A stretch of DNA of 64,000 nt from Pelagomonas calceolata (Eukaryota; Sar; Pelagophyceae; Pelagomonadales; Pelagomonadaceae), in assembly GCA_918797485.1 (NCBI GenBank), contig CAKKNE010000002.1, positions 1,516,501 to 1,580,500 of the forward strand. The letters run 5' to 3'. Below, in pieces: positions 1 through 64,000 of the stretch (position 1 is the first letter of the stretch; every line of letters starts with the position of its first letter). Under the pieces are notes generated by a model that worked only from the letters and a program-made list of their open reading frames with translations, did not search any database and was not told where the DNA came from. The translations under genes were made by a program, and so were the position numbers.

Positions 1-3000
1 CACAAACACACAGTCCGGTCGGCGTCGCCGAGCACGTCCTGCGTCGCTTCCGGTGGCAAAGTGACGGAGTCCCGGCGTTCCGCGTCCAGCACGATCGCCG
101 ATCCACCGTCCCGGCCCTCGGTCGCGGCCATGGTCGAGGGCATGCCATTCCAGCTGTTATAGGCGTCTTGCGTCGCCCCGTCGACGAACGGATAGTACGC
201 CACGAGCGTGCCCTCGAACCAGTGGCTCGTCGGCACAGGCGTGACCGTCGGCGCCGCGCTCACGCTGCCGTAGAGCACCTCAATGGCCGACGCGTCCAGC
301 GCGCTCGCGTAGATGTAGGCCTCGTCGAGGGCGCCGCTGAGCGGGCGTTCGTACGTGGCGTCGCTGCCGAGGCGCATGGCCGTCCCTTCCGGCGCAGTGT
401 CCAGGAGCACGTTCTCGGCGGCCCACTGCTTGTCGCCGTCGAAGTAGAAAGTAAGATCCGAGTCGCCGCCTCGACTGGGCCCGTCATACGTGAGACAGAA
501 GTGATGGAACTCTCGCCAGTCGATGCGGCGCCCCAGGTCCACGATTTGCCTCCCGCCTACGATCTCGAGCTGGCCCTCGACGTTTCCGGCGCAGAGGCCA
601 AATGTCTGCTCCGCAAACTCTACCTCGTCTGCGCCGCACCACAAGCCGCCGCCAGCTAAGCACTCACTTTGGCTGGTACAAGTGCCGCACTCATCCTTTT
701 GAGTTTCGTCGTTGGATGCGCACGACCCGGTAATGTAACACGCACTGCACGAGTCGCACGGGTTGGTGGCAGTTTCGGCCGAGTACGAGTACGAGTAGGA
801 TCCGGCGAGGAGGCGTCGCTGCCTCGACGCCGACGAACCGCCGTACGAGTAGGAGTAAGAGTAGGATATCGCGCCCCCGGTGGCCGCATCCGATCCTGCG
901 CCGCACCACAAGCCGCCGCCAGCTAAGCACTCACTTTGGGAGGAACAAGTGCCGCACTCATCCTTTTGAGTTTCGTCGTTGGATGCGCACGACCCGGTAA
1001 TGTAACACGCACTGCACGAGTCGCACGGGTTGCTGGTCCCCTGCGAACCGTCGCCGCCGTAGTAGAACAAGCACCCACCTTTCCACTCGTCGATACGCGC
1101 CCACAAACACACAGTCCGGTCGGCGTCGCCGAGCACGTCCTGCGTCGCCTCTGGGGGCAGCGTGACGGCAGCTCCGTGGTCCAGGGCGATCGCCGATCCA
1201 CCGTCTCGGCCCTCGGTCGTGGCCATGGTCTCGGGCGTGCCGTCCCAACCCTGATAGATGTCATGCGTCGTCCCGTCGGCAAAATCGTAGTAGGCGATGA
1301 GGCTTCCCTGGAACCAGTGGCTCGTCGGCGCAGGCGAGACGGTCGGCGCGATCGACGGAAGGGCGGTCGGCCGCGCGGTCGTCGGAATACCGGTAGGCAC
1401 GTTCGTCGGCTGTGGGCTGGGCAGAGGCGTCGGAGGCCCCGTGGGCACGGACGTCGGAAGGGCCGTGGGCACGGCCGACGGCGGCGGGCTGATGATGCCG
1501 TAGAGCACGCCGACCTGCCAGGCGTCCAGCGCGTCCTCGTAGACGTACACCTCGTCCACGGCGCCATCTAGCGTTTTGGAGCCCTGGACGTCCGCGCCGA
1601 TGTACAGCGGCGAGCCGAGGCTCGTGTTGACGGTCGCTTTCCAGGTATCCTCCGCGACGCCGTCCACGTAAAAGGTCACGTTTCTCGGCCGGCCTTTCTC
1701 TTTCGGGACCGCGGCGTACGTCACGCAGTAGTGGTGCCACGTCTTCTCCCAGAGCCGATGCCATGGCGGAGAGCCGCTGTCGCTGTCGAACGTGAGGCGG
1801 CGATCGCGTCGAGAGTTCGCGTAGCTGTAGGAATAGCTGCCGCCGTAGGAGGGGCTCTTCGCGCTCGACGAGTCCGCGTAGCTGTACGAATAGCTGCCGT
1901 CGTAGACTGAGCCCATCGTCGGTCCCGGCGACGGCCCCTGCGCGACAAGGCGGTTGGTGTCCGTGAGGTTGACCGTGACGTTGGTGTACGCCCCCTTCGG
2001 GTGCTGCGCGAGGATCGCGAACGAGCCCGGGGTGTTCCAGGTGCGCAGGCCGAACAGCTCTCCCTGGGGCGCCTTTCTGCCGTACTCGAAGATCCGGGCG
2101 TCGTTCGTCCACTTGTCGATCCGCGCCCAGAGGCAGATGGTCCGCGGCCGGTCTCCGGAGATGTGCTTCGTCACGTTCCTGGGCAGCTCGATGTACTTGC
2201 TGTTGTTGAGCGCCACCGCGTCGCCCGCGGGGCCGTCGCGCGCCTCGGTCTGCCGCAGCTCCGCGGCAACCATCATGGAGTTCGGAACGTTAGGTTGATC
2301 GGGCCTCCATGCCTTGCCGTGGTATCTCGACGTGTGCGCGTCGTCCAGCTTGCCGTGCGTCATCGGGTAGTAGGCCACGAGGTCGTACTCGTACTCGTGC
2401 GTCGTCGGCGCAGGCGAAATTGTCGGCGCCGGGGTTGGCACCGGCGACGGCGCCGGGCTCGGCAGCGGCGTCGGCGCTGGGCTCGGCAGAGGCGTCGGAG
2501 GCCCCGTGGGCACGGACGTCGGAAGGGCCGTGGGCACGGCCGACGGCGGCGGGCTGATGATGCCGTAGAGCACGCCGACCTGCCAGGCGTCCAGCGCGTC
2601 CTCGTAGACGTACACCTCGTCCACGGCGCCATCTAGCGTTTTGGAGCCCTGGACGTCCGCGCCGATGTACAGCGGCGAGCCGAGGCTCGTGTTGACGGTC
2701 GCTTTCCAGGTATCCTCCGCGACGCCGTCCACGTAAAAGGTCACGTTCCTCGGCCGGTCTTTCTCTTTCGGGACCGCGGCGTACGTCACGCAGTAGTGGT
2801 GCCACGTCTTCTCCCAGAGCCGATGCCATGGCGGAGAGCCGCTGTCGCTGTCGAACGTGAGGCGGCGATCGCGTCGAGAGTTCGCGTAGCTGTACGAATA
2901 GACATAGCTGTAGGAATAGCTGCCGCCGTAGGAGGGGCTCTCCGCGCTCGACGAGTCCGCGTAGCTGTACGAATAACTGCCGTCGTAGGCTGAGCCCCCC

Positions 3001-6000
3001 GTCGGCCTAGGGCTCGCCCCCTGCGCGACAAGGCGGTCGGTGTCCGTGAGGTTGACCGTGACGTTGGTGTACGCCCCCTTCGGGTGCTGCGCGAGGATCG
3101 CGAACGAGCCCGGGGTGTTCCAGGTGCGCAGGCCGAACAGCTCTCCCTGGGGCGCCTTTCTGCCGTACTCGAAGATCCGGGCGTCGTTCGTCCACTTGTC
3201 GATCCGCGCCCAGAGGCAGATGGTCCGCGGCCGGTCTCCGGAGATGTGCTTCGTCACGTTCCTGGGCAGCTCGATGTACTTGCTGTTGTTGAGCGCCACC
3301 GCGTCGCCCGCGGGGCCGTCGCGCGCCTCGGTCTGCCGCAGCTCCGCGGCAACCATCATGGAGTTCGGAACGTTAGGTTGATCGGGCCTCCATGCCTTGC
3401 CGTGGTATCTCGACGTGTGCGCGTCGTCCAGCTTGCCGTGCGTCATCGGGTAGTAGGCCACGAGGTCGTACTCGTACTCGTGCGTCGTCGGCGCAGGCGA
3501 AATTGTCGGCACGAGCGACGGTAGCGACGACGGCGCCGGGCTCGGCAGCTGCGACGGCGCCGGGCTCGGCGGCACGGTGGGCACCGAGCTCGGCACGGCC
3601 GTCGGCGGCCAGGTGATGTCGTCGAAGAGGAGCCCGATTTGCGGCGCGGTCAGAGCCGTCGAGTAGACGTAGATCTCGTCCACGGCGCCCGCGAGGGTCG
3701 CCGCCCCCGCGGCGTCCGCGCCAAAGCGCAGCGCGTTCGCGTCCCCCTCCCCCGTGTCAAGCACCACGCGGCTCCTCTGCCACGCGGTCTGACCGTCGAA
3801 GTACAGGGTGAGGTTCCCCTTCCCCCCGCGCGACGGCCCGTCGTAGGTCAGGCAGTAGTGGTGCCAGTCGGAGCCGGCCCCGAGGGGCACGGCGACGCGG
3901 TAGCCGCCGGCGACGATCTCCAGGACGCCGTCCTTGGTCCCGGCGCGCAGGCCGAAATGCTGCTTTAGCGCCTCGTTGTAGCCGTATGTCGGCGAGGACG
4001 TCGTCGGCGCGGCGGTCGTCGGCGCTCGCGTCGCGCCTGTGGCTGTCGGACGCGGCGTCGGCTGCCATGTCGGCGCGGGCATGGGGCAGCCGCCTTGCGT
4101 GACGCCGCACGACGTCGACGCGCAGGGGGGTCCCGCTAGCCCATTCATCGCGCTGTCGTCGAACGCGCTATCCAGGTACACATCGTCGTCCACGCACCAG
4201 CTGAGGTCCTGGTCGAAGGCCGAGGCGCCGCTGAACATGCTGCCTATGCTCGTGACGCCGTTGATTGCCCAACCACTGATGTCCTGGTTGAAGGCCGAGG
4301 CTTCGCAGAACATCATGGTCATATCCGTGACGCTGTGAACTGCCCAATTACCAATGTCTTGGTTAAAGGCCGAGGCTTGGAAGAAGACTCCGATCAGATT
4401 CTTGACATTGCCAACGCTCCAGGCGCCGATCGGTTGGTCAAACGACAAGGCGTACTCGAACATCCCCTGCATATCAGTAACGGCCCCAACGCTCCAATCG
4501 CCGATCGGTCGATTAAAGTCCTCGGCGCCATAGAACATTCTCACCATCGTCGTGACGCCGGAGGTGTCCCACGCACCGATGTCTTCGTTGAAGGACGAAA
4601 CAGCTTCCTGAGCTGAATCGCACCATCTACAAAACAACTCCGACATGTCCGTCACCCCTGATGTCTCCCACGTCGAGATGTGGCCGTACATCGCCTCGGC
4701 GACCGCCGCGTCGTCGAACCACGCAGTGACGGCCGTTCTAATCATCGTGTCGTCCATGAAGTAGCCGCTCGCAGAACCGTCGAGCCGCCGGCGCGCCGGC
4801 GCGTACGAGTAAGAGTAGGAGTACGAGTAGAACGACGCGCCGCACGGAATGTACTGGCACGCACTCATCTTGCCTTCCTCAAGGACCACGCCCGCGGCGT
4901 CGCGGCGCGTGAACGTTTCCGTGGCGAGGTTGCAGCGGATGGATGTAGTCTCGGACCAGGCGAGGTACGCCGTGTAGTTGTACGTCGCCACGCAGTCGTC
5001 GCACGACGTGCAGCCGACGCCCGCCCGGATCGACCCGTCGGCGAGGCACCGGTACCAGCCCTCCCCGTCGCAGGCCTCGTCGGCCCCGCCGTACTCGAAC
5101 AGGTAGCCCCCGGCCCACGAATCGATGCGTGCCAGTACACAGATAGTGCGGTCGTAGTCGCGGCCGATGTCCTCCGTAACAGCCGCCGGCAGCTCGAGGA
5201 AGCCGGCGTCGCCGACGAGTAGCGCGCCGCCGCGGTCCTTGCCGATCGGCTGGACGGCCGCGGCCGGCGACTCGCCGAGGAGCCAGGCGTGGTGCGCGCC
5301 GGCGGCGTCCCTCAGGAGGTCGTCGAACGGATAGTACGCCACCAGCGAGCCCTCGAAGAAGTCGCCGGTCGGCGCGACCGTCACCGTCGGCGCCGCCGTC
5401 ACGTCGTCGTAGAGGACGGCGACGGCCGACGCGTCCAGGGCGCTCGCGTAGATGTAGACCTCGTCGAGGGCGCCGCTGAGCGGGCGTTCGTACGTGGCGT
5501 CGGTGCCGAGGCGCATGGCCGTCCCTTCCGGCGCAGTGTCCAGGAGCACGTTCTCGGCGGCCCACTGCTTGTCGCCGTCGAAGTAGAAAGTAAGATCCGA
5601 GTTCCCGCCTCGACTGGGCCCGTCATACGTGAGACAGAAGTGATGGAACTCTCGCCAGTCGATGCGGCGGCCCAAGTCCACGATTTGCCTCCCGCCTACG
5701 ATCTCGAGCTGGCCCTCGACGTTTCCGGCGCAGAGGCCAAATGTCTGCTCCGCAAACTCTACCGTTTGGTCCGCGCCCGTCGCAGTTTCGGCCGAGTACG
5801 AGTACGAGTAGGATCCGGCGAGGAGGCGTCGCCGCCTCGAAGCCGACGAACCGCCGTACGAGTAGGAGTAAGAGTAGGACATCGCGGCCCCGGTGGCCAC
5901 ATCCGATCCTGCCCCGTCGCCGCCGCTGCTGGTCACCTGCGAACCGTCGCCGCCGTAGTGGAACAAGCACCCACCTTTCCACTCGTCGATGCGCGCCCAC

Positions 6001-9000
6001 AAACACACAGTCCGGTCGGCGTCGCCGAGCACGTCCTGCGTCGCCTCTGGGGGCAGCGTGACAGAGTCCCGGCGTTCCGCGTCCAACACGATCGCCGTCG
6101 AACCGTCTCGGCCCTCGGTCGTGGTCATGCTCTCGGGCGTGCCGTGCCAGCCGTGATGAGCGTCTTGCGTCGTCCCGTCGACGAACGGATAGTACGCCAC
6201 CAGCGAGCCCTCAAACAAATGGCTCGTCGGCACGGGCGTGACCGTCGGCGCCGCGCTCACGCTGCCGTAGAGCACCTCAATGTCCGACGCGTCCAGGGCG
6301 CTCGCGTAGACATAGACCTCGTCCAGCGCCGCGCTCAGGGAATCACTGTACATCTGGCTCATTCCGAGAGACATCCAGCGCCCCTCTTCTATCTTCGTGT
6401 CGAGGCTTAGAGTCTCCTGCAATTGCTGGTCGCCGTCGAAGTAGAAGGCCAGCGTCGACTCGCCGCCACGGCTCGGACCGTCGTACGTGAGACAGAAGTG
6501 ATGAAATTCTCGCCAGTCGATTGTGCGGCCGAGGCTCACTGACGCTCGCGTGTCGTCGGCGATGATCACCAGATCGCCTTCCACGGTGCCGACGCGCAGG
6601 CCAAAGGACGCCGAGAGCTCGGTCGTGAGCCGCCGCCGCCGCGACGCTGGCGCGTAACTATACGAGTAGGAGTGCGAGTGGGAGATAGTGCTCTCGCCTT
6701 CGTCGCCCTCGCCGGGGCCGCACTCCTGCGGCAGCGATGCGACCGCCGAGTCGCGAGTGATGAGGTAGACTTCGTCATCTCCGACATCTTGCATGCACTG
6801 ACAGTCGTTCTGGCAGTAGCAGTCGCCGTCGTCCACCCAGTCGATGGCCACCAAATTATCTCCGTACGCCTCCACACACATCTCCGAACAGTCGCTCGGC
6901 GACGCCGCGCAGCCCACGAGGTCGTCCAGGCCGCTGCGGCACCACCCGTTCCCGGCGCCGTGGTTCGTCGTGCCGCTTGGAGAGGAGGTGAGGTCGCCGG
7001 ACGTCTCGATGTTACATGACACGCAGTCCTCATACGAGCACCCTGGGAACTGTCCCACCTCGTCGACGTTGCCGTCGAGGTCTTCGTCGTAATAATAGGT
7101 ATTCGTACCCGGCTCGCAGGTGACTCGGCCGCCCATTTCGGCCGTCAAGTCGTGTGTCGTCGCGCAGTCGTCGCATGATTGGCATCCAAAGCCCTGCATC
7201 ACCGTTCCATCCTCTCGGCACTCCTTAACATCATACCCCGGCGTGCAGCCCTCGCCACTGCCTCCGTAATGGAACAGGTAGCCGCCGTTCCACTCGTCAA
7301 TGCGCGCCCAGAGACAGACGGTTCGATCGGCGTCGCCGTCGAGGTCTTGCACCACCTCCCAGGGAAGCCAGACGGAGTCCCCGTGATCGGCGTCCAACAC
7401 GATCGCCGTACCACCGTCCCGGCCCTCGGTCGTGGCCAAGGTCTCGGGCGTGCCGTGCCAGGTGTGATGAGCGTCTTGCGTCGTCCCGTCGACGAACGGA
7501 TAGTACGCCACCAGCGAGCCCTCAAACAAATGGCTCGTCGGCACGGGCGTGACCGTCGGCGCCGCGCTCACGCTGCCGTAGAGCACCTCAATGTCCGACG
7601 CGTCCAGGGCGCTCGCGTAGACATAGACCTCGTCCAGCGCCGCGCTCAGGGAATCACTGTACATCTGGCTCATTCCGAGAGACATCCAGCGCCCCTCTTC
7701 TATCTTCGTGTCGAGGCTTAGAGTCTCCTGCAACTGTTGGTCGCCGTCGAAGTAGAAGGCCAGCGTCGACTCGCCGCCGCGGCTCGGGCCGTCGTACGTG
7801 AGACAGAAGTGATGAAATTCTCGCCAGTCGATTGTTCGGCCGAGGCTCACTGACGCTCGCGTGTCGTCGGCGATGATCACCAGATCGCCTTCCGCGGTGC
7901 CGACGCGCAGGCCAAAGGACGCATAGAGTTCGGTCGTGAGCCGTCGCCGCCGCGACGCTGGCGCGTAACTATACGAGTAGGAGTGCGACGCAGGGGGGCA
8001 GCAATTCGTGTTCTTCAGCCCACCGTACCAATTGTAGATTTCTGAGCAGCCCGAACCTCCGGTTGCGTCCCCGCTCTCCCGATGTCGGGTGTCGATCTCC
8101 TCGCAAGTTTGCGTGCACGAGTGCCCTGCGGCTCGCATATCGTCGTCGGACATTCCATTAGTGCTGGGTTCCACACCGTTACCGCTCTGCCAGCTCCCGC
8201 ATGCGTTGCCGTCGAGCATCTCGCCCACCTGGCAGATTCCATTGGGCATCGGGCCGCACTCGTCGCCTCCGTCGTACGAACCGCCGTAGTGGAACAGGTA
8301 GCCGCCGTTCCACTCGTCAATGCGCGCCCAGAGACACAGGGTTCGATCGGCGTCACCGTCGAGGTCTCGCACCACCTCCCAGGGAAGCCAGACGGACTCC
8401 CAGCGCTCCGCGTCCAACACGATCGCCGTACCACCGTCCCGGCCCTCGGTCGTGGCCAAGGTCTCGGGCGTGCCGTGCCAGGTGTGATGAGCGTCTTGCG
8501 TCGTCCCGTCGACGAACGGATAGTACGCCACCAGCGAGCCCTCAAACAAATGGCTCGTCGGCACGGGCGTGACCGTCGGCGCCGCGCTCACGCTGCCGTA
8601 GAGCACCGCAATGGCCGACGCGTCCAGGGCGCTCGCGTAGATGTAGGCTTCGTCGAGGGCGCCGCTGAGCGGGCGTTCGTACGTGGCGTCGGTGCCGAGG
8701 CGCATGGCCGTCCCTTCCGGCGCAGTGTCCAGGAGCACGTTCTCGGCGGCCCACTGCTTGTCGCCGTCGAAGTAGAAAGTAAGATCCGAGTTCCCGCCTC
8801 GACTGGGCCCGTCATACGTGAGACAGAAGTGATGGAACTCTCGCCAGTCGATGCGGCGGCCCAAGTCCACGATTTGCCTCCCGCCTACGATCTCGAGCTG
8901 GCCCTCGACGTTTCCGGCGCAGAGGCCAAATGTCTGCTCCGCAAACTCTACCGTTTGGTCCGCGCCCGTCGCAGTTTCGGCCGAGTACGAGTACGAGTAG

Positions 9001-12000
9001 GATCCGGCGAGGAGGCGTCGCCGCCTCGAAGCCGACGAACCGCCGTACGAGTAGGAGTAAGAGTAGGACATCGCGGCCCCGGTGGCCACATCTGATCCTG
9101 CCCCGTCGCCGCCGCTGCTGGTCACCTGCGAACCGTCGCCGCCGTAGTGGAACAAGCACCCACCTTTCCACTCGTCGATGCGCGCCCACAAACACACAGT
9201 CCGGTCGGCGTCGCCGAGCACGTCCTGCGTCGCCTCTGAGGGCAGCGTGACGGCAGCTCCGTGGTCCAGGGCGATCGCCGTACCACCGTCTCGGCCCTCG
9301 GTCGTGGCCAAGGTCTCGGGCGTGCCGTGCCAGGTGTGATGAGCGTCTTGCGTCGTCCCGTCGACGAACGGATAGTACGCCACCAGCGAGCCCTCAAACA
9401 AATGGCTCGTCGGCACGGGCGTGACCGTCGGCGCCGCGCTCACGCTGCCGTAGAGCACCTCAATGTCCGACGCGTCCAGGGCGCTCGCGTAGACATAGAC
9501 CTCGTCCAGCGCCGCGCTCAGGGAATCACTGTACATCTGGCTCATTCCGAGAGACATCCAGCGCCCCTCTTCTATCTTGGTGTCGAGGCTTAGAGTCTCC
9601 TGCAATTGCTGGTCGCCGTCGAAGTAGAAGGCCAGCGTCGACTCGCCGCCGCGGCTCGGGCCGTCGTACGTGAGACAGAAGTGATGAAATACTCGCCAGT
9701 CGATTGTGCGGCCGAGGCTGACTGACGCTCGAGTGTCGTCGGCGATGATCACCAGATCGCCTTCCGCGGTGCCGACGCGCAGGCCAAAGGACGCATAGAG
9801 TTCGGTCTGTTCGTCGTGCGTGAGCCGTCGCCGCCGCCGCGTCGCATCGCCCGCAGGGCTGGAGCCGAGGGTAGGATGGTACGTCGGCCTTGGCACTGTC
9901 GGCCGAGGTGTCGGGGCGCTCGACGGTACGTAGCTCGGCGGCGCAGTCGTGGGGACCCGCGTGAGGTAGCTTGGCGCCGCGGTCTCCTCGACCGTCGGCT
10001 CGTAGGTCTCTTGCAACGTCGGCGCGTACGACCCTGGGTGGGAGGAGCCGCCGTAGTGGAACAGGTAGCCGCCGTTCCACTCGTCAATGCGCGCCCAGAG
10101 ACAGACGGTTCGATCGGCGTCACCGTCGAGGTCTTGCACCACCTCCCAGGGAAGCCAGACGGAGTCCCCGTGATCGGCGTCCAACACGATCGCCGTACCA
10201 CCGTCTCGGCCCTCGGTCGTGGTCATGCTCTCGGGGTAGCCGTGCCAGGTGTGATGAGCGTCTTGCGTCGTCCCGTCGACGAACGGATAGTACGCCACCA
10301 GCGAGCCCTCAAACAAATGGCTCGTCGGCACGGGCGTGACCGTCGGCGCCGCGCTCACGCTGCCGTAGAGCACGGCGACGGCCGACGCGTCCAAGGCGCT
10401 CGCGTAGATGTAGGCCTCGTCGAGGGCGCCGGTCAGCGGGCGATCGTACGTGGCGTCGGTGCCGAGGCGCATGGCCGTCCCTTCCGGCGCCGTGTCGAGG
10501 AGCACATTCTCGGTCCACTGCTTGTCGCCGTCGAAGTAGAAAGTAAGGTCCGAGTTCCCGCCTCGGCTGGGCCCGTCATACGTGAGACAGAAGTGATGGA
10601 ATTCTCGCCAGTCGATTGTGCGGCCCAGGTCAACGGTTCGACTCCCGCCCACGATCTCGAGCTGGCCCTCAACGGTTCCGGCGCAGAGGCCAAATGTCTC
10701 CTCCGCATACTCTACCGTGTGGTCCGCGCCCGTCGCAGTTTCGGCTGAGTACGAGTACGAGTAGGATCCGGCGAGGCGGCGTCGCCGCCTCGACGCCGAC
10801 GAACCGCCGTACGAGTAGGAGTAAGAGTAGGATATCGCGGCCCCGGTGGCATCCTCACCCCCCCGCGCGCAGGAATCGGTCACCCAGGTGCCGTCGCAGT
10901 TCGCCTCCTCGATGAACGCGACGCAGTCATACTTGGACCGGTCCTCGCCATAGGATTGGATGGAGTAGCGCAGCACGAAATTCTCCGGGCAGCACCCCTG
11001 TGATGCGACCTCCTCCAAAGTCGTGGCGCCATTGCAGTTGGCGAATTCGCAACCGTAGCAATACGTGCAGCAGCTTGCGCCGTCGCCGCCGCTGCTGGTA
11101 ACCTGCGAACCGTCGCCGCCGTAGTAGAACAAGCACCCACCTTTCCACTCGTCGATACGCGCCCACAAACACACAGTCCGGTCGGCGTCGCCGAGCATGT
11201 CCTGCGTCGCCTCCCAGGGAAGCGTGACGGCTGCTCCGTGCTCCAACACGATCGCCGTCGAACCGTCCCGGCCCTCGGTCGTGGTCATGCTCTCGGGGTA
11301 GCCGTGCCAGGTGTGATGAGCGTCTTGCGTCGTCCCGTCGACGAACGGATAGTACGCCACCAGCGAGCCCTCAAACAAATGGCTCGTCGGCACGGGCGTG
11401 ACCGTCGGCGCCGCGCTCACGCTGCCGTAGAGCACCTCAATGTCCGACGCGTCCAGGGCGCTCGCGTAGATGTAGACCTCGTCCAGCGCCGCGCTCAGGG
11501 AATCACTGTACATCTGGCTCATTCCGAGAGACATCCAGCGCCCCTCTTCTATCTTGGTGTTGAGGCTTAGAGTCTCCTGCAATTGCTGGTCGCCGTCGAA
11601 GTAGAAGGCCAGCGTCGACTCGCCGCCGCGGCTCGGGCCGTCGTACGTGAGACAGAAGTGATGAAATACTCGCCAGTCGATTGTGCGGCCGAGGCTGACT
11701 GACGCTCGAGTGTCGTCGGCGATGATCACCAGATCGCCTTCCGCGGTGCCGACGCGCAGGCCAAAGGACGCATAGAGTTCGGTCTGTTCGTCGTGCGTGA
11801 GCCGTCGCCGCCGCCGCGTCGCATCGCCCGCAGGGCTGGAGCCGAGGGTAGGATGGTACGTCGGCCTTGGCACTGTCGGCCGAGGTGTCGGGGCGCTCGA
11901 CGGTACGTAGCTCGGCGGCGCAGTCGTGGGGACCCGCGTGAGGTAGCTTGGCGCCGCGGTCTTCTCGACCGTCGGCTCGTAGGTCTCTTGCAACGTCGGC

Positions 12001-15000
12001 GCGTACGATCCTGGGTCGGAGGAGCCGCCGTAGTGGAACAGGTAGCCGCCGTTCCACTCGTCAATGCGCGCCCAGAGACAGACGGTTCGATCGGCGCCAC
12101 CGTCGAGGTCTCGCACCACCTCCCAGGGAAGCCAGACGGAGTCCCCGTGATCGGCGTCCAACACGATCGCCGTACCACCGTCCCGGCCCTCGGTCGTGGC
12201 CAAGGTCTCGGGGTAGCCGTTCCAGGTGTGATGAGCGTCTTGCGTCGTCCCGTTGACGAACGGATAGTACGCCACCAGCGAGCCCTCAAACAAATGGCTC
12301 GTCGGCACGGGCGTGACCGTCGGCGCCGCGCTCACGCTGCCGTAGAGCACCTCAATGGCCGACGCGTCCAGCGCATTCGCGTAGATGTAGGCCTCGTCGA
12401 GGGCGCCGGTCAGCGGGCGATCGTACGTGGCGTCGGTGCCTAGGCGCATGGCCGTCCCTTCCGGCGCCGTGTCGAGGAGCACATTCTCGGTCCACTGCTT
12501 GTCGCCGTCGAAGTAGAAAGTAAGGTCCGAGTTCCCGCCTCGGCTGGGCCCGTCATACGTGAGACAGAAGTGATGGAATTCTCGCCAGTCGATTGTGCGG
12601 CCCAGGTCAACGGTTCGACTCCCGCCCACGATCTCGAGCTGGCCCTCAACGGTTCCGGCGCAGAGGCCAAATGTCTCCTCCGCATACTCTACCGTGTGGT
12701 CCGCGCCCGTCGCAGTTTCGGCTGAGTACGAGTACGAGTAGGATCCGGCGAGGCGGCGTCGCCGCCTCGACGCCGACGAACCGCCGTACGAGTAGGAGTA
12801 AGAGTAGGATATCGCGCCCCCGTCGCCGCCGCTGCTGGTCCCGTGTGAGCTGTCTTGCCCGCTGCAGCCCCGCAAGGACCCACAGCCCTCGTCCCGGAAC
12901 CAGCGACCGATGTCCGAGCCGTCGTCGAAGTCGCAGCCGCCGCTCACGAACGCTGCGAGCTCGCTCTCCCCGATGGCGTCGCGGCAAATGTCGCAGTCTT
13001 CTCCCAAACAGTCACTGCAGATCTCCGAGTGCGGCTCGTTGCCCTCGCACTGGGAGTTCACGCACGCGAGACAGCTGTCCATCTCGACACTGCCTCCGTA
13101 ATAGAACAAGCACCCACCTTTCCACTCGTCGATTCGGGCCCACAAACACACAGTCCGGTCTGCGTCGCCGAGCATGTCCTGCGTTGCCTCCCAGGGGAGC
13201 GTGACGGCTGCTCCGTGCTCCAACACGATCGCCGTACCACCGTCTCGGCCCTCGGTCGTGGTCATGCTCTCGGGCGTGCCGTGCCAGCTGTGATGAGCGT
13301 CTTGCGTCGTCCCGCCGACGAACGGATAGTACGCCACCAGCGAGCCCTCAAACAAATGGCTCGTCGGCACGGGCGTGACCGTCGGCGCCGCGCTCACGCT
13401 GCCGTAGAGCACCTCAATGTCCGACGCGTCCAGGGCGCTCGCGTAGACATAGACCTCGTCCAGCGCCGCGCTCAGGGAATCACTGGACATCTGGCTCATT
13501 CCGAGAGACATCCAGCGCCCCTCTTCTATCTTGGTGTTGAGGCTTAGAGTCTCCTGCAATTGCTGGTCGCCGTCGAAGTAGAAGGCCAGCGTCGACTCGC
13601 CGCCGCGGCTCGGGCCGTCGTACGTGAGACAGAAGTGATGAAATACTCGCCAGTCGATTGTGCGGCCGAGGCTGACTGACGCTCGAGTGTCGTCGGCGAT
13701 GATCACCAGATCGCCTTCCGCGGTGCCGACGCGCAGGCCAAAGGACGCATAGAGTTCGGTCTGTTCGTCGTGCGTGAGCCGTCGCCGCCGCCGCGTCGCA
13801 TCGCCCGCAGGGCTGGAGCCGAGGGTAGGATGGTACGTCGGCCTTGGCACTGTCGGCCGAGGTGTCGGGGCGCTCGACGGTACGTAGCTCGGCGGTGCAG
13901 TCGTGGGGACCCGCGTGAGGTAGCTCGGCGCCGCGGTCTCCTCGACCGTCGGCTCGTAGGTCTCTTGCAACGTCGGCTCGTAGGTCTTGCAACGCGTCGG
14001 CGCGCACGATCCTGGGTGAGGGCGCCGTAGTGGAACATGTAGCCGCCGTTCCACTCGTCAATGCGCGCCCAGAGACAGACGGTTCGATCGGCGCCACCGT
14101 CGAGGTCTCGCACCACCTCCCAGGGAAGCCAAACGGAGTCCCCGTGATCGGCGTCCAACACGATCGCCGTACCACCGTCTCGGCCCTCGGTCGTGGTCAT
14201 GCTCTCGGGGTAGCCGTTCCAGGTGTGATGAGCGTCTTGCGTCGTCCCGTCGACGAACGGATAGTACGCCACCAGCGAGCCCTCAAACAAATGGCTCGTC
14301 GGCACGGGCGTGACCGTCGGCGCCGCGCTCACGCTGCCGTAGAGCACGGCGACGGCCGACGCGTCCAAGGCGCTCGCGTAGATGTAGGCCTCGTCGAGGG
14401 CGCCGGTCAGCGGGCGATCGTACGTGGCGTCGGTGCCGAGGCGCATGGCCGTCCCTTCCGGCGCCGTGTCGAGGAGCACGTTCTCGGTCCACTGCTTGTC
14501 GCCGTCGAAGTAGAAAGTAAGATCCGAGTTCCCGCCTCGACTGGGCCCGTCATACGTGAGACAGAAGTGATGGAACTCTCGCCAGTCGATGCGGCGGCCC
14601 AAGTCCACGATTTGCCTCCCGCCTACGATCTCGAGCTGGCCCTCAACGGTTCCGGCGCAGAGGCCAAATGTCTCCTCCGCATACTCTACCGTGTGGTCCG
14701 CGCCCGTCGCAGTTTCGGCTGAGTACGAGTACGAGTAGGATCCGGCGAGGCGGCGTCGCCGCCTCGACGCCGACGAACCGCCGTACGAGTAGGAGTAAGA
14801 GTAGGATATCGCGCCCCCGTCGCCGCCGCTGCTGGTCCCGTGTGAGCTGTCTTGCCCGCTGCAGCCCCGCAAGGACCCACAGCCCTCGTCCCGGAACCAG
14901 CGACCGATGTCCGAGCCGTCGTCGAAGTCGCAGCCGCCGCTCACGAACGCTGCGAGCTCGCTCTCCCCGATGGCGTCGCGGCAAATGTCGCAGTCTTCTC

Positions 15001-18000
15001 CCAAACAGTCACTGCAGATCTCCGAGTGCGGCTCGTTGCCCTCGCACTGGGAGTTCACGCACGCGAGACAGCTGTCCATCTCGACACTGCCTCCGTAATA
15101 GAACAAGCACCCACCTTTCCACTCGTCAATGCGCGCCCACAAACACACAGTCCGGTCCGCGTCGCCGAGCATGTCCTGCGTTGCCTCCCAGGGGAGCGTG
15201 ACGGCTGCTCCGTGCTCCAACACGATCGCCGTACCACCGTCTCGGCCCTCGGTCGTAGTCATGCTCTCGGGCGTGCCGTGCCAGCTGTGATGAGCGTCTT
15301 GCGTCGTCCCGTCGACGAACGGATAGTACGCCACCAGCGAACCCTCGAACAAATGGCTCGTCGGCACGGGCGTGACCGTCGGCGCCGCGCTCACGCTGCC
15401 GTAGAGCACCTCAATGTCCGACGCGTCCAGCGCGCTCGCGTAGACATAGACCTCGTCCAGTGCCGCGCTCAGGGAATCACTGTACATCTGGCTCATTCCG
15501 AGAGACATCCAGCGCCCCTCCTCTATCTTCGTGTCGAGGCTTAGAGTCTCCTGCAACTGCTGGTCGCCGTCGAAGTAGAAGGCCAGCGTCGACTCGCCGC
15601 CGCGGCTCGGGCCGTCGTACGTGAGACAGAAGTGATGAAATACTCGCCAGTCGATTGTGCGGCCGAGGCTGACTGACGCTCGAGTGTCGTCGGCGATGAT
15701 CACCAGATCGCCTTCCGCGGTGCCGACGCGCAGGCCAAAGGACGCATAGAGTTCGGTCTGTTCGTCGTGCGTGAGCCGTCGCCGCCGCCGCGTCGCATCG
15801 CCCGCAGGGCTGGAGCCGAGGGTAGGATGGTACGTCGGCCTTGGCACTGTCGGCCGAGGTGTCGGGGCGCTCGACGGTACGTAGCTCGGCGGCGCAGTCG
15901 TGGGGACCCGCGTGAGGTAGCTCGGCGCCGCGGTCTCCTCGACCGTCGGCTCGTAGGTCTCTTGCAACGTCGGCGCGTAGGTCTCTTGCAACGTCGGCGC
16001 GTACGATCCTGGGTCGGAGGAGCCGCCGTAGTGGAACAGGTAGCCGCCGTTCCACTCGTCAATGCGCGCCCAGAGACAGACGGTTCGATCGGCGCCACCG
16101 TCGAGGTCTCGCACCACCTCCCAGGGAAGCCAAACGGAGTCCCCGTGATCGGCGTCCAACACGATCGCCGTACCACCGTCTCGGCCCTCGGTCGTGGTCA
16201 TGCTCTCGGGGTAGCCGTTCCAGGTGTGATGAGCGTCTTGCGTCGTCCCGTCGACGAACGGATAGTACGCCACCAGCGAGCCCTCAAACAAATGGCTCGT
16301 CGGCACGGGCGTGACCGTCGGCGCCGCGCTCACGCTGCCGTAGAGCACCTCAATGGCCGACGCGTCCAGGGCGCTCGCGTAGACATAGACCTCGTCCAGC
16401 GCCGCGCTCAGGGAATCACTGTACATCTGGCTCATTCCGAGAGACATCCAGCGCCCCTCCTCTATCTTCGTGTCGAGGCTTAGAGTCTCCTGCAACTGCT
16501 GGTCGCCGTCGAAGTAGAAGGCCAGCGTCGACTCGCCGCCGCGGCTCGGGCCGTCGTACGTGAGACAGAAGTGATGAAATACTCGCCAGTCGATTGTGCG
16601 GCCGAGGCTGACTGACGCTCGAGTGTCGTCGGCGATGATCACCAGATCGCCTTCCGCGGTGCCGACGCGCAGGCCAAAGGACGCATAGAGTTCGGTCTGT
16701 TCGTCGTGCGTGAGCCGTCGCCGCCGCCGCGTCGCATCGCCCGCAGGGCTGGAGCCGAGGGTAGGATGGTACGTCGGCCTTGGCACTGTCGGCCGAGGTG
16801 TCGGGGCGCTCGACGGTACGTAGCTCGGCGGTGCAGTCGTGGGGACCCGCGTGAGGTAGCTCGGCGCCGCGGTCTCCTCGACCGTCGGCTCGTAGGTCTC
16901 TTGCAACGTCGGCTCGTAGGTCTCTTGCAACGTCGGCGCGTACGATCCTGGGTCGGAGGAGCCGCCGTAGTGGAACATGTAGCCGCCGTTCCACTCGTCA
17001 ATGCGCGCCCAGAGACACACAGTCCGGTCCGCGTCACCGTCGAGGTCTCGCACCACCTCCCAGGGAAGCCAGACGGAGTCCCCGTGATCGGCGTCCAACA
17101 CGATCGCCGTCGAACCGTCCCGGCCCTCGGTCGTGGTCATGCTCTCGGGGTAGCCGTTCCAGGTGTGATGAGCGTCTTGAATCGTCCCGTTGACGAACGG
17201 ATAGTACGCCACCAGCGAGCCCTCAAACAAATGGCTCGTCGGCACGGGCGTGACCGTCGGCGCCGCGCTCACGCTGCCGTAGAGCACGGCGACGGCCGAC
17301 GCGTCCAAGGCGCTCGCGTAGATGTAGACCTCGTCCAGCGCCGCGCTCAGGGAATCACTGTACATCTGGCTCATTCCGAGAGACATCCAGCGCCCCTCCT
17401 CTATCTTCGTGTCGAGGCTTAGAGTCTCCTGCAACTGCTGGTCGCCGTCGAAGTAGAAGGCCAGCGTCGACTCGCCGCCGCGGCTCGGGCCGTCGTACGT
17501 GAGACAGAAGTGATGAAATACTCGCCAGTCGATTGTGCGGCCGAGGCTGACTGACGCTCGAGTGTCGTCGGCGATGATCACCAGATCGCCTTCCGCGGTG
17601 CCGACGCGCAGGCCAAAGGACGCCGAGAGCTCGGTCGTGAGCCGTCGCCGCCGCGACGCTGGCGCGTAACTATACGAGTAGGAGTACGAGTAGGAGATTG
17701 CGTTCTCGCCTTCGTCGCCCTCGTCGGGGCCACACTCGTGCGGCAGCGATGCGACCGCCGAGTCGCGAGTGATGAGGTAGACTTCCTCATCTCCGACATC
17801 TTGCATGCACTGACAGTCGTTCTGGCAGTAGCAGTCGCCGCCGTCCACCCAGTCGATGGCCACCAAATTATCTCCGTACGCCTCCACACACATCTCCGAA
17901 CAGTCGCCCGGCGACGCCGTGCAGCCAATGTGCTCATCCAGATCGCTGTTGCACCACCCGTTCCCGGCGCCGTGGTTCGTCGTGCCGCTTGGAGAGGAGG

Positions 18001-21000
18001 TGAGGTCGCCGGACGTCTCGATGTTACATGACACGCAGTCCTCGTATGAGCACCCTGGCAACTGTCCCACCTCGTCGACCGTGCCGTCGAGGTCTTCGTC
18101 GTAATAATAGGTATTCGTACCCGGCTCGCAGGTGAATCGGCCGCCCATTTCGGCCGTAAAGTCGTGTGTCGCCGCGCAGTCGTCGCATGATTGGCATCCA
18201 AAGCCCTGCATCACCGTTCCATCCTCTCGGCACTCCATAACATGATACCCCGGCGTGCAGCCCTCGCCACTGCCTCCGTAATGGAACAGGTAGCCGCCTT
18301 TCCACTCGTCAATGCGCGCCCAGAGACAGACGGTTCGATCGGCGTCGCCGTCGAGGTCTCGCACCACCTCCCAGGGAAGCGTGACGGCTGCTCCGTGCTC
18401 CAACACGATCGCCGTACCACCGTCTCGGCCCTCGGTCGTGGTCATGCTCTCGGGCGTGCCGTGCCAGGTGTGATGAGCGTCTTGCGTCGTCCCGTTGACG
18501 AACGGATAGTACGCCACGAGCGAGCCCTCAAACAAATGGCTCGTCGGCACGGGCGTGACCGTCGGCGCCGCGCTCACGCTGCCGTAGAGCACCTCAATGT
18601 CCGACGCGTCCAAGGCGCTCGCGTAGATGTAGGCCTCGTCCAGCGCCGCGCTCAGGGAATCACTGTACATCTGGCTCATTCCGAGAGACATCCAGCGCCC
18701 CTCTTCTATCTTGGTGTTGAGGCTTAGAGTCTCCTGCAATTGCTGGTCGCCGTCGAAGTAGAAGGCCAGCGTCGACTCGCCGCCGCGGCTCGGGCCGTCG
18801 TACGTGAGACAGAAGTGATGAAATACTCGCCAGTCGATTGTGCGGCCGAGGCTGACTGACGCTCGCGTGTCGTCGGCGATGATCACCAGATCGCCTTCCG
18901 CGGTGCCGACGCGCAGGCCAAAGGACGCATAGAGTTCGGTCTGTTCGTCGTGCGTGAGCCGTCGCCGCCGCCGCGTCGCATCGCCCGCAGGGCTGGAGCC
19001 GAGGGTAGGATGGTACGTCGGCCTTGGCACTGTCGGCCGAGCTGTAGGAGCGCTCGACGGTACGTAGCTCGGCGGTGCAGTCGTGGGGACCCGCGTGAGG
19101 TAGCTCGGCGCCGCGGTCTCCTCGACCGTCGGCTCGTAGGTCTCTTGCAACGTCGGCTCGTAGGTCTCTTGCAACGTCGGCGCGTACGATCCTGGGTCGG
19201 AGGAGCCGCCGTAGTGGAACAGGTAGCCGCCGTTCCACTCGTCAATGCGCGCCCAGAGACAGACGGTTCGATCGGCGTCACCGTCGAGGTCTTGCACCAC
19301 CTCCCAGGGAAGCCAGACGGAGTCCCCGTGATCGGCGTCCAACACGATCGCCGTACCACCGTCTCGGCCCTCGGTCGTGGTCATGCTCTCGGGGTAGCCG
19401 TGCCAGGTGTGATGAGCGTCTTGCGTCGTCCCGTCGACGAACGGATAGTACGCCACCAGCGAGCCCTCAAACAAATGGCTCGTCGGCACGGGCGTGACCG
19501 TCGGCGCCGCGCTCACGCTGCCGTAGAGCACGGCGACGGCCGACGCGTCCAAGGCGCTCGCGTAGATGTAGGCCTCGTCGAGGGCGCCGGTCAGCGGGCG
19601 ATCGTACGTGGCGTCGGTGCCGAGGCGCATGGCCGTCCCTTCCGGCGCCGTGTCGAGGAGCACATTCTCGGTCCACTGCTTGTCGCCGTCGAAGTAGAAA
19701 GTAAGGTCCGAGTTCCCGCCTCGGCTGGGCCCGTCATACGTGAGACAGAAGTGATGGAATTCTCGCCAGTCGATTGTGCGGCCCAGGTCAACGGTTCGAC
19801 TCCCGCCCACGATCTCGAGCTGGCCCTCAACGGTTCCGGCGCAGAGGCCAAATGTCTCCTCCGCATACTCTACCGTGTGGTCCGCGCCCGTCGCAGTTTC
19901 GGCTGAGTACGAGTACGAGTAGGATCCGGCGAGGCGGCGTCGCCGCCTCGACGCCGACGAACCGCCGTACGAGTAGGAGTAAGAGTAGGAGTACGACTGG
20001 GACATCCTCGACGCCGTCGAGCCGCCGTACGAGTAGGAGTAAGAGTAGGACAGCGCGGCCCCGGTGGTGTCCTCATCCCCGCGGGCGCAGTAATCCGTCG
20101 CCCAGGTGCCGTCGCAGTTCGCCTCCTCGATGAACGCGACGCAGTCATACTTGGACTGGTCCTCGCCATAGGATTGGATGGAGTAGCGCAGCACGAAATT
20201 CTCCGGGCAGCACCCCTGTGATGCGACCTCCTCCAACGTCGTGGCGCCATTGCAGTTGGCGAATTCGCAACCGTAGCAATACGTGCAGCAGCTTGCGCCG
20301 TCGCCGCCGCTGCTGGTCCCGTGCGAACTGTCACCGCCGTAGTAGAACAAGCACCCACCGTTCCACTCGTCGATTCGCGCCCACATACACACAGTCCGGT
20401 CAGCGTCGCCGAGCACATCCTGCGTCGCCTCTGGGGGCAGCGTGACGGCAGCTCCGTGGTCCAGGGCGATCGCCGTACCACCGTCTCGGCCCTCGATCGT
20501 GGCCATGGTCTCGGGCGTGCCGTCCCAGGTGTGATGAGCGTCTTGCGTCGTCCCGTTGACGAACGGATAGTACGCCACGAGCGTGCCCTCGAACAAATGG
20601 CTCGTCGGCACCGGCGTGACCGTCGGCGCCGCGCTCACGCTGCCGTAGAGCACCTCAATGTCCGACGCGTCCAGGGCGCTCGCGTAGACATAGACCTCGT
20701 CCAGCGCCGCGCTCAGGGAATCACTGTACATCTGGCTCATTCCGAGAGACATCCCGGTACCATCGTTGGTCTTGGTGTTGAGGCTTAGAGTCTCCTGCAA
20801 CTGTTGGTCGCCGTCGAAGTAGAAGGCCAGCGTCGACTCGCCGCCGCGGCTCGGGCCGTCGTACGTGAGACAGAAGTGATGAAATACTCGCCAGTCGATT
20901 GTGCGGCCGAGGCTCACTGACGCTCGCGTGTCGTCGGCGATGATCACCAGATCGCCTTCCGCGGTGCCGACGCGCAGGCCAAAGGACGCATAGAGTTCGG

Positions 21001-24000
21001 TCTGTTCGTCGTGCGTGAGCCGTCGCCGCCGCCGCGTCGCATCGCCCGCAGGGCTGGAGCCGAGGGTAGGATGGTACGTCGGCCTTGGCACTGTCGGCCG
21101 AGGTGTCGGGGCGCTCGACGGTACGTAGCTCGGCGGCGCAGTCGTGGGGACCCGCGTGAGGTAGCTCGGCGCCGCGGTCTCCTCGACCGTCGGCTCGTAG
21201 GTCTCTTGCAACGTCGGCGCGTACGACCCTGGGTCGGAGGAGCCGCCGTAGTGGAACAGGTAGCCGCCGTTCCACTCGTCAATGCGCGCCCAGAGACAGA
21301 CGGTTCGATCGGCGTCGCCGTCGAGGTCTTGCACCACCTCCCAGGGAAGCCAAACGGAGTCCCCGTGATCGGCGTCCAACACGATCGCCGTACCACCGTC
21401 CCGGCCCTCGGTCGTGGTCATGCTCTCGGGGTAGCCGTTCCAGGTGTGATGAGCGTCTTGCGTCGTCCCGTCGACGAACGGATAGTACGCCAACAGCGAG
21501 CCCTCAAACAAATGGCTCGTCGGCACGGGCGTGACCGTCGGCGCCGCGCTCACGCTGCCGTAGAGCACGGCGACGGCCGACGCGTCCAGCGCACTCGCGT
21601 AGATGTAGGCCTCGTCGAGGGCGCCGGTCAGCGGGCGATCGTACGTGGCGTCGGTGCCGAGGCGCATGGCCGTCCCTTCCGGCGCAGTGTCGAGGAGCAC
21701 ATTCTCGGTCCACTGCTTGTCGCCGTCGAAGTAGAAAGTAAGGTTCGAGTTCCCGCCTCGGCTGGGCCCGTCATACGTGAGACAGAAGTGATGGAATTCT
21801 CGCCAGTCGATTGTGCGGCCCAGGTCAACGGTTCGACTCCCGCCCACGATCTCGAGCTGGCCCTCAACGGTTCCGGCGCAGAGGCCAAATGTCTGCTCCG
21901 CATACTCTACCGTGGTGTAGTAGTCGTCTGCTGTTCCGTAGTACACGCCGTCGTTGGTGTAGTAGTCGTCTGCTGCTCCGTAGTACACGCCGTCGTTGGT
22001 GTAGTAGTCGTCTGCTGTTCCGTAGTACACGCCGTCGTTGGTGTAGTAGTCGTCCGCTGCTCCGTAGTACACGCCGTCGTTGGTGTAGTAGTCGTCTGCT
22101 GCTCCATAGTAATATGGCTGCTGGTCCGCGCCCGTCGCAGTTTCGGCTGAGTACGAGTACGAGTAGGATCCGGCGAGGCGGCGTCGCCGCCTCGACGCCG
22201 ACGAACCGCCGTACGAGTAGGAGTAAGAGTAGGACATCGCGGCCCCGGTGGCGTCCTCGCCGTCGTTGGTGTAGTAGTCGTCTGCTGCTCCGTAGTACAC
22301 GCCGTCGTTGGTGTAGTAGTCGTCTGCTGCTCCGTAGTACACGCCGTCGTTGGTGTGGTAGTCGTCTGCTGCTCCGTAGTACACGCCGTCGTTGGTGTAG
22401 TAGTCGTCTGCTGCTCCGTAGTACACGCCGTCGTTGGTGTGGTAGTCGTCTGCTGCTCCGTAGTACACGCCGTCGTTGGTGTAGTAGTCGTCCTCACCCC
22501 CCCGTGCGCAGTAATCGGTCACCCAGGTGCCGTCGCAGTTCGCCTCCTCGATGAACGCGACGCAGTCATACTTGGACCGGTCCTCGCCATAGGATTGGAT
22601 GGAGTAGCGCAGCACGAAATTCTCCGGGCAGCACCCCTGTGATGCGACCTCCTCCAAAATCGTGGCGCCATTGCAGTTGGCGAATTCGCAACCGTAGCAA
22701 TACGTGCAGCAGCTTGCGCCGTCGCCGCCGCTGCTGGTCCCGTGCGAACTGTCACCGCCGTAGTAGAACAAGCACCCACCTTTCCACTCGTCGATACGCG
22801 CCCACAAACACACAGTCCGGTCGGCGTCGCCGAGCATGTCCTGCGTTGCCTCCCAGGGAAGCGTGACGGTCGCTCCGTGCTCCAGCACGATTGCCGTACC
22901 ACCGTCTCGGCCCTCGGTCGTGGTCATGCTCTCGGGCGTGCCGTGCCAGGTGTGATGAGCGTCTTGCGTCGTCCCGTTGACGAACGGATAGTACGCCACG
23001 AGCGAGCCCTCAAACAAATGGCTCGTCGGCGCAGGCGAGACGGTCGGCGCGATCGACGGAAGGGCGGTCGGCATACCGGTAGGCATACCGGTAGGCACGT
23101 TCGTCGGCTGTGGGCTGGGCCCGGGCGTCGGGACGGTCGTCGGACAGTTGCCTTGCGTGACGCCGCATGACGTCGACGCGCACTGGGTGTTGTCGAACGC
23201 TCTGACCAGCCACACGTGGTCGTCCAGGCACCAGCCGAGGTCCTGGTCGAAGGCCGAGGCGCCGTTGAACATATCCACTATGCTTGTGGCACTTTGGACC
23301 GCCCAACCACCAATGTCTTGGTTAAACGACGAGGCGCTACTGAACATCCTAATAAACGTGTTGACGCTGGAGGTTTCCCACGCGCTGATGTCCTGGTTGA
23401 AGCCCGAAGCCTTGGTGAACATGGAGTTCATTGTTGTGACGCTGTGGACCGCCCAATCACCGATGTCCCGGTTAAAGGCCGAGGCGGTGTCGAACATGAA
23501 GTCCATCCTTGTGACGCCAGCAGTATCCCACCCACTAATGTCCTCGTTAAAGGACGAGGCTTCGTAGAACAACCATGACATGTCCGTCACCCCTGATGTG
23601 TCCCACGTAGAAATGTGGCCGTACGTCGCCTCGGCGGCCGCTGCGTCGTGGAACCACGCAGTTACGGCCGTTCTAATCGTCGTGTCGTCCATGACGTAGC
23701 CGTCGTACGAGTACGAGCCCTGGTCGCCCGCGGAGCTTGTCTCGTACGAGTACGAGCCCTGGTCGCCCGCGGAGCTTGTCTCGTACGAGTACGAGCCCTG
23801 GTCGCCCGAGGCCTCGTACGAGTACGAGCCCTGGCCGCCCGAGGCCTCGTCGTCGTACGTCTCGTCGTCGTACGTCTCGTCGGACTGGAGCCGACTCCTC
23901 GCGTCTGTGACCCACGTGTGCGCGAGGAGATGCTCGGCGAAGCTTCCAAATTTGTGCCAGTCCGCGCCACCCCGCGTCGCACGGCCCATGCGCGGCTCCG

Positions 24001-24931
24001 CGTCGCCTCGGAGCAGCACGACGTCGGCGTACCTTCCCGCGCGCCGCCCGGCGTGGTAGACTTCGCTGAGCATGTACGGTCCGGTCGTCCGAAGGACGTC
24101 GGCGTCGCCGGGCGCGCCGGCCGCCGCCAGCGTCCGGTTCGCGGCCTCGTCGAGCGCGTCGACCAGCAGCGGGTGGTCGGGTCGCGCGCCGAAGGCGTAG
24201 TTGCCGACTTGCCAGTGTTCCCGCGCGTCCAGGACGTTCCTGCGGTGTCTTTCGAAAAACGCGTCGTCGGAGAGCCACCATTCCATGGGGAGCACGGCCG
24301 CGTGCGCGACGAGCGGCTCCAGTGACCGCTTGGCGTACACGTCGACGTCGAAGTAGAAGCCGCCCTCCCGCGCGACGACCGCCAGCCGGAACAGATCCGC
24401 GCGCATCACGACGCGCGGCGCGGCCTCGTACGCCTCGAGGATCCGCGTCCCCGCGTAGGCCCTCGCCATGTATTCCCGCGCGGCGGCGTCGTCGAAAAAT
24501 ACGCGCTCGAAGCCGGGGCTGGTCGTTTCGAGTCGTCGAGCGAGGTCCGCGTCGACGTCGGCCGCCGACCGCGCCGTCTGGAAGACGCGCCGCGGGATGC
24601 GCGGCGCTTGCGCCGCGAGCGTCCGTTCGAGGTCCGCGTCGACGTCGGCCGCCGACCGCGCCGTCTGGAAGACGCGCCGCGGGATGCGCGGCGGGGCCGA
24701 GTCTGCCGGCGCCTTCGCCGCGAGCGTCCGTTCCACGCCCGCGGCGCCGGGCTGCCCCAGCAGGCGGCGGGCGCACGCGGCTGCAGCGGCACCGCCGCCG
24801 GCCACGTAAAAGGCCCCACTCAGGAACACCGCGAGGCACGCAGCCACGGCTACGTGCTGCCGCCGCGCCATTTGACTTGTACGTGTGGCCCAGCGCAGGC
24901 GGGGGAGCGGATCAGGGTGCCCCTCAGCCAT
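1..24931 (-). CDS. Giant GT32 glycosyltransferase - BspA/DUF285 - LamG repeat protein, 3' partial, one internal frame break
   Basis: The frame opens at 24931 and can be followed to base 1, so at least about 8,300 residues are encoded and the end lies outside the window. A second Met at 24871 (MARRQ, then a hydrophobic stretch) gives a classic short-tailed type II signal anchor and may be the real start. Order from the N-terminus: signal anchor; GT32/OCH1-like sugar transferase with the DXD motif FDVDVYAKRSLEPL near residue 195; four SYSYE repeats; a BspA-type DUF285 block; then about 22 LamG-like jelly-roll modules joined by Pro-Thr-rich linkers (VTPVPTSHLFEG). The frame stays open apart from a net 4-nt loss at about 13981-14030. 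A Golgi or cell-surface glycan-binding role is inferred. It could also be two or more genes read as one. No introner is present in it. Confidence 0.8.
625..1032 (-). repeat. Direct repeat of a Cys-rich cassette (two copies of about 135 bp)
   Basis: Nearly the same 135-bp stretch occurs at about 625-763 and 895-1032, on either side of a Ser-Tyr/Arg cassette. It encodes a Cys-rich peptide (CDSCSACYITGSCASNDE ... CLAGGGLWCGA). Both copies are in frame within the insert of one LamG module. Confidence 0.75.
1426..3513 (-). repeat. Recent 1.07-1.08 kb tandem duplication of a LamG module
   Basis: Units at about 1426-2430 and 2491-3513 are almost identical over most of their length (offset 1065 bp at one end, 1083 bp at the other). 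The difference is an 18-bp gain extending a Ser-Tyr run. Both encode the variant start TTHEYEYDLVAYYPM and the C-half KDRPRNVTFYVDGVAEDTW-type segment, which differ from the main array. Confidence 0.8.
4140..4775 (-). repeat. Second BspA-type (DUF285) block nested in a LamG module
   Basis: Repeats such as SVGAVTDMQGMFEYALSFDQ and the opening MDDTMIRTAVTAWFDDAA mirror the first block at 23150-23700. An N-half LamG (about 5360-5090) precedes it and a C-half LamG (about 4000-3650, FGLRAGTKDGVLEIV) follows. The whole block therefore sits in the loop where other modules carry Cys-rich or Ser-Tyr cassettes. Confidence 0.75.
13975..14035 (-). other. Frame break in the LamG array
   Basis: Compared with the equivalent stretch at about 16917-16980, this place has a 2-nt loss, a 2-nt gain and a 4-nt loss within 60 nt, net minus 4. 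The reading frame from the N-terminus is lost here, while the correct frame continues open from here to base 1. Small clustered indels inside a near-identical repeat array look more like a consensus error than a real mutation, but a true pseudogenising change cannot be excluded. Confidence 0.7.
21905..22500 (-). repeat. Two blocks of a 42-bp coding minisatellite
   Basis: The 14-residue unit DDYYTNDGVYYGAA is repeated about 5 times at 22258-22495 and about 4.5 times at 21914-22115. The two blocks flank a Ser-Tyr/Arg-run cassette inside one LamG insert. Y/H and A/T variants alternate between units. The unit length is a multiple of three, so copy-number change keeps frame. Confidence 0.9.
23150..23700 (-). 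repeat. First BspA-type (DUF285) repeat block
   Basis: About six repeats of roughly 30 residues follow the pattern W-x-V/T-x2-V-T-x-M-x2-MF-x2-A-x2-FN-x-DI, for example SVTTMNSMFTKASGFNQDIS. This is the DUF285/BspA leucine-rich-like family found in surface proteins of bacteria and many algae. The block ends with a Cys-containing cap (WCLDD...CASTSCGVTQGNC) before the first Pro-Thr linker. Confidence 0.8.
23700..23840 (-). repeat. SYSYE / AGDQGSYSYET tandem peptide repeat
   Basis: Four near-identical copies of a Gly-Ser-Tyr repeat (core DQGSYSYE) lie between the glycosyltransferase and the first BspA block. The same Ser-Tyr alternation returns in many of the LamG inserts. It is low-complexity and probably an extended, surface-exposed linker. 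Confidence 0.8.
23890..24800 (-). other. GT32/OCH1-like glycosyltransferase domain
   Basis: This is the N-terminal enzyme part of the giant gene. PRIPRRVFQTARSAADVDAD, then RADLFRLAVVAREGG and FDVDVYAKRSL, match the usual GT32 order: entry strand, acidic helix, and DXD for metal and nucleotide-sugar binding. Family members are Golgi mannosyl- or hexosyltransferases. The entry segment IPRRVFQTARSAADVDADL occurs twice in tandem (about 24535-24745), a local duplication of roughly 30 codons. The donor and acceptor sugars cannot be told from sequence. Confidence 0.75.
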
Positions 24932-25447
24932 CCAGGGGCTGCCCCCCTATCCCCCGCGCGTCGGCCCCGGCTCCCTCCAAGGGGCAGGGCCCATGGGATG
25001 CAGCTATAACTAATGTGTGCAACGCAGCTTGGTCCGTCCCGCGTCGCACACGGGCAGCCTTTTGCCGGTCACTGGCGCTTTGCGGCGCTTTTTTGAGAAC
25101 CCGGACCTTCGGCCGGGGCCGCGCGAGGGAGGGGAGGCCTCGGGCGCCGCGCACGAGACCTCCCCGGACTTACGTTGAGGACGCGCGCGGTCGGGCAGCA
25201 CCAGCGCGCGGTCCGCCGCGCGGTCGGGAGCGGATGCGGTGCCTCGCGGCGCGTGACGCGGTCCGTTCGCGGTTTGAGGGGGTCAGGCGACGTCGTTTCC
25301 TAGAATCATGGCGGTGGGTGTTTTTTTATGCGATTTCGAGTGCATTCGGCCGCGACGCGGGGTCCCGAGAGGTGCTCGGCCGTGGCGCGGCGAGGAGCGG
25401 TGCTGGAGATGTCGACACTTAAGAGACAGCAATAATTAGGAGTAGCG
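24932..25447. other. Intergenic, 5' side of the giant gene
   Basis: This 516-bp gap lies between the start of the giant gene and the end of the cyclin Y gene, both on the minus strand. It should hold the giant gene's promoter and the cyclin 3' end. I see no convincing coding frame, TATA box or repeat. Confidence 0.5.
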
Positions 25448-26941
25448 TCAGGGGTTCATCGAGACGACCTCCTCGAGCGTCGCCGACCGGAGCGGCGCGA
25501 CGTCGTGCGTCGCCCCACCCAGCGACTGCGCGCGCCGCACCTTCAGCCGCGCGAGCTCCTTCGAGGGCGCCGCCTCTTTAGACGAAGACAACAGCGACGA
25601 CCGCTCGCTCAGCTTCGCCGCGGCCTTGACGTCCAGGGGCCGCACCTCGCTCTCGATCTGGAGCCGCGACGCCATGCTCCGCAGGTGAAAATAGTATTTG
25701 GCGTACTCGCTCGCGGCGACCGTGGCGTTGAAGCCGTAGGCTTTTAAGAGAGCCGCCTCGAGCGCGTTAATGCGCGGCAGCGTGAACTCCGCACAAATAT
25801 GGCCAAAGTCGGCGTTCCACATCGATAGATCATCACAAACCTTCGACGCCATGATCATGCATGATAACAAGACGGGCCGCCAGTTGCCGGCTCGCAACCG
25901 AATCTTGCCCCGCGCCGCCTTCAGGAGCCGTTCGACGTAGATCAATGAGGTAACTATACACTCGATCTCCATCTGGCCCCTACTGAAGACATCTTTGTAG
26001 AAGGCCTCGAGCTGGGTGGAGGACGGTGTCCGCTTGTAGCTGTCCTCATAAAAAACCTTGAACTCGCCGTCTTTGCTGCGTGACTCTCTCGCAGAGGGCG
26101 GCTGGGCTTCCGCTGCCGCCAGATGGGCCCTCAAAACATGGCAGACGCAGGCGATGGTAGCCTCCTTGTCCGGCTTGTCGAGCGTCGCGCCGACGAACAT
26201 GGTCCCCGTCGAGTTCCGATGCCTCTCGTTGCCGGGTTTCTTGCCCGCTAGAGCGTCGGCTCTATCCAAAGCTGCCGCTCTTGCAAACGCTCGGAGGTCG
26301 GCCTTCTCATCCGCAAAAGAGACACTTCGAAGCGGCCGCGGCGGTTTTTTGTTGATAGGTAGCGGCAGTGCTTGGCGCCACGCGGCCGTCTGCGGCGACA
26401 GCGACCGCCTTCGGTTCGTAGAACGCGACGACGATCGGCGGGACGTCGTCGCGTCCTCGTACAGGAAGGAGTCGTCGACCGTCGACAGCGTGCGCACGCG
26501 GCCCTCGTCGAGCGTCGACGACGTCGACGGCCGCGACACGGGCGGCCGCCAGCCGGGGCCGCTCGTGTGCTCCGTGCTCACGTCGGCGGAGCTCAAACCG
26601 GCCGCGATGTTCGCGCGGATGTTGCGCTCCATCTCGTCGAAGAACTTGCGTCGTTCCTTTTTTTCGTCGTCGAGCCGGCGGCGCTCGGCCTCGCCCTGGA
26701 GCTCGCGGGGCTTCGTCCAGCGCGTCTCTCTTGTCAATACGTCGTAGTAGTAGGTGCGGCCCGTCTTCGGGTCCTTGGCCGACCGCCAGACGCGCGCCGC
26801 CGCGGGCGCGGGCGCCGGCGCGGGTGCGGCCGGCGCGGGCGCGGGCGCCGCGGCCGGCGCGGGCGCCGGCGCGGGAGCTTTCGCTGGCTTCTTGCTGTCG
26901 TCCTTCTTGCCGCTCATGGCACGGCTGAGGCGGCGAAGCAT
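25448..26941 (-). CDS. WW-domain cyclin Y-like protein
   Basis: 497 residues, single exon. An Ala-Pro-rich stretch (about 20-50) is followed by a WW domain at about 51-80 (VWRSAKDPKTGRTYYYD ... W-x-KP), a charged region, and a cyclin box at about 270-420. The cyclin box has ECIVTSLIYVERLL, MIMASKVCDDLSMWNADF and YAKYYFHLRS, which are hallmarks of cyclin Y (CCNY). In animals CCNY binds and activates the PFTAIRE kinases CDK14/CDK16 at the membrane. A Met at residue 9 (MSGKKDD) is an alternative start. The WW domain, which usually binds Pro-rich ligands, is not part of animal cyclin Y and is the odd feature here. Family assignment is firm; the kinase partner is inferred. Confidence 0.85.
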   Translation of the reverse strand: MLRRLSRAMSGKKDDSKKPAKAPAPAPAPAAAPAPAPAAPAPAPAPAAARVWRSAKDPKTGRTYYYDVLTRETRWTKPRELQGEAERRRLDDEKKERRKFFDEMERNIRANIAAGLSSADVSTEHTSGPGWRPPVSRPSTSSTLDEGRVRTLSTVDDSFLYEDATTSRRSSSRSTNRRRSLSPQTAAWRQALPLPINKKPPRPLRSVSFADEKADLRAFARAAALDRADALAGKKPGNERHRNSTGTMFVGATLDKPDKEATIACVCHVLRAHLAAAEAQPPSARESRSKDGEFKVFYEDSYKRTPSSTQLEAFYKDVFSRGQMEIECIVTSLIYVERLLKAARGKIRLRAGNWRPVLLSCMIMASKVCDDLSMWNADFGHICAEFTLPRINALEAALLKAYGFNATVAASEYAKYYFHLRSMASRLQIESEVRPLDVKAAAKLSERSSLLSSSKEAAPSKELARLKVRRAQSLGGATHDVAPLRSATLEEVVSMNP

Positions 26942-27363
26942 CTTGCTACGCTGTGCCTACGCTGTGCAGGCAGGGTCAGCCCAAAAGCCCAAAATGTGTG
27001 TGCCCTCTCGGCGGCGACGCAAAAAACTACGAATGGTGTGCAGCTGCAGCAAAATGATTAATTCTTGCAGCGCATAGCTATATCCGTCTTTTGGCCCGCG
27101 TGGAGCTGCGATTTGCGAAAGACCTCGGCACAAAAAGCCAGCATATTTTTCAGGCTCCGGACGCGCTTGCGCGGCAGCCGTCGCCCGAGCCCCGCATGCG
27201 AGGAGAAGTCCACGCACGAATCGAAGCGCGAACCGCGGGATGTTCATCGCCGCGCGCAGACGCGCGACGCGGCGGCCGCCGCGTGCACGCTTAGAGTGCA
27301 CGCCATCGCCGCGACCCCGAACCAACTACAAATCACGAAACACAGTAGTACTTACATCATCCG
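26942..27363. other. Intergenic, upstream of the cyclin Y-like gene
   Basis: 422 bp between two minus-strand genes. A short direct repeat (gctacgctgtgc/cctacgctgtgc) lies just upstream of the cyclin start at about 26945-26970. Nothing else recognisable was seen. Confidence 0.45.
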
Positions 27364-28026
27364 TCAGTCGTCGTCGTCGCCCCCGCATTTCAGCGCCGGC
27401 CCGCACAGCACCGCGAGGAACACGTAGAGCACGACGCAGCACACAAAGAAGATCAACAAATAGATCTTGACCTTCTTCCAGAACATGGCGTTCCTCAATT
27501 GCTTCGACGACTTCTGGAAGCGGAACGCGTCCAACTGGAGCTGTTCGCTCTTATCAACAAGTAACTCCAATTTCTCGCCCCGCTCCAAGACCATCTCGAT
27601 ATTTTGCACCATGACGCTCTTCACGTCGTCCAATTTTTTGTGGACGGTGGCGAACTGGTCCGCCTCCGGTCCATTATAAAATTCTACTTGTTTTTTCAAA
27701 GTCCGCCCGAAGTCCTCGTTCATGGCGAAGGCTATCGCAGTAGAACCTCTATCACCATAGGTCGCGAACCACCTCTCTTTCACGTCGTCCAGAAACGCGA
27801 AGGGCACCCTTCTTTTAAATGACTCGTCGGCCATGCACAGGAACGTTAATTGTTTCTCTACCACATAATGGAAGACGTACTGGTCGTACACATAACTCAT
27901 CTTCCCGTCCTCGGGCGGGATCTTTCCTAGTAATACTCGCGTGATCGTCGGGAAGTTTCCGCTCGTGAACGTGTACTCGGCGAGGACGACATTTTGTCTA
28001 GCTACCAACGCGTAGAGGATGGTCAT
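27364..28026 (-). CDS. Longin R-SNARE, VAMP7-like
   Basis: 220 residues starting at MTILYALVAR (28026). The frame is open 24 codons further up, but the longin fold begins at this Met. Residues 1-115 are a longin domain. About 125-185 is the SNARE motif with the zero-layer Arg in MVQNIEMVLERGEKLELLVD, which makes it an R-SNARE. About 190-215 is the C-terminal membrane anchor (IYLLIFFVCCVVLYVFL), followed by a short acidic tail. VAMP7-type proteins drive fusion of late endosome, lysosome or vacuole vesicles. Length and order are typical. Confidence 0.92.
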   Translation of the reverse strand: MTILYALVARQNVVLAEYTFTSGNFPTITRVLLGKIPPEDGKMSYVYDQYVFHYVVEKQLTFLCMADESFKRRVPFAFLDDVKERWFATYGDRGSTAIAFAMNEDFGRTLKKQVEFYNGPEADQFATVHKKLDDVKSVMVQNIEMVLERGEKLELLVDKSEQLQLDAFRFQKSSKQLRNAMFWKKVKIYLLIFFVCCVVLYVFLAVLCGPALKCGGDDDD

Positions 28027-28389
28027 GGCTTCGTTTGGTGTTTGGCGCTGCGGTTTGTTTCTTGCGTCGGCGGCGTACGAGTGCTGGCAATAGCACAAGG
28101 GCTGCTCGGCAGAGGCTGTATTTTGAGTACAATTTCCCCGGCGTGACGCGTGGGCCTCCAGCTCGTGTGCGCGTGGCTGGACGAATTAAAGACGCGAACC
28201 GAAGCTCAGAATAACAGCTGCTGCCGCCGTGCGCTCCGTGCCGAGAAAAAAAACAAGCTGGGCTTATTCCTAGTGTGTTACGACCGCTAGCTCGCAAGCC
28301 ATTGCCAAAAAAAGGCCAATACTAGGCTTATTGATCACAGTCGGATCGCTTCGTGAGCCAAAAAGACACGCATCGATGGCCTACACAGC
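28027..28389. other. Divergent promoter region between VAMP7-like and PDZ-PX-VPS9 genes
   Basis: 363 bp between divergent starts. It contains one copy of the recurrent CTAG-ended dyad (28270-28291) and a short A-rich run. No other signal was recognised. Confidence 0.5.
28270..28291. promoter_or_regulatory. Recurrent intergenic CTAG dyad motif, copy 1
   Basis: CTAGTGTGTTACGACCGCTAG matches, in reverse orientation, the motif seen at seven other intergenic places: GCTAGCGG, then TGTAAGA, then ACTAGC. The outer CTAG ends can pair. It lies 244 bp upstream of the VAMP7-like start. Confidence 0.5.
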
Positions 28390-30246
28390 ATGAAAGACGA
28401 ACCAGTTCCGCCACCGAGGAGCTCACCACCAGCCCTGCCACAGGCTCGGGCTCCGCCGCCAGCCCTGCCGCCAGCCGTCGGCCTGCGGCCGGAAGCGCCA
28501 AAAGCGCCGTCGGCAGCGCTCCCCGCGACGCGACCGGCGCCGCCGCCGCTACCCACACCGGACCCGCCTGTGGACCTCGTCGAGCGCCTCGTGGTTGCCG
28601 AGCCGCCGCTGTCGACGGCACAAAAGGTCCTGGTCGTGGCCGAGGGCGGCACGTTCCGCGCGCGACTCGACGGCGACGGGCCTAATCTCGGCCTGACGCT
28701 CAAGGCGACGCGCGACGGCCGCGCACTCGTGCAGGCGCTGCCGGCGCCCTCGCGCGCGCGCGCGGCGGGAATAAGGATAGGCGACGAGGTGCTGGGTGTG
28801 GACGGCGCCGCCTTCGAGCGGGGCGTTGGATTAAGGCACGTCGCCGCGCGGATCAAGGCCTCATCCACCAAAGTCCTTTCCCTAAGACGCGGCTTCGCGC
28901 CCGTCGACGTTGAAGTGTTAGCGGCGGTTTTACGAAGGCGGGGCGCGCTTTCCGAGGACGGCGCCGCGGCGTTGATGGGCGAGGTCGCGGAGGTCTGCCG
29001 GCGCGCCGCGCTTTGGGACGAGCGCGGTGAGGTCGTCTCGGACCTTGATGATGTGAGCGTCGACGTTGTTGAAAGGCGGCCGGCGCTGTGTTGTAGGGTC
29101 GTGGACTACGACGCGGAGGCCTACGCCGTCTGGACGCTCGACGCGCGGAGCGGCGCCGAGTGGCGCGTCCGGCGGAGCTTCGCGCGGTTTCGGGAGGTGC
29201 GCACTATTGTAAAGCGGCTCGCGCCCCGGGATGTATATGAGGATTTGGATAGGACGTTTCCCGACGAGGCCGCGTTTTACGACACAGTTTCCTCAATTCA
29301 GGAGCGGTGCCGCGCGCTCGAGAATTACCTGAGAAGCTGCCTCTCATTACTATTGACGGGCCCGCTCCATAACAACGCGGGCCGGCTCCACGCGGCCCTC
29401 GAAGATTTTTTAGATGTGCCCGCGCGCCTCGCGTCGCTCGAGCTACTGGAACGTAACCCGGACGCCCACCTAAGGAGGGCGGCGCAGGTCGCGGCGCACC
29501 AGGTTCTCGCGACGCCGTCTTTGGATGGCGTCGTGTCCACGATCGTGGCGGCGTGCCGCGGCAAGGAAGGTCATGATTTGTTGGGCGCGATGGCGACCGC
29601 GATTGATGGTTTGCAGGCGGCGCTCGTCGAGGGCTGCGGCCCGTTCTTCGAAGGTGTTGTAATGCGTAGGACTAGGAAAATGGGTCTCGAGGAGCTTGAT
29701 TTATTAGTGAGGGCGGCGGTGCGGCGCCAGGTCGAGGCCGAGGTGTTCGTGCCCCTCAGTAGCGTGCTCGACGAGTCGTTGAGGAGAGATCTGGCCGAGG
29801 AGGAAACCATGTTAAGGGCGAGCTGCGCCGCGGCGCGCCTGAAGACGCAGGCGGCGTTGGGGATCGCGCCGGAGCACGCGTCGCCCTCAAAGTGGGAGGC
29901 GGCGGTGTATCGATTGGCCACGGTCGGGTCCTACACGCTGCCGTGCGACCGGCTCGACGTCTTGTTGGCGGCGGCGAGAGAAATTCCAGTAATCTTCGCG
30001 GCGGAGCATAAAGGCGAGGAGGTGCTCGGCGGCGACGACTTCCTGCCCATCTTCGTGTATGTGGTCGTCCAGGCGGGCATCCCCGATTTGAGATATCTCC
30101 AGACACTGCTGAGCGCGCTCTGCGACCCGGACAAGCGCCTGAGCGAGACGGGCTACTACGTGGCGACCTTCGAGGCGGCCGTGGCGCACATCCGCGAGCT
30201 GCCGCTGGCGCGCGTCCTCGAGGAGGAGAACCCTTTTGTGGTGTAA
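28390..30246 (+). CDS. PDZ-PX-VPS9 protein, predicted Rab5-family GEF
   Basis: 618 residues, single exon. After a Pro-rich N-terminus come a PDZ domain (about 88-170; GPNLGLTLKATRDGRALVQ ... GIRIGDEVLGVDG), a PX-like phosphoinositide-binding domain (about 230-345; EWRVRRSFARFREV, then FPDEAAFYDTVSSIQERCRA) and a C-terminal VPS9 domain (about 500-605; GGDDFLPIFVYVVVQAGIPD and a SETGYYVATFEAAVAHI ending). VPS9 domains exchange nucleotide on Rab5/Rab21-type GTPases, and PX recruits to PI3P endosomes. Only 31 bp separate its stop from the convergent gene's stop. VPS9 is confident, PX and PDZ good. The Rab target is inferred. Confidence 0.85.
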   Translation: MKDEPVPPPRSSPPALPQARAPPPALPPAVGLRPEAPKAPSAALPATRPAPPPLPTPDPPVDLVERLVVAEPPLSTAQKVLVVAEGGTFRARLDGDGPNLGLTLKATRDGRALVQALPAPSRARAAGIRIGDEVLGVDGAAFERGVGLRHVAARIKASSTKVLSLRRGFAPVDVEVLAAVLRRRGALSEDGAAALMGEVAEVCRRAALWDERGEVVSDLDDVSVDVVERRPALCCRVVDYDAEAYAVWTLDARSGAEWRVRRSFARFREVRTIVKRLAPRDVYEDLDRTFPDEAAFYDTVSSIQERCRALENYLRSCLSLLLTGPLHNNAGRLHAALEDFLDVPARLASLELLERNPDAHLRRAAQVAAHQVLATPSLDGVVSTIVAACRGKEGHDLLGAMATAIDGLQAALVEGCGPFFEGVVMRRTRKMGLEELDLLVRAAVRRQVEAEVFVPLSSVLDESLRRDLAEEETMLRASCAAARLKTQAALGIAPEHASPSKWEAAVYRLATVGSYTLPCDRLDVLLAAAREIPVIFAAEHKGEEVLGGDDFLPIFVYVVVQAGIPDLRYLQTLLSALCDPDKRLSETGYYVATFEAAVAHIRELPLARVLEEENPFVV

Positions 30247-30277
30247 GTGTTGTTTTGTATAAAACTTTGTACACAGC

Positions 30278-33200
30278 CTACGACGACGCGTCGACGGGCG
30301 GCCCCCGGTGCGGGCTCTCCACCTCATTCCCGAGGACGTCTTCGACCCGCGCTTCGTGCACCTCGGTCACCAGCTCCACCAGATTCGCCACCGCTAGATC
30401 GGCCAGCGCCCTTCCATGATCCGCGGCGGCCTCCCTCGCGTTGCCGACGACGCCCGACGCGTTCAGGTCGTGCGACAGCCAGCCGCATTTTGTGGAGAAG
30501 CCCGGGGCGTGCATCCTTAATTGATTCCGCGTCGCCGGCGGCATGCGCGCCGCGCGGCTCGCGAAATCTTTCGCTGCGCTCAGGTCCACGAGGTCCGGCT
30601 TCAGGTGCAGCATGAGCGACGTCTCCAGGGCCCCGCCGTGGATCCCGTACATCAATTCCTCTTGGGGAAAGACTTGCACCGCCTCCTCATCAGCCGAAAA
30701 GTTCAGGTTGCACGCCAGGACGCAGAGGAGGTCGTGCTCGAGCCGGAGCTGGCGCGCGACGACCTCGGCGAGCGCCTGGTTGCCCCCGTGCGAGTTGTAC
30801 AGAATCAGCTTGCGGAGCCCCGTCCGCGCCACGCACCGCCCTAAATCGCGCCAGAGCCGCGACGCCGTGTCCACGGACAAATCCAAATTGCCCGCGAAGC
30901 GCGAGTGCTCGCCGGACGCGCCGATGTCCAACGGGGGCAGCGCGAGCGCGAGAATATGATCAGGCAGCCGCTTCAGCGCGCGGTCCAGCAGCGCCTTGTT
31001 GTGCATCGCGTCGACGCCCAGCGGCAGGTGCGGCCCGTGCGGCTCCGTCGCCGCGAGCGGCAGGATCGCCACGGCCTCGCTCAGGTCCGTACCGGCAAAA
31101 TCCGTCGTCTTCCACTCGGCCCAGTAGCGCGACCGCTTCTTCGTGGACACGTCCTCGTCCTGGAGCGACGACGTGTCCGCCAAGCGGTACGACGCGGCGA
31201 AGGACCCGCGCGGGTCCGCCGCTTCCTCCGTCGTGGCGCGCTGCTCGTCCCAGGCGCGCATCTTGCCCGGGTTCAGGACGCCGCCGGGGTCGGCCCGCGC
31301 CTTGAAGCCAAGCTGCGCGAAGTCCGTTTGCTTCATGCCGCCGTCTTCCAGCACCTCCGTGTGGGGGTTGAAGATGGGCATGCCGTTCGCTTCGTGCCAT
31401 GCTAAAATTTCATGTAATCTTTCATGTGTCGACGGCCAGAGCAAGGCCAATGACGCAAAACCGACCTTGCCCCCAAACCGCACGCATTCCAAATGCTGGA
31501 GCAACTCTGATGAATCAAACTCGTCCTGGACCTTCTGCACCAACTCCAGTGCTTTGTCCGGCTCGAGCACACTTTGCAAATAAGTCGTGCTCTTGTCCTT
31601 GCGCCGGCAGTGCAGCGTCGTGTGGTTCCATCCAAACTCGTACATGGGCCGCGGCGCATCTTCGGCATTGATCACGCGCGACACCTCGCCCCCGTTATCT
31701 TCCGCGAGTCGTCGGATGGGGCCCACGCCGGCGGCCGCGCACTGCACGAGCGCCACATGATCTCCATCCGTCGAGGGCCGGTCGGCGTGCATGATCGACG
31801 GCTCCTTGTCGAGGAACTTGAACGCCAACGGAGCTTGATAGACGGCGGCGCCCCTACAAGGCACCGACGGCGCGTTCCCGGCGTCCAGCGCGAAGGCCGC
31901 CGCCTCCTTCAGTGAAGGGAAGCACGCCGTCACGTCGACCCAGGGCTGCGCCCGCGCGAGCGGCACCTCCACCGCCACAATAATACCGTTCGTGCCGTAG
32001 GCGTGGACCACGGGGAAGACGTCCCGTCCTCGCAACTCTAGCACGCGCGGCGTCGCTTCCTGTGTGGAAATCGAATTTCGCAACCTAACTCACTGGTCGA
32101 CTTCCGCACAGGTCGCTACCGCGGTCACGACGCGCAGGCCGAGCACCGCGCCGTCCTCGCTCAGCCCGCCGTGCAGGAGCGCGCCGTGGCCCGTCGATCC
32201 GCCGGCCACGAAGCCGCCCAGCGTCGCGTTCCGTCGCGTCGACGGGTGCTGGCGCAGCTCCCAGCCCTGCTGCCGCGTCGCGTCTTCGATCGTGGACAGC
32301 AGGCTGCCGGCGCCCGCCAGGACCGTGCCTCGCTCGGCGTCGAGCTTCTCGATCTGGTCGAGGCCGCTCAGGTCCAGCACGATGCCGCCGAAGAGCGGCA
32401 CGGCCTGGCCGTAGTTTCCCGTTCCGGCGCCGCGCGCGACGACCGGCACGTTTTCGCTGACCGCCGCTGCAACAACACTCACGACGTCGTCTTGCGTTTT
32501 CGCAAAGGCCACGGCGTCGGCCTCCAAACCTTCCAGCTTCTTCGCCAGCACCGGACTATATTCGAACGCGTCGCGCGACAGCTTCCGGATCATGCGTAGC
32601 TGGTTCGCGTCGTCGTCGGCGCGCGCAAACACCTTGACGCCGGCGTCGCGCGCTTTGGCTACGGCAGAAGCGACGGCGTCGGGCGACGGCCGCGCCGCGG
32701 TGGCGAAGCCGCGCGCTTTGGATACACATGACGCACTTGCCGTCGAGAAGCCGCGGCGCCAGCGGGGTTGCGCGCGCCGGCGCGGTCGCGGCACCGCGGC
32801 GATCGCCTCGACCTCCACGAGGAACTCCGGCCGCGCGAAGCCCGAGACAACCATCAGGGTAGAAGCCGTCGGTGGGACGCCTCCCATCGTTTCGTCGCGC
32901 GCTTTCATGTACGCTTGCAAATGGTCGCGATGCGTGACGAACGCATTGAGGCGCACGACATGTTTTTCGTTCGCACCGGCGGCGCGCAGGATCTCGAGCA
33001 CGTTGCCGAGCGCCAAACGCGCCTGGGCCTCGGCACTTTCCGGAATCGAGCCGTCCTTGTGTATGCCGAGTGTGCCCGAGGTGAAGACAAGCTGCGAGTG
33101 CGGCTCGACGACCGTGCCGTGCGCGTAGCGCGCAAAGGGCGGGTGCAGGCGGTGCTCGGAGACGGCCACGGCGGCATGGCTGCTCCTCCTCGTTGCTACG

Positions 33201-33310
33201 GCGCGGGCTGCCACTGGTACGGCGCGGGCTGCCGCAATCGATGGGCGGAGCTTGGAGGCATGCGTCGACGGCGCATTGGCCGCGACACACTGGCGAACCC
33301 GGAGCAACAT
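30278..33310 (-). CDS. RidA - FAD-linked oxidase - creatininase triple fusion
   Basis: Two exons, 33310-32120 and 32059-30278, joined in phase 0, give 990 residues. About 50-165 is a RidA/YjgF domain (HGTVVEPHSQLVFTSGTLG ... GFARPEFLVEVEAIAAV). About 210-580 is a PCMH-type FAD-binding oxidase (VVARGAGTGNYGQAVPL; HPSTRRNATLGGFVAGGSTG), with the C-terminal half around NPHTEVLEDGGM. About 720-960 is a creatininase-family amidohydrolase with metal-site motifs ATEPHGPHLPLGVD, NSHGGN and HGGALETS. The N-terminus may be a targeting peptide. RidA removes reactive enamine/imine intermediates such as flavoenzymes produce, so a linked oxidation, imine clearance and amide hydrolysis route is plausible. 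The substrate is unknown. The 60-bp intron is a mini-introner. Confidence 0.85.
32060..32111 (-). mobile_element. Introner 1 (52 bp), intron of the RidA fusion gene
   Basis: Plus-strand ends are CTGTGTGGAAATCGAATTTC and GGTCGACTTCCGCACAG, imperfect inverted repeats. Flanks read in gene sense are GTAGCGAC and GAAGCGAC (7 of 8). The first copy gives the GT donor and the element end gives the CAG acceptor; the intron is 32060-32119. It is hardly more than two terminal repeats. Confidence 0.85.
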
Positions 33311-33347
33311 GGCTGCCCCAATGTTGCCATTCCCGAGAAATAATAAT

Positions 33348-33371
33348 GCTAGCAGCCTGTAAGATACTAGC
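33348..33371. promoter_or_regulatory. Recurrent intergenic CTAG dyad motif, copy 2
   Basis: GCTAGCAGCC followed by TGTAAGATACTAGC, in the 237-bp gap between the divergent RidA-fusion and PH/C2 genes, 38 bp from the RidA-fusion start. Confidence 0.5.
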
Positions 33372-33547
33372 GAGCTAGCCCAGCCGGCTCAACACGCCAG
33401 TGCGCAGAGACCAGGCGCCACGAGTGCTCTGTTCGTGGTATTCGGTGCTTATTTCACGCAACTCTTTGGCGCGCACCGACTCGCGGCAACGAGATCCCTG
33501 CCAATTTTGAAGCTAGACAGATTACTGGTCGAGCGCAGACAGCATAG

Positions 33548-36500
33548 ATGGAGGAAGACCGCGTCCTCCTGCGCAGCGGCCTCCTGCTCCAATCTCTGAA
33601 CGACGAGCATGACTGGGCCTACCGCTACTGCGTCCTCACGACGAAGGACGGCGAGCGCTCGCTTCTCGTCTTCGAGAGTGCTGCCGCCAAGACGCCAGTG
33701 CGCACGGTCGCGCTCGCGAACGATGCGAGCGCGCGGCCCTTCGACGCAGCGGAGGCAGAGCGCCTCGGTTCGGGCGGCATCGTGCTCAAGGCCAACGACG
33801 CTGCGCCTGAGACTTTCTGGAGGGCTTTGGACGAGCGTGAGGCCTACGACTGGCGCCGCGCGTTGCAAGCGAATTTGCACTTCGACGACACGGACCAGGA
33901 GGGCGCCGGCGACGCGCTCATGCCCGACGCGTGCCACGGCGGGCCGCTGCTCGTCTGGGAGATCGGGCGCGGCGGCGAGGACGTCCGTTGGCAAAGGAAG
34001 TTTTGCGAATTGGGAGCCGGCCGCGGCGGCCGGCTGCGGCTCCACGCCTGCGAGCCGACGGACGTCGTCAAATGGCGCGACCGCGACCGCGGCGACGTTC
34101 TCGCGCCGCTCGCGACTGCGCGGCTGCAGCAGCGCCCCGACGCGTTCGCGACGCCGGGCTTCGAGGTCGCGCTGGCCGACGGGCGGCGCTTCGCCTGCCG
34201 CGCCACCGACGTGCTCGACGACTCGGTCGACGCCTGGCTCGCGATCCTGGGCCCGCTCTGCGCGCGGCAGCCGGAGCCCGCCGCCGTTGAGGAGGCCGAG
34301 GAGGCCGCCGCGCCCGCGGCGCCGGACGCGGTGACGTACTCGCGCCGCGCGTCCGTGGCGGCCTCGGTGGCCGGCGCGGCCGCTACCGTTGCGGGCGTCG
34401 CCGGCGCGGGCGCGACCGTCGCGCTGGGCGCTGGGTGCGTCGTCGGCGCCGGCGCGCTGGCGACGTACAGTTCCGCGGCGGCGGACACGTGCCGCGCGGT
34501 CGTCGACTACGCGCTGGCGCCGCGCCGGCGGTCGTCGTCGTTCATGGGGATTGATGAAGACGCGCGCGCGGCCGCGGCCGCGGCGGACCAAGCTCAAGAC
34601 GACGCCGACGCGGTCGTCGCCGAGGTCGATGTGGACGTGCGGCGGGCGCGGCTGTTGCGGAGCGGCGGCGCGGACGACGCCCTGCCACCTACATTAAAAA
34701 TCGACGGCGACGAAGAAAGTGGAGAGGGGCGTCTCCTCGAGGCGCCCGTTGTTGTGGTGGTGCGCCACGGCGACGCGGCGTTCAGCTCGTCGGTGATAAC
34801 GCGGAGTTCCGGTCTGAGGCGCGTGCAGCTCCGGTGCGCGTTCAAGTGCGCGTCGGCGCGCCAGTCTATTGTCATCGAGGTCCGCGGCGCGGACGCGGCC
34901 GACCCGACGCGCGGACCGCTCTTCGGGCGGCGCGAGCTCTCGCTGTTTGAACTCGCGGAGCGCGACGCTGAGGATGAGTTGAGGCGCCTCCGGGCGCGCC
35001 TGCGCCGGGCCTGGGGGGCGGCGGAGACCCCTGAAGAGTCCTCATCAAGTGACTCCGAGGACGATCCCCTCGAACATAAACGATTCCACGGTAGTGCGCG
35101 GCCCGCAGCTCGATCATCACGCACGGACGGCGCCTGGCTCGCGCTCTTCAAGCCGGGCGAGGAGCCCAAGATCGATGACCATGAGGAACGCACTGATGGG
35201 TTCGCATCCGGGGATGTTGATGACGCGTCCGGTGTCAAGCGCGGCGCGGCCTGCGCGTTAATTGATGCGAAGGTGATCGTGACGCCGACGTCGTCGGTCG
35301 GCACGCTCGCGTTTGCGAATCCGCGCCTGCGGCTCGAGCGCGACCGGCCCGCGCGCGACACGGTGCCGTCGCCGGCCGTGACGCTAGATTTACTGAAGCG
35401 CCTCTTCGCCGTGGCGACGTGGTGCGCCGTGCAGAGCGACCGCATGACGGACATGCTGTACTGGCACGCACCGCTGCAGTCTTTACTGGTTACGGTCGTC
35501 TCAATATTGGTTTGTATCGCGGCAGCAAGGGACCACTGCTGGGTCCTGCCTGCTTTATGTTTTTGGTGCGTCCTGCTCCTCTTCGGCCTCGACCGGCTGA
35601 CGGGCGAGTGGATTCTGCGGAGGGTCGCGCCGGGCGATACTATAAGAGACCGCGACTGCGCAACATTAAGACTCGCGGCGCTGGCCGTCGACGGGCTCGA
35701 CCTCGACGCGGCGCGGCAGCCGTATTTACGGATACGCTACGTGCCGGCCTGCGCGCGGAGCCCGCTCGCGCTGCGCGTCGCCCGCGCGGCCCGCGACTCT
35801 ATAATAGAAAACGACGACGCGCTCGAGGCGGCGCGGCGGGCCTGCGACGACGCGGTCGCGGCTGCAAGCGACGCGTGCCCCGCGGGCCGCGCGCTGCGGG
35901 CCGTGGCCGTCGCCACGGCCCGGTTAGAGGAGGCGCAGAAGGGCACGTGGCGCTGGGATTCCTTGGACGCGACGCCGCACCCGCACCGCCGCGAGAAGCC
36001 GTCGGGGCGCCTGTCGACGTCGGCGCCGCCGCGCATCGGCGTCCGGAGCCGCGCGGCCTACGAGGCCGAGCGCCTCATGCAGTGGGCGACGGGCCGGCCG
36101 TCGGTCACGCCGGTCAAGGCGTCCACCATTTCCCCGGTGCCGGAGCCCGTCGTCCAGACGCCGCCGCCGCCGGGGTCGCCGCGGGCGGTCGACTTAAAGA
36201 AGGAGGTGCCGGCGACGCCGCCACCATCTAAAGCCCCGTTCTTCTCGACGCCGCACCATGCGGAGGCCGACGTTGCTGCGGCAGCGTCGACTCGGTTCCG
36301 GGCGTGCTGGCGACGGAAGGGCGAGAAGGCCTACGCGCGGGCCTGGTCCGTCCCCGTGCTGCGCGAGCTGCGCGTGTCGGCGGGCGCGGGCCCGGCGGCC
36401 GCGCCGCGCGTCGTGCCCTGGGAGAGGGCCGCGGGGCGGCTCCGCGTCGAGCTCTACGCGCCGGAGGCGGCATCAGTAGGGGACGACGCGGCCCGGGACA

Positions 36501-37870
36501 TTTATCGGCGGGCCGTCGAGGGCGACGACCTCGGGCTGGCGCCCGACGGCGCGACGCTGCTCGGCGTCGCCGAGGTGCCCCTTTCGAAAGTGAGCGTCGA
36601 CGACGCGGCGGCCTTCGCCCCGGACGGCTGGGTCCGCCTCAATCCGCCAGGGAGCGACACTGCCGAAGCGCCGACGCCGCGCGTGCGGCTGCGCTGCCTC
36701 CTCGAGCCGGCGCCGCCGACGCCCTCTCTACAATCCGCGTCGCTGCGGCGCCGCGCGCGCGTCGAGGCCCTCGAGGGCGAGCTCGAGGTGCCGCCCTTCG
36801 AGGCGCCGCCGTCGCCGGCCGTCCAGGTCGCCGACGAGGGCGACGACGTCGTCGACGTGGGCGTCCTGTCGCGGCTGCGGCGCGCGCGGGCCACGGCCGT
36901 CGAGTCGCAGAATTTGTTGCGGGACTACGTGCGCCTGGGGGAGCAGTGCCGCGGTTTGGTCGAGTGGTCGCGGCCCGGGGCCTCGCTCGCGGTCTTCGCC
37001 GGGCTGACGTTGTTCCTGGTCGTCGCGGCGCGCATGCGCGCGGACTACCTCGGGGTGTTGGTGGTGCTGGCGACGATGGCGCCGGGGGCCATCTTAAGCG
37101 TGGAGCGGCGCGCCGCGCGAGCGAAGCGGAGCGCGCGGTGCCGCCGCGCGGCGAAGAAGTGCAACGACGCCGAGGCTTCATTAAAACGCGAGGCCGAGGC
37201 CTGCGAGGACGCGGACCGCGCGGCCCTGCTGGCGCGGGCCGCCGTAGCGTTGAACTGCGCGGCGCGCGCGGTCGCCGTCGCGGACGCGCACGCGGACGCG
37301 ACGAACGGGGCCGCCGCGCGGCGCGAGGCGACGCGGCCGGACCCGCTCATCGACCCCGAGGAGGTGACCATCTGGACGCGCTTGCGGGCGTTGCTCGAAG
37401 CCATACCGGCCGAGCCCGAGCTCGAGCGGGTCTTCGTCGAGCGGCGCCGCGCGCAGGAGTGGCGGCGGGCGCGCCGGGCGTGTCGGGCGCGCTTGGGCGC
37501 GACCTGGGCGGGGCCCCTCTGGCGGCGGTCGACGGCGTGGCGGCGGCACTTTGCGTGCGTCCGGCGCGGCGAATTGCAATTCTGGTACTCGGCCTCGCAC
37601 GCTCTGGCCGGCGTGTCGCCGGTCCTCGTCGTGTCTTTGGACAACGCGCGCGTCGTCGACGCGCTGGCGGGCGACGACCTGCCCGTTTTGACCTTGCACG
37701 CGCCCCTTAAATCAGCGCCTGCGGAGCACCGCGAATGGCGCCTCGCGGCCGCGCATTGCAGGGACGCGGACGCGCTGCGGCGGTGCGTCTGCCGCGAGGC
37801 CTCCTTCGCCGGCGACTCTGATGATCGGCCTGTTTCTCCGGCGCTGTCGGGGACTAGTTCGACGTTCTAA
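33548..37870 (+). CDS. PH / C2-like / double membrane-hairpin protein
   Basis: 1440 residues, single exon, very rich in Ala, Arg and Asp. A PH domain at about 5-115 (RYCVLTTKDGERSLLVFE ... EAYDWRRALQAN) and a second PH-like unit at about 135-245 are followed by an Ala-Gly hydrophobic stretch at about 275-315. A C2-like region lies near 400-480. A transmembrane pair at about 640-690 (LLVTVVSILVCIAA; CFWCVLLLFGLDRL) is followed by another C2-like segment near 900-1070 and a second pair near 1140-1190 (SLAVFAGLTLFLVVAA; YLGVLVVLATMAPGAIL). A last PH domain is at about 1320-1420. The paired hydrophobic hairpins recall plant MCTPs and reticulon-like anchors. A membrane-contact or lipid-binding role is inferred; I do not recognise a named orthologue. 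Confidence 0.7.
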   Translation: MEEDRVLLRSGLLLQSLNDEHDWAYRYCVLTTKDGERSLLVFESAAAKTPVRTVALANDASARPFDAAEAERLGSGGIVLKANDAAPETFWRALDEREAYDWRRALQANLHFDDTDQEGAGDALMPDACHGGPLLVWEIGRGGEDVRWQRKFCELGAGRGGRLRLHACEPTDVVKWRDRDRGDVLAPLATARLQQRPDAFATPGFEVALADGRRFACRATDVLDDSVDAWLAILGPLCARQPEPAAVEEAEEAAAPAAPDAVTYSRRASVAASVAGAAATVAGVAGAGATVALGAGCVVGAGALATYSSAAADTCRAVVDYALAPRRRSSSFMGIDEDARAAAAAADQAQDDADAVVAEVDVDVRRARLLRSGGADDALPPTLKIDGDEESGEGRLLEAPVVVVVRHGDAAFSSSVITRSSGLRRVQLRCAFKCASARQSIVIEVRGADAADPTRGPLFGRRELSLFELAERDAEDELRRLRARLRRAWGAAETPEESSSSDSEDDPLEHKRFHGSARPAARSSRTDGAWLALFKPGEEPKIDDHEERTDGFASGDVDDASGVKRGAACALIDAKVIVTPTSSVGTLAFANPRLRLERDRPARDTVPSPAVTLDLLKRLFAVATWCAVQSDRMTDMLYWHAPLQSLLVTVVSILVCIAAARDHCWVLPALCFWCVLLLFGLDRLTGEWILRRVAPGDTIRDRDCATLRLAALAVDGLDLDAARQPYLRIRYVPACARSPLALRVARAARDSIIENDDALEAARRACDDAVAAASDACPAGRALRAVAVATARLEEAQKGTWRWDSLDATPHPHRREKPSGRLSTSAPPRIGVRSRAAYEAERLMQWATGRPSVTPVKASTISPVPEPVVQTPPPPGSPRAVDLKKEVPATPPPSKAPFFSTPHHAEADVAAAASTRFRACWRRKGEKAYARAWSVPVLRELRVSAGAGPAAAPRVVPWERAAGRLRVELYAPEAASVGDDAARDIYRRAVEGDDLGLAPDGATLLGVAEVPLSKVSVDDAAAFAPDGWVRLNPPGSDTAEAPTPRVRLRCLLEPAPPTPSLQSASLRRRARVEALEGELEVPPFEAPPSPAVQVADEGDDVVDVGVLSRLRRARATAVESQNLLRDYVRLGEQCRGLVEWSRPGASLAVFAGLTLFLVVAARMRADYLGVLVVLATMAPGAILSVERRAARAKRSARCRRAAKKCNDAEASLKREAEACEDADRAALLARAAVALNCAARAVAVADAHADATNGAAARREATRPDPLIDPEEVTIWTRLRALLEAIPAEPELERVFVERRRAQEWRRARRACRARLGATWAGPLWRRSTAWRRHFACVRRGELQFWYSASHALAGVSPVLVVSLDNARVVDALAGDDLPVLTLHAPLKSAPAEHREWRLAAAHCRDADALRRCVCREASFAGDSDDRPVSPALSGTSSTF

Positions 37871-38144
37871 GGCTCTGGTTTTGTGTGTATGTATGTACTG
37901 TAGTTTTTATTGTGATTGTGCGCCCTTATTTATTTACGAGGTCCTACCTGTAGGGTATATGTACATGTTACCATAGGGATAGGACTTACCACATAGGAAT
38001 TAGCCAGGCGCACGGCAATAAAACGCCATCGGCGCCTGGGCGAGTAAAAGACCTATTGACGAGTCCGCTCAACGAGCGCGCGAGTTCGCTCAACGAGCTC
38101 GCGTATGAAGACATACGTCTCTCTTCGACGAGCGCCGATGCCTT
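37871..38144. other. Intergenic with short direct repeats
   Basis: Contains a canonical AATAAA at about 38019 that could serve the upstream gene, and a short direct repeat (ccgctcaacgagcgcgcgag / tcgctcaacgagctcgcg) at about 38060-38103. No missing 5' part of the following transporter can be read here. Confidence 0.5.
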
Positions 38145-38882
38145 ATGACCGCCGCCGTGTGGATAGTGTGGTTTGCCTTCGGTCTATTGTACTATGGCAT
38201 CACCCTGCTTGTTACTAGAAGCTACAATGTGAACCGACTGCGTGGAAATCAAATATACAGCGCGTTCGTCCTGAATCGCCGCGTCGACCTCCACGCCATC
38301 GACGCGACACCTGCTCGATGGCGTGGCGATGTCGGTTCATCACCGCTCGACGGAACCAGCGCGGCCACGTCATCGCCGAGAAATGAGCACAAGACACACT
38401 GGTTGATTTCCACACAGGTGACCGACGACGACGACGAATTCAAATGTCGCTTCAAGTTTTGGACGATATTTGCCATCTTCACCAGTGAGTTAGCTGGTGC
38501 TTTGCTCCTGTTCGCGACCATAGATAGATTCGGGCGCGTCAAATGCGCGGTCCTGTCCTATTTGCTCGTTGCGGTGTTCCTCATCCCCGTCGCCCTTGAG
38601 GCGTCCGGGACGTTTGTCTGGCTCTACCTCGCGCTGGCATTTGGAACAGCAGGGTCGTCGACAACGTGGGTGCATACGACGGAACTCTATTCGACAGACA
38701 TCCGGTCGACGGCGCACACGCTCGCCTTCATCGTGGGCCGGTTCGGCGGCTTTGCTTCGGGATACGTCGTCGAGAACGCAAACAGCATACCCTTCGCGAC
38801 GACCGTGCTGATCATCATGGCGGCGCTGAGCGCGTTGGGGACGTTGACGCTGCGCGAGACGATGGGGGAGAGACTCAGTTAA
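38145..38882 (+). CDS. C-terminal half of an MFS transporter, with introner; probably truncated
   Basis: Exons 38145-38228 and 38418-38882 join in phase 0 to 182 residues with about six hydrophobic helices. IDRFGRVKCAVLSYLL and TTELYSTDIRSTAHTLAFIV are typical of the loop and helices of the second half of SV2/organic-ion type MFS proteins (about 12 helices in full). The N-terminal half is missing upstream, so this is a fragment or a gene whose 5' exons were lost. The intron (189 nt) has no in-frame stop, so an unspliced message would add 63 residues. The stop lies 3 bp from the stop of the convergent rhomboid gene. Confidence 0.6.
   Translation: MTAAVWIVWFAFGLLYYGITLLVTRSYNVNRLRGNQIYSAFVLNRRVDLHAIDATPARWRGDVGSSPLDGTSAATSSPRNEHKTHWLISTQVTDDDDEFKCRFKFWTIFAIFTSELAGALLLFATIDRFGRVKCAVLSYLLVAVFLIPVALEASGTFVWLYLALAFGTAGSSTTWVHTTELYSTDIRSTAHTLAFIVGRFGGFASGYVVENANSIPFATTVLIIMAALSALGTLTLRETMGERLS
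38238..38417 (+). mobile_element. Introner 2 (180 bp)
   Basis: Ends CTGCGTGGAAATCAAAT and GGTTGATTTCCACACAG. The flanks GTGAACCGA and GTGACCGA are the same 8-mer with one extra A. Intron 38229-38417 uses GT of the first copy and CAG of the element. The inside carries the family core (GTCGACCTCCACGCCATCGA, GCTCGATGGCGTGGCGATG). Confidence 0.9.
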
Positions 38883-38885
38883 TAC

Positions 38886-39749
38886 TTACGTTTGCGGTTC
38901 GAACAACCCCCCCGCCGTCGCCGCGTCGGGCGCAGGCGGAAGGGGCTGGACCACTGAGCTCGGCGGCGGCCGGACCTGTTGGTGCGAGTAGTGCCGCACG
39001 GAAAAGCGCGAGCGCGGCGCGAGCAGGCCGTATCGATGGAAGACCCATCCGGCTAGCGCGCCGCCGAGGTGTGCCGCGGAGCCCGGGTGGCCGCAGACGG
39101 CCATCAACGAGTCCCACGCGACGAGGGCAGCCCCGACGTGCGACGCCTGAAACGGCCGCGCGACGTAGAAGAGGTGCACCGGCGATGTCGGGTTCTTCAG
39201 GATGAAGACGCAGCCGCAGGCGTAGACGAGCGCGCCCGAGCCCGTCACGCCTCCTGACGCGCCGAGGGATTGTGATACCGCCGTCGCGCAGCCGCCTGCA
39301 ATAATACTCGCCAACGCGAAGCGTGCGAACCGTTGTGACCCCGCGGAAGTCTCCACCGGCTTCGCCACGAGATAGAGTGCCAGTAGACCGAACCCCAGCT
39401 GGGACGGCGTCCCTGTAACAATAGCGTGCGCCGCGAGAGCGTGGAATCGTCGCATCTGTAAGGCGCGGCGGCAGCACACGGCGTGCCCGACGATGGAATG
39501 ACGTAACTTGGGCCGCGTCGACGCGACGAACGTCAGGAGATGCGAAGCCGCCAGCGCGTACGTGATCGGTGCATCCCGTCGAAACGACCGCTGCCAGTCG
39601 CTAAACGCGTTGTTCGCGCCGCCGGCGTGAATTTTGCGGCATCGCTGCGAGGGTTGCAGCGCGCGGACTTTGGTGCATCGCTGCGACGGCTGGCGTGCAC
39701 ATGCGCGCGCGACGAGTAGCACTGCAACAAGGGCTGCTCTGCGCATCAT
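38886..39749 (-). CDS. Rhomboid-family intramembrane serine protease
   Basis: 287 residues with an N-terminal hydrophobic signal-like stretch and several transmembrane segments. The catalytic Ser lies in LGASGGVTGSGALVYA (about residue 166) and the catalytic His in GSAAHLGGALAGWVF (about 225), the GxSG/H dyad of active rhomboids. A short internal duplication (QPSQRCTKVRA / QPSQRCRKIHA) follows the leader. Rhomboids cleave single-pass membrane proteins. Organelle or secretory location is suggested by the leader but not proven. It is tail-to-tail with the MFS fragment, 3 bp apart. Confidence 0.8.
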   Translation of the reverse strand: MMRRAALVAVLLVARACARQPSQRCTKVRALQPSQRCRKIHAGGANNAFSDWQRSFRRDAPITYALAASHLLTFVASTRPKLRHSIVGHAVCCRRALQMRRFHALAAHAIVTGTPSQLGFGLLALYLVAKPVETSAGSQRFARFALASIIAGGCATAVSQSLGASGGVTGSGALVYACGCVFILKNPTSPVHLFYVARPFQASHVGAALVAWDSLMAVCGHPGSAAHLGGALAGWVFHRYGLLAPRSRFSVRHYSHQQVRPPPSSVVQPLPPAPDAATAGGLFEPQT

Positions 39750-39888
39750 CTCTCTGCTTGCTCAGAGTGTGTGCAGCAGTGAAATTACTGTCAGTAATAA
39801 CCGGTGCCACAGGTTTCACCAGCTCTAATGCAATGAAACGAGTCTACGCCACTCGTTTGGTCCCTTGCTTGCGCTGGCTTGGTGGCTT

Positions 39889-39910
39889 GCTAGTGTCTTA
39901 CACCGCTAGC
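39889..39910. promoter_or_regulatory. Recurrent intergenic CTAG dyad motif, copy 3
   Basis: GCTAGTGTCTTACACCGCTA then GC, 140 bp upstream of the rhomboid start and 19 bp from the stop of CDC123. It is the reverse-orientation form of the motif at 42674-42696 and 48315-48337. Confidence 0.5.
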
Positions 39911-39928
39911 TGCGCGTTCACGTAAACA

Positions 39929-40993
39929 TTAATCCACACCCCCGTACGACGACGCCGACGACGAAGCAGACGAGTCGTCGAGGCGGCTCCGGCGTACGAG
40001 CTCGTCCAGGCCCCCCGCGTCCGCGATGGCCGCGACGTCGAGCGGCGCGCGGAACGACGACAGAGCCGACGCGCGCACGGCGTCGGAGGCCTCGACGACC
40101 CGCAGCTCGAAGGTTTCAGAAGGCGGCCGCGGTCCAGCCACGTTACGTCGGAGCGCGAGCACGTCGCCCCACTCGAACAGTAAAGGGTCCGTGCGCTGCG
40201 CCGCGACGTTCACGTCCACCAAGTAGGTGGAGCGGCGCTCGATCACGACGTCGACGACGCAGTGCGTCGGGAGACTCAGGGCCCGGTCGAAGAACGCGCG
40301 GAGCCTTGCGCGCATTTCATTGAGAGTGGATTCGTCACTCAGGTCGCGGAAGACCGTGTCGACACGGCGCTGGCACGCCGCGACGAGCCGCCCGTCCAAC
40401 AGAAAGCAGCGGAACTCGCGCGACGGCTCCACACTCACGAACCGCCGCACGGCAAGCACGACATTCAATGCGCGGGCCGCGTCGTCCTTGACCAGGGACG
40501 ACGCCGCGAGCAGCGCGAAGGCGTCGCCGGCCGTCGCGCATTCGAGGGAGCCGAGCCACGCGGCGTCCTTGGGCGCCGACCAGTTGAGCTTCACAAAAGC
40601 CGCGCCGCCGACGGCGGCGATGGCCTCATCAATAGCCGCCTCGATCGCCGGAAAATGCGGCGCAGCGCCGTCGTCGTCCGAGTCGCTCAGCTCGCAGTCG
40701 TCCTCCCTGTTATGGGTCCGCGCCGTGACGCGGGCGCCGCGTTTCGTGCGCGGCAGCACGCAGGGGCCGTCGCTCCGGAGCCATTCCACAAATGGCGCCG
40801 GCAGCGGCACGAGGATCGTTTTGAAGGTCACGTTTTTGTGCGCGTCGTACCAGGCGGCGATGGAGCAGGCGTCCTTTTGGTCGCCGCCGAGCTGTGCGGC
40901 GACAGCGTCTTCGATGCTGCAGGCGTCCGTTTGGTCGCCGCCGAGCTGTGCGGCGACAGCGTCTTCTTCGCTGGATGCTTCGAGGGCGGCCAT
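39929..40993 (-). CDS. CDC123: CDC123/D123-family protein
   Basis: 354 residues, single exon. WYDAHKNVTFKTILVPLPAP at the start of the fold, FVKLNWSAPKDAAWLGSLEC, SREFRCFLLDGRLVAACQR and YLVDVNV follow the D123 family, an ATP-grasp-like fold. In yeast and animals CDC123 assembles the eIF2 heterotrimer and so controls translation start. The N-terminus carries two tandem copies of EDAVAAQLGGDQxDACSI, an 18-residue recent duplication outside the family core. Length is normal for the family (about 330-360). Confidence 0.88.
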   Translation of the reverse strand: MAALEASSEEDAVAAQLGGDQTDACSIEDAVAAQLGGDQKDACSIAAWYDAHKNVTFKTILVPLPAPFVEWLRSDGPCVLPRTKRGARVTARTHNREDDCELSDSDDDGAAPHFPAIEAAIDEAIAAVGGAAFVKLNWSAPKDAAWLGSLECATAGDAFALLAASSLVKDDAARALNVVLAVRRFVSVEPSREFRCFLLDGRLVAACQRRVDTVFRDLSDESTLNEMRARLRAFFDRALSLPTHCVVDVVIERRSTYLVDVNVAAQRTDPLLFEWGDVLALRRNVAGPRPPSETFELRVVEASDAVRASALSSFRAPLDVAAIADAGGLDELVRRSRLDDSSASSSASSYGGVD

Positions 40994-41179
40994 CGGTTTA
41001 GCTGAGTTGTGGTCGAGGCTGTGAGGCTGCAGGCTGCAGCTCCTCTGCCGTCGTAGCGATGCAATAAGATGCAGAGCGATGGTCGCTGCGACTTGTGTGG
41101 ATGGAAGCAGTGGCTGCTGGTGCGTATTGACGAGCGTACGGCCTGTGCTGCTCTCGCCGCAAGTGCTGCTTGCCTGCTT

Positions 41180-41199
41180 GCTAGTGTCTCACAGCTAGC
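41180..41199. promoter_or_regulatory. Recurrent intergenic CTAG dyad motif, copy 4
   Basis: GCTAGTGTCTCACAGCTAGC, shortened by two bases against copy 3. It lies 187 bp upstream of the CDC123 start and 23 bp past the stop of the sulfotransferase-like gene. Confidence 0.45.
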
Positions 41200-41221
41200 G
41201 GATACCTCAAAAGCAAATAAG

Positions 41222-41990
41222 CTATTCCAACATCCACTTAAACTTCGTCGGCCGCAAAGCCCGCGCGACCTTGTCGTAATTCGAGATGAGACTCCGAACC
41301 GGGAGAGCTCCATGCACGACGTGCGTCGTGTTCTTGAGCGTCATTGTCCGCAGGCGACTCGCGTCCGGCGCCGGCCAGAGCCCCAGCTGGTACATGATCG
41401 TCGCCCACACTTCGGGCCGGTCGACGACTTCCTCGTACCAGTGGAGCCGCGCGTCGCCGCAGCGATTCCGAAACAGCGACGCGAGGCGCTCGTTCTGGTC
41501 GTACTCGTTCGCGATGCGCTCTACGAGCCCGTGGATGCGTATCGACGGCCGGAAGCGCCGGAGGTCGGCTGCAGCGGCGGCCGTCGCGGCGTGCGACGCC
41601 GAGCCGCGCATCTTGGCCGCTTCATTTGATATTTCTCGTCGCAGGACGTTCCGTCTCAAAAGCAGCACATAGGGCAGCTTCATTTCGCAGACGGCAGACG
41701 CTAGCGCCGTCAGCGACGCGAATGGGTGAGTGCCGTGCTGATGGTGGCGCTTCTGGCCCGACCTGTGCGGAAATCACATTCCGTCCCCGACGCCATCGAT
41801 CCGACGTTGATTTCTGCACGGGGCCCAGACGTGTCCAGGTGCGTCATAAACTTGAATCCGAGCGCCGTGCGATAGCTGTTCCGCCGCTCCTCGTGCGCCC
41901 GGGCGAAGACCCGCCGCAGGGCACAGACGCACGCCGGCGACGGCGTCGCGGACGCGCACGCCCCAATCCCTGACTCTCTCTGCTGCGGGT
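41222..41990 (-). CDS. Sulfotransferase-like protein, 5' end unresolved
   Basis: The last exon (41762-41222) and an upstream exon ending at 41831 join in phase 2 across an introner. The join reads RTALGFKFMTHLDTSGQK, then SLTALASAVCEMKLPY and VLLLRRNVLRREISNEAAKM. LLRRNVLRR-x-IS and HWYEEVVDRPEVWATIMYQL (near the C-terminus) fit the PAPS-binding Arg/Ser region and the YEDL-like segment of sulfotransferases. The N-terminal P-loop exon could not be found between here and the next gene at 42151, so the gene may have further introns or be truncated. The stated 5' limit is approximate. Confidence 0.5.
41763..41821 (-). mobile_element. Introner 3 (about 59 bp)
   Basis: Plus-strand ends CTGTGCGGAAATCAC and TTGATTTCTGCACGG. 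Flanks in gene sense are GTCTGGGC (donor copy) and GTCGGGCC. Intron 41763-41830 restores the sulfotransferase frame. Like introner 1 it is nearly all terminal repeat. Confidence 0.75.
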
Positions 41991-42150
41991 GAAAAACCCG
42001 ATTTGTTGAGTACGTGATCTGCGCAGGTCAAGCTTGTGGGCCAGATTGATCCTCACGAGAAGGATGTATTGCAAAACCGCGCGGTGGGCAACGCGGGGAG
42101 GGGTCATTAGGATCAACCTGGAGACGTTAGGCCGCGCCGTGTGCGTTCGC

Positions 42151-42432
42151 CTAGCCCCGGTTCTTGGGGTTCGCCGGGCCGTCGCCAATCGTCGTGTATC
42201 CGAGAATGCCCGCGATGACGCCGGTCAGCAGGAGCGTGAGGCCGCCGACGGGCAGGATGAGGTCGCCGGAGGAGAGGCCCGCGGCCAGCGCCGGCGCGGG
42301 CGCAGCGGCAACGACGGCCGCCGCAGCAGCGAGCGGGGCCTTCGGCACGGCGGTAGCGAGCTGCGTAGCACGCTGAACGTTCGGCGCGAGAGCGGCGGCA
42401 CCGGAGGCCAAAAGGGCAATGGAGAGCTTCAT
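42151..42432 (-). CDS. Small predicted plastid (thylakoid) single-span protein
   Basis: 93 residues. MKLSIALLASGAAALAPN looks like a heterokont bipartite plastid leader (ER signal, then an ASAFAP-like A-LAP junction). A short basic transit part is followed by an Ala-rich thylakoid-transfer-like stretch ending PALAAGLSSGD. The predicted mature part of about 41 residues has one membrane span (LPVGGLTLLLTGVIAGILGY). The size and build are those of small photosystem or cytochrome b6f subunits, but I cannot match it to a named one. The frame is open upstream to 42729, but the leader fixes the start at 42432. Confidence 0.65.
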   Translation of the reverse strand: MKLSIALLASGAAALAPNVQRATQLATAVPKAPLAAAAAVVAAAPAPALAAGLSSGDLILPVGGLTLLLTGVIAGILGYTTIGDGPANPKNRG

Positions 42433-42714
42433 TGTGTTAAATACCTGCGATGAATGCACGTTTCGCCCAGCACTGATGCGCGACAGGCGATCGCGCGCGA
42501 CGGCAGTGACAGGGGTGCAAAACGGGGTACACGGGTGCGTGCGGCAGACGCTATAGCAGTGATGCGTGCAAGAGATGATTGAGAGCGGACTCCGTGCGAG
42601 AGTCCGTTTTGCGCAAGAAACAGACCTGTCTATCGGTGAATTGACAGGTATAGAGAAATAGGAAATTCCGCGGGCTAGCGGCTGTAAGACACTAGCACAG
42701 AGGTCTAGCACATG
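42433..42714. other. Promoter-side intergenic region of the small plastid protein gene
   Basis: Contains the CTAG dyad at 42674-42696. No other gene or repeat was recognised. Confidence 0.4.
42674..42696. promoter_or_regulatory. Recurrent intergenic CTAG dyad motif, copy 5
   Basis: GCTAGCGGC, TGTAAGAC, ACTAGC: one of the two best-preserved forms of the motif, differing from the copy at 48315-48337 at two bases over 23. It is 242 bp upstream of the small plastid protein start. Confidence 0.55.
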
Positions 42715-42955
42715 GCCGAGAGACTGCATTTACGTTGGCGACGCACCGACGGACGGCGCAGCGGCTCGCGCCGCCGGCTACGGGTCCGCAATCGGCTGCA
42801 GCTATGGCTCCCATGCCGCGTCGAAGCTGACGGCGTCGGGGCACTTCGACGCCGTCGTGCCCGACGTCGCGGCGCTGGAGAAGGCGTTGTTTCCGGACGG
42901 GTTTGATGACGATGATGAGGCGCTGGCGGGCGTGGTGAGGGGTGGTAAGTCATAG
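42715..42955 (+). pseudogene. C-terminal remnant of a HAD-superfamily phosphatase
   Basis: A frame without its own Met reads DCIYVGDAPTDGAAARAAGY, then GSAIGCSYGSHAASKL and SGHFDAVVPDVAALEKALF, and ends at a TAG at 42953-42955. IYVGDAPTDGAAARAAG is the HAD motif IV region (GD-x3-D) followed by the domain's usual ending, as in phosphoglycolate-phosphatase-like proteins. The catalytic DxD, motif II and motif III parts are absent upstream. It is either a decayed fragment or the last exon of a gene with distant exons. Its end lies 16 bp from the convergent RdRP stop. Confidence 0.55.
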
Positions 42956-42971
42956 TAACATTAGATCACAA

Positions 42972-45900
42972 CTACACGCGGAGCCCCGCGATAAACTCGG
43001 CGTCGCGGATTCCTCCGAGGATGGCGCGCGCCGCGTCCGAGTCAGAGGGAATCGCCATGTCGTCGAGGTCCGACTCGTTGAGCGACGGCAGCACCTCGTC
43101 ATCGACGTTCTGTGACAGGAACTTCGTGAATAAGTGCGGGCGTTCGAGCTGCGAGAGGAAGCGTGCGACGAGGGCGTAGCCCGCAGGCGCGCCGCCGACG
43201 AGCGCAATCGCCGCGTCGTCGCGTGTCGCGGCGGCAGGCGCGGCGGCAGCGGGCGGCGGCAGCGGCCGCGCGACACCTAACGCGGCGTACGCACGCGCCA
43301 CCTCCTCGTCGATGGCCAAACGTCGTCTCTCCGCGTCGGCCTCTACGGCCTGTAGCGACGCGGCCACCACCGCGTCGTCGATGACCTCGTCCGGCTCGTC
43401 AGCGACCGCCGGTGCCGAGGCCTCGCGCGCACTCAGCGCCAGAACGGCGCGCAGCTGCTCCTCGTCGTCGCCGTGGCGGCAGCTCTCCGCGCGACTAGCC
43501 GCGAGGGCTCGCTCGAGCTCGTCGTCCTTCGCCGAGGTCTCGGCCAGCGAGGCGGCCAGCGCGCGCTCGAGATCGACATCTTCCGTAGAAAAGACGACGC
43601 CCGCGTGCCGGTCCTCCACGGCCCTCGCCGCGTACGTGAGCGCTCCGCCGCCGATGGTCCAAGCCATGGGCCCGGGCTGCAGCATCGCGAGCGGCGCAGC
43701 CTCGTCGTCCTCGTCGTCGCTATAGTCGGTATCCGAGTCGCCGCCCTTCCTCTCTTCGTGACCATAAATGTCGCGCGCGGACAGGGCCGTCGCGCGCGCC
43801 AGATCCTCCGCCTCCCGCTGGCGCGCGACCGCGTCCGCGAGCTTCACTTCGGCCTCATCCCGCGCCTCCATGGTCGCCACGATCAGCTCCGCGCTTCTCC
43901 GCTCGGCCGCCTCCGCAGCCGCGTCTTCGTCCGCGCGCGCCTTACTTTCATCCAATGCGCGCTGCAGGGCCGCGGCCTCCTCCGCGGCGGCGGCATCTCC
44001 CGCCTCGGCGCTCACGTCGTCGACCGCGCGCCGCTCGTCGATCTCGGGCGCCGGCGCGCGGTCGGCAGCGCCCGTCGCGCGGTCGGAGGCGCCCGGTTCC
44101 GGCAGCACCGACACGGCCGGGAGCGCCGCCGCCTCCGACAGGAGCACGTCCGGTAATGATGGAGCCGGCGCGCCCGGCTCGCGCAGGATGCGGATGTGCC
44201 GCTCCGGCGACCGGTCGTAGGACCGCGTGCCCACGCCGTAGACCTCGCAGACGGCGTGCGCCTTGCGGCGCTCGGCGCGCCGCATCGGCCGGAGGCTGTG
44301 GGCCGTCCTCCTTGAATCGGCCACGAACGCGCCGAGCTCCTTTTCTAATCTCTTCACGCGCCGCGGGTCCTTGCGCGCCCACGTCAGGAGCTCGTCGGAC
44401 CAGAGCTGCGCCGCGGCGTGCTTGAGACCGCCCGCGAAGACGTCGACCTTGCGCTTCGCCGCGGCGAGGTCGTCGAGGACGCGGCCCTCGCGCTCGGGGC
44501 TTCTCGAGGTCTCCGGCTGCGGCACACTCGTGCATTTCGAGTACTCTTTCACGGCCTTGAGCTGCTTTTCCACCGCGGCGCTCGCCGCGCGCCGCGAGGC
44601 CTCGTCCCGCACCGCCAGCTGCTTCATGCGCTTCTCGACGGTGTCTTCCGTCACCTGGAGCTGGTGCCAGATCCCCGCCAGTACCAAGTTCTTGCCCGTT
44701 CCTATCTTCATCCACGGCGGGACCTTGCCGGTCGCCGCCCAGGCCGGGCAGACGAGGCCCCTCCTCAAGGGATTCTTCGCCTTGGCAAGGTCCCGCCCCA
44801 GAGCCTCGAGTTCGCCGGTCGCGCGCAAGTCCAACGCCCGCGCGGCCACGCTGCCCATCGCCACCGCCTCCTTCGAGGCGGCGCCGTAGTGGTCGGCCAG
44901 GACCTTCCACGCAAAGGCGGACTCGGCAACGATCGGCCCGGCCTCCAAAATGAGCCGCAGCGACGAGATTGGGCCGTGCAAGTCCGACGACCGCGCCTCC
45001 GTGGCCCGAGGCGAGAACGCGACCTCTGCCACGCGCGCCGCATTTGCCGCGGCCGCGGCCTGCAGCGCGTCGTCGCCCCGGTCGTCGCGCGCCGCGTACG
45101 TCGCCGGCTCGACCGGATTCACGCGCAAGACGATCTCCCTGGCCGTGCCTTCGGCCACAAGGCAATATATTTTGTCCCCGTCATAGTCTCCGCCGGCCAT
45201 CATGTCCGCGACGGGCCGCGGGCCCTCGGCGGAGAGGACCAAGAGGTTCCGCAAAGACCTACAATCCAGGCCGGCCGGCGGCGCGACCGCCGTTAATTTT
45301 CTGACGTCGCCGGGATGCGTGCACGGCGACCGCCAAACGAGGAGCTTGCCGCGATATTCTCCGCCGGCCACGAGACACTCGCCCTCCTTCAATCCAACCC
45401 ACCGGTCGCAGACGCAGAACGCGAGCCACAGGTGGTCGCACGGGATGCTCATCTTGTTTTTCGCTAACGTCAGCTGTGTGGAAATCAACCAGTGAGTCGG
45501 GTACATCGCGTCGATGGCGTGGAGGTCATGATTGAGCCGTGATGAAGACGCGTTGCGACAATTTGATTTCCACACAGAACGTCACCGCCGCCCTGATCGC
45601 TTTCAGCACGCTCGCTTCTTCGGGCTTGCCGTCGACGCCCAGCGGACCGCGCAGCCGCAAGTCGACGAGGTCCTCCTCGTCGTCGCCCTCGAGCTCGAGC
45701 GACTCGTCCACGACCTGCAGCGCCTTCAAGGCGGTAGAGAGGCGGGCGAGCTGCTCGCCGGTCGCGTCTCCGCTGTAGCCGCCGCCGCTGCCGTCCACGT
45801 CGACAGGCGTCCACATGAGCGTCTTTCTGATGAAGACGCGCAGCAATTCGTGCAGGAGGTGCGCCGCGTCGCCCAACAGGTGCTCCAAGCAGACGAGCAC

Positions 45901-48081
45901 CTGGAGGAACAGCATGTTCCCCTCCTTCTTGATGGACGCGAACTCCTTGACCTCGAGGCGCAGGTCGCCCGACGGCGCCTTGACCATGGACGGCGAGAGC
46001 AGCACGCGGCGCACCGTGGGCCCCATCCGGGGGTCGACGACCAGCATGCCCTTGCTTCCGCCGAACCTAACTTGCATGGCGCCACCGCCATCGCTTTCGT
46101 CGTGGCGCGCCCGCCGCGCGGCGTCGCGCGCCAGCGCCGGCGATATCAGGCCGCAGCCGTCGCTAAAGTTGTGGCCGTCGTGGTAGATGTCGGGCGCAAC
46201 CTCGACCTCGTGGCGCTTGAGGCGCGACGTCGGCAGCGTCGTGGAGAAACTGTTCCCGATGTACTTGCCCCTCTTCGCGTCCGGGACCCCTTCAAAATCG
46301 CCCAGCGACGCGATCAGGGCCGGCACCGAGCGGAACGCCGGATCGCTATCGTCGGGCAGCGGCGCCAGGAACGTCGCGACCGGTTTGGGCCCTTTGTCGT
46401 ATACGTAACAATAGACGCGGCCGCAGCAGCGAATCGGCGCCAGCTCGCCGTCGTCCGTCACGAGACGCTCGACGACGTCTACGTCCTTGAAGCCGAACTG
46501 TACATTGGCCCAACGATCCGAGTGTCTGAGGTTGCGGTGCGTCGCTCGCTTGTACTCCGACGCCAGCTTCAAGGACGTCGGCACGAGCCGGAGCTCGTGC
46601 GCCATCGGGTCGCGAGAGAAGGCCGCCCGGTAGTGCGGCACCGGCCAGCGCGCCGCGACGGAGGCGTCCACGCCGCCCGACCTGTGTGGACATCAACCAG
46701 TGAGTTAGGTTACTTGCGGAGACCTTCGTGAACCTCCACGCCATCGAGCAGACGCAGTGGGGCGTCCGAAATTTGATTTCCACACAGCGCCCGACAAGAG
46801 CTCGTGCTCCCTCCTCCCGACAGTCCGCTCCCAGTCCTTCCTAAACTTTTGGGCCTCGCGCAAGGCCTCGCGCACGGCGCGGCGGAAATCATTCAAGGCG
46901 TCGGCGTCCGTCTTGTTGCCGCGTCGTTGCGCGCAGAGCTCCGCGCGGAGCGTCCGCAGCGGCTCGGCGAGCTCGATCGCAGCTTTCTCCGCCTCGAGCC
47001 GCCCGCTTCCCTCGCGGTTCCACGCGCGCGCGAGGATCGCCACGACGTCCGTCTCGAAGGCGCGGAGCACGTTCTCCACCGCGACCGCGTTCGGCAGGGG
47101 CGTGTTCTCCGAGACCACCGCCTCCGTCTGGAAGGTGAACGGGAAGGGGAGCTCGGCCGCCGCCGCGCGCCGGAACGCGGCCAGCCGTTTCTTGCACGTG
47201 TCGTCGAGGATGCACGCCTCGAGCACGCGGACGCCGTGGGCACCAAGCAGCATCCGGTTCTGGTCCCGCCGGACGAATCGCTCCGCCGCAGCGGTAATCT
47301 TCGACTCCTCGAGTCCCTTCTGGTAGTCTTTGTCGTTCACGTCGTACTTGAGCTGCCTCCACTTCTTCATTTCGAGTTGCTGCTCTTCGGTCGGTTCGAT
47401 CGGGGGCGGCTGCCACACCTCGATCTCCTGCGCGGTCCGGCGCCCGGCGCCGCCGATTGCGAACGGCCGCGAGGTAATGCCCTGGCGCAGGCAGCGTCGG
47501 CAGTCGAACATCGTAACCTGCTGCTCGTTCGCCACTAGCCCGTCCGCGAACAAATGTGCTCCGTTGTCGAAGGGCTCGTCTAGACCCGACGCGGGCCGGC
47601 AATACCCGCAGCTGCTGCAGACGGCTATGGGGGCCGAGAAGACGCCGCTTTGTCGGCACTCCCAGACGGCCATCAAACACCCGTCGGCCCCAACCCAGGG
47701 CTTAATGGGAGGCTGTAACGCGCGCCGTAGCGCTAAAGGAGCCCGGACGTCGTCCACCACTTCAGGCGTCGGCTCGCCCTCGTCTCGCGCGTCCCGTAAC
47801 AATTCTTCCGTATCTACGTTGCGTGGATTCGTGCGGCGGAGCGCGGGGTGCCGCGACGCGGGCTGCGGCGGCCGCGGAGGCAGTGGTGCTGGCGTGTCGT
47901 TCGCGAAAGCACCTCCTGTCCGCTGAGGCGTCGTCCTCGCTTCGGCCTCTTGCCGGGCCGCCTCTTCCTTCGCCTTGACCGCCTCCTTTTTGAGGGCCTC
48001 CGCGTGACAGGCCTCGGCACGCCTTGCTGCGGCCTCGCGCTGAATCTGTGCGCGAAGCGCTTTTTGTCTTTGGCTGGGCAT
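42972..48081 (-). CDS. Eukaryotic RNA-dependent RNA polymerase with UIM-like motifs and SAM-like domain
   Basis: Three exons, 48081-46796, 46681-45586 and 45473-42972 (1286, 1096 and 2502 nt), join to 1627 residues. Exon 1 has a coiled, charged start and CxxC pairs (VCSSCGYC ... DCRRC), possibly zinc-binding. Exon 2 has NFSDGCGLISPALA and MQVRFGGSKGMLVVDPRM, and exon 3 has CTHPGDVRKL and the catalytic MMAGGDYDGDKIYCL. These are the conserved blocks of cellular RDR/QDE-1 polymerases that turn single-stranded RNA into dsRNA for small-RNA silencing. The C-terminal third holds UIM-like helices (DLERALAASLAE; ELERALAASRAE; QLRAVLALSARE) and a SAM-like end (FLSQLERPHLFTKFLSQNV, DDEVLPSLNESDLDDM). 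Both introns are introners. Confidence 0.88.
45474..45577 (-). mobile_element. Introner 4 (104 bp), RdRP intron 2
   Basis: Ends CTGTGTGGAAATCAACCAG and TTTGATTTCCACACAG. Flanks in gene sense are GTGACGTT and CTGACGTT (7 of 8). Intron 45474-45585 joins phase 0. Here the acceptor-side copy has lost the initial G, while the donor copy keeps GT. Confidence 0.9.
46682..46787 (-). mobile_element. Introner 5 (106 bp), RdRP intron 1
   Basis: Ends CTGTGTGGACATCAACCAG and TTTGATTTCCACACAG with a perfect 8-bp duplication, GTCGGGCG on both sides in gene sense. Intron 46682-46795 joins phase 2. It is the cleanest copy in the window and so probably the youngest. Confidence 0.95.
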
Positions 48082-48422
48082 TTTGCTTTAGTTGTCTGCG
48101 ACTCGGGCCACAACGTCTTGCGTAAAGCGACGCGTCCCCGCCGCTCCGAGCACTGGTGCAGAGTCCAGCTCTGCTACGGCAAAAAGCTCGCACGCAGCGA
48201 CGCAGTTACGCGGGGCTCAGTGCTGCAAATAATATATTGACTGCTCTATTATAAGATATGCTGCTGCCCGACAACTGCACAAAGCAGTCGAGTGCTCTCC
48301 GCCTGTGAGAGCTAGCTAGCGGTTGTAAGATACTAGCAAAGCCATCGGAGACGTCCGAGCGCACAAGGTCAACGTGCAAGGCACCTGCTCGCTGGCAAAA
48401 GCTGGCATCGCTGCGAGCCCAC
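48082..48422. other. Divergent promoter region, RdRP and DUF1350 genes
   Basis: 341 bp with one CTAG dyad (48315-48337) and an AT-rich patch around 48227-48255. No coding frame was supported. Confidence 0.5.
48315..48337. promoter_or_regulatory. Recurrent intergenic CTAG dyad motif, copy 6
   Basis: GCTAGCGGT, TGTAAGAT, ACTAGC. It lies 86 bp before the DUF1350 start and 234 bp before the RdRP start. Confidence 0.55.
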
Positions 48423-49373
48423 ATGATTCTCCTGCTGCGCATTTCTCTGCTGGCCTGCGTGGTGACTGGCTTAAGACCACCATGCAGCCACAGGCCGGCA
48501 CTCACACGCGTTGCCAGCTCCAGCACGGACATCGTCGCGAAAGCCATGGGCCCGAACGCCGACCGCGCGATCCAGCTGCTGCGCGAGGCGGCGGATGACT
48601 TGGAACCACGCGAGGCGTACGTCTTCGAGCCGGAGGGGCCGGTGGAGGGCGTCGCGCATTTCATCGGCGGCGCGGCGCTCGGCACGTTTCCCCAAGTGGC
48701 GTATAAGGCGCTGCTGACGCGCGTCGCGCAAAAGTGCGGCGTCGCGGTGGTGGCCACGCCCTTCGACCTCGGCCTCGACCACGACGCCGCCGCGCGGACG
48801 TGTAGGACGGCGTTCCGCGCCGAGGCCGCGCGGTGGCGCGGGCTCCCTCGCTACGGCATCGGCCACTCGCTCGGCGCCAAATTACTCCTCTTGATAGCGT
48901 GCGACGACGCCGACGCGTACGAGAAGCTGGTCCTGCTCGCACCGAACAACTCCGGCGTCGCGGACTCGGCCCGACTCCTCGAGAGGCTCGTCGACGCAGC
49001 GGGCGGCGGCGCTGGTGAGAAGCGGCCGGCCGAGGGCATCGACTGGGGCGGCGTCCTGGGAGCGGCCTTCTCCATGGCCGGTCTGGAAGTCACGCCGCCG
49101 CCGGCGGAGACGTTGGAGCGCGTCGCGCGACTCCGGAGACCCGCGAGAGGCGTTACGTTCGTGCGCTTCGAGGACGACGACGACCTCGACGCGGCCGCAT
49201 CTCTGGGCCCCGTCATGTCTGGCGCGTCGATCGACTGGCTGGATGGTGGACACCTCGCACCGGTCTTCGTCGAGGCCGGGGGCCTACGGCTCGGTGAGGA
49301 GAACCTCGTCGACGGCGTCGCGGACGCGATCGCTCGCGCGCTCGACGCGAGCGCGGTCGGGCTGCTGGAGTAA
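48423..49373 (+). CDS. DUF1350-family alpha/beta hydrolase, probably plastid
   Basis: 316 residues, single exon. The N-terminus MILLLRISLLACVVTGLR is signal-like, as expected for import into a secondary plastid. The core VAHFIGGAALGTFPQVAYKA, VVATPFDLGLDHDAAA, GIGHSLGAKLLLLIA and KLVLLAPNN follows DUF1350, a family shared by cyanobacteria and plastids with an alpha/beta hydrolase fold. The nucleophile elbow is GHSLGAK. The late DGGHLAPVFVE supplies the expected His. The biochemical substrate is unknown. Its stop is 11 bp from the convergent RRM gene. Confidence 0.8.
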   Translation: MILLLRISLLACVVTGLRPPCSHRPALTRVASSSTDIVAKAMGPNADRAIQLLREAADDLEPREAYVFEPEGPVEGVAHFIGGAALGTFPQVAYKALLTRVAQKCGVAVVATPFDLGLDHDAAARTCRTAFRAEAARWRGLPRYGIGHSLGAKLLLLIACDDADAYEKLVLLAPNNSGVADSARLLERLVDAAGGGAGEKRPAEGIDWGGVLGAAFSMAGLEVTPPPAETLERVARLRRPARGVTFVRFEDDDDLDAAASLGPVMSGASIDWLDGGHLAPVFVEAGGLRLGEENLVDGVADAIARALDASAVGLLE

Positions 49374-49384
49374 TTGTGTTGTTG

Positions 49385-50050
49385 TTACCTATCGTGGTCC
49401 TTAGGGTACATGACCCGCCGCTTCTTGAAGTCGAGGTGCGCCTCGGGAACATCATGAGGATAAAGTCGGTTGTTGAGCTGGTCGAAGACGGCGCCGCCGC
49501 CGTCGTCGTCGTGCTCGGCCTGCTTCCCCGTCCGCACCGACCGCGCCACGGTCACGGCCTTGCCCCCGAGCGCGCGGCCCGACCGCTCGAGCGCGCGCTC
49601 GACGGCGCCGACGCCGCCGAACGTCACGATCGCGCACCCGTTGAAGACGCCCCGGTCGCGCACTTTTTTAATCGATTGCAGCACGCCGCAGCCCCGCAGG
49701 AACTGCTGGAGCTCGCTGTCCTTGACCGTCAGCGGGAGACCCGACAAAAACACGGACGTCGGCCGCGCGGCGTCCTCAACCACTACCGTGCGTTTGCGCG
49801 GCGCCTCGTCGGCGGCGCGCGCCTCGGGGTCGTAGTCGGGCCGCATCGACGGGTAGAGCGCGGCCGCGGCGGCGTGCGCGTCTTCTTTAGGCGTGTCGTC
49901 GGCCGGCGCGGGCGGCGGCGGCGGCGGCGGCGGGCCGGGCGGCGGCGGCGGGATCGTTGGTTCCTGCGGCTTTTCTTTTGGCTGCTCTTGCGGCACCTCT
50001 TTGGGCTTCTTGTCCCGCGCCTTGCCCGTGGCTGGGATGCTGAAAAACAT
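49385..50050 (-). CDS. RRM RNA-binding protein with poly-proline N-terminus
   Basis: 221 residues from MFFSIPATGK at 50050. The frame is open 25 codons higher, but that part lacks support. Residues about 15-50 are Lys/Pro-rich with runs of Pro. About 105-180 form one RRM: SVFLSGLPLTVKDSELQQFL (RNP2-like VFLSGL) and GVFNGCAIVTFG (RNP1 position, atypical). The C-terminal tail LDFKKRRVMYPKDHDR is basic. A splicing or mRNA-binding role is inferred from the domain only. Confidence 0.78.
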   Translation of the reverse strand: MFFSIPATGKARDKKPKEVPQEQPKEKPQEPTIPPPPPGPPPPPPPPAPADDTPKEDAHAAAAALYPSMRPDYDPEARAADEAPRKRTVVVEDAARPTSVFLSGLPLTVKDSELQQFLRGCGVLQSIKKVRDRGVFNGCAIVTFGGVGAVERALERSGRALGGKAVTVARSVRTGKQAEHDDDGGGAVFDQLNNRLYPHDVPEAHLDFKKRRVMYPKDHDR

Positions 50051-50381
50051 GGCTGCTGCCTGTCTCGATGTGTGGCAGCGCCGCGCCGCGTAAGCTGCAC
50101 TCGTGCGGTCTGCTTGCTGGATCACAGAAGATCAAATACGTCGAATTAGCTCAGCAGACTCACCGCTGAGGCCTTAAAAGCCGCGCAAAAGATGGGGTGA
50201 GCTAGCGATATACGTGCTAGCCTCAGTCTCATATTAATTTTTGCAGCACAGGTCGGCTAAACAGGCTCTTTCTTTCATTTCGGCATCAATCAAAGATACA
50301 TCTCTATGAATGCTTTGACGCGGTAAACAACTTCGGCTCCTTGGGCACCAATTAAGCACGCTGCACACTGCACACTGAAGC
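50051..50381. other. Intergenic, divergent RRM and nucleotide-sugar transporter genes
   Basis: 331 bp with a CTAG-ended dyad (50201-50221) and a short imperfect CTGCACACTGCACACTGAA repeat at about 50360-50380. Nothing else was seen. Confidence 0.45.
50201..50221. promoter_or_regulatory. Recurrent intergenic CTAG dyad motif, copy 7 (divergent form)
   Basis: GCTAGCGATATACGTGCTAG then C. The outer arms are kept but the TGTAAGA centre is lost. It lies 151 bp upstream of the RRM start. Confidence 0.4.
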
Positions 50382-51599
50382 ATGCTAGGCACCCTGCAGC
50401 AGCGCCATAAAAGGCAGGACGTCGAGCAGCCGCCGCTGAGCCCGAAAAAAACGACAACAACGCCAGCGAACAAGGGCGCGAACGCGTTAGCATTACTAGC
50501 CCTCGTCTTCTTCGCGAGCGCCGCGCCCGTCGCGACGCAATTGGTAAGACGGCCCGACGGCTCGTACCCCTTTGAAGTGGTCGACGTCGTGCTCCGCGCC
50601 GAAATTTTGAAATTGTGCATCGCATCCACTTGCCTCGCGTACGAGCTCCGCGGTCTAGGAGAGACGGAGCGGCGCGAAAGGGCCCCAACGCCAACCACAA
50701 AAGGGCTGCTCCTGACGCTCGCGGTCGGCGCGGGCTACCAAGCCCTCAACATTTTGGGGGGCTTGGCCATGCGCGTCCTCGACGACCCGACGCTCTTCGC
50801 CGTTATTGTTCAATCAAAAGTCGTCTGGACGGGCGTGCTGGGCGTCTACGCCTTTGGTAGGCGGCTTTCGCCCGCGCGCGTCTTCTCCTTGGTACTGGTC
50901 GCTCTTGGTGCGTCCGTCTGCGCGGCGCCCAAACCTGTGTGGAAATCAAATTTCGGGCGCCCCACGCCATCGACGCGACGTGCCTCCGTAGCTGCGTCTC
51001 TCACTGCATGATTTCCACGCAGGCCCAAGCCGAACACTGATGTGGAGAAGGTGCGCACACGAATAACAGGCTGCCTCCTGGCCGGCGGCGCGGCGCTGCT
51101 GTCTGCTATATTAACCGTGGCCTGCGAGGCCGTGGTGAAGCGCGGCCGCGCGTCGCTGCACTGGCAGAACCTGCAGCTGTACGTTGTCGGCATCCTGGTG
51201 ACGGCGTCGACGCTGACGCGGCCACCATCATTGGTGATCTCCTACGCCATGGGCGCCCTGATCGTGCTCGAGGCCTGCAAGGGCCTCGCCATATCGTTGG
51301 TATTGAAGCGCACCGACGCCGTCGTGAAGACGCTCGCTACCACATTATCGATCCCGGGCGTCGCGGTCATGGAGCGCCTCGTCGTGCCGGGCGTCGCGCC
51401 GATGGCGCTGCCCATGCTATTGGGCGGCGGCGCCGTCGTGTTGGCGATCACGGCGTACCACGAGGGCCCCGACGGCCGCGACAAGCCGTTCCTCGCCGCG
51501 GCGCTCGGGCTGACGCTGTTCGGGGCCGCGACGCTTGTGGTCGACGCGGGGTGGCCGCGCCGCGAGCTCTTGGGTTCCGAGTCGCCGCCGCCGGACTAA
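50382..51599 (+). CDS. Nucleotide-sugar transporter (SLC35A-like)
   Basis: Exons 50382-50926 and 51023-51599 join in phase 2 to 373 residues. About ten hydrophobic helices are seen. GYQALNILGGLAMRVLDDPT then VIVQSKVVWTGVLGV matches the conserved SLC35A helix pair, and LHWQNLQLYVVGILVTA matches its WxRNxQL motif. The family exchanges UDP- or CMP-sugars for the nucleoside monophosphate across the Golgi membrane. The exact sugar cannot be read. The intron is an introner with a GC donor (GCCCAAAC). Confidence 0.87.
50935..51022 (+). mobile_element. Introner 6 (88 bp), GC-AG intron
   Basis: Ends CTGTGTGGAAATCAAATTTC and TGATTTCCACGCAG. Flanks GCCCAAAC and GCCCAAGC (7 of 8). Only a GC donor at 50927 keeps frame, so the intron 50927-51022 is GC-AG. 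Confidence 0.9.
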
Positions 51600-51759
51600 A
51601 TTTTGTTTTGAAATTGCTTTGCTTAGAGCTAGACCGCCTAGCCGCGGAGCCGACGGCGGCGGCGCCTCCCTGCGAAACTTGCTGCGAAATTAGCGCCCGA
51701 GGCTCTTACACAAAGGGGGCGCGCGCTCCCGCCGCCAACGCGGGGAGGGGCAGAATCGC

Positions 51760-52797
51760 TCAGAAGCCGCGCTCCGCCATGCACCGCGCCATGCTGCGCT
51801 CGAAGTCCTTCAGGCCCCTATCGGCCGGACGCGGCGCCCACTCCTCGCCCCACCTTCGGGAGCAGACGCAGGACGCCCCATAACTTTCCATGACGCGCTC
51901 CTCCTCGCAGTCGCGCGCGCGGACGACGAAGGGCCGCGCGTGGCGCCGGAAGCGCTTCGAGTCGACCTCGACCCAGTGCTCCCGCCTCTGGTGTCTCCGC
52001 TCGTCGCGCTTGTTCTGCTTCTTGCGCTCCCTCTTCTCGCGCTTCTTCTTGCGCCTCCGTCGCTGGACCGCGCGGCCCTCGCTCGTCACGGACTCGGCCT
52101 CCGACTCTTCTGAGGAGGACGACGCGTCCTCTGATAATTCAGACTCGGAGTCCGAGTCCGAGCCGGCCTCGTCCGACGCGCTATCGTCGTCGTACTTGTC
52201 GTGGCGGTGGCGGAACGTGCGGTAGTCGCGGGCCTTCGCCTTGCGCTCCCGGACGGGTTTCTCGCGCTTCTCCTTTTCGCGACGAGCCCGCTTCTCGCGG
52301 CGCTTCTTCAGTTTTCTATCTTTTTTCTCCTCGACGACCTCCTTCGGAACGGGAGGAGGCGGCTTGACGTAGCCCGACTCGCGGAAGGCCGTGCCAAAAC
52401 AGTAGTTCCCGGGCTGATAATGCGCGGCAAACGCGTCCGGTAATTCCGGTCCTTGATAATTGATGTGGGCCGGGTCGTCGAGCCGCGGGTAGTCCGGTTC
52501 GCGGTCCGTGCTCCCGATGACGTAGCCGCGGCGCCAGAGCGGCGGCTCAGTATCTTCGCAGAGCGGGCACTGGTTGTAGTTCTGATGCGGGGGTTCGATG
52601 ATCTCCTCCCTGCGCTCCTTGCGCTTGCGGCGCCGGCGTCTGTCATCATCGCTGTAGTCGCTGTAGTCGCTGCGGTCGTCGTCGCTGCGGTCGTCGTCGC
52701 GGCGGCGGCGCCGCTCCTTCTTCTTCTTGCGGAGGGGCCGCCGGTCGTCGCGGTCGTCTCTGTTCCTTGGATGGCGCTTGTAGCGGTCGGTACCCAT
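51760..52797 (-). CDS. Highly charged protein of unknown function
   Basis: 345 residues, single exon. Arg/Lys/Asp/Glu-rich blocks at both ends (RRRRRDDDRSDDDRSDYSDY; RRRRKKKREKRERKKQ) surround a less biased centre with CPLCEDTEPPLWRRGYV and HYQPGNYCFGTAFRESGY, and an acidic Ser-rich patch (SDSESELSEDASSSSEESE). It has the composition of nuclear RS-like or nucleolar proteins. A single CPLC pair is not enough to call a zinc finger. No family was recognised. Confidence 0.7.
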   Translation of the reverse strand: MGTDRYKRHPRNRDDRDDRRPLRKKKKERRRRRDDDRSDDDRSDYSDYSDDDRRRRRKRKERREEIIEPPHQNYNQCPLCEDTEPPLWRRGYVIGSTDREPDYPRLDDPAHINYQGPELPDAFAAHYQPGNYCFGTAFRESGYVKPPPPVPKEVVEEKKDRKLKKRREKRARREKEKREKPVRERKAKARDYRTFRHRHDKYDDDSASDEAGSDSDSESELSEDASSSSEESEAESVTSEGRAVQRRRRKKKREKRERKKQNKRDERRHQRREHWVEVDSKRFRRHARPFVVRARDCEEERVMESYGASCVCSRRWGEEWAPRPADRGLKDFERSMARCMAERGF

Positions 52798-53327
52798 GGT
52801 CCGTGGCGTCCCGGCCGCGCGTCGCGCGGCGTCGAGGGCGTGGCGGTCTGTTGAGGCTTTGCGCAGCGCGCGTATGCGGCGCGAGCGAAGGGCTGCCCCT
52901 CGTGGAGTGCCGGTGTCCGCTTTAGGCCTGCCTTACGTGCTGCGAGGCCGTGCTGCTGGCGCGTCGGCCGCGCGCGCAGGCTGATCTGCTCTCCGGCGTT
53001 GCAAGCACAGCGCCAGGCACACTGGAGAGGGGAAGTGCACTTCCCCCAAACGTCCGACGCGGCCCGTGGACTTATGTGCTTCCCTATAGGTGATACTGGG
53101 AATGGTCCAACTCTACTCTAGAGTCCTTAAGGCCTAGCCATATGCCATGCAAGCTTTTCAGCCACCTTGCTCCGAGCACGCGAAAGCGATCGCTGTAGCT
53201 GCCATTGCTGCTCACAACTCGTCACGCAAGGGCCTCGCGCCGAACTTGCCAGCGCTCTGTTTGCCAGAGCACTGGCATTGCACACGTTGAGATTGCTGCA
53301 CCACACAGCATTTGTCAGTTTTAGACG
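52798..53327. other. Intergenic, with an 18-bp perfect palindrome
   Basis: 530 bp between divergent genes, presumed to hold both promoters. The palindrome GGGGAAGTGCACTTCCCC lies at 53029-53046. No gene or CTAG dyad was recognised. Confidence 0.5.
53029..53046. promoter_or_regulatory. Perfect 18-bp palindrome
   Basis: GGGGAAGTGCACTTCCCC reads the same on both strands. It is 282 bp upstream of the MFS start and 232 bp upstream of the charged-protein start. It could be a dimeric transcription-factor site; this is inference only. Confidence 0.35.
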
Positions 53328-54782
53328 ATGACCGATGCGGAGGCAACGGGCTCGCGCCGCGAGCGCTGCGCGCTAGCTGCGGCTTTTTTGCTCTCGGAGA
53401 CGACGCAGGACGCGGCGGTCGCGGCGAGCGCTTTGGTGGCGCTCCAGTTGTTCGGAGGCTACGAGGAGTCGCTCTTCATCGTCATCGTCATGACGATGTT
53501 ATTAATTGGCATCCAGCTGTCGCACGTCGTCGGGCGCCGAGGCTGGACGCTGGTCCTCGGCGGCGCGGCGGTCTGCGGCGCGGCCGGGCTTGCGATGCTC
53601 GGTGCGGCGCTTTCATCAAACTTCGGGCCGCGGAACGCTGGGATGTTGGCGATCGCTGGCTCGGTTCTGCTCGGCGCCCACCGCGCGGCGCACATGCTTT
53701 ATAGGTTTGCAGCTTTAGAGATAGGTGGCGTCGCGTGCATGGGCGAGGTCTTCGCGGCGGCGACGTTGGGTGGTTTGCTCGGGCCGCAGTTACTGATAGA
53801 TCTTGGTTTGCAGAAGGGCCTAGTTTGGGCCGCCGTGGCGCAATTGGTCGCCGTGATACCGATCATGCTCGCGACGCGGGGCCGCGACGCCGCGACGGCG
53901 GCCGACCGCGCGACGGCGGAGGACTCCGGGCGCTCGATCACGGCCGCGCTCCGGAAACTGCGCGATGCGGCGCGCGGCGACGCGCTGCTGCGCCTCGCGC
54001 TCATCTGCGGCGTGACGTCGTGGGCGATCATGCTGCTGGTGACCGTGCCGGCCGCGGCCATCGCCGTGGCGTCCTTCAAGATGACCACTTGCGCGGCGAT
54101 CCGCGCGTTGCAGGTGCACATCTGTGTGGAAATCAAATTTCGGGCGCCCCACGCGTCTGCGCGATGGCGTGGCGATTCCACGCTATCGACGCGATGTTGT
54201 CCCCGTGACCGCGTCGACTCCATGGCGTGGAGGCTCGCGAAGGTCCACGGCCTAGCTCACTGGTTGATTTCCGCACAGGTTCACGATTTTCTGATGAACG
54301 CGCCGGGCCCGGCCACGGCCGCCGTCGTCGAGCGCTCCGGCCCGCGCGCGGCCATCGCCTTGGGGCTTTTGATCTACGTCGTGGTCGTGGGCGGCCTATG
54401 GGCCTGCGGGAGCGACGACGCGCTGTATCCTGTGGTGACGGCGGGTGGGCGCGGCGAGCGCTTAGTCCAGCAAGCCTTCTTTGGCCTCGTCGTGGTCTTG
54501 GCCCTAGGCTGGAATTTCATGTGGCTCGCGTCGACGTCGGCGTTGGATGCTGCCGCTCGCGCGGGCGGCGCGACGAGCTGCGGCGAGATAGCGCAGATCC
54601 GCACGGCGAACGAGTTCTGCATCTACTCTGCGTCGGTAGCGTTTCTCCTCGTGTCGATGGTCACGCGCGACCGCTACAAGGACGTCGTCCTCATCAGCGC
54701 GCCGTTCCTCGTGGCAGTGGCCGTGGCAACGGGCCAGGCCAAGTCGCAAGCCTATGGGGTCGTCGAGACGGAGCTCCCGTGA
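53328..54782 (+). CDS. MFS transporter
   Basis: Exons 53328-54113 and 54279-54782 join in phase 0 to 429 residues. About 12 hydrophobic helices are seen (for example LFIVIVMTMLLIGIQLSHVV; WTLVLGGAAVCGAAGLAMLG; LALICGVTSWAIMLLVTVPA). The join gives VHDFLMNAPGPATAAVVERS, the usual start of the second half of many MFS exporters, and FGLVVVLALGWNFMWLASTS follows. The substrate is unknown. The introner has no in-frame stop and is a multiple of three, so an unspliced message would add 55 residues in the middle of the protein. Confidence 0.82.
   Translation: MTDAEATGSRRERCALAAAFLLSETTQDAAVAASALVALQLFGGYEESLFIVIVMTMLLIGIQLSHVVGRRGWTLVLGGAAVCGAAGLAMLGAALSSNFGPRNAGMLAIAGSVLLGAHRAAHMLYRFAALEIGGVACMGEVFAAATLGGLLGPQLLIDLGLQKGLVWAAVAQLVAVIPIMLATRGRDAATAADRATAEDSGRSITAALRKLRDAARGDALLRLALICGVTSWAIMLLVTVPAAAIAVASFKMTTCAAIRALQVHICVEIKFRAPHASARWRGDSTLSTRCCPRDRVDSMAWRLAKVHGLAHWLISAQVHDFLMNAPGPATAAVVERSGPRAAIALGLLIYVVVVGGLWACGSDDALYPVVTAGGRGERLVQQAFFGLVVVLALGWNFMWLASTSALDAAARAGGATSCGEIAQIRTANEFCIYSASVAFLLVSMVTRDRYKDVVLISAPFLVAVAVATGQAKSQAYGVVETELP
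54122..54278 (+). mobile_element. Introner 7 (157 bp)
   Basis: Ends CTGTGTGGAAATCAAATTTC and GGTTGATTTCCGCACAG. Flanks GTGCACAT and GTTCACGA (5 of 8). Intron 54114-54278. The left 30 bp closely match introner 6. Confidence 0.88.
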
Positions 54783-54914
54783 GCGTTGTGTGTGTGTCGC
54801 ACCGTGTGTAAGCTATCGAGAATTTATACACCTAACATAGCTAGAACTAGTGGGCGGCCCTGCCCGGCGGGGGGAGACACCGCGCGTTGCCGATTCATCG
54901 ACGGGCGCGTCAGC

Positions 54915-56724
54915 TTAGCAGAGCGGCGAGAAGCCGTACGTCGTCGCGTGGACCACCTGCATAATCCCATCATACGTCATGAGCACCAGCGCGATGAGCA
55001 TGATGCTCGCGATGACAAGAATCACGATCGCGTCCTTTTTGTATTTTCTCACGACCCAATCGATAACCGACTGCCCGAGGAACGTCGAGAACAGGCCGCA
55101 CGCCGCGAAGGCGAAGGCGTAGTCCTTTGGGACCTGTGCGCAAAGCAATCCGTGAGCCGCACCGCCACGCCGTCGAGTAGGCGTCGCGTCGATGGCGTGG
55201 ATGCGCCGCAACCATGTGATTTATGCACTGACGCCGACGAGGCCCATGATCCAGACCTGCGCCAACCCCGACGTCGCCGTGATGAAGACGACGTAGGCCG
55301 ACGTCGCCGCGATCGGCTGGGGGAGGCAGCCCAGCTCGACCAGCAGCGGGCCGAGGACCATGCCGCCCCCAATACCCAATAACCCCGCGGCTATGCCCGC
55401 GAACACACATAACATGGGATACAATGCCGTCGTCCGCCGGTCCCACTGCAAGTCGCCCTCGAGCGGCTCGTGCCCTAGAAACGCCTTCTCCGTGGCCCGG
55501 TCCAGCGTCTTCTTCCTTATCCACGCCGTCGCCGCAATAAGCACCTGTGCGCGAATCAAACCGTGGGTCGGGTGCACCATTTCTCGGCGACGACGCGACC
55601 GTGCTGGTCAAGTCAGAGAACCGCACGGCCAAGCCGTCGAACAGGCGCCGCGTCGATGGCGTGCAGGTCATGGTTCAGCCGTGGTCGGAGAAACGCCGCG
55701 ACATTTGATTCATGCGACATTTGATTCATGCACTGATGAGCACGGCTAAATTGCTGATAAAGAGATACCAGTACAGGAACTGCGAGCAGTCCAAACCCGG
55801 GATCAGCGACGCGCCGCCGCGGCCGCCCCGCAGCAGCGCAAAGACGAAGACGATGAGCCAGATCACGCCGGTGGCCGTCCAGTTCTCGCGCTGCACGAGC
55901 GAGCCCTCCTTGGCGTATATTGCCTCGAGACGCGCCAGTTGATCAGGAGTGGGGTCCTGGCGCGCGATGGGCGGCGCGTCGGCGTGGCCCAGCGGCGTGT
56001 CGATCTCCACGTCCTGCAGGCCCGCCTCGTCGCGCGTCGGCCGCGGACTAAGTTTGTCCTCGCCCGTCCACCGTTTTATCCCCTTGTTTAGAGTGCGTCT
56101 TCCCGAATAGCCGAGCAGCGCTATGAGCAGAACCACCGTGAGCCACGGAGGAAACATGACGCTAAAAACGGAGCCGAACATGGTCCCCGCGAGGAGCGCG
56201 GGGCAGAAGAGCAGGGAAGCCTCGTAGTCGATGAGCGGTCGCTTGATAGTATCGTTCGGGTGGTAGCGCCGCGTATACGTATAGAGGTTCGCGATGGAGC
56301 CCCCCGAGATTGTTGCCAAAGATAACGCCGTCGCTTGCGTGATGGGGAAGCCGGCGACGAGCCGGTAGATGGGCACGAGTAACCCGCCGCCGCCGATGCC
56401 GCCGCCCGCGGCCAGCGCCGTCGCCGCAATCAGTAAAAAGATCGTCGCCCAGTCGTGGCCGTTCGCCGGCACCAGGTCCTTGTGCATACATATGCGCTCC
56501 CGAAAGTCTTCGCCGTCCTCCGTGTCGCGGTCCCATTCACAGCTCGTGCTGAACGGGCACTCCGTCTTGCCGGGGTAGCAGGGGCCGCCCGCGACGCCTT
56601 GCTGTTTCGCCTTGTTCTTGCTGATCGACTCATCCTCTGGTCTCAGCTCTCTGCGGAGCCATGGCTGCTCCTCCAGCGCTGTGGCTGTGCAGCAGAACGC
56701 TACGACAGCAGCGCTTCGACGCAT
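54915..56724 (-). CDS. TauE/SafE-family (TSUP) membrane transporter
   Basis: Exons 56724-55744, 55544-55239 and 55133-54915 join in phase 0 to 501 residues. A signal peptide (MRRSAAVVAFCCTATALEE) and a Cys-containing lumenal segment precede the first helices. The family repeat appears twice, GGGIGGGGLLVPIYRLVAGF in exon 1 and GIAAGLLGIGGGMVLGPLLV in exon 2, which is the inverted-repeat build of TSUP/TauE-SafE sulfite and organosulfonate exporters. About 10-12 helices in all. The substrate is inferred only from family. Both introns are introners of the CTGTGCG type. Confidence 0.87.
55134..55230 (-). mobile_element. Introner 8 (97 bp)
   Basis: Plus-strand ends CTGTGCGCAAAGCAATC and TGATTTATGCACTG. 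Donor copy GTCGGCGT; acceptor-side flank GTCCCAAA, so the duplication is largely decayed. Intron 55134-55238 keeps frame. Confidence 0.75.
55545..55735 (-). mobile_element. Introner 9 (191 bp)
   Basis: Plus-strand ends CTGTGCGCGAATCAAAC and TTGATTCATGCACTG. Flanks in gene sense are GTGCTCAT and GTGCTTAT (7 of 8). The right end holds a 17-bp local duplication (gcgacatttgattcat twice). Intron 55545-55743. Confidence 0.85.
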
Positions 56725-56771
56725 GGTGCTGCTCGCCGCAGCAGCAGGAGCAAAGACAGAGGCGCAAAAGA

Positions 56772-56795
56772 ACTAGCTAGCGTACCAACATACTA
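56772..56795. promoter_or_regulatory. Recurrent intergenic CTAG dyad motif, copy 8 (divergent form)
   Basis: CTAGCTAGCGTACCAACATA then CTAG, 48 bp upstream of the TauE/SafE-family start. CTAG arms are kept, the centre is diverged. Confidence 0.35.
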
Positions 56796-56897
56796 GAAAG
56801 TTGAAGACTCGTCCTGACGCGCGGTGTCTCCCCCCCAGGGGCCCCGCCCAATAGTCCTATCACCGTAACATCAGAAGACGACTAGTACCCCCCTAAG

Positions 56898-59800
56898 TTA
56901 CACGGTCCCGAAGTCCCCGACGTCCTTCGCCCGCGAGTACGGGCACCGCCCCTCCTTGAGGACGGCGTACTCGAAGTCGTCCTCGTGGAAGAAGCGGTGG
57001 CACGACTGCGAGAGGGCCATGTGCACGTCGGGGATGGCGCTCTTGTAGTACGTCGCTCTCAAACCTTGTTGGCGCGGCTTGCAGCAGAAGACCTCGGCGC
57101 GGTAGAGCGATCTTAATGTTTCGGCGTCGACGGTCACGGGCTTGTACTCGTCGGCGCCGGCTTGCGCCTGGAGCGTGTCGTTGATCGCCCGCGTGAAGCG
57201 GTCCTCGTCGTCGTCGTCGTCGAACACGACGTCAGCTTCCTTCCCTTCACCCGAATTCTTGTCCTCCGGGAACTCCTTGATCAAATCCAAAGCCTCCTCG
57301 TCCGAGATCGACGCCTCCGGCACGAACTCGATGAGCGGCAGCACTTCAAAGTTCAGAAAGCTCCGGACGAACGGGTGGCCGCACGACGTGCAGACGTCGC
57401 GGTGCACGCTCGACCCTTGGCTATGCGATGAAGCAGGGTTCAATAGTGCATTGGAGGCGCCGCAGCGGTAGCAGACCGGCAGCAAGTCGCTCTTATCCCT
57501 TAAAGGCGCCGCATGGATCGTCAACGCCTCCACATCCACTTCATCCCGCCACGCATCCGGTAATTTCATCCTTAATAATTTATCATAAGCATATCTCGCT
57601 AATTTAAAGGCGCCGCAGGTCTTCGCTTGTTTGGCTAGAGTATACAGTATTTTCGCCCGCGAGATACCAAATGGGGCTTCTTTCCCACCCAAGCCATTAA
57701 TTAAGAAGCGAGCGCATTGAAAGAGCACTTCCGGCCGCAACGGCGTATAAGGTAAGAAAAAATCTTCGACATGAGCGTAGGCGTAGTACAAGTCGGCCCT
57801 ATGCAACTGCTCGGTGTACGTAGACATAACTTTCTGTAAGTTATCTTTTTTAGCTGCGACGCGTAACGTCTCGGACGCCAGCAACCAGTAGTAGTAGGAC
57901 GCGTCCTTGAAGCGCGATTCCACGACGGCGTTAAACGTGAGCTCTTGCACCATCCGCGCCGCGCGGTCTTCGCGCCCCGACTTCCTATAAGCTTCCAGCG
58001 CTTCGTCAAATCTGTCGTGGACGGCGAGCCACTCGGCGTAGGGCAGATATAGGGCTTCATCAAATTTCGCTCGAGTTTCTTCGCTGAAGGTCCCGCTCGG
58101 GTCCTCCGCTAATTTGAGGGCCGCCTCCCAGTCCTGCTTTCGGACATATAAGCCTAGTAAAGATTCAACATCATCAAGCTTCACGTAGACCTCTTTGGCC
58201 CGCTCGTCGTCGCCTGCGGGGACATCGACCAGTGTGTCGGGTGCATCGCCACGCCATCGAGCAGTGACAAGCTCTCTCGCGACGCCTCGCGCTGCCCACG
58301 GCGACGACCTGAGGCGCTCATCCACTGATAGGGAGCGTCTCGCAGCACTACTTCCCCACAGTTGAGACTCGCGTCCGGCGACGCGTCGATGGCGTGGAGG
58401 TCGACGCGACGATTTCCACACGGATCGTCGCCGTTCGCCAAAAACGCGCGCGCGCACTGCCGCAGCACATCCTCCGCCGTCACCTGCCGTACTATGAGAG
58501 AAAGTTTCTCGATCCAGCCGTCCGGCTTGTGTTCGTGTAATAGCCTGTGCGCAAATCAACCAGTGAGTCGCGTGCACCGTCGAGCGGCGAGGAACCGGCA
58601 TCGCCACGCCATCGAGCAGGCGTCGCGTCGATGGCGTGGAGGTCGACGCGATGATTCAGCACACAGGTAAGAACCGAACGGCCTGCAGCGCATTCCCGGC
58701 AGACACCTGCAGATCCGCGGCGGCGGACCAGTCCGACGTCTCTTCCGCCCATTCCGCCTGCTTCCTGGTTAATTCGGTCGCGTCGACGTTCTTCGACGCA
58801 GCGGCAAAGGCCTTGGCCTCGTCCCATTGCCGCAAGTCCGCGAATAGGTCGATGGCCTTCTGCGGCTCGCCGGCCTTCGCAAACGCTCTGGCCGCGTCCT
58901 GGTACTTGCCCTGGTAGGCCTGGAGCTCGGCGCGGAAGATGGGCGCTAGTTTCTCGACTTCTTCCGGTAGACCTGCGCGGAGCATCAAATTCGACAAAGA
59001 AACCACCCCCGGCCATCATTCCTGGAAACGAGTGAAGTGGAAGACACCTCAACGCCTCAAAACGCGGCGATCGAACCCTCCGGTTCCGCTTTCTTCCTCT
59101 TGGAGATCTTCTTCGGTTTCGCGACCGGCATCCGCCGCTCCATCGACGTCAGTAACTCGATCCGTCGCAGGTCGTGGACCTTCGCATACGCCGTTTGTGC
59201 TGTGGTCAAATCTAACGCGTTTGCTGCGGAGTCGGCTAAGCTTCTCCAATCCGTCGCCGTCACGCCGAGGCGCGCGCAACTCAACCCTCTAGAATGTTCA
59301 TTCTTGGAGATGAACTGTTTCAGATGATCGGACTGGGGCAGGTCCAGCGACTCGATTTTGAGGTCCCTCGCCACAAATAATTTAGCCCCGACGAATCCGA
59401 CGACTGACCCTGAAACTTTGTGGACCTTGGCGTCGTGGTCGCCCGTCTTCACTAATAATTCATCGCGGTCGTTCCGCGAGTAGCACAGCGTGTCGTCGAA
59501 CTGGGCGTTGAAGCGACACGCCGAGACGCCCTCCGCCTGTGTCGAACGACAGATGGCTGTGTAGACGCTCGCACGGCCGCGTCGATTGTGTGGAGGTGGC
59601 GTGACGTCGTGGCGACGCCCTCGTCCCAAAGTTGAAGTTCATTCATCAAAAACGGACGCCGAGTCGGCACCGAGAACACGAGTTCTTTACTACGAGTGTC
59701 GACCACTTTGAGCTCGTTCTCTTGATTCACGACGGCCAGCTTCCTCCTATCACCCGTCCGATCTAGTAACTTGACCGCGGCTTCACCTGCGCGGAGCGTC

Positions 59801-61472
59801 GCGGTCGCTCGACGCCGACCGAACGGCCTCAAACTCGACAAAGAAACCACCCACTTCATGGTGAGATGGATACGAGTCGCGTCGACGGCGTGAAGGCACC
59901 GAAGCACCGCGGGACGCCGAGATCGCACCTCTCCAGACGTCGACCGGAAACGCGTTGTTCACGTAAATTTTCAGAATGGAACCATCACTACAACCTATCA
60001 GTACGCCCTCCTTGCTTGGTGGACCGCCATCTACTCTCAGACACGTGATATCAGCGTCGAGGATCCATTCTCGCTCCTTCAACTTCGAGAAGCCGTGTAG
60101 AGTTAACTTCGCACCAGAAGCTACCAACACATGTTGCGACGTCACCCCCAAATGATTCGTACGAGAACCGTCGACCCTCAACCTTTCTTTCCGCAAGCGA
60201 TAGTGCATATCAATACTGTTGTCATCCCTCTTATGAAGTTCGTACACATTAATTCGATCCGGCAGTTGGATGGCCAGCCGATCCCGATAGATCGCCACCT
60301 TCCGCACGTAGTCCCTACTCTTAATACGCACGCGCTTCTCGGCGTGCATGTGGTGGACGACCACGTCCGTCAGGTGTTCCCGGACCGCGAACCGGTCGCC
60401 ATCTAATGCGTATATAGGTTCAATTACGACATCCCAGAGCTGGATGGAGCCGCCGTAGGACCCAACCGCTATAGCAGGTTGGCGAGGCCTCACAGCGGTG
60501 GACCAGACCCACTCGTCTATACGACAAACGTCTTTGAGTCGCACGGCTTCCCTCGTACACAAAGTTGTTTTCTTGTCACTGCCACCGACCACTAAATACT
60601 CGCCGTTCGGGTAATAGGAGAGACTGGTCGGATAGCATCCTAATTTTCTCTCTTTCAAATGTTGGGTCCCGGACAGCTGGTAGAACGACAGCGTCTGGTC
60701 CCAGCACCCGACGGCCAGGAGGTCTCCCGGGTCCTCCTTCGCGGGACTCCAGGCCAGGCACCAGACTGGGGCTTTCTTTTCAATCAGCTTGTACTCCTGG
60801 CCACCCTTGTCTCGTATACTAATGCGACCGTCGTACATACCTGTGTGGGAACGATGCCGTCACGAAACCGTCTCCCTCGCGAGACGCGTGGACTCTCTGA
60901 CGGCCACGTCGACGGCGTCGCGGCGGTGCGGTCTCATGAAGACGCCATCGCCGCGACCACGTCAGGTTCAAGTTCATTTTCTGCGCCGAGTCAGCACCAA
61001 GAGCCAAGTACTGCCCGTCGTGCGACCACCTCGCGGACAAAATCTTCGCCCCGACCTTGTGCTTCGTCACGGACTTGGCCGTCGAACTCCACAACCCAAA
61101 ATCACCCTCGGTGCACGACGCGAGCTGGTCGCAGCAGGGGTTGTGCGCGACGACTTGGATGCTATCGCTATGCGTATATTTTAACACTCCTTCTCCTTTG
61201 CTGTTCCAGATAATCACGGTGTTGTCCGCGCCGCCCGACGCAAATTTAGAACCTTCCCTCCCATAACTGACGGTGTACACCAAGTCCTTGTGGCCTCTTA
61301 ATCTGTGTCGCAGGTCGCCGTCTTCAGTAGCGTATACTAACACAAGGTTAGCTACAGCGACCACCAGTTCCGTCCCGGACGGGTTGAAGGCCATGCTGTA
61401 GACCGTGGCCTTGACGTCGTCCTCGCGCCGCGGCGGGAGGCCCGGGTCCGTCCAGAGGAGCTGGGGCCGCAT
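56898..61472 (-). CDS. IFT122: Intraflagellar transport protein IFT122 (IFT-A)
   Basis: Seven exons: 61472-60998, 60840-59929, 59786-59671, 59536-59077, 58972-58675, 58544-58432 and 58213-56898, total 3690 nt, 1229 residues (the usual length is about 1,200). The N-terminal WD40 part matches closely: YTHSDSIQVVAHNP, ASCTEGDFGLWSS, MYDGRISIRDKGG, LSYYPNGEYLVVGGSDKK, then REWILDADITCLRVDGGPPS. The TPR-like second half has YVRKQDWEAALKLAEDP and DASYYYWLLASETLR. The C-terminal zinc-binding end has LPVCYRCGASNALLNP, CTSCGHPFVRSFLNFEVLPL and a late CP. IFT122 is a core subunit of the IFT-A complex for retrograde transport and cargo entry in cilia. All six introns are introner-like and all joins keep frame. 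Confidence 0.93.
58214..58423 (-). mobile_element. Introner 10 (210 bp), IFT122 intron 6, GC-AG
   Basis: Plus-strand ends CTGCGGGGACATCGACCAG and GATTTCCACACGG. Flanks in gene sense GCGACGAT and GCGACGAC (7 of 8). A GC donor at 58431 keeps frame; intron 58214-58431. It carries the family core twice in opposite orientation. Confidence 0.88.
58545..58666 (-). mobile_element. Introner 11 (122 bp), IFT122 intron 5
   Basis: Plus-strand ends CTGTGCGCAAATCAACCAG and GATTCAGCACACAG. Flanks in gene sense GTTCTTAC and GCTATTAC (6 of 8). Intron 58545-58674. The inside is very close to introner 2 (GCTCGATGGCGTGGCGATG core). Confidence 0.9.
58973..59068 (-). mobile_element. Introner-like element 12 (about 96 bp), IFT122 intron 4
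   Basis: Begins CTGCGCGGAGCATCAAATTC on the plus strand and shares TCGACAAAGAAACCACCC with element 14. Flanks GTTCGATC and GTCTACCG barely match. Intron 58973-59076 is needed to keep the IFT122 frame and alignment. Old copy. Confidence 0.65.
59537..59662 (-). mobile_element. Introner-like element 13 (about 126 bp), IFT122 intron 3
   Basis: The acceptor end is CTGTGTCG on the plus strand. The inside has a decayed core (GTCGATTGTGTGGAGGTGGC against the usual GTCGATGGCGTGGAGGTCG). Flanks GTGCCGAC and GCGGAGGG no longer match. Intron 59537-59670. Confidence 0.65.
59787..59920 (-). mobile_element. Introner-like element 14 (134 bp), IFT122 intron 2
   Basis: Starts CTGCGCGGAGCGTCGCGG on the plus strand and has CTCGACAAAGAAACCACCC as in element 12, plus a decayed GTCGACGGCGTGAAGG core. 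Flanks GTGCGATC and GTGAAGCC (4 of 8). Intron 59787-59928. Confidence 0.68.
60841..60989 (-). mobile_element. Introner-like element 15 (149 bp), IFT122 intron 1
   Basis: Plus-strand start CTGTGTGGGAACGATGCC; gene-sense start TCGGCGCAGAAAATGAAC, like the TCGGCG start of elements 13 and 14. Flanks GTGCTGAC and GTATGTAC (4 of 8). Intron 60841-60997. Confidence 0.7.
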
Positions 61473-62428
61473 GCTTTTTGTGAGAGGGGGCTGCCCGTAC
61501 CGCTTCGCTGCTGCCCCTGGCCGCTGAAACTGATGGAAGCGGCCCGCGGCGCAGCCCGACGTCGTCGCGTGCGCCCGGCGCAGGCGAGACGGTGTCGCGC
61601 CCAGCTTAAAACCTGGGGCTGCCGGCCGCCCGTCGGGCGCGGCGTGACACATCATAACAGAGGCCTCGGGACCGCCGGCCGTATGGCTGACGAGGTCTGG
61701 GAGGGGGATCTCAAATATGAATAAAAAACGGGTTTGAACTACTAGTGTGTATAGATACTGCTAGCGTCCAAATTCCGAAGCGCGCACCCGCGGTTCTCGG
61801 GGGCCGCCCGGCCCCGCGGGCGCGCCGCGAGACGTCCGCCGGCGTTGCGCTGACAACCCGGGCCCTCGGCCCCGCGCGCCCGGCGCGCGCGGGGCGCGCG
61901 AGTACTACCGCCTGGGCGCCCGGGGGTCGCGTCCCGCTCGGGGCCGCGCGAGTCCATACCGGGCCCCGAGCTCCCCGGGACGAACGCGAAGGGGGTCGCG
62001 CGGCGCGACGGACGCCCCGCGTACCACACGCCGCGCAGGGGGTGACTCGGACCTTGGCCGGGGGGTCTCCGCCGGGCCGCGCAGCGCGGCTCGGAGACTC
62101 CTCTCGGGCGGAGGAGACGCCGCCGCCCGACGCCGCGCGCCGCTCCCGGGACGCGCGCGCGGCCAGAGCCGTCCCGGCGCGGGAACCAGAACATGCAGGG
62201 GTCGCGCCGATGCGTGCGAAACCGGGCCGGCCGCTGCTAGCCGGCACGTGCGCCGGGGCCCTGCCGCCGGGGCTTGTTTTTGGGGCTTGTTTTTGGCAGC
62301 GCCAATCCTTTGCCAGCTGCTCCAGAGGGCGGCCCCGCACCTGTTTGCCCGTCGTTTCCACGCCCGCGGTGTGAGCGCTGAGCTGCCCTTGCTGGCTAAA
62401 CCCCTGCCCTCGCCCGTGGCCGGGGGCC
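61473..62428. other. Intergenic, very GC-rich, divergent promoters
   Basis: 956 bp between the IFT122 start and the secreted-protein gene. Long frames here are on both strands, Arg/Pro/Ala-rich, and have no family signal, so I treat them as chance. A 15-bp direct repeat GGGGCTTGTTTTTGG occurs twice in tandem at about 62270-62298. A CTAG-rich patch (ACTACTAGTGTGTATAG) lies at about 61739-61755. Confidence 0.5.
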
Positions 62429-64000
62429 ATGCGGTTCCTCGTTCCCGTGGCTGCCCTCTTCGGCGGCGCTGCCGCGCAAATTGGGCGCGTCACCAGCGTC
62501 CGAATTCCGTGCGCCTTGGCCCCACCCCACGCCCCTCCCCCCGCAGCTCGCACCAGATGCTCGCCGGCTACCAGTCGGCCTCGGACGTCGGGCCGCACTC
62601 GATGATCGACCTCGACATGGAGGAGCTTGAAACTAAGGTGGGCGAGTACGCCACCAACGCAAACTGGATCACCGAGGCCATGTTCATCTACGAGAACGGC
62701 GGCGGCGGCTTGTGTTCGCAGGCCGACGTCGACGCGGCGATGACCTCGGACACGACGCCCTGGTGCACGGACACGACTCAGGCCTTCGGCAACTCCCAGA
62801 AGTCCACCTCGATCCGCACGCTCAAGGGCTTCGCGACGAAGAACTACGCTTCGGACAAACTCACCGGCGCGGATGGTGGGAATTACGGCGAGCGGATGCC
62901 CCCGATCTACGCCGGCTACTGGAACGACTGGGCGTGGGCAGACACGTTCATCACGAAGGACTACTCCGCGACAGTCAAACCCTCTGGGTGGAACCAGCTC
63001 ATCAAGAAGGGCGCCAACTACCAGGCGGTCTGGATGTACGTCCTCCACGAGCTTGAGGACGCAATCGGCGACTGCTACGCCGGCGACATCTACGCCAACG
63101 ACGGGACCCCGACCGGCGGCGCGCCGCACGCGTGGGACGAGGGCTGGGCGTTCTACGCCGGCTCTCAGGTCGCGGCGACGGCGGCCGGCGCCGTCACGGA
63201 CGACGGTACGCTGATCTGGGAGCTCGCGGAGAAGCGCGGCAAGGGTTTCGACACCACACACTCCACCGGCCCCGCCACGGTGAACGTCAAGCTCCTCGCC
63301 AAATTCATTGAGGGCCGCGACCTCATCATTGCCGGCAAGTGCGCCGAAGCCGAGTCCCTCGTCGACCCGATCCGCGCTCAGATGACGGTGCCGCTCGTCC
63401 AGGGCACGCTCAATTACGCGTTGAAAGCGGCGGACCCGGCCAACGCCATTAGCGCTTGCGTCGTCGACGCCGGCAAGAACGCCATGACCGCCAGCGACGA
63501 TTGCGTCGAGTCGTGGGCCGATGCCTGGGCCTTCGCCGCGGCCGTGCTCCCGCAGGTCGCCGAGTGCGACTGGGGAGCCGCCGAGACGATCAGGTATAAC
63601 TTAGACATCGAAGCGGCGGCGCCGGTGCAAGGGGGCTTCTACAGCGTCAAGTCGGCGATCGAGTCGACGTACCGGTGCCTGGGCATCACGTGCGCCGACG
63701 TCGGCGCTTACCCGGGCACCATGCCCTGCAGTGAACCCGACGACGATGACGACGACGACGACGACGACGACCTCCTCGACGGCGGCCTAAGGGAGGTCAT
63801 GTCCCTGGCGCCCATGGGCCTCGCGGCGATCGGACTTACGTTCACCGGTATTAGCATCGCTGCGATCGCGAATGCGTTCCAGGAACAGTGCGCCCTGGGC
63901 CCCACGATCATCTTCGAGGCCGGAACCACACATCCCTACTACATCACCCCGAACCTGTGCACGATCGGCGCCCACACGTACTCGTCCAAGAAGACTGTGC
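62429..64000 (+). CDS. Secreted protein, FEA1/H43-like (tentative), 3' partial
   Basis: Signal peptide MRFLVPVAALFGGAAAQ starts at 62429. One short intron must lie between it and the main frame: 62509-62546 (38 nt, GT-AG) keeps phase, but a GC donor a little upstream would too. The main exon from 62547 runs off the window edge, giving over 500 residues so far. Repeated aromatic motifs (PHAWDEGWAFYAGSQVAATA; WADAWAFAAAVLPQV), ELAEKRGKGFDT and several Cys resemble the low-iron/high-CO2-induced periplasmic FEA1/H43 proteins of green algae, which assist iron uptake. A run of 11 Asp precedes a hydrophobic stretch (PMGLAAIGLTFTGISIAAIA) that may be a membrane anchor. Secretion is well supported; the family name is tentative. 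Confidence 0.6.

Follow-up and report, generated by a model that had tools for sequence, protein, structure and literature searches.

Fifteen candidate introns of a Pelagomonas calceolata locus: an introner-type family with probable target-borne donors and two further repeated pairs in IFT122

From where do repeated introns obtain their splice sites, and does one rule serve for all such introns of a single locus? A sequence-only reading of this part of the Pelagomonas calceolata genome had attributed fifteen introns to introners by one rule, in which the acceptor lies in the element and the donor in the duplicated target. We followed up this claim in a window of 64,000 nucleotides (the whole stretch of DNA that was analyzed), which has a GC content of 65.3%. 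An earlier study gives 63% GC and introner-length introns for Pelagomonas, and 67.4% GC for Aureococcus (PMC9481584). With a probability of about 0.9, we consider that eleven of the introns (family 1) are short non-autonomous introner-type DNA transposons, and that introns a to d of IFT122 constitute two further repeated pairs, a with c and b with d, whose donor was more probably copied along with them.

Gene models and candidate introns

The genes of the window are eukaryotic and include IFT122, an RNA-dependent RNA polymerase (RdRP, PF05183, with an R3H domain also present), TauE/SafE, a nucleotide-sugar transporter (NST), rhomboid and D123, among others. Exact ends were set for 15 candidate introns between 32060 and 60997, and their behavior as introns was judged by frame or by likeness (Table 1). 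Introns were discovered through repeats or protein homology, a procedure that would overlook any intron free of repeats in a gene lacking homologues. A codon-bias frame scan as the sole gene definition was dropped as too noisy, and Rfam and tRNA scans of the window were both empty. As proposed earlier, all fifteen introns end in CAG and begin with GT (13) or GC (2); seven are in phase 0, four in phase 1 and four in phase 2. RNA folding gave z values of -2.0 or lower for 7 of the 15, six of these seven belonging to family 1.

Table 1 Candidate introns of the window, with the agreement of each donor 8-mer with the 8-mer downstream of the acceptor, and of the inverted ends over 13 positions.
Intron	Gene	Position	Strand	Phase	8-mer	Ends	Remarks
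Family 1, reversed	FAD dehydrogenase/creatininase	32060..32119	-	0	7/8	11/13	gapless join against PDB 6v42
Family 1 insertion (candidate)	half sugar transporter	38229..38417	+	0	5/8 (ungapped)	12/13	189 nt, open in frame
Family 1, reversed on longest match	unnamed	41763..41830	-	2	6/8 (ungapped)	11/13	ORF 185 vs 153 aa
Family 1	RdRP	45474..45585	-	0	7/8	13/13	single RdRP domain spans join, 191 bits
Family 1	RdRP	46682..46795	-	2	8/8	12/13	ORF 1627 vs 1173 aa if retained
Family 1, GC donor	nucleotide-sugar transporter	50927..51022	+	2	7/8	12/13	spliced Nuc_sug_transp 75.6 bits
Family 1 insertion (candidate)	MFS-like membrane protein (label without Pfam match)	54114..54278	+	0	5/8	12/13	165 nt, open in frame
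Family 1	TauE	55134..55238	-	0	3/8	9/13	CAGTG at donor-side end; spliced TauE 82.8 bits
Family 1	TauE	55545..55743	-	0	7/8	10/13	CAGTG at donor-side end
f, family 1, GC donor	IFT122	58214..58431	-	1	7/8	9/13	gapless join
e, family 1	IFT122	58545..58674	-	2	6/8	8/13	gapless at join
d, kin of b, departs from rule	IFT122	58973..59076	-	1	2/8	1/13	b with d 0/300 shuffles; 7/8 at offset (-8,+4)
c, kin of a, departs from rule	IFT122	59537..59670	-	0	3/8	1/13	a with c 0/300 shuffles
b, kin of d, departs from rule	IFT122	59787..59928	-	1	4/8	1/13
a, kin of c, departs from rule	IFT122	60841..60997	-	1	4/8	4/13	gapless join

The joined frames hold: seven spliced models translate from ATG to stop, namely FAD dehydrogenase/creatininase (990 aa), RdRP (1627), NST (373), MFS-like (429), TauE (501), IFT122 (1290) and the half sugar transporter (182). 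For the MFS-like and half-transporter genes this is uninformative, because both frames are also open when unspliced. Retention of any single one of the other 13 introns shortens the longest ORF; in IFT122, 634-1070 aa are then left of the 1290 aa.

Protein homology agrees with predicted splicing at several of these joins. The spliced IFT122 protein gives a single 923-bit match whose alignment covers all six joins; it is gapless at a, b, c, e and f, and join d lies within a gapped loop. The FAD dehydrogenase matches PDB 6v42 at 328 bits with no gap at its join, the spliced RdRP scores 191 bits against 99 and 89 bits for the pieces left unspliced, and spliced TauE 82.8 bits against 38.2 bits for its first piece. 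Predicted splicing thus restores IFT122, RdRP, FAD dehydrogenase and TauE proteins that can be aligned over the joins. For the gene at 41763, no supporting Pfam family was found, with only a sub-cutoff match to LcrR, and a sulfotransferase identity considered for it was set aside as a guess without Pfam support.

The insertions at 38229-38417 and 54114-54278 behave differently, as their retention lengthens the longest ORF. Both are open in frame, and they are therefore called candidate introns by likeness alone. They could instead be retained and translated, since both lengths are divisible by three without a stop, giving unspliced ORFs of 245 and 484 aa, and the Sugar_tr score is 22.5 bits unspliced and 20.1 spliced. 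This score gap, however, sits close to the family cutoff, and both insertions preserve the same ends and donor bases as those copies whose removal is required, which makes their translation unlikely in our view.

Inverted ends and target duplication in family 1

The eleven family-1 introns have inverted ends near CTGTGTGGAAATC...GATTTCCACACAG, that is, approximately CTGTGTGGAAATC and its reverse complement. These ends agree at 8-13 of 13 positions, in a comparison whose boundaries were set by eye and in which two copies were given a 9-base lead, whereas random pairs average about 3.6; among 20,000 random end pairs, 342 reach 8/13 and 7 reach 11/13. The tip on the donor side reads CTG in seven copies, CCG in two and CAG in two, and the tip on the acceptor side reads CAG in 11/11, which is partly a consequence of how the introns were defined. 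A CTCACTGGTTGATTTCCACACAG-like end occupies the acceptor in nine copies, and longest matches place the copies at 32060 and 41763 in the reversed orientation. Most copies read CAG outward at both ends, so that splicing would be possible either way round (9 forward, 2 reversed).

An inner module, CCTCCACGCCATCGACGCGAC, occurs with up to three mismatches at 11 places, all within these introns and including IFT122 b and c, and with exactly four mismatches at five additional places, three of them outside introns. Family-1 copies are distributed over 8 gene models; these introns resemble one another although they sit in separate genes, at sites that have no relation to each other. Of single ends with no more than three mismatches, the first 30 kb of the window contain one and the remainder 24. 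An independent scan for end pairs over the window returned 10 pairs, every one within nine of the eleven family-1 introns, the other two copies being overlooked; eight of the ten pairs had an 8-mer match of at least 5, while 20 shuffled windows gave 1-10 pairs each and three such matches in total. A match resembling an element end at 59200 proved to be IFT122 coding sequence and not an element. For IFT122 intron f, an inner end at 58361 was rejected, its 8-mer matching at only 1/8 against 7/8 for the outer end at 58423.

The agreement between the 8-mers flanking family-1 copies is maximal, among 625 offsets, at offset (0,0), the proposed donor and acceptor, with a mean of 6.18/8. The 8-mer matches reported earlier were reproduced exactly (8/8 at 46682; 7/8 at 32060, 45474, 50935, 55545 and 58214), and the other nine introns match less, in ungapped comparison: 6/8 at 41763 and 58545, 5/8 at 38229 and 54114, 3/8 at 55134, and four or fewer in IFT122 a to d. 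Per copy, family 1 thus comprises one match of 8/8, five of 7/8, two of 6/8, two of 5/8 and one of 3/8, the weakest duplication being that at 55134; dropping one base brings the 8-mers at 38229 and 41763 to 8/8, by eye on the printed flanks. Pooled over all 15 introns, 81 of 120 positions match, against a permutation mean of 49.9 and a maximum of 74 in 100,000. At positions 3-8, family-1 donor 8-mers share 1.60/6 among copies and 4.45/6 with their own downstream exon. Donors that are unlike one another yet like their own downstream exon are what a duplicated target predicts, and in 9/11 copies the frame or ORF length is recovered on removing the element together with one copy of the duplication.

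We propose that a transposase from elsewhere would insert a family-1 element with an 8-bp stagger. The terminal CAG of the element would then serve as the 3′ splice site and the first two bases (GT or GC) of the upstream target copy as the 5′ splice site. The exon would be restored, with nothing lost, by the second target copy. On these comparisons, an element-borne acceptor with a target-borne donor is a well-supported prediction for family 1, that is, for 11 of the 15 introns. Exact element pieces of 20-21 bases had no match in viral_contigs (three patterns) or genome_contigs (one pattern), a search that diverged copies would escape.

Departure of IFT122 introns a to d

The remaining four introns do not follow this arrangement. 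Their inverted ends match at 1-4 of 13 positions, too few for terminal inverted repeats, and their own 8-mers match at 4, 4, 3 and 2 of 8 in a, b, c and d, where chance gives about 3.3. Of the earlier claims, the single donor-in-target rule with its 8-bp duplication is therefore well supported for the eleven family-1 introns (55134 at only 3/8) and fails for IFT122 a to d; an origin from introner-type DNA transposons likewise fits family 1, by its ends and duplication, and does not extend to these four by their ends.

Introns a to d are instead related to each other in pairs. The kinship of a with c and of b with d was reached by 0/300 shuffles, and the remaining four pairings by 39 to 275 of 300. 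Donor 8-mers are 7/8 alike inside the a/c pair and inside the b/d pair. Given donors alike by pairs and own 8-mers at the level of chance, the donor of these introns probably belonged to the copied sequence, and may have come with it rather than from the target.

The split from family 1 is not clean, as b and c hold the inner module (two and three mismatches, respectively) and c is nearer to family 1 than 99/100 shuffles. These similarities would also be expected if all fifteen introns had obeyed one rule and a to d were older family-1 copies with decayed ends and duplications. Decay should have faded the likeness of the donors as well, yet this stays at 7/8 within each pair against 2-4 of 8 for the own 8-mers, and shuffles reach the likeness of a, b and d to family 1 in 11, 8 and 34 of 100 cases, so that none of these three is clearly nearer. 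We hold such a common origin to be possible, with the odds somewhat against it.

Ordinary introns duplicated within the gene, rather than mobile elements, would equally produce likeness by pairs inside one gene, and matches outside introns at E 0.008 or better (six places for intron a, all weak, and one for intron d) offer this explanation some help through intron a. However, a to d lie at differing, non-homologous positions of the protein, and the family-1 module is present in b and c, which leaves intragenic duplication rather improbable. We therefore retain the reading of a/c and b/d as two further repeated pairs that probably carried their donor along.

In intron d, an 8-mer immediately before the donor is repeated four bases past the acceptor, at 7/8 for offset (-8,+4); at that offset 0/210 mismatched pairs reach 7, and anywhere in the scan 42/210 reach at least 7. 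This 8+4 geometry was spotted post hoc and is absent from the sister intron b, and we treat it as a lead only. Separately, the 8-mers of intron c agree at 8/8 for offset (+7,+11), to which we attach no interpretation (4/210 mismatched pairs reach 8).

Relation to known introners and transposons

The introner mechanism was reportedly described in Aureococcus anophagefferens and Micromonas pusilla by Huff et al. in 2016. DNA transposons can turn into introns with the protein unchanged, and the present locus gives a base-by-base view of this with homology at many joins. A single donor rule fails here for some repeated introns even within one gene, which is relevant to the counting of intron-gain mechanisms.

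The 8-bp target of hAT transposons such as Hermes is given as nTnnnnAn in two studies (PMC10368747, PMC2803484). Family 1 resembles these transposons in its 8-bp duplication and in the CAGTG end of two copies. T occupies position 2 in 9/11 donors, a position also imposed by the GT donor, and A occupies position 7 in 6/11 donors and 5/11 downstream copies. Family 1 differs in that most of its ends read CTGTG, and a scan of 27 ORFs of the window revealed neither an autonomous partner nor a transposase family. Among ten papers listed, none mentions both introner and hAT, and the word hAT is absent from the main text of PMC9860276. More speculatively, IFT122 might have been colonized by introners of opposite logic, family 1 drawing its donor from the target duplication and copies of a/c and b/d bringing theirs along, with family 1 perhaps of hAT type and a single tip change, CAGTG to CTGTG, turning an outward ...CACTG into the acceptor ...CACAG; we consider this combination unlikely.

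According to figure legends of Gozashti et al. (PMC9860276), the introner of Symbiodinium microadriaticum supplies the 3′ splice site itself and obtains the 5′ one from the duplication; it has terminal inverted repeats and a 4-bp duplication (Fig. 2B). Family 1 shares the carried acceptor, the donor from duplication and the inverted ends, and differs in the size of the duplication, 8 bp against 4 bp. In introner family 4 of Aureococcus sp. (Fig. 2F), the duplication is of 8 bp, the element carries the two splice sites, and 12 bp are added. This 8-bp duplication recurs here and intron d has a comparable 8+4 geometry, although in this one intron only, noted post hoc and lacking in b.

For the introners of A. 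anophagefferens and M. pusilla, two studies describe one splice site as carried and the other as co-opted from the duplicated target (PMC10228655; PMC9860276, Gozashti 2022). Family 1 is like them as a set of short DNA elements in genes, with one site carried, one from the duplicated target, and both orientations in use, and its predicted mechanism is the introner mechanism already described in Gozashti 2022 (PMC9860276). IFT122 a to d depart from that arrangement, and what is new relative to the one-rule claim is that these four introns fall outside it.

Repeats within and around the introns

Some copies of family 1, the introner-type elements with shared inverted ends and a flanking 8-mer duplication, carry an inner palindrome, CCACGCCATCGA...TCGATGGCGTGG, nested within the outer inverted ends. 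An exact 8-mer repeat (8/8) accompanies IFT122 intron c at donor +7 and acceptor +11; in the offset scan that gave this match, a score of 8 was also reached by 4 of 210 mismatched pairs.

The array at the window start

The window opens with a large array in which a 300-nt reference recurs about 19 times, at intervals of roughly 0.85-1.5 kb except for a single gap of >5 kb. A reading frame of 3747 aa that runs without interruption and carries Laminin_G_3 and DUF285 domains overlaps this array. The scan for family-1 element ends found them nearly absent from the first 30 kb.

Gene models

For the sugar-transporter frame, the match to its Pfam family is confined to the family's C-terminal part, and no N-terminal half was seen in the frames read directly upstream. 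The D123 reading frame contains a 54-nt tandem duplication (94%), and an FAD-binding dehydrogenase shares one gene model with an L-PSP (RidA-type) domain and a creatininase domain.

Positions of the features described
Feature	Position
Repeat array	1-24946
L-PSP/FAD dehydrogenase/creatininase gene	30278-33310
Half sugar-transporter gene	38145-38882
Family-1 inner palindrome	38286-38326 and 58598-58644
D123 tandem duplication	40858-40965
IFT122 intron c	59537-59670 (-)
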